DNA of 21,119 bases, from positions 1 to 21,119 of the IMG/VR virus record IMGVR_UViG_3300027743_000098. The stretch is one strand, 5' to 3'. The position numbers were made by a program, and so were the translations under genes. Source of the stretch: a virus. The notes under the pieces were generated by a model that worked only from the letters and a program-made list of their open reading frames with translations, did no database searches and was not told the DNA's origin. Each line of letters begins with the position of its first letter. The first letter of the stretch is position 1. Shown here piece after piece: positions 1-21,119 of the stretch.

Positions 1-1
1 C

Positions 2-364
2 CGGACGCTGGCCGAGCAGCGCTATGGCAGGGCCACGCCGGTACCAGAGCCAACGCCGAGCCGCTCACTGCGGGTCGAGGCGGGGCTGGCGGCACTCGAG
101 GAGGCCGAACGCGAGCGGGAGGCCCTGCGTGGCGCGCTGGCGCAGGCCGAGACTGACCTGCGCGGGGTGCGGGCCGAGCTCGATATGGTCAATCTGGCGC
201 ATACCCGGGTGCTGGGGGAGATGGATCGCTACCAGCGCGACCGCGACGAGGCGGTGACGAAACTGGCTGCCGTCGAGGCAATCTACGACGCGGTGCTGGT
301 GATCATGCAAAGGCATCGGGGCGCCATCCAGAAGGATGACGCCCCGAACCCAGAGGATTACTAG
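2..364 (+). CDS. Coiled-coil protein, 3' end of a gene that starts before the window
   Basis: An open frame runs from base 2 without a stop to TAG at 362-364, so only the last 120 residues are visible and the start lies upstream. After a short Pro/Arg-rich stretch, residues from about 25 to 105 form a long charged amphipathic helix with heptad-like spacing (LAALEEAERERE, LRGVRAELDMV, DRYQRDRDEAVTKL), followed by an acidic tail ending NPEDY. This pattern predicts a coiled coil and says nothing specific about function. The gene converges on the leftward small-gene cluster with only 3 bases between stop codons. A GTG at 167 could start a 65-residue product, but the same coding pattern continues upstream, so a longer gene is preferred. 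No family recognised. Confidence 0.6.
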   Translation, partial: RTLAEQRYGRATPVPEPTPSRSLRVEAGLAALEEAEREREALRGALAQAETDLRGVRAELDMVNLAHTRVLGEMDRYQRDRDEAVTKLAAVEAIYDAVLVIMQRHRGAIQKDDAPNPEDY

Positions 365-367
365 GGG

Positions 368-580
368 CTACCAGCGCTTAACCTCGAGGTCGTAGCGGTT
401 ATCCGTTTGGACGAGCCGCATGTCGTACGGGACGTGGAGGGCGAGGTTGCCCTCTGCGTCGATGCAGGCGTCGACGAAGTCACGCAGGTCGCGCAGGCTG
501 CGGATCACTCGGCCCTCGATGACGCGCGGGTTGGGGCGTTTGCCGTAGGTCAGAGTGGTCATGTCGGCATGTTCGGTCAT
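368..580 (-). CDS. Small phage protein of unknown function (70 aa)
   Basis: This is the last gene of a three-gene leftward cluster. Its ATG (580-578) overlaps the TGA of the upstream Cys-rich gene as ATGA, and a GGAG ribosome site lies about 8 bases upstream, which fixes the start. The protein is mixed alpha/beta in character, with a central RSLRDLRDFVDACIDAEGNL stretch and a basic C-terminus ending VKRW. I do not recognise a family. Small leftward genes beside a regulator commonly encode early or accessory functions in temperate phages, but nothing in the sequence tells which. Confidence 0.6.
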   Translation of the reverse strand: MTEHADMTTLTYGKRPNPRVIEGRVIRSLRDLRDFVDACIDAEGNLALHVPYDMRLVQTDNRYDLEVKRW

Positions 581-726
581 CGGTCGTTCTCCGCGTCGTC
601 GTTGGCCTGGCAGCAGTCCGCGCAGGCGAAGGTTTCAATTTCGAGGTATGTGACCCGCCACAGCTGCGGCTTGTCCTCGCCGCAACAGTCACATTCGCCG
701 CGCAGGAAGGTGGGGGTGGCATTCAT
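577..726 (-). CDS. Small Cys-rich putative zinc-binding protein (49 aa)
   Basis: The 49-residue protein has Cys pairs in ECDCCGED and FACADCCQ, the usual spacing of a four-cysteine zinc ribbon or knuckle (CxxC, about 20 residues, CxxC). The Cys positions are seen directly; zinc binding is inferred from them. The ATG at 726-724 is preceded by a GGAG ribosome site about 9 bases upstream. Longer readings of the same frame to 1017 would run through the next gene and the promoter region and are rejected. The stop overlaps the start of the following leftward gene as ATGA, implying translational coupling. Small CxxC proteins of this type occur widely in phage early regions, with varied roles. Confidence 0.65.
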   Translation of the reverse strand: MNATPTFLRGECDCCGEDKPQLWRVTYLEIETFACADCCQANDDAENDR

Positions 727-749
727 GGTGGTTGCTCCGTTGGTTGGGG

Positions 750-977
750 TTAGCGGGTCAGCAGGGCAGTGGCAGCGGTCGCTGCGGCATCCTTGGTCGG
801 GTACACGCCGCAGTGGCTGATGATGGTGCCAGCCGAGTTGCGCAGGCGAACGTGCCAGCCGTGTTGCCATTCGTTGTGGGCGTTGTAAGCGGCGGTCAGT
901 TCCAGCGTCGCGTAGTTCCGTGCGGTGCTGCCGGGCTCGACCCGCCAGTAAGTGCGCTTCTGTTTGATGATCTGCAT
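750..977 (-). CDS. Small phage protein of unknown function (75 aa), first leftward gene
   Basis: This is the first gene downstream of the leftward promoter at 1005-1033. Its ATG at 977-975 follows a GGAG ribosome site at good spacing (GGAGCACGAAA then ATG). The 75 residues include two aromatic stretches (KRTYWRVEPG and NEWQHGWHVRLRN) and a helical Ala/Thr-rich end (TKDAAATAATALL), compatible with a small beta-sheet plus helix fold. I do not recognise it. A 23-base gap with its own ribosome site separates it from the Cys-rich gene, so the three leftward genes look like one transcript. Confidence 0.6.
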   Translation of the reverse strand: MQIIKQKRTYWRVEPGSTARNYATLELTAAYNAHNEWQHGWHVRLRNSAGTIISHCGVYPTKDAAATAATALLTR

Positions 978-1004
978 TTTCGTGCTCCGTTGTTCTCGAC
1001 ACCA

Positions 1005-1033
1005 GTAGTATTGCCAATTTGGCAGGGTGTCAA
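1005..1033 (-). promoter_or_regulatory. Leftward sigma70-type promoter
   Basis: Read on the minus strand there is a perfect -35 TTGACA (1033-1028), a 17-base spacer and a -10 TACTAC (1010-1005). The predicted transcript would begin near 998 and reach the first leftward ATG at 977 after a short leader. The spacer contains the palindrome at 1012-1024, so a bound repressor would block this promoter. The boxes are seen; activity is inference. Confidence 0.6.
1012..1024. promoter_or_regulatory. Candidate operator, perfect 6-1-6 palindrome TGCCAATTTGGCA
   Basis: TGCCAA and TTGGCA are perfect inverted arms around one central base, lying between the -35 and -10 of the leftward promoter. A TGCCA half-site recurs at 1069-1073 over the -10 of the rightward promoter. 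The obvious candidate ligand is the HTH protein encoded at 1084, which would then repress the leftward genes and perhaps itself. Placement is observed; the protein-site pairing is inferred. Confidence 0.5.
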
Positions 1034-1049
1034 CAACAATCCTGACAGA

Positions 1050-1077
1050 TTGACAATATTTTTTCAGGTGCCATATT
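1050..1077 (+). promoter_or_regulatory. Rightward promoter for the HTH gene, possibly giving a leaderless message
   Basis: TTGACA at 1050-1055 and CATATT at 1072-1077 are separated by 16 bases. The expected start of transcription, about 7 bases past the -10, falls at or next to the ATG at 1084, and no Shine-Dalgarno sequence precedes that ATG. A leaderless message is known for some phage repressors, for example lambda cI from PRM. The two divergent -35 boxes lie 16 bases apart. Confidence 0.5.
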
Positions 1078-1083
1078 CCCGTG

Positions 1084-1341
1084 ATGGATCAGGACAATCG
1101 CGCTATGTCGCCGCGGGAGTTCGAGCGCGTGCTCGAGGCCCTGGGGCTTTCCAAGGCGGCCGCGGGCCGCTGGCTCGGGATCTCCGAGCGTACCGTGCAT
1201 CGTTACGCGGATGGGGATGCGCAGGTGCCGGTCTCGACCGTGTTCCTGCTGCGCCTGATGGTGGAGCAGGGGCGCTTGCCGAAGGTGCCGCGGCGCCCGC
1301 GACCCGTGGTAGCCGACCACCTAACACCCCCTACGGCTTGA
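1084..1341 (+). CDS. Small helix-turn-helix DNA-binding regulator (85 aa)
   Basis: Residues 10-60 carry a Cro/CI-like helix-turn-helix: EFERVLEALGLSK is the first helix, AAAGRWLGI the second and SERTVHRYADG the probable recognition helix, followed by VPVSTVFLLRLMV. The C-terminus is short and basic (PRRPRPVV), with no dimerisation or protease domain, so it is more Cro-sized than CI-sized. The ATG at 1084 was chosen over the adjacent GTG at 1081 because the promoter places the transcript start about there. It lies divergent to the leftward genes with a palindrome between, which suggests it controls them. Because it sits just upstream of the packaging genes, an alternative role as a packaging-region DNA-binding protein cannot be excluded. 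Confidence 0.7.
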   Translation: MDQDNRAMSPREFERVLEALGLSKAAAGRWLGISERTVHRYADGDAQVPVSTVFLLRLMVEQGRLPKVPRRPRPVVADHLTPPTA

Positions 1342-1397
1342 CTATTTCGCACTGATTGACGCATGGTCTTGCGCCGGGTCGCGGGACGTCAACGCCA

Positions 1398-1595
1398 ATG
1401 TCACATTTGCGGGTGGTCCCGATCACGGACCACGAGACGGCACGCACGCGCGCCAACCTCTTATCCGACATGGCGCTGCTGGCCATCAAAATCGCCGACG
1501 AACTGCACGCCATCGATCAGCGCCTGCGTAAGCTGCTTGCTGACATCGAGCGGCTGAAAGAGGAGGGGAGGGGTTGCCTCCAGTCAAGTGACTGA
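1398..1595 (+). CDS. Small helical protein of unknown function (65 aa)
   Basis: The ATG at 1398 gives a 65-residue protein whose second half is a charged amphipathic helix (ADELHAIDQRLRKLLADIE), likely coiled coil. A TTG at 1356 would add 14 residues (MTHGLAPGRG...) but has no ribosome site and no helical character, so the ATG is preferred with modest confidence. Its TGA (1593-1595) overlaps the GTG start of the next gene at 1588, suggesting translational coupling to the packaging genes. No family recognised. Confidence 0.5.
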   Translation: MSHLRVVPITDHETARTRANLLSDMALLAIKIADELHAIDQRLRKLLADIERLKEEGRGCLQSSD

Positions 1596-1839
1596 ACCAA
1601 AACGGCATGTCGATTTAAAATCACTTGCGCGAGCTTATACCGAAAGTGCGGTTAGACGCATCGAGGGGCTCGCAGAGAAAGCGCAAAGCGAGGGTGTGCG
1701 CCTGGAGGCTAATAAGATTTTGCTCGATCGCGGTTGGGGCAAACCAGCGAGCACCACTGAAGTAACCGGCAAGGATGGTCAGACGATCGAGATAATCGTT
1801 CGGCATATCGAAGAAGGGGCAAAAGCGCCGAAGCGATGA
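1588..1839 (+). CDS. Probable terminase small subunit-like protein (83 aa)
   Basis: The GTG start at 1588 follows a purine-rich GGAGGGGAGGGG stretch at 1562-1573. The protein contains LARAYTESAVRRIEGLAEKA and ANKILLDRGWGKP, a pattern familiar from small proteins encoded just before phage large terminases; the ILLDRGWGKP element is the main clue. It ends 4 bases into the large terminase gene (ATGA overlap at 1836). By position and size it is the best candidate for the DNA-recognition partner of the terminase, although no classical HTH is evident. Its codons (TTA, AAA, TCA, AGA, AAT) are AT-richer than those of its neighbours, which may mark separate acquisition. Confidence 0.5.
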   Translation: MTEPKRHVDLKSLARAYTESAVRRIEGLAEKAQSEGVRLEANKILLDRGWGKPASTTEVTGKDGQTIEIIVRHIEEGAKAPKR

Positions 1840-3206
1840 AGACATACCTGCCACACGATGGCTGGACGCCGCGGGTGCATCAAATGCCGTTGTGGCGATA
1901 TTTACGCGCCGGCGGCAAGCGCGCGGTTGCGGTGTGGCACCGACGCGCCGGCAAGGATGACGTGTGTCTGCACCACACCTGCATCGCGGCGATGGAGCGC
2001 GTCGCCAACTACGGCCACGTGCTACCCGAGTTCTTGCAGGGGCGCAGGGCGATCTGGACCGCGGTCAATCCACACAGCGGCAAGCGGCGCATCGACGAGG
2101 CGTTCCCGCACGAGCTGCGCGCGAGCACCAACGACACAACGATGTCGATCCGTTTTATCAACGGCAGTACCTGGGCGGTGCTCGGCTCGGACACTTACGA
2201 CAGCTCGCTGGTCGGCTCGAGCTATGCGGGATTAGTGTTCTCCGAGTATGCACTCTCTAATCCCAGCGTCTGGGGTTATACCCGGCCGATGCTCGAGGAG
2301 AACGATGGCTGGGCGATATTTATTACGACCCCGCGTGGTCGTAATCACGCCTACGATATGTTTAATCATGCGGCTAAAACCCCGTCATGGTTCTGCGAAC
2401 TATTAACCGCCAAGGACACTGATACGCTGAGCGACGAGACGCTGGCCGAGACGCTCAGCGAGATGCAGGCGCTTTACGGTTCTGATCAAGGTATGGCGAG
2501 TTATCGCCAGGAGCTGTTCTGTGACTGGGCCGCGGCGGTGCTCGGCTCGTTCTACGCCGGCGAGATGCGCAGCGTGCGCGACGAGGAGCGCATCGTCGAG
2601 ATCGAGCCCCCGAAGGGCACGCCAGTCTCACGCAGCTGGGATCTCGGGGTAGGTCACAACACCAGCATCTGGTTCTTCTGCACGGTGGGCGCACAATTGT
2701 ACGTGCTCGACCACTACATGGCCTCGGGCGTCGGCTTCGAGCACTATCGCGACCACATCGAGAAGGTCTACGCCGAGCGCGGCTGGACCCACGGCGTCGA
2801 CTGGGTGCCCCACGACGCGCAGGTGAAGGAGATGGGCACGGGGCGCACGCGCGTCGAGACGATGCGCTCGCTCGGGCTCAACCCGCAGCTGGTGCCCGAT
2901 GCCTCGCTCGAGGACGGCCGCAACGCGGTGCGCCACACGCTGCCTTACTGCGTCTTTCACCCGCGCTGCACGATCGGCGATTTGAACGGCGTTAGTGCTC
3001 TTGAGCAGTACCGGCGCGAGTGGAATGACGAGATGAAGGCTTTCAAGAAGAGCCATGTCGACGACTGGACCACCGACCCCGCAGATAGCTTCCGTTACCT
3101 GTCGCTGGCCTGGCGCCGCCCGCCGGCCAGGATCATCGAGGTGCCCAAGCCGCGCGGCTTCACTATTCCACCGCCGCGCGATGACCGCCGAGGCATGAGG
3201 CTCTAA
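1836..3206 (+). CDS. terL: Phage terminase large subunit (ATPase and nuclease, 456 aa)
   Basis: This is the packaging motor that cuts concatemeric DNA and pumps it through the portal. The N-terminal ATPase shows a Walker A-type HRRAGKDD at residues 35-42, a Walker B GLVFSEYA at 132-139 with Glu137 as likely catalytic base, and a coupling motif TTPRGRNH at 164-171. The RNase H-fold nuclease shows three acidic positions: Asp269 in SWDLGVGHNT, Asp327 in WVPHDA and Asp417 in TDPADSFRY. Length is normal and all expected motifs are present. The gene overlaps the preceding small gene as ATGA and its TAA overlaps the portal ATG by one base. Part of the coding sequence near 2220-2420 is AT-richer than the rest. 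Confidence 0.95.
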   Translation: MKTYLPHDGWTPRVHQMPLWRYLRAGGKRAVAVWHRRAGKDDVCLHHTCIAAMERVANYGHVLPEFLQGRRAIWTAVNPHSGKRRIDEAFPHELRASTNDTTMSIRFINGSTWAVLGSDTYDSSLVGSSYAGLVFSEYALSNPSVWGYTRPMLEENDGWAIFITTPRGRNHAYDMFNHAAKTPSWFCELLTAKDTDTLSDETLAETLSEMQALYGSDQGMASYRQELFCDWAAAVLGSFYAGEMRSVRDEERIVEIEPPKGTPVSRSWDLGVGHNTSIWFFCTVGAQLYVLDHYMASGVGFEHYRDHIEKVYAERGWTHGVDWVPHDAQVKEMGTGRTRVETMRSLGLNPQLVPDASLEDGRNAVRHTLPYCVFHPRCTIGDLNGVSALEQYRREWNDEMKAFKKSHVDDWTTDPADSFRYLSLAWRRPPARIIEVPKPRGFTIPPPRDDRRGMRL

Positions 3207-5515
3207 TGGCCGAAGACACCGATCGCGTCGACGACGACACCCGGCACGACGATCTCGAGTACAACCCCTCGATCGAGCCGAAGTCCGCGAAGGCGTGGAT
3301 CAACCTGCTCGAGGAGAGCGAGAAGGCGTTCGAGGACTGGAACGATCGCTGCGACAACATCGACAAGCGCTACGCCAACAACGAGCGGCTTGCCGGCATG
3401 AGCCGCGACCGCGAGTTCCAGATGTTCTGGGCCAACATGGAGGTGTTGAAACCTTCCGTTTACGCCAAGGCGCCGGTTCCGGTGGTGGTGCCGAAGTTCA
3501 AGGACCAGCGCCCGCTGCAACTGGCTGCCTCCGAGCTGATGGAGCGCTGCTGCGTGGTCTCGTTCGACATCGCGCGCATCAACGAGTTGATGCTGCTGGT
3601 GCGTGACGACGTCGTGCTCTACGGCCGCGGCGTTGCCTGGGTGCGCTACGAGGATGGCGACAAGGACAGCTACTACGAATACGAAAAGGTATGCGTCGAC
3701 CACAAGAACCGGCGCGACTTTCTGCACGGCCTGGCGCGCAATTGGCGCGAGGTGCCGTGGGTGGCGGCGGCGAGCTATTTGACGCGCGAGCAGGCGCGCG
3801 ATCGCTTTCGGAAGTATTCCGGCTACGCCTACCAGGAGGCCGAGTACAAGGTCGATCGCGAGGCCGAGCAGATCGGAGGCACCGACAATCGCGAGCGCGC
3901 CAAGTTCTGGGAGATCTGGCACAAGGAGACGCGCCGCGTGGTGTGGGTGGCGCAGGGCGTCGAGGACATCCTCGACGAGGACGAGCCGCACTTGCAGCTC
4001 GAGGGCTTCTTCCCCTGTCCCAAGCCGGCCTATGCGACGGTGCAGCCAGGCTCGCTGATCCCGGTGCCGGAGGTGCTGCAGTATCGCGACCAGCTCGACG
4101 AGGTGAACGACCTTACTGGGCGCATTCACGCGCTGTCGCAGGCACTCACCGCAAAAGGTTTTTACCCGGCGGGCGGCGGCGAGCTCGCCGAGGCGATCGA
4201 GACCGCAATCAAGATGAATACGCCCGGCGTGGTGATGGTCCCGATCAGCAACTGGGCGGCATTCGGCGGCTCGAAAGAGACCATCATCTGGCTGCCGATC
4301 GCCGAGATCGCCACCACCATCACTCAGCTGGTGACGATCCGAAAGCAGGTGATTGATGACATTTATCAAATCACGGGGCTATCCGACATCATGCGCGGCG
4401 CGACGGATGCGCGCGAGACGCTGGGTGCGCAGCAGCTCAAGACGCAATTCGGGTCGACGCGCATTCGCGACAAGCAACAAGAGCTTGTGCGCATCGCCAA
4501 GGATCTGGTCGGGATAACCAGCGAGATCATTACCGAAGTCTTCGACGAGGAGACCATGATCGCGATGAGCCAGACGCAATTGCCGACCAAGGCAATGCAG
4601 GAAAAGCAAATCCGCGACATCCAGCAGCAAATGCTGATGCAGCGCCAGCAGATCCAGCAGGCGTTGCAAAAAGCCCAGGCCATGCAGATCCCGCCTGAGA
4701 AAATCCAGCAGACCGAGCAGGAGGCGCAGCGCGCACTCGACGCCGGACAGAACGCGATTAATTCGATCGTCAACAAGCCGAACACCGAGCAGGTATTCCG
4801 GTTTCTCAAGGACAACCGCGCCAAGTCGTTCAGTCTCGACATCGAGACCGACTCGACCATCATGATTGACGAGAACGGCGAGAAGGAGCGCCGCGGCGAG
4901 TTCATCCAGGTGCTGACCCCGATGCTGCAGCAGATCGGCCAGATGGTTACCGCCACGCCGGAGAGCGCGGAGTTCTGTGGCGAGTTGCTCAAGTTCGCGA
5001 CGGCGCCGTTCCGCGCCGGGCGTTCGCTCACCGGCGCGATCGATCAGTTGATCGAGTTGATGAAGGCCGAGAACGGCAAGCAGAAGGGCGACGATCCGGT
5101 CACGGCGCAGAACAAGACCGCGCTGCAAATCGAACAGATGAAGGACGCGACCAACAAGGAGAAGAACGCGGCCGAAGCGCAGCTCAAGGCGCAGGAAATG
5201 CAAATGCGCGACCAGCACGAGAAGGCCAAGATCGCGAGCGCCGAGAAGATCAAACTGGCCGAGTTGCAGGCGCGCCAGCGCGACGACGCCGGCAAGGCGC
5301 AGCAGGCCAACCTGAAACTGGTGCATGACCGCGAGAGCCATCAACAGGACATGATCGCAGCCGCGGCCAAGCAGCAGCACGACGCGCAGCAGGCGAGCAT
5401 GAAGATGGCGGCGCTGCAGGCCAAGCAGGCGGCGGACAGTGCCCGCGCCAACGATCAGCGCGCGACGCAGCAACTTAAGGCGCAGCAGACGGCTGCGAAG
5501 GGCTTCCCGCCATGA
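3206..5515 (+). CDS. Portal protein with long helical C-terminal extension (769 aa)
   Basis: The portal forms the dodecameric DNA gate at one capsid vertex and docks the terminase and tail. The call rests on position directly after terL, a size in the range of the P22 portal, and a body with typical portal features: an aromatic/charged N-terminal region (WNDRCDNIDKRY), VLKPSVYAKAPVPVVVPKF near residue 90, and DQLDEVNDLTGRIHALSQAL near residue 300. A Gln/Ala/Lys-rich helical insertion spans about residues 460-520. A second and longer one, rich in KAQ, QQ and KMAALQAKQ repeats, fills roughly residues 625-769 and resembles the helical barrel of P22-type portals. The gene ends in an ATGA overlap with the next gene. 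Confidence 0.85.
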   Translation: MAEDTDRVDDDTRHDDLEYNPSIEPKSAKAWINLLEESEKAFEDWNDRCDNIDKRYANNERLAGMSRDREFQMFWANMEVLKPSVYAKAPVPVVVPKFKDQRPLQLAASELMERCCVVSFDIARINELMLLVRDDVVLYGRGVAWVRYEDGDKDSYYEYEKVCVDHKNRRDFLHGLARNWREVPWVAAASYLTREQARDRFRKYSGYAYQEAEYKVDREAEQIGGTDNRERAKFWEIWHKETRRVVWVAQGVEDILDEDEPHLQLEGFFPCPKPAYATVQPGSLIPVPEVLQYRDQLDEVNDLTGRIHALSQALTAKGFYPAGGGELAEAIETAIKMNTPGVVMVPISNWAAFGGSKETIIWLPIAEIATTITQLVTIRKQVIDDIYQITGLSDIMRGATDARETLGAQQLKTQFGSTRIRDKQQELVRIAKDLVGITSEIITEVFDEETMIAMSQTQLPTKAMQEKQIRDIQQQMLMQRQQIQQALQKAQAMQIPPEKIQQTEQEAQRALDAGQNAINSIVNKPNTEQVFRFLKDNRAKSFSLDIETDSTIMIDENGEKERRGEFIQVLTPMLQQIGQMVTATPESAEFCGELLKFATAPFRAGRSLTGAIDQLIELMKAENGKQKGDDPVTAQNKTALQIEQMKDATNKEKNAAEAQLKAQEMQMRDQHEKAKIASAEKIKLAELQARQRDDAGKAQQANLKLVHDRESHQQDMIAAAAKQQHDAQQASMKMAALQAKQAADSARANDQRATQQLKAQQTAAKGFPP

Positions 5516-5808
5516 TGAATAGCCGGGACGCAATTGCTGCTGTTCTGGCGCAGCGGCGCGGCGCGCCGCTTGAGCCGGGTATTCGCGCGACGCCTTGGTA
5601 TGCCGAGTACATGCAGAAGTATGGCGAGGCCCCGGATCTGAACACGCCAGACTACGACTACCGTGCCGCGTGGGCGGCAGGTGCGCGCCCGACCGTGCGC
5701 GATCCGGTCGATCAACTGTTGCATTGGCCGAGCCTGTTCAAAGGCCCGAACCACCCGAACCGCTTTGTTGACGGGATCGACACCATAACCGGCGAGAAGC
5801 GGCCATGA
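5512..5808 (+). CDS. Small conserved phage virion-region protein (98 aa)
   Basis: The start overlaps the portal stop as ATGATGA, so either the ATG at 5512 or 5515 could be used. The N-terminus carries RDAIAAVLAQRRGAPL, a short amphipathic helix echoed in three other proteins of this window. The second half reads TPDYDYRAAWAAG and later HWPSLFKGPNHPNRF, a YDYR...HWP...GPNHP pattern that I associate with small proteins of unknown function in phage structural modules. Function is unassigned; coupling to the portal gene suggests a virion or assembly role. Confidence 0.75.
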   Translation: MMNSRDAIAAVLAQRRGAPLEPGIRATPWYAEYMQKYGEAPDLNTPDYDYRAAWAAGARPTVRDPVDQLLHWPSLFKGPNHPNRFVDGIDTITGEKRP

Positions 5809-6095
5809 TGCAGAGCACCGATCGCGATATGCTGACCCACGCGCTGTTGCGGCAGCAACGGGGCCAGCCGCTCGGCTCGCCGTTCGCACCGGCGCCGGTG
5901 CCGCAACGGGCGCCGCTGGTGGCGGGTAATCCGACGCCACCGATCGCCGCGCCGATCCCGCAGTACGGCTTCGAGACGGGTTATCGTGCCGCTGCCGGAC
6001 CAGCGGCGGCCGGTACCGGCAAGGAAGACAGGCTCAAGCAGTTGCTGCAGATGGTAATGGGCGTGCCGGGTTCGGCCGGGAGCGGCGCGCCATGA
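5805..6095 (+). CDS. Pro/Ala-rich small phage protein (96 aa)
   Basis: It starts inside the stop of the preceding gene (ATGATG at 5805) and ends in an ATGA overlap with the 33-residue gene at 6092. The N-terminus has RDMLTHALLRQQRGQPL, matching the amphipathic motif of its neighbour. The middle is a Pro/Ala linker (FAPAPVPQRAPL, PPIAAPIPQYGF) and the end is a short helix DRLKQLLQMVMG. It is probably mostly disordered with helical ends. No family recognised. Confidence 0.7.
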   Translation: MMQSTDRDMLTHALLRQQRGQPLGSPFAPAPVPQRAPLVAGNPTPPIAAPIPQYGFETGYRAAAGPAAAGTGKEDRLKQLLQMVMGVPGSAGSGAP

Positions 6096-6193
6096 CCCCT
6101 GAGCAGCGCCAGTACGCGACCGGCGCAATCGTGATCATCGGTGTAATCGCGGTGCTGGCGATCATGTGGTTTACCTTCGGGGCGAACCGATGA
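6092..6193 (+). CDS. Single-TM microprotein (33 aa)
   Basis: The ATG at 6092 overlaps the previous TGA as ATGA, and the TGA at 6191-6193 overlaps the next ATG at 6190 in the same way. The product is a short polar N-terminus (MTPEQRQYAT), one uninterrupted hydrophobic segment (residues 11-30, GAIVIIGVIAVLAIMWFTFG) and a three-residue ANR end. Overlapping starts on both sides and a clean membrane helix argue for a real gene. It could be a membrane-active virion peptide, a holin-like protein or an accessory inner-membrane protein; the sequence does not decide. Confidence 0.6.
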   Translation: MTPEQRQYATGAIVIIGVIAVLAIMWFTFGANR

Positions 6194-6369
6194 GCCAGCG
6201 CAACACCAAGCCGCCGTGGCTAAAGAAGGGGTGGATAAAGCTCCTCGATGAGCAGGAGCAGAAGTTCGTCGCCTGGTTCAAGGGTGAATACGGGCGTGAG
6301 CCGAACTACCAGGATGTGGAGGAGCGCTGGGATGATTTCGAGCGGCAACTGAGTAAGGGCGACCGATGA
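6190..6369 (+). CDS. Small charged soluble protein (59 aa)
   Basis: The ATG at 6190 overlaps the upstream TGA, so it is preferred over the GTG at 6166, which would begin inside the 33-residue gene. The product is basic at its N-terminus (KPPWLKKGWIKLL) and then helical and acidic (DEQEQKFVAWFKGEYGREP, DVEERWDDFERQL). It lies between two genes for tiny membrane proteins and overlaps both, which suggests the three may act together. No family recognised. Confidence 0.65.
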   Translation: MSQRNTKPPWLKKGWIKLLDEQEQKFVAWFKGEYGREPNYQDVEERWDDFERQLSKGDR

Positions 6370-6458
6370 ACCAGCGCACCACAGTGCTCGTCCTGGTCGC
6401 GATCGCCGTCGGCGCCGCGATCGTCGCGCTGATGATGCAGCCGCAGGGGGCGCACTGA
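6366..6458 (+). CDS. Single-TM microprotein (30 aa)
   Basis: The ATG at 6366 overlaps the preceding stop as ATGA, and the TGA at 6456-6458 overlaps the next ATG as TGATG. After a four-residue polar start (MNQR), residues 5-24 form one hydrophobic helix (TTVLVLVAIAVGAAIVALMM), followed by a short PQGAH tail. It mirrors the 33-residue protein 170 bases upstream in size and layout but not in sequence. Function unknown. Confidence 0.55.
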   Translation: MNQRTTVLVLVAIAVGAAIVALMMQPQGAH

Positions 6459-7936
6459 TGGCCTTCGGTGACTTCGCCAAGCTCGACGGCTACGACCCAG
6501 ATGCAGGGTTCAAGGACACGTTCCGCGAGCGGTTCGGCGCGGCGCCGCTCGATCCGTTCGAGGCGGCGGCGTTGCGCCAGCGTCAGTTCCGCAACCGTCC
6601 ATCCGAGACGTCACAAGAGACGATCGACAAGGCGGCGGGCGTCATGTCGGACGTGCTGATCCCCAAGACGCCGTTGGATGTCGCCATCACTGCCGCGACG
6701 CTGCCGTTCGGCGGTCCGTTGACGCGGCCGGCGGTGCGGGCCGGTATGCTCGCACTCGGCGGCATCTTGAACCCGGATGCCGCTGAGGCGGGTAAACTCA
6801 ATTTGTTCAAGCACGGCATCTCGGCGGTGAAGCTACCGAAGCCGATCAACGAGTATTCGTCGGTGCACACGCCACGTGCCGAGATGGAAAACAAGGTGGT
6901 CAGTGCCGAGGCGCTGAAGGGCAAGCGGCTTTACCCGACGATCAGCGACACCACGGTGCCAAACACGTACCTGGAGCAGATCGAGAACTACAAGCTACCT
7001 GAGCGAGTGAAGATGAGTGGCGGCGGACGCTTTGCCGACGTGATCGAAAACAAGCCTGATGTCTGGATGTCGCAACCTGGACCGATGAAGGGACTGGCTA
7101 ATCGTGTCGACGAGATCAGCGCGCGCACAGGTAACGAGACACTGGTGGCGCCGACCGCGCTGTCCGGCACCGGCGGTGACTACTCGCATCATGTCTGGTC
7201 GCCGCTGGTCGACGTGTTCAAGAACACTAAAGGCATCAGCAAGGCGGCACGCAGCGACTTCGACGCGATCATGCGCGAGGCTGATCCAAACTTTCCCGGT
7301 GTGAATGCCAAACGCGACACGCTGCAAAACTACTTCCAGGCAGCGGCGCGCGGACCGCGTACGACGTTCTCGCAGGCCATGGACACACGCCGTTTCCAGG
7401 ATCTCGGCTTCCCGGATGTCGCCGCGGTGCGTCACGCCGCGACAGATCCTGAACTGCTGCACGCACCCATGGGATCGTCCGGCTACTCGATCTTCGGCGT
7501 CGACCCGAAGAGCGTGCGTCCTGTCGCCGGGCACGGCACCTACAGCCACGGCATCGCTGGTGAGAATGTTGGCAGTCTCGGCGTCATCGCGCCGCCCGAT
7601 ATCATGTTCCCGGACGTGATGGAGAGCCTACGGTTGATGTCGCAAGCCAGCGGCAAGCCGCTGCGCAAGTACACCGGGCGGCCTGATTATTACTTCGCGG
7701 GCCGCGTTCCTTCCGAACTGTTCGGCAAGCCGTTGGCGCAATCGCAATTGGTCGACGACAAGTGGCTGAACACGTTCGGCGACTATGCACGCCGTTACAA
7801 AAAGGTCGGCGGCGCAGCCGCGCTGGCCTCGGGCATGACGCTGGCTGAAATCGCTGCCGCGCAAGAACAGGACGAACCGTTGCGTATCACCGTGCGCCCA
7901 AAGCTGGGCGATCTAGCCGACCAGGCTAATTACTAA
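6458..7936 (+). CDS. Unassigned phage protein, possible internal virion protein (492 aa)
   Basis: The start is fixed by a TGATG overlap at 6458. I do not recognise the family. Residues 1-60 are charged and helical, residues about 73-104 are hydrophobic and Gly/Ala-rich (DVAITAATLPFGG, RAGMLALGGIL), and the body is mixed alpha/beta with conserved-looking stretches such as TALSGTGGDYSHHVWSPLVD and HGTYSHGIAGENVGSLGVI. Near the end a second Ala-rich stretch (GGAAALASGMTLAEIAAAQ) precedes an acidic tail. Hydrophobic patches at both ends of a soluble body are seen in some proteins ejected with phage DNA, so an internal virion role is possible. The gene is followed by a strong AAGGAG ribosome site for the next gene. 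Confidence 0.75.
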   Translation: MAFGDFAKLDGYDPDAGFKDTFRERFGAAPLDPFEAAALRQRQFRNRPSETSQETIDKAAGVMSDVLIPKTPLDVAITAATLPFGGPLTRPAVRAGMLALGGILNPDAAEAGKLNLFKHGISAVKLPKPINEYSSVHTPRAEMENKVVSAEALKGKRLYPTISDTTVPNTYLEQIENYKLPERVKMSGGGRFADVIENKPDVWMSQPGPMKGLANRVDEISARTGNETLVAPTALSGTGGDYSHHVWSPLVDVFKNTKGISKAARSDFDAIMREADPNFPGVNAKRDTLQNYFQAAARGPRTTFSQAMDTRRFQDLGFPDVAAVRHAATDPELLHAPMGSSGYSIFGVDPKSVRPVAGHGTYSHGIAGENVGSLGVIAPPDIMFPDVMESLRLMSQASGKPLRKYTGRPDYYFAGRVPSELFGKPLAQSQLVDDKWLNTFGDYARRYKKVGGAAALASGMTLAEIAAAQEQDEPLRITVRPKLGDLADQANY

Positions 7937-7951
7937 CCCAAGGAGACCACC

Positions 7952-8680
7952 ATGGCTCAAAGCGCACTAACCGTGACCCCGCCCAACCCGACGCCGCCCA
8001 CCAACATGGCGTGCACCGGCGCGACGCCGCCCAATCCGCCCAACTACACCAAGAACACCTACATCGACTACACGCCGGACACCGACTTCGACACCTATCC
8101 GCCGCCCTACTTCGATGACGGCGCGGCCGGGTCGCTCACCGCCTTCGCCACCAACACCGCGGCACTTGCCAGTGGCAGTGCGGCCACCGCAGGCGGCACC
8201 GAGAACAGCTACCCAGGCGCCGGCGGCGTGACGCCACCCAACGCGCACTTCAACGGCGCTGTGCCGGCGAGCACGTCCGTGGCGCACGAGGCGGCCGGCA
8301 CCGAGGTGGTGGTGACATCGCCAGGCTCTCTCGCGACCGCGCCGACCCAGCAGGTGAGCGTGTTCGGTGCCTATACGTCGACGCCGAATGCCAGCCACGC
8401 CTCGTACCTGTCGGCCGGCACCGCGCCAGTGATCACCGGCCTCTCGGCGGGCGGCGTGTCGGGGGTCGGCACCACGGCGCTGACGGTAACCGGCACGGGC
8501 TTTACCCGCGCCGCAACGGTCTATGTCGACGGCGTCAGGCAGAATACGAACTACGTGTCGGCGACATCGTTGACGGTCGCCGGGGCACCCAAGAAACTGA
8601 CCGCCGGCACCAGTGCCGTGACGGTCATCAATGGTGTCGGCGGCACTCCCAGCAACTCGTTCAACTGGACCTTCACATGA
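7952..8680 (+). CDS. IPT/TIG-domain surface protein (242 aa)
   Basis: A strong ribosome site (AAGGAGACCACC then ATG) opens the adhesion cassette. The N-terminal third is Pro/Thr-rich (NPTPPTNMACTG, PPNPPNYTKNTYIDY) and the middle Ala/Ser/Thr-rich. Residues about 160-242 form an immunoglobulin-like IPT/TIG fold: PVITGLS, TALTVTGTGF, ATVYVDGV and SATSLTVAG are the expected strand pattern, ending in NSFNWTF. Such domains decorate phage capsids and tails and bind weakly to host surfaces or mucus. Its TGA overlaps the next ATG as ATGA, and the next gene carries a second copy of the fold. A head-decoration or fibre role is inferred. Confidence 0.75.
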   Translation: MAQSALTVTPPNPTPPTNMACTGATPPNPPNYTKNTYIDYTPDTDFDTYPPPYFDDGAAGSLTAFATNTAALASGSAATAGGTENSYPGAGGVTPPNAHFNGAVPASTSVAHEAAGTEVVVTSPGSLATAPTQQVSVFGAYTSTPNASHASYLSAGTAPVITGLSAGGVSGVGTTALTVTGTGFTRAATVYVDGVRQNTNYVSATSLTVAGAPKKLTAGTSAVTVINGVGGTPSNSFNWTFT

Positions 8681-9711
8681 GCACACCCCGGACGCACGAC
8701 GACGGCCGCAACGACAAGCAGCGCGCCCAACAGGCGCGCGAGCAGGAGATGGAGCACGAGCGCAGCAAGCAACGCGACCAGCGCTCGCAAGAGGTCGACG
8801 AGGAGCGGAGCCGGTCGCGAAAGATGACGCCCGGCGGCACCGATCGCCCGGACGGCGCGGTGCTGCGCGACGACGCCACGCCGCGCCAGCGCTTGGCTTA
8901 CGAGAAGGACGAGCCCGGGTTCGTCGAGCGCATGGCGGAAGAGAAGCAGCGCCCCGACTTCATCGAGCGGACGCTGCCGGAAGATCCAAGCGACCACTTC
9001 GGGCAGCTGACGCGCGACAACGTCAATCCGGACATCCCGAGCTCGAAGACGCGCGAGGGATGGATCGTCGACCCCAACACGCTGCAGATGGACCAGGGCC
9101 AGCAGGGTGAGCCGCCCCCAAAGGCCGAGAACCAGCCCGAGCAGTGGCCACAGCACCAGAAGGTGCCGTCGGTGAGCGAGTACGACAAGGGCGAGGAGGG
9201 TCAGCAGCCGAAGGGCAAGACCGCACCCCGGGAAGGCGAGGCGCCGCCGATCGAGCCGTTGCGCTCGGCCAGCATCAACGAGCCTCCGGGCAGCAATGTG
9301 CTGCCGGGCATGGAGACGGGGCCGAACCAGCCTCCAGAGGGGGCCGAGCTGCCGCCGCTAGTGCTCACCGACATCAGTCCCGACACGGCCACGGTCGGCA
9401 GCCCGGAGGATCTGGTGCTGACGGTCACCGGCTCAGGCTTTGGGCCGAACTGCGTGGTGATGGTCGATGACGAGGACATGGCGACCACGCTGGTCAATTC
9501 GACCACGCTGACCGCCTCTGTCCCGGTGGCGGCCGAGCCGGGCGTAGTCGACGTCGAGGTGGCGCGCGGCGAGGATCTTAGCGACGTGCTCACCTTCGAG
9601 TTCGTCGCCCCGGCGGGCACGCGCTCGAGCAGCAAGGCCGAGCGCAAGCCGAAGAAGGCCGAGCCGCGCGGCAAGCGGCAGAAGAAGGACAAGAGCAAAG
9701 GCAAGCGATAG
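8677..9711 (+). CDS. Charged protein with internal IPT/TIG domain and Lys-rich tail (344 aa)
   Basis: Residues 1-110 are highly charged and helical (EQEMEHERSKQRDQRS), residues 110-225 are Pro/Gln/Glu-rich and probably disordered, and residues about 227-310 form an IPT/TIG fold (LTDISPDTATVGS, LVLTVTGSGFG, TTLTASVPVAAEPG). The protein ends in a strongly basic tail (KAERKPKKAEPRGKRQKK). The start overlaps the previous stop as ATGA. The IPT fold is shared with the preceding protein, but the remaining parts differ, pointing to domain exchange. The basic tail might contact DNA or the acidic capsid interior; this is inference. Confidence 0.75.
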   Translation: MSTPRTHDDGRNDKQRAQQAREQEMEHERSKQRDQRSQEVDEERSRSRKMTPGGTDRPDGAVLRDDATPRQRLAYEKDEPGFVERMAEEKQRPDFIERTLPEDPSDHFGQLTRDNVNPDIPSSKTREGWIVDPNTLQMDQGQQGEPPPKAENQPEQWPQHQKVPSVSEYDKGEEGQQPKGKTAPREGEAPPIEPLRSASINEPPGSNVLPGMETGPNQPPEGAELPPLVLTDISPDTATVGSPEDLVLTVTGSGFGPNCVVMVDDEDMATTLVNSTTLTASVPVAAEPGVVDVEVARGEDLSDVLTFEFVAPAGTRSSSKAERKPKKAEPRGKRQKKDKSKGKR

Positions 9712-9739
9712 AGAAACGAGGCAGACGCCACCTCGAGCC

Positions 9740-9787
9740 GGGCATGGCCTTGGTGGTTGTGAGGCGCGTAACACGTAACTGATGCCC
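9740..9787. other. Structured part of the intergenic region (stem and direct repeats)
   Basis: GGGCAT at 9740-9745 pairs with ATGCCC at 9782-9787. Inside lie a smaller GCCT/AGGC stem (9747-9750 with 9762-9765) and two direct CGTAAC copies (9767-9772 and 9774-9779). An 8-base palindrome CCCTAGGG follows at 9785-9792. With the minihelix at 9848 this suggests that the 190-base gap is transcribed as structured RNA. No riboswitch class is recognised. Confidence 0.25.
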
Positions 9788-9847
9788 TAGGGACTGCCCC
9801 CGCTCGAACGGGAAACAGGCGTTCCGCGGCGCGCAACACCCTCGTCA

Positions 9848-9881
9848 GGGGAGCCGGTGGGTTCGAGTCCCGCTGCTCCCC
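9848..9881 (+). ncRNA. tRNA-like minihelix: acceptor stem plus T arm without D and anticodon arms
   Basis: GGGGAGC (9848-9854) pairs perfectly with GCTCCCC (9875-9881). Inside it GTGGG (9857-9861) pairs with CCCGC (9869-9873) through one T-G pair, closing a 7-base loop TTCGAGT that fits the T-loop consensus TTCRANY with the flanking G-C pair. G9856 can wobble with T9874, leaving only C9855 bulged, exactly where the D and anticodon arms would normally be inserted. No CCA follows (GCT) and no T-run, so it is neither a complete tRNA nor a standard terminator. It may be a decayed phage tRNA, an attachment-site copy of a host tRNA end, a true minihelix RNA, or chance. Confidence 0.3.
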
Positions 9882-9901
9882 GCTTATTCGGGAGAATGGG
9901 G

Positions 9902-11257
9902 ATGGGAATACCAGTCGTCATCAAAGCGTCGGGCGGGATGCCCGTGACCGTGGCGACCAGTGGCTACGGCACGCCGATGGAGGTGGCGACCAACGGCTAC
10001 GGCATTGCCATCACGCAGGTCGCCAGCGGTGGCCTGCCGGTTGTCGGCGTCACGTTCGGGCCAAGCATCGTGCTGAGCAACTACACCGTATTCGAGAATT
10101 CTGCCGTCAACACGGTCGTCGGCACGCTGAGCATGTCGGGCACCACCGGCACGCCGACCTACACGCTGACCGGCACGGCAGGCGGACGCTTCAAGATCGT
10201 TGGTAACTCGCTGCAGGTGGCGGCGGCGACCATCGACTACGAGACCGCGGCGACGCACGGCATCACGGTCAGCGTTAGCGGCGTCGCGCCCGCGGTCAGC
10301 GCGACCAACTTCACCATCGTGGTGCTCGATGTGACCGCGGCGGCGCCGGTCGCGCCGGTATTGCTGCTGACATCGGGGCCGACCGACAACACGCCCGACT
10401 TCACGCTGACCGGCGACCTGGCGCTGGGCGACACGGTGCGGCTGCAGTATGGCACGGCTTCAGACTTCACCGGCGCGTCCGCGGTGACCAACACCGTCGA
10501 CGCCGGGGAGGACGCCGCCAACACGCTCAGCCTCGTGACCGGCGCGCTGGCCGACGGCACGTGGTACTTCCGCGCCCGCACCGAGCGGCCCGACGCGCTG
10601 ACCAGCGACTGGTCAAACACCGAGAGCGTGACGCTCGCGGCCCCGAGCACGCCCGCGTGGGTGCTTACCGGCTTCGACATCGACATGGACTTCGTCAACA
10701 ACCGCTACTGGAACGGCACGGCCGTCGTCGCGCTCAGTACGCTGCTCACGACGAGCACGTCGCATTCGCTCAGCGCCAACGGCCTGTCGGTTACGCTGGC
10801 GGAAAATTACGCTTTCACGGGTGCCGCCCTGACGGTCCTCAACGCAATCGCGGCGGCAGCCGGTACGGGCTATGGCGAATTTAACACTGCCACAGGATCT
10901 GGCGGATACCTCGTTGATTTCGCCAGAACCGGCGATGGCAACCGGCCACTTTTCTATATTAATTCTCCGGGGCCACCCCCGCATATATCTTATTTTGATG
11001 GTGTCAACGCCCCCACAGGAGCTTCATTCACATTAGGTGCGAATACGAAGGTCGCGCTTGCGTGGAGCGGAAGCACGGCATCGGCATCGTTAAATGGCGG
11101 CGCTGCTCTTTCTAATTCGTGGAGCGGCAATTGGAATATAAGCGGACCATCGCTTGGCGAAGGGTCGTTTAATCAGCTTTGGCCTGGCTATATCCGGCGC
11201 ATTGCCTTCAAGACGACGCGGTTGTCGAACGCCGAGCTGGTGACAATTACAACATGA
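9902..11257 (+). CDS. Multidomain tail fibre or adhesin (451 aa)
   Basis: The ATG at 9902 has GGAG 7 bases upstream and gives MGIPVVIK. The frame extends to a GTG at 9857, but that lies inside the minihelix, and the ATG at 9896 is too close to the ribosome site. Residues 1-50 hold repeated hydrophobic strands (SGGMPVTV, NGYGIAIT, SGGLPVVGV). Residues 55-148 look cadherin-like (NYTVFENSAVNTVVGTL, TIDYETAATHGITVSVSG). Residues 151-246 look Fn3-like (GTWYFRARTE, TSDWSNTESVTL). Residues about 253-451 resemble a concanavalin A-like lectin fold ending IRRIAFKTTRLSNAEL. This is a modular receptor-binding architecture. Base composition becomes AT-richer from about 10880, within the lectin part. The stop overlaps the tailspike start as ATGA. 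Confidence 0.75.
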   Translation: MGIPVVIKASGGMPVTVATSGYGTPMEVATNGYGIAITQVASGGLPVVGVTFGPSIVLSNYTVFENSAVNTVVGTLSMSGTTGTPTYTLTGTAGGRFKIVGNSLQVAAATIDYETAATHGITVSVSGVAPAVSATNFTIVVLDVTAAAPVAPVLLLTSGPTDNTPDFTLTGDLALGDTVRLQYGTASDFTGASAVTNTVDAGEDAANTLSLVTGALADGTWYFRARTERPDALTSDWSNTESVTLAAPSTPAWVLTGFDIDMDFVNNRYWNGTAVVALSTLLTTSTSHSLSANGLSVTLAENYAFTGAALTVLNAIAAAAGTGYGEFNTATGSGGYLVDFARTGDGNRPLFYINSPGPPPHISYFDGVNAPTGASFTLGANTKVALAWSGSTASASLNGGAALSNSWSGNWNISGPSLGEGSFNQLWPGYIRRIAFKTTRLSNAELVTITT

Positions 11258-12849
11258 CCATCGTCAACCTCGCAGTGTCGTCGTTCGCGACCACCGGCAC
11301 GATCAGCGGCGGGGCGCTGAACACGCTCACCGTGGCAAACGCGAGCGGCCTTGCCGTCAATGACTATATCATCATCGAGATTGGCGGCGAGCCGGGAGCG
11401 GGCTTGCGCGGCACGATGGATGGTGTCGGAGGTGTTTGGCCGAACGTTTCTTACGCCAACTCGACCGCGATGCTCGCGGATACAAGCAAGCCTGCGGGCA
11501 CTTACGCCTATCTCATCTCAAACGGCGACGTGTATCGCTGGTGGGATACCTACGGAACGGGCATTGCGTGGCAGCATCAGGTTGGCACGGCCGGTGGTTA
11601 CTACGTCCAGAAGGTTATTCCCCGCGCGTTGCGAACCAAGATCACCGCAAAGGCGGGCACGACGCTGACGTTGCAGACGGCGGCCACAAACCCGACAACG
11701 AATGCCAATGTCTACTTCGACAACACAGGCATCATTCAAGCGGTGTTTGGGTTGGGGAGCGGCGTGGCTGATGGGAGTGAGATCGTCTTTCCGAGTGGGC
11801 GCTTTGCAATCTCCGAGCAATGCGCAACGCATGGTCATCACGGTTGGAACATTCACGGCACCAGCAAGACCGCCACGACGATATTCTATCCGAAGGGGAT
11901 CAGCGGAGCCTCAGTGCTCGGTTCCTCGCAATGCAACAACATGTGGTTTCATGACTTCGGGATAGAAGGAAACGCGCGTGCGAATGGATACATGAATTAT
12001 AGCTATCCGGGAGACACAACTCAGCAGGTCATTTATAACAACGGCGTGCAGCTCACAACGTCGTTCAACGGCATTGTCTCCGACATCAAAGGCGTCGACT
12101 GCTACAAGACCATATCCTTCGACGGCGCGTCGAATGGTTCAATCGCCGAGCGGATCGAATGCATCCTCAATGACGGTATCTGGGTCGAGATTTGGCACAT
12201 GTCGGGCAACGACAGCACGGGAATAACATTTCGCGATATTACAGTAACGTCGCCAACATGGATGTCCGGGATTGAATTCTTCCGTTGTGATAATTCCACC
12301 ATGACCAGAGTTACCGGGACCAACACATTTTTTGCAATGAATACGTGCAACGACTTTTTGCTGGAAAATATAACGCTGACGGTCAACGGAGCGCAGCAGG
12401 GCGCAAACTCTATTTTCGCATCGAACAGTCAGGTCGTTGACATCAACAAGAACATCGATGGCATCGACGTGTCGGACGGTGGCCTCATCCGCAATCTTGT
12501 CGTCACTCAGAGCGGAACGACGCCTCCGAACAATGACACGCTGCGCGGCGTGGCAATCGCTCCAGCCTGCATCAAGGTGCGTGTGCATAACGCGACGTTT
12601 ACGCTGCCAAACTATGTGCCGGGCAGCACCACGAACGGTGCAACGGGGCTGCTGTCTGACGCGCCCGACACGGAGCTTGTGCTTGTCACCTGTCACGGCA
12701 CCACGAACCCGCAGTGGCCCGCTGGTGGCGGGTCTTCATACGCAAATGTGAACTTGAGCGGCGGCACCTACCGATGCGTGACGACCGACACGGGCGTCAA
12801 GGGCGGGACACAGCTGCCGTGCCGATCCTTCACGGTGCATTGTGTGTGA
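11254..12849 (+). CDS. Tailspike-type protein with right-handed beta-helix (531 aa)
   Basis: The ATG at 11254 overlaps the fibre stop (ATGA) and gives MTIVNLAV; an upstream start at 11179 would run inside the fibre gene. Residues 1-165 form an N-terminal adaptor with SGLAVNDYIIIEIGGEPG and WPNVSYANSTAML. From about residue 174, DGSEIVFPSGRFAIS opens a pectate-lyase-like beta-helix typical of tailspikes, continuing as short Asn/Thr/Ile-rich rungs (ITFRDITVTSPTW, NTFFAMNTCNDFLLENITL) to near residue 470. Such spikes bind and often cleave surface polysaccharide; no catalytic residues can be assigned by eye. The 11900-12560 region is AT-richer than the flanking genes, consistent with horizontal exchange of host-range modules. 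Confidence 0.8.
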   Translation: MTIVNLAVSSFATTGTISGGALNTLTVANASGLAVNDYIIIEIGGEPGAGLRGTMDGVGGVWPNVSYANSTAMLADTSKPAGTYAYLISNGDVYRWWDTYGTGIAWQHQVGTAGGYYVQKVIPRALRTKITAKAGTTLTLQTAATNPTTNANVYFDNTGIIQAVFGLGSGVADGSEIVFPSGRFAISEQCATHGHHGWNIHGTSKTATTIFYPKGISGASVLGSSQCNNMWFHDFGIEGNARANGYMNYSYPGDTTQQVIYNNGVQLTTSFNGIVSDIKGVDCYKTISFDGASNGSIAERIECILNDGIWVEIWHMSGNDSTGITFRDITVTSPTWMSGIEFFRCDNSTMTRVTGTNTFFAMNTCNDFLLENITLTVNGAQQGANSIFASNSQVVDINKNIDGIDVSDGGLIRNLVVTQSGTTPPNNDTLRGVAIAPACIKVRVHNATFTLPNYVPGSTTNGATGLLSDAPDTELVLVTCHGTTNPQWPAGGGSSYANVNLSGGTYRCVTTDTGVKGGTQLPCRSFTVHCV

Positions 12850-12852
12850 CCC

Positions 12853-13170
12853 ATGAAACTCACCGAGATCGCACCCAACCGCTTTCGCTTCGTCAAGGAC
12901 ACACTGCCGCCGGCTCGCAGCGATCTGCCGTTGCCGTACGTGATCTCGGACGAGATGCCGGCGACCGAGCAGGTCGACGGGCGCCACTACACCTCTAAGG
13001 CCGCCTTCCGCGCGGTCGGGCGCGCGCACGGGCTCACCGAGGTGGGAAACGAGAGGTTGCCGCCCAAGCAGCGCGCCAGTATTGACTTAAAAATCAAGCA
13101 CCAGCGCCGCGAGGCGCTCAAGGTCGCAAGGGAGAAGGTCAGGGCAGGGTATCGTGTGCGGTCAGGCTGA
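12853..13170 (+). CDS. Small conserved phage protein of unknown function (105 aa)
   Basis: The ATG lies 3 bases after the tailspike stop with no clear ribosome site, implying re-initiation. The core reads PYVISDEMPATEQVDGRHY, then TSKAAFRAVGRAHGLTEVGNE, a motif I associate with unassigned proteins in phage structural modules. The C-terminal third is basic and helical (KIKHQRREALKVAREKVRAG). Its position just before the scaffold and capsid genes suggests a head-assembly or virion role, which is inference. Confidence 0.75.
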   Translation: MKLTEIAPNRFRFVKDTLPPARSDLPLPYVISDEMPATEQVDGRHYTSKAAFRAVGRAHGLTEVGNERLPPKQRASIDLKIKHQRREALKVAREKVRAGYRVRSG

Positions 13171-13216
13171 CCGTATCGGCGGCGAATAGGGGTTCGCTGG
13201 TCGGGAGTTGCTACGT

Positions 13217-14494
13217 ATGTCTGACGTCACTGTTGCGCCCGCCGCCACCCCTGCGGCGTCGACGCCCGCGGCTGCGCCGACACCTGTTGCACCGCGAAAC
13301 GAAGTTCAAATCAACCAGAACCCGGTTGGAACACCGAACCCGGTCCCGCCGCAAGTGCCGCCCGCGGAGGACAAGCCGCGGCCGGAGACCCGCCGCGAGG
13401 GCATCCAGCGCGCCCTCAACAAGCACCGCACCGAGCACCCGGTGGCGCCACCGCGCGAGGCCAAGAAGGGCGACAACGCGCCGCCCGAGGACACCCCTGA
13501 CGATTTCACCTTGAAAAAGCGCCCCGGCGACCAGGCGGCGAAGATCGATCAGCCGCGCGAAAAGGGTCGCTTTGCGCCAAAAACTACGCCCGACGGGCAG
13601 GCCCAACCGAACGTCGGTGCGCAGGCGGGGCAGCCGACGGCCCGACCCGGCACGTCGGCTGCTCCGCAGCCCTATCGTCCGCCGCCGGGAGCCCCGGCGC
13701 ATCACCACCCGCTGCCGCGCATGTCACCAAGGGCCGCCGCCGCGTGGGACAAGGTGCCGGACGAGGTACGCGCCGACGCACACCGGATGTACCGCGAGGT
13801 CGACCAGGCGTTCCGCAAGTACAAGGGCGCCCACGACCTGGTGCAGACGATCGCGCCCTACGTGAAGATGGCGCACGAGCAGGGCACGTCACTCGACAAA
13901 GTGCTCGCCAACCACGTGGCGATCGAGGACAAGTTGCGCTCCGACCCAATCGGCGCCTTCGAGGTCATTACCCATAATCTCAATCTGCAGACCCCGGACG
14001 GGCAAAAGCTAGGCTTTCGGGATTTGTGCTGGCACGCGCTGAACCAGACCCCGGAGCAGCAGCAGTTGATCGCCCAGCGCAACGAGGCGCAGGCGACGCG
14101 CCTGCAGCTCGAGGCGATGCGGCGCGAGCAGCAGGCCCTTGTCAACGAGATGCGGCGGGCGCAGTATGTGCAGCACTTCCAGACGACCCGCGGCGCTGTT
14201 GATCAGTACGCTGACCAGCGACCCCGTTTCGATGAGCTGGGAGACTTGATCCATCGCGAGATCCAATTGGGTTTCTCGCTGGATGAAGCCTACCGCCGCG
14301 CAGAGTTGTTGCGGCCCGGCACGACAGCGGCTCAGACCCGCCAGACGACGCCGGCTCAGACCCGGACCCCCGACCGGAGTATTTCCGGCGCCCCCAGTGG
14401 TGGCCTCAACGGCGCCAATGGTGCGCGTACCGGCAAGCCGGTCTCCCGCAAAGACGCGCTCGAGCATGCCTTCCGGCATCACCGTAGCGTGTAG
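13217..14494 (+). CDS. Probable head scaffolding protein (425 aa)
   Basis: The ATG at 13217 follows GGGAG with 9-base spacing and is preferred over the TTG at 13208. The gene sits directly before the major capsid gene, the usual scaffold position. Residues 1-165 are Pro/Ala/Gln-rich and disordered (AAPTPVAPRNEVQ, ARPGTSAAPQPYRPP). Residues about 168-360 are helical (MSPRAAAAWDKVPDEVRADA, LQLEAMRREQQALVNEM), and the end is Gly/Thr/Arg-rich with a basic helix RKDALEHAFRHHRSV. A disordered region, a central helical rod and a basic C-terminal helix that can touch the coat protein is the standard scaffold layout. No protease is fused to it. Confidence 0.7.
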   Translation: MSDVTVAPAATPAASTPAAAPTPVAPRNEVQINQNPVGTPNPVPPQVPPAEDKPRPETRREGIQRALNKHRTEHPVAPPREAKKGDNAPPEDTPDDFTLKKRPGDQAAKIDQPREKGRFAPKTTPDGQAQPNVGAQAGQPTARPGTSAAPQPYRPPPGAPAHHHPLPRMSPRAAAAWDKVPDEVRADAHRMYREVDQAFRKYKGAHDLVQTIAPYVKMAHEQGTSLDKVLANHVAIEDKLRSDPIGAFEVITHNLNLQTPDGQKLGFRDLCWHALNQTPEQQQLIAQRNEAQATRLQLEAMRREQQALVNEMRRAQYVQHFQTTRGAVDQYADQRPRFDELGDLIHREIQLGFSLDEAYRRAELLRPGTTAAQTRQTTPAQTRTPDRSISGAPSGGLNGANGARTGKPVSRKDALEHAFRHHRSV

Positions 14495-14510
14495 GTCTGT
14501 AACCCCTGAC

Positions 14511-14522
14511 CCCCGAGTGGGG
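14511..14522 (+). promoter_or_regulatory. Short hairpin abutting the capsid-gene ribosome site
   Basis: CCCC (14511-14514) and GGGG (14519-14522) pair around a GAGT loop, and the right arm runs straight into the GGAGGAG ribosome site of the capsid gene. It might modulate initiation or protect the message. With only four base pairs the structure is weak evidence. Confidence 0.25.
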
Positions 14523-14530
14523 AGGAGCCG

Positions 14531-15568
14531 ATGCCCAACATTACAACCAATGCTGCCTATCAGCAGATCTTCAGCATGGCCGTCGAAGAGCGGTCATCGA
14601 GCTACCAGGACCTTGTCTCCAATAACAACGCGCTGCTCTCGGTGCTGCGACGGAAAGGGCTCTGGAAGACCTATTCGGGTCCGCGCATTCGCGAAACCTT
14701 GCAAGTCGGAAAACAAGTCGCGCAGTGGTACTCCGGTTACGATCAGCTGCTCAACCCGGCGATCGATTTGTTCAACGATGCCTACTACGACCCGAAGATG
14801 GTCGTGGTGCCGATCATCCTCAGCATGCAAGAAATCCTTAATAATCAAGGGGATAGCCAGCTGATGGACGTCATGGACAATTACATGGAGGCCGCCGAGA
14901 AATCGCTCGAGGACACCATGGACGCAGGGTTGTTTTCTGACGGAACTGCAAACGGAGGTAAGCAGATCACCGGCCTCGCCGCCGCGATCCCGATCACCAC
15001 CACGTCGGGCGTTTACGGCGGCCTTGACCGCGCCACCGCCACGATCTGGCGCACCTCGACTTACGATGCCTCCGGCGGCGCCGGCTCGATCTCGCTCTCG
15101 ACGATCGGCACCCAGATCACCTCGACCACCATTCGCCCGATGCTCAACAAGATCATGACCGACCGCTCGCGCGGCCGCGACTACGCCGACCTGTTGATCA
15201 TGAGCCCGGAACACTACGCCGCCTACGACGCGGCGACGATCGCGATCCAGCGCCAGACCAACGAAACCTCGATGGGGAAATTGGGGTTTAGCGCTTTGGA
15301 ATATATCGGTGGCGGCAAACGCGCCGAGATCGTGCTCGATGGCGGCATCGGCTCCAACATGCCGGCGAATACGACGTTCGGCATCAACACCGACAGTCTG
15401 CGTTTGAGGTACCACCCCAATCGCAATTTCGATCGCGTGTTCGATGGCGAGGGCCAAATGCCGATCGACAAGGACGCCATCGCCCAATTCATCGGCTGGA
15501 TGGGCGAACTGACCATGACCAATCCGCTGTTCAATTGGCGGTTGTACGACTCCAACCCAGCGGCATAA
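14531..15568 (+). CDS. Major capsid protein (345 aa)
   Basis: This is the coat subunit of the icosahedral head, probably of HK97 fold. Support: it directly follows the scaffold gene, has a strong GGAGGAG ribosome site and an ordinary length for this class. Its features are familiar from podovirus-type coats: an N-terminal helix (ITTNAAYQQIFSMAVEERSS), VVVPIILSMQEILNN, a GKQITGLAAAIP then GGLDRATATIWR segment, DYADLLIMSPEHYAAYDAA, and a C-terminal IGWMGELTMTNPLFNWRLY. I see no N-terminal processing domain. The gene is followed by a gap with two hairpins rather than the usual stop/start overlap, so capsid output may be tuned separately from its neighbours. Confidence 0.85.
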   Translation: MPNITTNAAYQQIFSMAVEERSSSYQDLVSNNNALLSVLRRKGLWKTYSGPRIRETLQVGKQVAQWYSGYDQLLNPAIDLFNDAYYDPKMVVVPIILSMQEILNNQGDSQLMDVMDNYMEAAEKSLEDTMDAGLFSDGTANGGKQITGLAAAIPITTTSGVYGGLDRATATIWRTSTYDASGGAGSISLSTIGTQITSTTIRPMLNKIMTDRSRGRDYADLLIMSPEHYAAYDAATIAIQRQTNETSMGKLGFSALEYIGGGKRAEIVLDGGIGSNMPANTTFGINTDSLRLRYHPNRNFDRVFDGEGQMPIDKDAIAQFIGWMGELTMTNPLFNWRLYDSNPAA

Positions 15569-15574
15569 CCGTTC

Positions 15575-15610
15575 CCCGGTGGGGGTTTTCGAACCCCTTC
15601 CTCCGCCGGG
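15575..15610 (+). terminator. Hairpin with UUCG tetraloop after the capsid gene
   Basis: GGGGTT (15582-15587) and AACCCC (15592-15597) enclose a TTCG loop, an especially stable tetraloop sequence. Outer arms CCCGG (15575-15579) and CCGGG (15606-15610) can close a larger stem. No T-run follows, so a strong intrinsic terminator is unlikely; an attenuator or a 3'-stabilising hairpin for the capsid message fits better. Confidence 0.4.
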
Positions 15611-15616
15611 ACATAC

Positions 15617-15656
15617 CTGCGGCCGTCGCACGCCCTCCTACACGCGACGGCCGCAG
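15617..15656. repeat. Perfect 13-bp inverted repeat in the capsid downstream gap
   Basis: CTGCGGCCGTCGC (15617-15629) and GCGACGGCCGCAG (15644-15656) are perfect inverted arms around a 14-base loop that contains CCCTCCTA. There is no T-run, so simple termination is not indicated. It may stabilise or process the message or form a protein site. The loop is complementary to Shine-Dalgarno-like GGAGG, a coincidence or a regulatory contact. Confidence 0.5.
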
Positions 15657-15682
15657 CCCTGCTAACCTCGGAGAAACGAACC

Positions 15683-16408
15683 ATGCCTTTGCGCGAGCCT
15701 GACGATGTTGCGGTGGTGCTGTTTCGGCATCAGTCTTTTAAAAACGAAGACAAGTCCCGGGCCGAGGGACGCGAGGTCCACGACGACGTCGAGATGTGCG
15801 AGATCCGCTTCCCCGGCGCCAAGGACTGGAAAGCCTTCCCCGCCACGGCGCTCTCGACCCAGAAAATCATCGATCCCTACTCGGGCGCGGAAAAACAAAT
15901 CACCTACGCCGAGCGCTTCCGGCACCAGTACCAGCAGTTTAAGGCGCAGGCCGCGCAGACCAAGAGCGGCACGCCGCTCGACTTTGCGCCGTTCCTCACC
16001 GAGGCGCGCCGCGCCGAGTTGCGCGCGCAGAACGTCTACACGATCGAGCAGCTCGCCGCGATTGACGGCCAGGAACTGAAGAACCTCGGCCCGGGCGGAC
16101 GCGAGTACAAGAATAATGCCGAGGAATACCTGGCCGAGAGCAAGGCCGGCGCACCGAACCTGCAAATGGCGGCCGAGCTCGAGGCGCTGCGCGCGCGCAA
16201 TGCGGTGCTCGAGGAGGACGCCAAGATCAAGGCCGAGCGCGCCGCGGAGCAGCCCAAACCGCCGGCCGAGGCGGACTACGACGACATGACGATCGAGCAG
16301 CTGCGCGAGTACATCACGGCGCACACCGGCATTCCGCCGACCGGCTCGCTCAGTCACAAGTCGCTTAAGCATCTGGCCCAGGGGATCGTTAAAACGAAGG
16401 CTGCCTGA
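15683..16408 (+). CDS. Post-capsid structural-region protein with HhH-like motif (241 aa)
   Basis: The ATG has GGAG 9 bases upstream. The N-terminal half includes VVLFRHQSFKNEDKSRAEG and EMCEIRFPGAKDWKAFPA, suggesting a beta-rich fold. Near residues 118-150, NVYTIEQLAAIDGQELKNLG and the following GGREYKNNAEEYL resemble a helix-hairpin-helix element, often used to bind DNA backbone or protein partners. A charged helix follows (AELEALRARNAVLEEDAKI). The C-terminus (MTIEQLREYITAHTG, SLSHKSLKHLAQ) looks like a small SAP/LEM-like helical domain. A neck or head-completion function is inferred from position. Its TGA overlaps the next ATG (TGATG). Confidence 0.75.
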   Translation: MPLREPDDVAVVLFRHQSFKNEDKSRAEGREVHDDVEMCEIRFPGAKDWKAFPATALSTQKIIDPYSGAEKQITYAERFRHQYQQFKAQAAQTKSGTPLDFAPFLTEARRAELRAQNVYTIEQLAAIDGQELKNLGPGGREYKNNAEEYLAESKAGAPNLQMAAELEALRARNAVLEEDAKIKAERAAEQPKPPAEADYDDMTIEQLREYITAHTGIPPTGSLSHKSLKHLAQGIVKTKAA

Positions 16409-17151
16409 TGAGCCTGCTCACGGTGGTGCGCGATGTCTGCGCGGTGGTTGGCGTCGCGGCGCCGAGCTCCGTCTTCGCGGCGCTCGGCTCGAACCGCACC
16501 ATGTTCGAGATGCTCGCCTGCGCTAACGAGATGGCGCAGCGCATTGCGGCCGACACGCGCGACTGGACCATGTTGCGGGTGTCCATGACGCTAATCGGCG
16601 ACGGCGTCACCACCGCGTTCAACCTGCCCGCCAACTACCGGCGCATGCTGCTGAACAGCAATGTCTGGCTCTCGACCAGCACCCAGCAGCCGATGCGCTT
16701 TTTCTCCGATACCGACGAGTGGGTGCAGCGCCGCGCCGCGGGCGAGAACGACGCCTGGGGCGAGTGGACCATGTACGGCGGCCAGATCCATATCTGGCCG
16801 GCGATGAGCGCCAGTACCACGGCGCGGTTCATCTACCTCGACCGGAACCCGATTGCGTTGACCAGTGGCGGCTATGGCGAAGAATTCATGGCCGACACCG
16901 ACGTGTTCCGGCTCGACCAGCGCCTGCTCAAGCTCGGCATGATTTACGACTGGAAAATGAAAAAGGGGAGCCCCTACGCCGAGGACATGGGCACTTACTC
17001 CGACGCGATCGCGACGGCGATGGGCCACGACAAGCCGTCGCCGATCATCATCGGCCAGCGCGGATCGTCCTACGCGAAAGTCGCAATACCGACCCAGACC
17101 ATCACGGTCCCAATAAATCCTTACGGACCTAATTGGGGCGGCCCTCCATGA
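16408..17151 (+). CDS. Head-tail connector candidate, P22 gp4-like (247 aa)
   Basis: The start overlaps the previous stop as TGATG. The protein begins with a helical region (TVVRDVCAVVGV, MFEMLACANEMAQRIAADTR) followed by DWTMLRVSMTLIGDGVTTAF and NLPANYRRML, then a beta region with WTMYGGQIHIWPAM. This resembles tail-accessory or connector proteins of P22-like and T7-like podoviruses that sit under the portal and receive the tail stabilisation protein. Size and position between capsid and gp10-like genes fit. Residue-level assignment to gp4 is not proven by eye. It ends in an ATGA overlap with the next gene. Confidence 0.65.
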   Translation: MSLLTVVRDVCAVVGVAAPSSVFAALGSNRTMFEMLACANEMAQRIAADTRDWTMLRVSMTLIGDGVTTAFNLPANYRRMLLNSNVWLSTSTQQPMRFFSDTDEWVQRRAAGENDAWGEWTMYGGQIHIWPAMSASTTARFIYLDRNPIALTSGGYGEEFMADTDVFRLDQRLLKLGMIYDWKMKKGSPYAEDMGTYSDAIATAMGHDKPSPIIIGQRGSSYAKVAIPTQTITVPINPYGPNWGGPP

Positions 17152-18860
17152 GTGCCTACGCCGCCTTCCGCCGCCAGCCGGTGCCGCAGCAGTACGCGCA
17201 GAGCCTGCGCTCGATCAATATTCCGGCCCCGACCCGCGGCATTATCCAGTCCGAGAACGACGCCTTCATGCAGCCCGGCGGCGCCAACGTGCAGACCAAC
17301 TGGGCCAGCACTATGAAGGGGCTCAAGCTGCGCGGCGGCTGCGTGCGCTGGTGCGAACTGCCCGAGACGACGCCGGTCATTTCCGCATTCGAATACAGCG
17401 ACGGCAACGTGCAGAAGATGTACGCCGCCAACGCTACTAAACTCTACGACGTCACCACCAATACGCCGTCGATGATCAAGGACGGCCAGGGCAGCGGCAA
17501 CTATTTCGCCGCGCAGATGAACAACAATGCCGGCGACAATTACATGATTGTCGGCAACGACGCCGGCGATTTTCTGCTGCGCACGCACGATGGCGAAACG
17601 TTTTTCCTGCTCAGTGGCGTTATCGCCGCGGCGGGGGACGGCATTGCCAACATCACTTACGACCCGGCCAAATTGCCGACCGGCGTTCCGCAGGGGACCG
17701 GCCTCACCTACGCCTGGAAATACCGCAACCGGCTCTACTTCATCCAGGAAAGCAGCATGAATGCCTGGTACTTGCCGCTCGATGCGGTGGGCGGCGTGCT
17801 GCAGCCGATCTATCTGGCCGGCGCCGCCACCAAGGGCGGCAAGCTCTTGTTCGGCGCATCGTGGTCGATCGATGCCGGCGACGGCATTGACGACAAGTGC
17901 GTGTTCGTGACCGACTTAGGCGAGCTGCTGATCTTTACTGGCTCGAACCCCGGCGACGCCGCCAACTGGCGCCAGGAAGGCCGCTACCAGATCGGCGCGC
18001 CGCTCGGGATGAACGCCCACATGCTGCTCGGCGGAGATCTCTTAATTGCCACGGTCGACGGCATCGTGCCGGTCAGCCAGGCGATCCAGAAGGACAGCGG
18101 CCAGCTCAGCCTGGCGCTGCTCACCCACAACATCAAGCCGCTTTGGCGCGACGAGGTTAATGACAAGCGCGATTGGCCATGGACCATGAAGCGCTGGGAC
18201 GAGTACGGCGGCATCTTTGTCGCCACGCCCGGCGGCATAACGCCGAGCACGAAACACTGCCTTGTCGCCAACAACGAGACCGGCGCGTGGTGCATCTACA
18301 CTTGGGACGTCACCTGTCTGATCCGCATGCGCGCGGACATGTTTTTCGGGACGCAAAATGGCCTGATCATGCAGGCCGACCGCACCGGCTACGACGACGG
18401 CCTGCCCTATACGGCCACCCTGGTCGGCGGCTGGGAGACGTTTCAGTCCGGCGCCGCGCGCGTGACGTGGCACCAGGCCCGCGCCGTGTTCATGTCGCGA
18501 TTTGCCGAGCCGTTCCAGCCGCAGCTATCCGCCACCGTCGACTACCTCATCACCATTCCGCCGCCCCCGCCGCCCGGGCTCGACCCCGGCGTGCTCGATG
18601 TCTGGGACGAGGGTGTGTGGGGTCCGCCGGGTTCGGGCAACATCGTGCCGGTGCCGCCTGCTGACTTTGCCGCTTATGCACAGTGGGATCAGCCCGCCGC
18701 GGGCAGGGCCCCGATCCGCAACACCATGTGGGTGTCGATCGGGATGAGTGGCTTTGCCCACGCGCCGATCGTGCAGGTACAGGTCGCCCAGCAGGCGCGG
18801 CCCGACGTCGAACTGATCGCCATCGCCACCACGCAGGAAACCGGCGGCGTCAACGTCTAG
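17148..18860 (+). CDS. DNA-stabilisation/tail protein candidate, P22 gp10-like (570 aa)
   Basis: The ATG at 17148 overlaps the preceding stop and is preferred over a TTG at 17133. After a short leader, SINIPAPTRGIIQSENDAFM opens a region of many short beta strands with aromatic turns (EYSDGNVQKMYAANATKLYD, KYRNRLYFIQESSMNAWYLP, GGIFVATPGG). This suggests a beta-propeller-like body as in P22 gp10, which closes the portal channel and links connector to spike or needle. At 570 residues it is longer than P22 gp10. Part of the excess is a Pro-rich loop (IPPPPPPGLDPG) near residue 470 and a VWDEGVWGPPG element. A ribosome site and 9 bases separate it from the next gene. Confidence 0.65.
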   Translation: MSAYAAFRRQPVPQQYAQSLRSINIPAPTRGIIQSENDAFMQPGGANVQTNWASTMKGLKLRGGCVRWCELPETTPVISAFEYSDGNVQKMYAANATKLYDVTTNTPSMIKDGQGSGNYFAAQMNNNAGDNYMIVGNDAGDFLLRTHDGETFFLLSGVIAAAGDGIANITYDPAKLPTGVPQGTGLTYAWKYRNRLYFIQESSMNAWYLPLDAVGGVLQPIYLAGAATKGGKLLFGASWSIDAGDGIDDKCVFVTDLGELLIFTGSNPGDAANWRQEGRYQIGAPLGMNAHMLLGGDLLIATVDGIVPVSQAIQKDSGQLSLALLTHNIKPLWRDEVNDKRDWPWTMKRWDEYGGIFVATPGGITPSTKHCLVANNETGAWCIYTWDVTCLIRMRADMFFGTQNGLIMQADRTGYDDGLPYTATLVGGWETFQSGAARVTWHQARAVFMSRFAEPFQPQLSATVDYLITIPPPPPPGLDPGVLDVWDEGVWGPPGSGNIVPVPPADFAAYAQWDQPAAGRAPIRNTMWVSIGMSGFAHAPIVQVQVAQQARPDVELIAIATTQETGGVNV

Positions 18861-18869
18861 GAGAGCGAG

Positions 18870-19856
18870 ATGGCACTTGACACCTACGAGGCACAGCGAC
18901 AGCGCGATCAGATCGCGCGCGTCCTGCTGGCGCAGGCACTGGGTCTTTCCGAAGATGCGCTAAACGAGAGTAGCGCTCCGGGCGGCGCGAGCTTCCCCGC
19001 CCCCGACACCAACTGGACCGACCCGTCCGATCCGGCCGATTACAGCGCCACCGAGGCCGCGAATGTCAGCGACTCGACGAGTGCCGCAGCGGCGATCAAT
19101 GCGGCGAACAATGCCGCCGCGGGTCGTGACACCAGCAGCGCGCCGGCTAGTTCTGGCTATACATCAGGGGCGCTTGCCGCCCAGACCGGCATCACCGACC
19201 CGACCGGCTATTCGCCGGCCTCGACGTCGAACCCGACAACGACGGTGTCGTTCTCGCCGGATCCGGGTTACGACATTGCCGGCCCTGTCACCGGCCCGCT
19301 CGCCAACAGCAACATCGACGCGGCCACGGCGAATGTCGGGCCGATTGCGGGCGGTCTGTGGGGCGGCCCACTGGCTGGCTTCATGGCAGGCAACGTGACC
19401 CCCGGGTGGGGTGATATTGTTGGTGATCCCAACAGCGGCAACGTGATGGCAGGGTACGATGTGACTGGCCCAGGCTGGGGCACGCCTTCGCCTTCGACGG
19501 ATGTCACCGGGCCTGCCGTCACCGGGCCTGCCGTCACCGGACCTGCTGTGACGGGCCCCGGCTACGGCACGCCGGCGACCGGCACACCGGCCACCACCGG
19601 CAACGTTGCGACCGACGTCGGCGTCGGCATCGGGCTGGGCATTTCCGGCGGCTTCGGCGGCGCGACCGCCGACGGCACGTCTGGCGGCATGGGCGCAGAC
19701 GTTGGCGGTCCCGGCGTCGGGGGCTCGAGCACCGGCATTTCGGGCGGGCCGGGCGGCACCGGCGAGGGCGGCGCCAACACTGGCGAGGGCGGTACCGGCG
19801 TCTCGGGTGGCTTTGGTGGTGGCAGCGATGGCGCCGGCGGAGACGGCGGCAAATGA
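18870..19856 (+). CDS. Low-complexity Gly/Thr/Pro-rich virion-region protein (328 aa)
   Basis: A GGAGAGCGAG ribosome site precedes the ATG. Residues 1-30 form a helix (QRDQIARVLLAQALGL), followed by WTDPSDPADYSATEA. The rest is low complexity: Ala/Thr/Ser-rich, then a run of VTGPA repeats near residues 211-231, then a Gly-rich C-terminus ending GDGGK. The next gene has the same helix, DPSDPA element and GDGGK end, so the two are paralogues. The protein is expected to be largely disordered. The role is unknown; the context suggests an internal or tail-associated virion protein. Confidence 0.75.
   Translation: MALDTYEAQRQRDQIARVLLAQALGLSEDALNESSAPGGASFPAPDTNWTDPSDPADYSATEAANVSDSTSAAAAINAANNAAAGRDTSSAPASSGYTSGALAAQTGITDPTGYSPASTSNPTTTVSFSPDPGYDIAGPVTGPLANSNIDAATANVGPIAGGLWGGPLAGFMAGNVTPGWGDIVGDPNSGNVMAGYDVTGPGWGTPSPSTDVTGPAVTGPAVTGPAVTGPGYGTPATGTPATTGNVATDVGVGIGLGISGGFGGATADGTSGGMGADVGGPGVGGSSTGISGGPGGTGEGGANTGEGGTGVSGGFGGGSDGAGGDGGK
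19503..19562 (+). repeat. Tandem 15-bp repeats coding VTGPA
   Basis: Four in-frame 15-base units occupy 19503-19562. The first two are identical (GTCACCGGGCCTGCC), the third has two changes and the fourth is degenerate, giving VTGPA three times and then VTGPG. Related DVTGP and GPVTGP strings occur nearby in the same protein. Identical units suggest recent slippage or duplication; in-frame unit length preserves the product. Confidence 0.8.
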
Positions 19857-20599
19857 CGTTCCCGGGCTCAGCCAACTTCGGCGGCATGTCCGAGGCGCAG
19901 CGCAACGCCATCGTGCAGGCGTTGCTGGCGCAGGCGCAGGGCGGCGCGCCTGCTGCGCCCGCGTTCGCACAAAGCAGTCCGTTTGTTCAGCCGATGGACA
20001 TCGTCGACCCATCCGATCCGGCCTCATACGACAGTTCCATAACCGAGGCTGTCAATGACTTCGGACTACCGACCACGCAGCTCAACCCCGGCGACCTGAT
20101 CGATCCTGGCGACCTTATGTCACCACCAAGCACGCTAGAGGCGCCCGCGCCGCAGCAGCAAATGGAGGGGCTACCCGAGCCCGATCCTGGTGATCCTGAC
20201 AATATCGGAACGCTGGAGGCGCCGAGCCCATCGCAGCAAGTCGTGGATGCACTCGAGACACAGTCTGATCTCGCCGATCAAGCCGCCAACACCGCCCCCT
20301 CCGTGAACGACACTTTCGGCGGCCTGGCGATCGCCAACGACATCACGGGATCGCTCGCCGACATGAACGCGGCCGTGAATGACGCAATGGCGGGCTACAC
20401 CAGTGACCCGGGTGGCTTCGGTGGGGCTCCCGGCGGCTTTGGTACCGGCACCGGGTTCTCGTCTGCCGATGCCGCCAACGCCGCGGTCGGTGCGGCGCTT
20501 GGCGCCGCGATTGATGCGGCCAGCGACAGCAGCGGCGAGGCCGGAACCGGCGAAGGCGGCGGGAGTAGCGGCGGCGGCGGGGGAGACGGCGGCAAATGA
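19853..20599 (+). CDS. Low-complexity virion-region protein, paralogue of the preceding gene (248 aa)
   Basis: The start overlaps the previous stop as ATGA. The N-terminal helix EAQRNAIVQALLAQAQG, the DPSDPASYDSSITEA element and the Gly-rich end GGGGGDGGK all match the preceding protein, while the middle is Pro/Asp/Gln-rich (PGDLIDPGDLMSPPS, TLEAPAPQQQM and a second TLEAPSPSQQ). The last 19 bases across stop and next start (GGAGACGGCGGCAAATGAC) are identical in both genes, supporting tandem duplication. Function unknown. Confidence 0.75.
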   Translation: MTFPGSANFGGMSEAQRNAIVQALLAQAQGGAPAAPAFAQSSPFVQPMDIVDPSDPASYDSSITEAVNDFGLPTTQLNPGDLIDPGDLMSPPSTLEAPAPQQQMEGLPEPDPGDPDNIGTLEAPSPSQQVVDALETQSDLADQAANTAPSVNDTFGGLAIANDITGSLADMNAAVNDAMAGYTSDPGGFGGAPGGFGTGTGFSSADAANAAVGAALGAAIDAASDSSGEAGTGEGGGSSGGGGGDGGK

Positions 20600-21069
20600 C
20601 CTTGCGGTACGTCTACGGGCAGGACCGGGCGGTGGCGCACTTTGTGGCGCAGCTGATCCCGCACGTCGACCGCGGCTTCCCCTCCGACGCCAAGGCGATC
20701 GGCATCACGAACGCCAATAACGAGCCCTTGGCCGGCATCGTGTTCTATTTCTGGAACCAGAAGGCCGGGACCACCGAGGTCGCGATCGCCGGGCGCACCG
20801 GCACGCGCTGGTTTTCACGTGAAACCATCTTCCGGCTCTACGACTACGCCTTCACCACCCGCGCCTGCCAGATGGTGATCGTGCGCGCGCGGGCAGACAA
20901 TCGCAGCCTGCTGCGCCAGCTCGATACGTTCGGCTACTCGTTCGCGCCGATTGCGCGGCTTTACGGCCGCAATGACGACGGCGTGATCTGCACCTACACG
21001 GCCGAGCAGTGGAACGAAAGCCGCTTCAACCGGCCGCCGCCGCAACCCCAACAAGAGAAAGCCGCCTGA
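20596..21069 (+). CDS. GNAT-like acetyltransferase of phage structural modules (157 aa)
   Basis: It starts in an ATGA overlap with the previous gene. The layout fits the GNAT fold: an N-terminal strand-helix part, AIGITNANNEPLAGIVFYFW as the central hairpin, TEVAIAGRTG and a helix, then MVIVRARADNRSLLRQLDTFGYSF, whose N..S..LL..LGY-type pattern is the usual C-terminal GNAT helix with an aromatic end, followed by ARLYGRNDDGVICTYTAEQW. The acetyl-CoA-binding Q/RxxGxG/A motif is not clear by eye, so enzyme activity is uncertain. GNAT-like proteins of this type recur among phage tail and virion genes; substrate unknown. The TGA overlaps the next ATG (TGATG). Confidence 0.7.
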   Translation: MTLRYVYGQDRAVAHFVAQLIPHVDRGFPSDAKAIGITNANNEPLAGIVFYFWNQKAGTTEVAIAGRTGTRWFSRETIFRLYDYAFTTRACQMVIVRARADNRSLLRQLDTFGYSFAPIARLYGRNDDGVICTYTAEQWNESRFNRPPPQPQQEKAA

Positions 21070-21119
21070 TGGCATACCCCCAGCAGATCCCGCCGCAGGG
21101 CGTCCCATCGAGGGCCGAT
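21069..21119 (+). CDS. Start of a further gene, cut by the window end
   Basis: An ATG at 21069 overlaps the previous TGA as TGATG and opens MAYPQQIPPQGVPSRAD, 17 codons with no stop before the window ends. The coupling pattern matches the rest of the block, so the gene is probably real. Too little is visible to name it. Confidence 0.55.
   Translation, partial: MAYPQQIPPQGVPSRAD

Follow-up and report, generated by a model that had tools for sequence, protein, structure and literature searches.

Four otherwise different proteins encoded in the window (the whole 21,119-nt stretch of viral record IMGVR_UViG_3300027743_000098) share a short peptide near their N-termini (Table 1). The peptide, with the consensus R-[DN]-x-I-A-x-A-[LM]-[LM], recurs in related phages on predicted ejection proteins and on a changing set of accessory proteins. 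Judged from sequence comparison, it is probably a docking or encapsidation tag for proteins of the podovirus head interior, although substantial room is left for other readings. Detailed knowledge of how phages select the proteins that they pack and inject comes mainly from T4 and a few other phages. If our reading is correct, a recognizable tag in uncultured podoviruses would make injected proteins predictable from sequence, and selective protein packaging into such capsids would be directly testable.

Table 1. Features of the window relevant to the shared peptide
Feature	Coordinates	Strand	Remarks
Portal protein	3206..5515	+	phrog_12082, E 6.8e-176; candidate receptor
98-aa protein behind portal gene	5512..5808	+	tag RDAIAAVLAQRRG at 5524-5562
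96-aa protein	5805..6095	+	tag RDMLTHALLRQQRG at 5823-5864; Pro/Ala-rich middle
Scaffold-position protein	13208..14494	+	tag-like REGIQRALN at 13394-13420 (N copy) and KDALEHAFR at 14450-14476 (extreme C-terminal)
Major capsid protein (MCP)	14531..15568	+	phrog_9953, E 3.3e-81; candidate receptor
328-aa protein between stabilization-protein gene and GNAT	18870..19856	+	tag RDQIARVLLAQALG at 18903-18944
248-aa protein	19853..20599	+	tag RNAIVQALLAQAQG at 19901-19942
GNAT-like gene	20596..21069	+	

The tagged proteins of the window

The four proteins (named here by their start positions) had been singled out in the original prediction, and all four reading frames and the quoted peptides are present. 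The pattern proposed for them, R[DN]-x-hydrophobic-x3-LL-x-Q-x2-G, fits three literally; 5512 has one residue too few ahead of the Q, matches the first eight pattern residues and is the weakest of the four. Their description as small does not hold for 18870 and 19853, with 328 and 248 residues. To score the window proteins, we used a profile whose training set was limited to the products, in other phages, of one Pro-rich gene located beyond the window; p values came from 4000 composition-preserving shuffles per protein. Among the 22 called plus-strand proteins, exactly these four gave p < 0.01 in the first 40 residues: 5512 (score 11.5; p 0.0012, or 0.0020 over the whole protein), 5805 (14.5; p 0.0010), 18870 (14.4; p 0.0002) and 19853 (23.3; p 0.0002). 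The next lowest p was 0.07, and the binomial tail is 6e-5. Genes were called heuristically (longest start, codon-position GC score), and the list omits the small terminase (1588-1839) and 9857-11257 and includes a doubtful frame at 10872-11036. A recent DNA repeat was ruled out as the source of the tag because the nine-codon cores are identical at only 11-17 of 27 positions.

Beyond the tag, 18870 and 19853 have in common a second element, DPSDPA.Y (BLASTP E 0.006), and a Gly-rich end (...GGDGGK), so that the two are probably diverged tandem paralogues. The tail of 18870 is of low complexity and Gly-rich, and a search with this protein as the query found no relatives. Alignment of 5512 with 5805 by BLASTP is confined to the tag. 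Downstream of its tag, 5512 carries a domain (GIRATPW...YDYRAAW...HPNRFVDGIDT) that follows the tag in the window and a different N-terminus in two related loci (L039 and L029); as a query, 5512 retrieved five loci, aligned only from residue 16 or later. The suggested descent from one small ancestor therefore probably applies to the 18870/19853 pair but not to 5512, whose domain has been exchanged between N-termini.

Recurrence in related phages

The survey set comprised 84 related loci and the window, with 757 unique proteins outside the training families; a score of at least 11 was taken as a match. Matches were found in 52 of the 757 proteins, belonging to 23 BLAST families (the four window proteins and their families included). 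This is the cleaned version of an earlier count, 58 of 1193, taken over both strands and before removal of redundant loci, four loci from named phages and two copies of the training family (L008 and L068). When the profile columns were permuted 500 times, the mean was 5.6 proteins in 2.6 families and the maximum was 11 families; one permuted profile reached the real protein count (55 proteins, but in 5 families) and none the real family count. The peptide is thus far more frequent than composition predicts, contrary to the possibility, raised at the outset, of generic Ala/Leu/Gln-rich helices. Nor does it lack conservation in orthologues: proteins of two more MCP clades have it, as does L017 367-666 (RDDIAQQLVMRQ), which is probably an orthologue of 5805. 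Many of the 23 families occupy a single gene slot and may be homologues that have diverged, which would make the independent origins fewer than 23.

Matching proteins outside ejB, the scaffold and ejC carry the tag near the N-terminus (within the first 80 residues in 30 of 32, 15.2 expected), and they include an ADP-ribosyltransferase (ART)-like protein. Over the full length of twelve phage records (41-45 kb), the head/ejection module has 22 tagged proteins among 306 (1.7 expected), as against 3 among 430 outside it (1.2 expected). One of these three, G012 4712-6841, is an ejB just past the module border set for the count. In the relatives, tagged Pro-rich and ejection genes follow GNAT, a region that here would fall past the contig end.

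The predicted ejected transglycosylase, ejB, carries the tag at its N-terminus and in a linker, and ejC, the second predicted ejection protein, near its C-terminus. With a score of at least 5, the N-terminal copy was seen in 17 of 20 ejB rows and the later copy in 18 of 20 (two rows are identical). In an AlphaFold2 model of one ejB, the later copy falls in a helix of low confidence (468-478) within a disordered linker that holds two more isolated helices, neither of them a tag. In fold comparison the model comes closest, though weakly, to lytic transglycosylases; the top Foldseek match is phiKZ gp144 (E 5.5e-3, probability 1.00, TM-score by target 0.42). A clade-2 protein (L145) matches phrog_4067 transglycosylase at E 2.8e-18, and the ejB of L012, used as a search query, found its own contig only. 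Among the accessory proteins, L052 4331-5257 is a tagged ART-PolyVal protein (PF18760; 34.1 bits against the Pfam cut-off of 31.2); L022 392-1618, the other of the two scanned members of this six-member ART-like family, falls below the cut-off at 28.2 bits. This family and 5512 have nothing in common by sequence.

In the two further MCP clades, 46 of 1176 proteins (6.4 expected) and 24 of 1098 (5.2 expected) are tagged. Genes in ejB or ejC places account for 25 of the 46 and 13 of the 24 matches (38 of 70), the interior of the portal protein for 7 of 70, most without the R-[DN] start, and other genes for 23 of 70.

Scaffold copies and the proposed role of the peptide

When 3655 aligned windows of 17 clade-1 families were ranked by profile score, family f16 came first, followed by the ejB linker (second), the ejB N-terminus (third) and the ART-like family (fourth). 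The scaffold C-terminal end ranked sixth and its N copy eighth; an MCP window, KDAIAQFIG, scored slightly above the scaffold C-end. Among distinct clade-1 scaffold ends, 44 of 50 fit the loose pattern [RK][DEAK][ASTN][ILV]xxA; L014 8213-8404 (63 aa), in the scaffold family but not a scaffold, lies below the length cut of this count. In clade 3, a profile trained on that clade's own ejB placed scaffold copies 12th and 17th of 4941 windows, and in clade 2 no scaffold window was within the top 18 of 3817. The best score of the window's own scaffold is only 6.6 (whole-protein p 0.065), which is not significant alone. A test for covariation between scaffold and cargo tags in clade 1 was negative (p 0.17-0.98, n = 14-17), and the lowest p of ten pairings was 0.05. 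The link between tag and scaffold is only suggestive. A model of the read-through from scaffold end to MCP (AlphaFold2, mean pLDDT 52) was uninformative on docking. Neither end of the portal protein carries a tag, and its best internal match, at aa 480, scores 9.9 (p 0.039).

The docking or virion-targeting helix of the original prediction remains the best-supported explanation, since the peptide is recurrent, terminal or in a linker, enriched in the module, present on predicted ejection proteins and, more weakly, on the scaffold. A short amphipathic helix would bring the tagged proteins into the assembling head. The tagged proteins are ejB, ejC and changing accessory proteins whose genes follow those for the portal, the tail hub and GNAT; some of the accessory proteins are probably effectors injected with the DNA. 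Kept near a terminus or in a linker, the tag would be free to bind a single site repeated within the procapsid. The weaker look-alikes towards both scaffold ends make it likeliest that this site is one also used by the scaffold, such as the inner capsid face or the scaffold core.

A bolder form of this proposal, which we put forward tentatively and consider unlikely as a whole, is a peptide address code, in which a changing set of injected effectors would be loaded into the procapsid by two interchangeable tags, RDAIAxALM and MGxLAxQDxY (the latter at the ends of portal-proximal proteins). The first would be a copy of the scaffold's capsid-binding end, with release that needs no prohead protease. 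Fusion of cargo to scaffold is a known engineering route for loading, of which this would be the natural counterpart. The second motif exceeds permuted profiles only at thresholds of 16 and above, with no excess at 8 to 12.

The tagged proteins could instead bind each other or the portal barrel during ejectosome assembly, the scaffold likeness being coincidental. We regard this as unlikely, yet it is the most serious competitor. It accords with the concentration of matches in ejB/ejC genes of the two other clades, with the presence of the tag in nearly every ejB row and with the weak, non-covarying scaffold match. The high scaffold ranks in clades 1 and 3 are harder to reconcile with it, accessory proteins as diverse as ART-PolyVal are not required in an ejection tube, and P22 ejection proteins are reported to enter procapsids even without portal (PMC12005531).

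Less probable still is inheritance, in which the small proteins would be eroded duplicates of one tagged gene (e.g., the ejB N-terminus). The second element and tail common to 18870 and 19853 fit this, as does the presence, immediately ahead of ejB in L036 and L137, of small ORFs whose N-terminus resembles that of ejB. Retention of the tag while all else diverges would itself require selection on the tag, however, and the tag is also seen in linkers, close to C-termini and ahead of domains whose N-termini differ elsewhere.

Ejection proteins of P22 and T7 act in the envelope, and the peptide, as read from its sequence, is short and amphipathic; a membrane- or envelope-active helix used in DNA entry is nevertheless very improbable, because the scaffold and linker copies would have no such obvious use and column order matters in the permuted profiles. 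Chance resemblance among Ala-rich proteins, for which a minority of permuted profiles with many matches in few families could be cited, is hardly credible and was refuted by the permutation, shuffle and module controls.

Comparison with known packaging systems

Among the closest functional parallels to the proposed packaging tag is the T4 capsid-targeting sequence (CTS), a short peptide on the diverged small internal head proteins IPI, IPII, IPIII and their relatives that carries fused proteins into the head (PMC9026906). T4 also packages the ADP-ribosyltransferase Alt, and its internal proteins are poorly conserved among related phages while CTS-like sequences recur (PMC9026906). Here too, several diverged proteins, which would be internal to the head, share a short peptide. 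The T4 CTS is described as sitting at the N-terminus, from which the prohead protease gp21 removes it (PMC9026906), whereas the present tag is found in linkers and close to C-termini as well; no PHROGs protease family matched among 19 proteins of the window, a partial contig. The N-termini of ipI, ipII and ipIII are also unlike the tag (best scores -0.6, -5.4 and -5.4; p 0.09-0.44; no match in three). We therefore read the tag as working like a CTS by analogy, not as a member of that class.

Polyvalent proteins offer a second likeness, as the ART-PolyVal domain is found among virion genes and is predicted to be packaged and injected; Iyer et al. infer this packaging with T4 Alt as the prototype (PMC5512222). 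Those proteins are multidomain, whereas the proteins linked to the module here are mostly small and the link is a short exchangeable tag, and the passages of PMC5512222 on polyvalent proteins describe no such tag. Searches of the open-licence PMC literature brought up no description of a tag of this kind.

In P22, the C-terminal hook of the scaffold binds coat, scaffold may be required for entry of gp16 and gp20, and the ejection proteins are proposed to dock on a scaffold column, with no copy of the scaffold end, in the account of PMC12005531. Unlike ejB and ejC, the P22 ejection proteins gp7, gp16 and gp20 have no convincing tag by profile, so podoviruses as a whole do not share the device. 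A match at residue 220 of gp16 (GNAFTRSLM) scores 9.8, lacks the R-D start and was not counted; the best match in gp8, in its C-terminal region, was left uncounted because it scores only 1.2.

By eye, the Mx8 scaffold-position protein, p46 and p57 have tag-like ends; by profile, p46 reaches only 7.3 and the other two give no strong score. None of the ten phiGT1 proteins scored reaches 7, and the N-terminus of phiGT1_18 (KREALAAMM), which looks ejB-like by eye, has a profile score of about zero. The word 'motif' does not occur in the main text of the phiGT1 paper (PMC10386132). Phage phiGT1, of the Mx8/Pr-lineage, has the same module order: portal, scaffold, MCP, tubeA, tubeB, GNAT and internal virion proteins. 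Its genes in the ejB and ejC places are putative internal virion or injection proteins according to the annotators, and the gene at the GNAT place is given as a head assembly protein, comparable to P22 gp14/T7 IVPA (PMC10386132).

The tag in the window and in related phages

The window (an IMG/VR record of an uncultured virus, 21,119 bases) carries, in order, genes for the small terminase, large terminase, portal, accessory proteins, scaffold, major capsid protein (MCP), tail connector, stabilisation protein, two accessory proteins and GNAT; scaffold and GNAT were assigned by position and by relatives. Its portal matches ten named phage records, including Rhizobium phage RHph_I3_18, Microcystis phage Mwe-JY13, Bradyrhizobium phage ppBjS10J-1 and Myxococcus phage Mx8. 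The gene order is the same in phiGT1, which has been assigned to a lineage with Mx8 and whose genes after GNAT were labelled by the annotators as structural and internal virion/injection proteins (PMC10386132).

The original prediction was of a short helical motif shared by the N-termini of four small proteins (genes starting at 5512, 5805, 18870 and 19853). All four peptides are present. To avoid circularity, a nine-column profile was trained on a single gene of relatives only, which encodes a Pro-rich protein directly before ejA (a neighbouring gene), usually behind GNAT, a position that would fall beyond the window end; its 22 proteins supplied 17 distinct motifs. When the 22 called plus-strand window proteins were scanned, exactly those four had p<0.01 in the first 40 residues. 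The pattern as proposed is weakest in 5512, where one of its residues is missing. At the DNA level, the four tag cores share just 11–17 of 27 positions. The observation is real and extends wider than was first seen.

Related loci were gathered by MCP (the best 80 of 506) and by 5512 (four more), 84 in all. Together with the window, and with the training families excluded, 52 of 757 unique plus-strand proteins scored at least 11; they fall in 23 BLAST families, an upper bound on independent cases, since those that share a gene slot may be homologues that have diverged. The window itself contributes four of the proteins and four of the families. Column-permuted versions of the profile (500) matched on average 5.6 proteins, in 2.6 families, and never more than 55 proteins or 11 families. 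Because permuted profiles match far fewer families, the tag is not explained by composition and helix-forming tendency. In 12 phage records of 41–45 kb and unstated completeness, taken end to end and with the 11 training-type proteins set aside, the tag was found on 22 of 306 proteins of the head/ejection module (1.73 expected by shuffling) and on 3 of 430 outside it (1.2 expected). One of these three is an ejection protein just past the module border as drawn.

Two further MCP clades gave 46 of 1176 (6.4 expected) and 24 of 1098 (5.2 expected) tagged proteins. The places of ejB (a predicted ejected transglycosylase) and ejC (a second predicted ejection protein) hold 25 and 13 of these matches, the portal 4 and 3, and the assigned scaffold 2 and 0. 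The remainder lie in other genes, several in clade 2 being C-termini of a small protein just before the scaffold. Eight clade 2 loci (L138, L162, L168, L186, L188, L189, L191 and L193) encode a protein of 111–140 aa, in most of them directly before the scaffold. Some 25 residues before the C-terminus of this protein comes a stretch resembling the tag, RDDIRAAMA or a similar sequence.

Position of the tag within proteins

In small proteins the tag lies near the N-terminus, and what comes after it is mostly low-complexity sequence rich in Pro, Gln or Gly. In most members of family f16 it is preceded by ~60 residues containing another conserved element. This N-terminal element, roughly G[AS][LM]GG[LM]FAPA, lies ~50 residues before the tag (L029, L030, L032, L045, L064, L065 and L082), and the f16 gene sits between those for the stabilisation protein and GNAT. 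The tiny proteins of family f22 (54–73 aa; L013, L014, L016, L018 and L069), whose gene immediately precedes the scaffold, end with the tag, for example RDKIARAMLVRQR; the member from L033, the sixth, is without it. The ART-PolyVal protein of L052 starts with MSWRDAIARTIT.

At a score of at least 5, an N-terminal copy is present in 17 of the 20 ejB rows and a second one, further along, in 18 of the 20. In an AlphaFold2 model of one ejB (mean pLDDT 65), helix 17–32 contains the first copy, followed by a confident globular domain (154 to ~300), a disordered linker (~321–575) and, towards the C-terminus, a helical part. Within the linker, the second copy (472–480) overlaps a helix predicted with low confidence (468–478); two more linker helices are not tags. 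The best Foldseek matches of the model are lytic transglycosylases, with weak E-values (5.5e-3). In ejC, a copy near the C-terminus scores at least 11 in 5 of the 12 phage records.

Proposed docking and resemblance to scaffold and capsid

The tag is likely a docking tag. The most economical reading is that it would dock and load putative head-internal proteins, including both the ejection proteins and a changing repertoire of accessory proteins, some of them probably effectors. We infer packaging, a receptor and release for the tagged proteins. Such a tag would work like the T4 capsid targeting sequence, which is likewise common to diverged small internal proteins (PMC9026906). We rejected membership in that family because the N-termini of T4 ipI, ipII and ipIII gave no profile match, because the present tag, unlike that of T4, also occurs in linkers and near C-termini, and because PHROGs recognised no prohead protease among 19 proteins of this partial contig, unlike in the T4 system.

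A link to the scaffold attracts attention because one scaffold end contacts the coat, directly or via an N-arm, in P22, 80alpha, phi29, HK97 and D3 (PMC12749128, PMC12005531). Among clade 1 scaffold ends, 44 of 50 distinct sequences fit a loose [RK][DEAK][ASTN][ILV]xxA (e.g., RRDAIANAIKRVNG), and 35 of 46 complete scaffolds have an RExIxxAF-type copy within residues 31–110. The link is suggestive only, because among 3655 ranked windows from the alignments of 17 families an MCP window (5th) and an ejA window (7th) were interleaved with the scaffold C-end (6th) and N copy (8th), because neither scaffold copy was among the top 18 of 3817 windows in clade 2, and because scaffold and cargo tags did not covary between genomes in clade 1. 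In clade 3 the C-end and N copy ranked 12th and 17th of 4941; clades 2 and 3 were ranked with profiles trained on their own ejB N-termini. A conserved MCP segment is as tag-like as the scaffold end, either by chance or as an MCP helix imitated by the tag.

A second tag and exchange of domains

A second profile, trained on N-termini of the 6458 family, gave [MIFL]G[DA][LF]AxxDxY. At threshold 18 it matched 8 of 749 proteins outside that family, in 3 families, and none of 300 permuted profiles reached 8 proteins (mean 0.05, maximum 3); at thresholds 8–12 the count was not above permuted profiles. The matches include all six members of the ADP-ribosyltransferase-like (ART-like) family f21, five at the C-terminus. 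In 16 of 31 listed rows of the 6458 family (some identical), including the window's protein, the tag stands at both ends, the C-terminal copies lying outside the training data. The second tag occurs at both ends within the 6458 family and at one terminus of ART-like proteins in relatives.

Window coordinates of the second tag, the tag-like MCP segment and the 5512 domain
Feature	Gene	Position	Sequence	Residues
Second tag	6458-7936	6464-6493	FGDFAKLDGY	aa 3
Second tag	6458-7936	7904-7933	LGDLADQANY	aa 483 of 492
Tag-like segment	MCP	15470-15496	KDAIAQFIG	aa 314-322
5512 domain	5512	5578-5805	GIRATPW...YDYRAAW...HPNRFVDGIDT	

One tag stands before different domains, and one domain behind different N-termini, as the 5512 and ART-like arrangements demonstrate. 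The 5512 domain is preceded by the first tag in the window, by IGDLARSDDY in L039 and by MGKLADLGSY in L029; the DNA alignment of window and L039 spans the domain but not the first ~20 codons. L052 and L069 have the ART-like domain behind the first tag, and L012 and L022 have it behind weaker forms of this tag; in L046 and L058 another N-terminus precedes the domain. The 5512 domain is a mobile module: in the window and L086 it occurs by itself in small proteins, and in L039, L029 and L088 it lies within larger ones.
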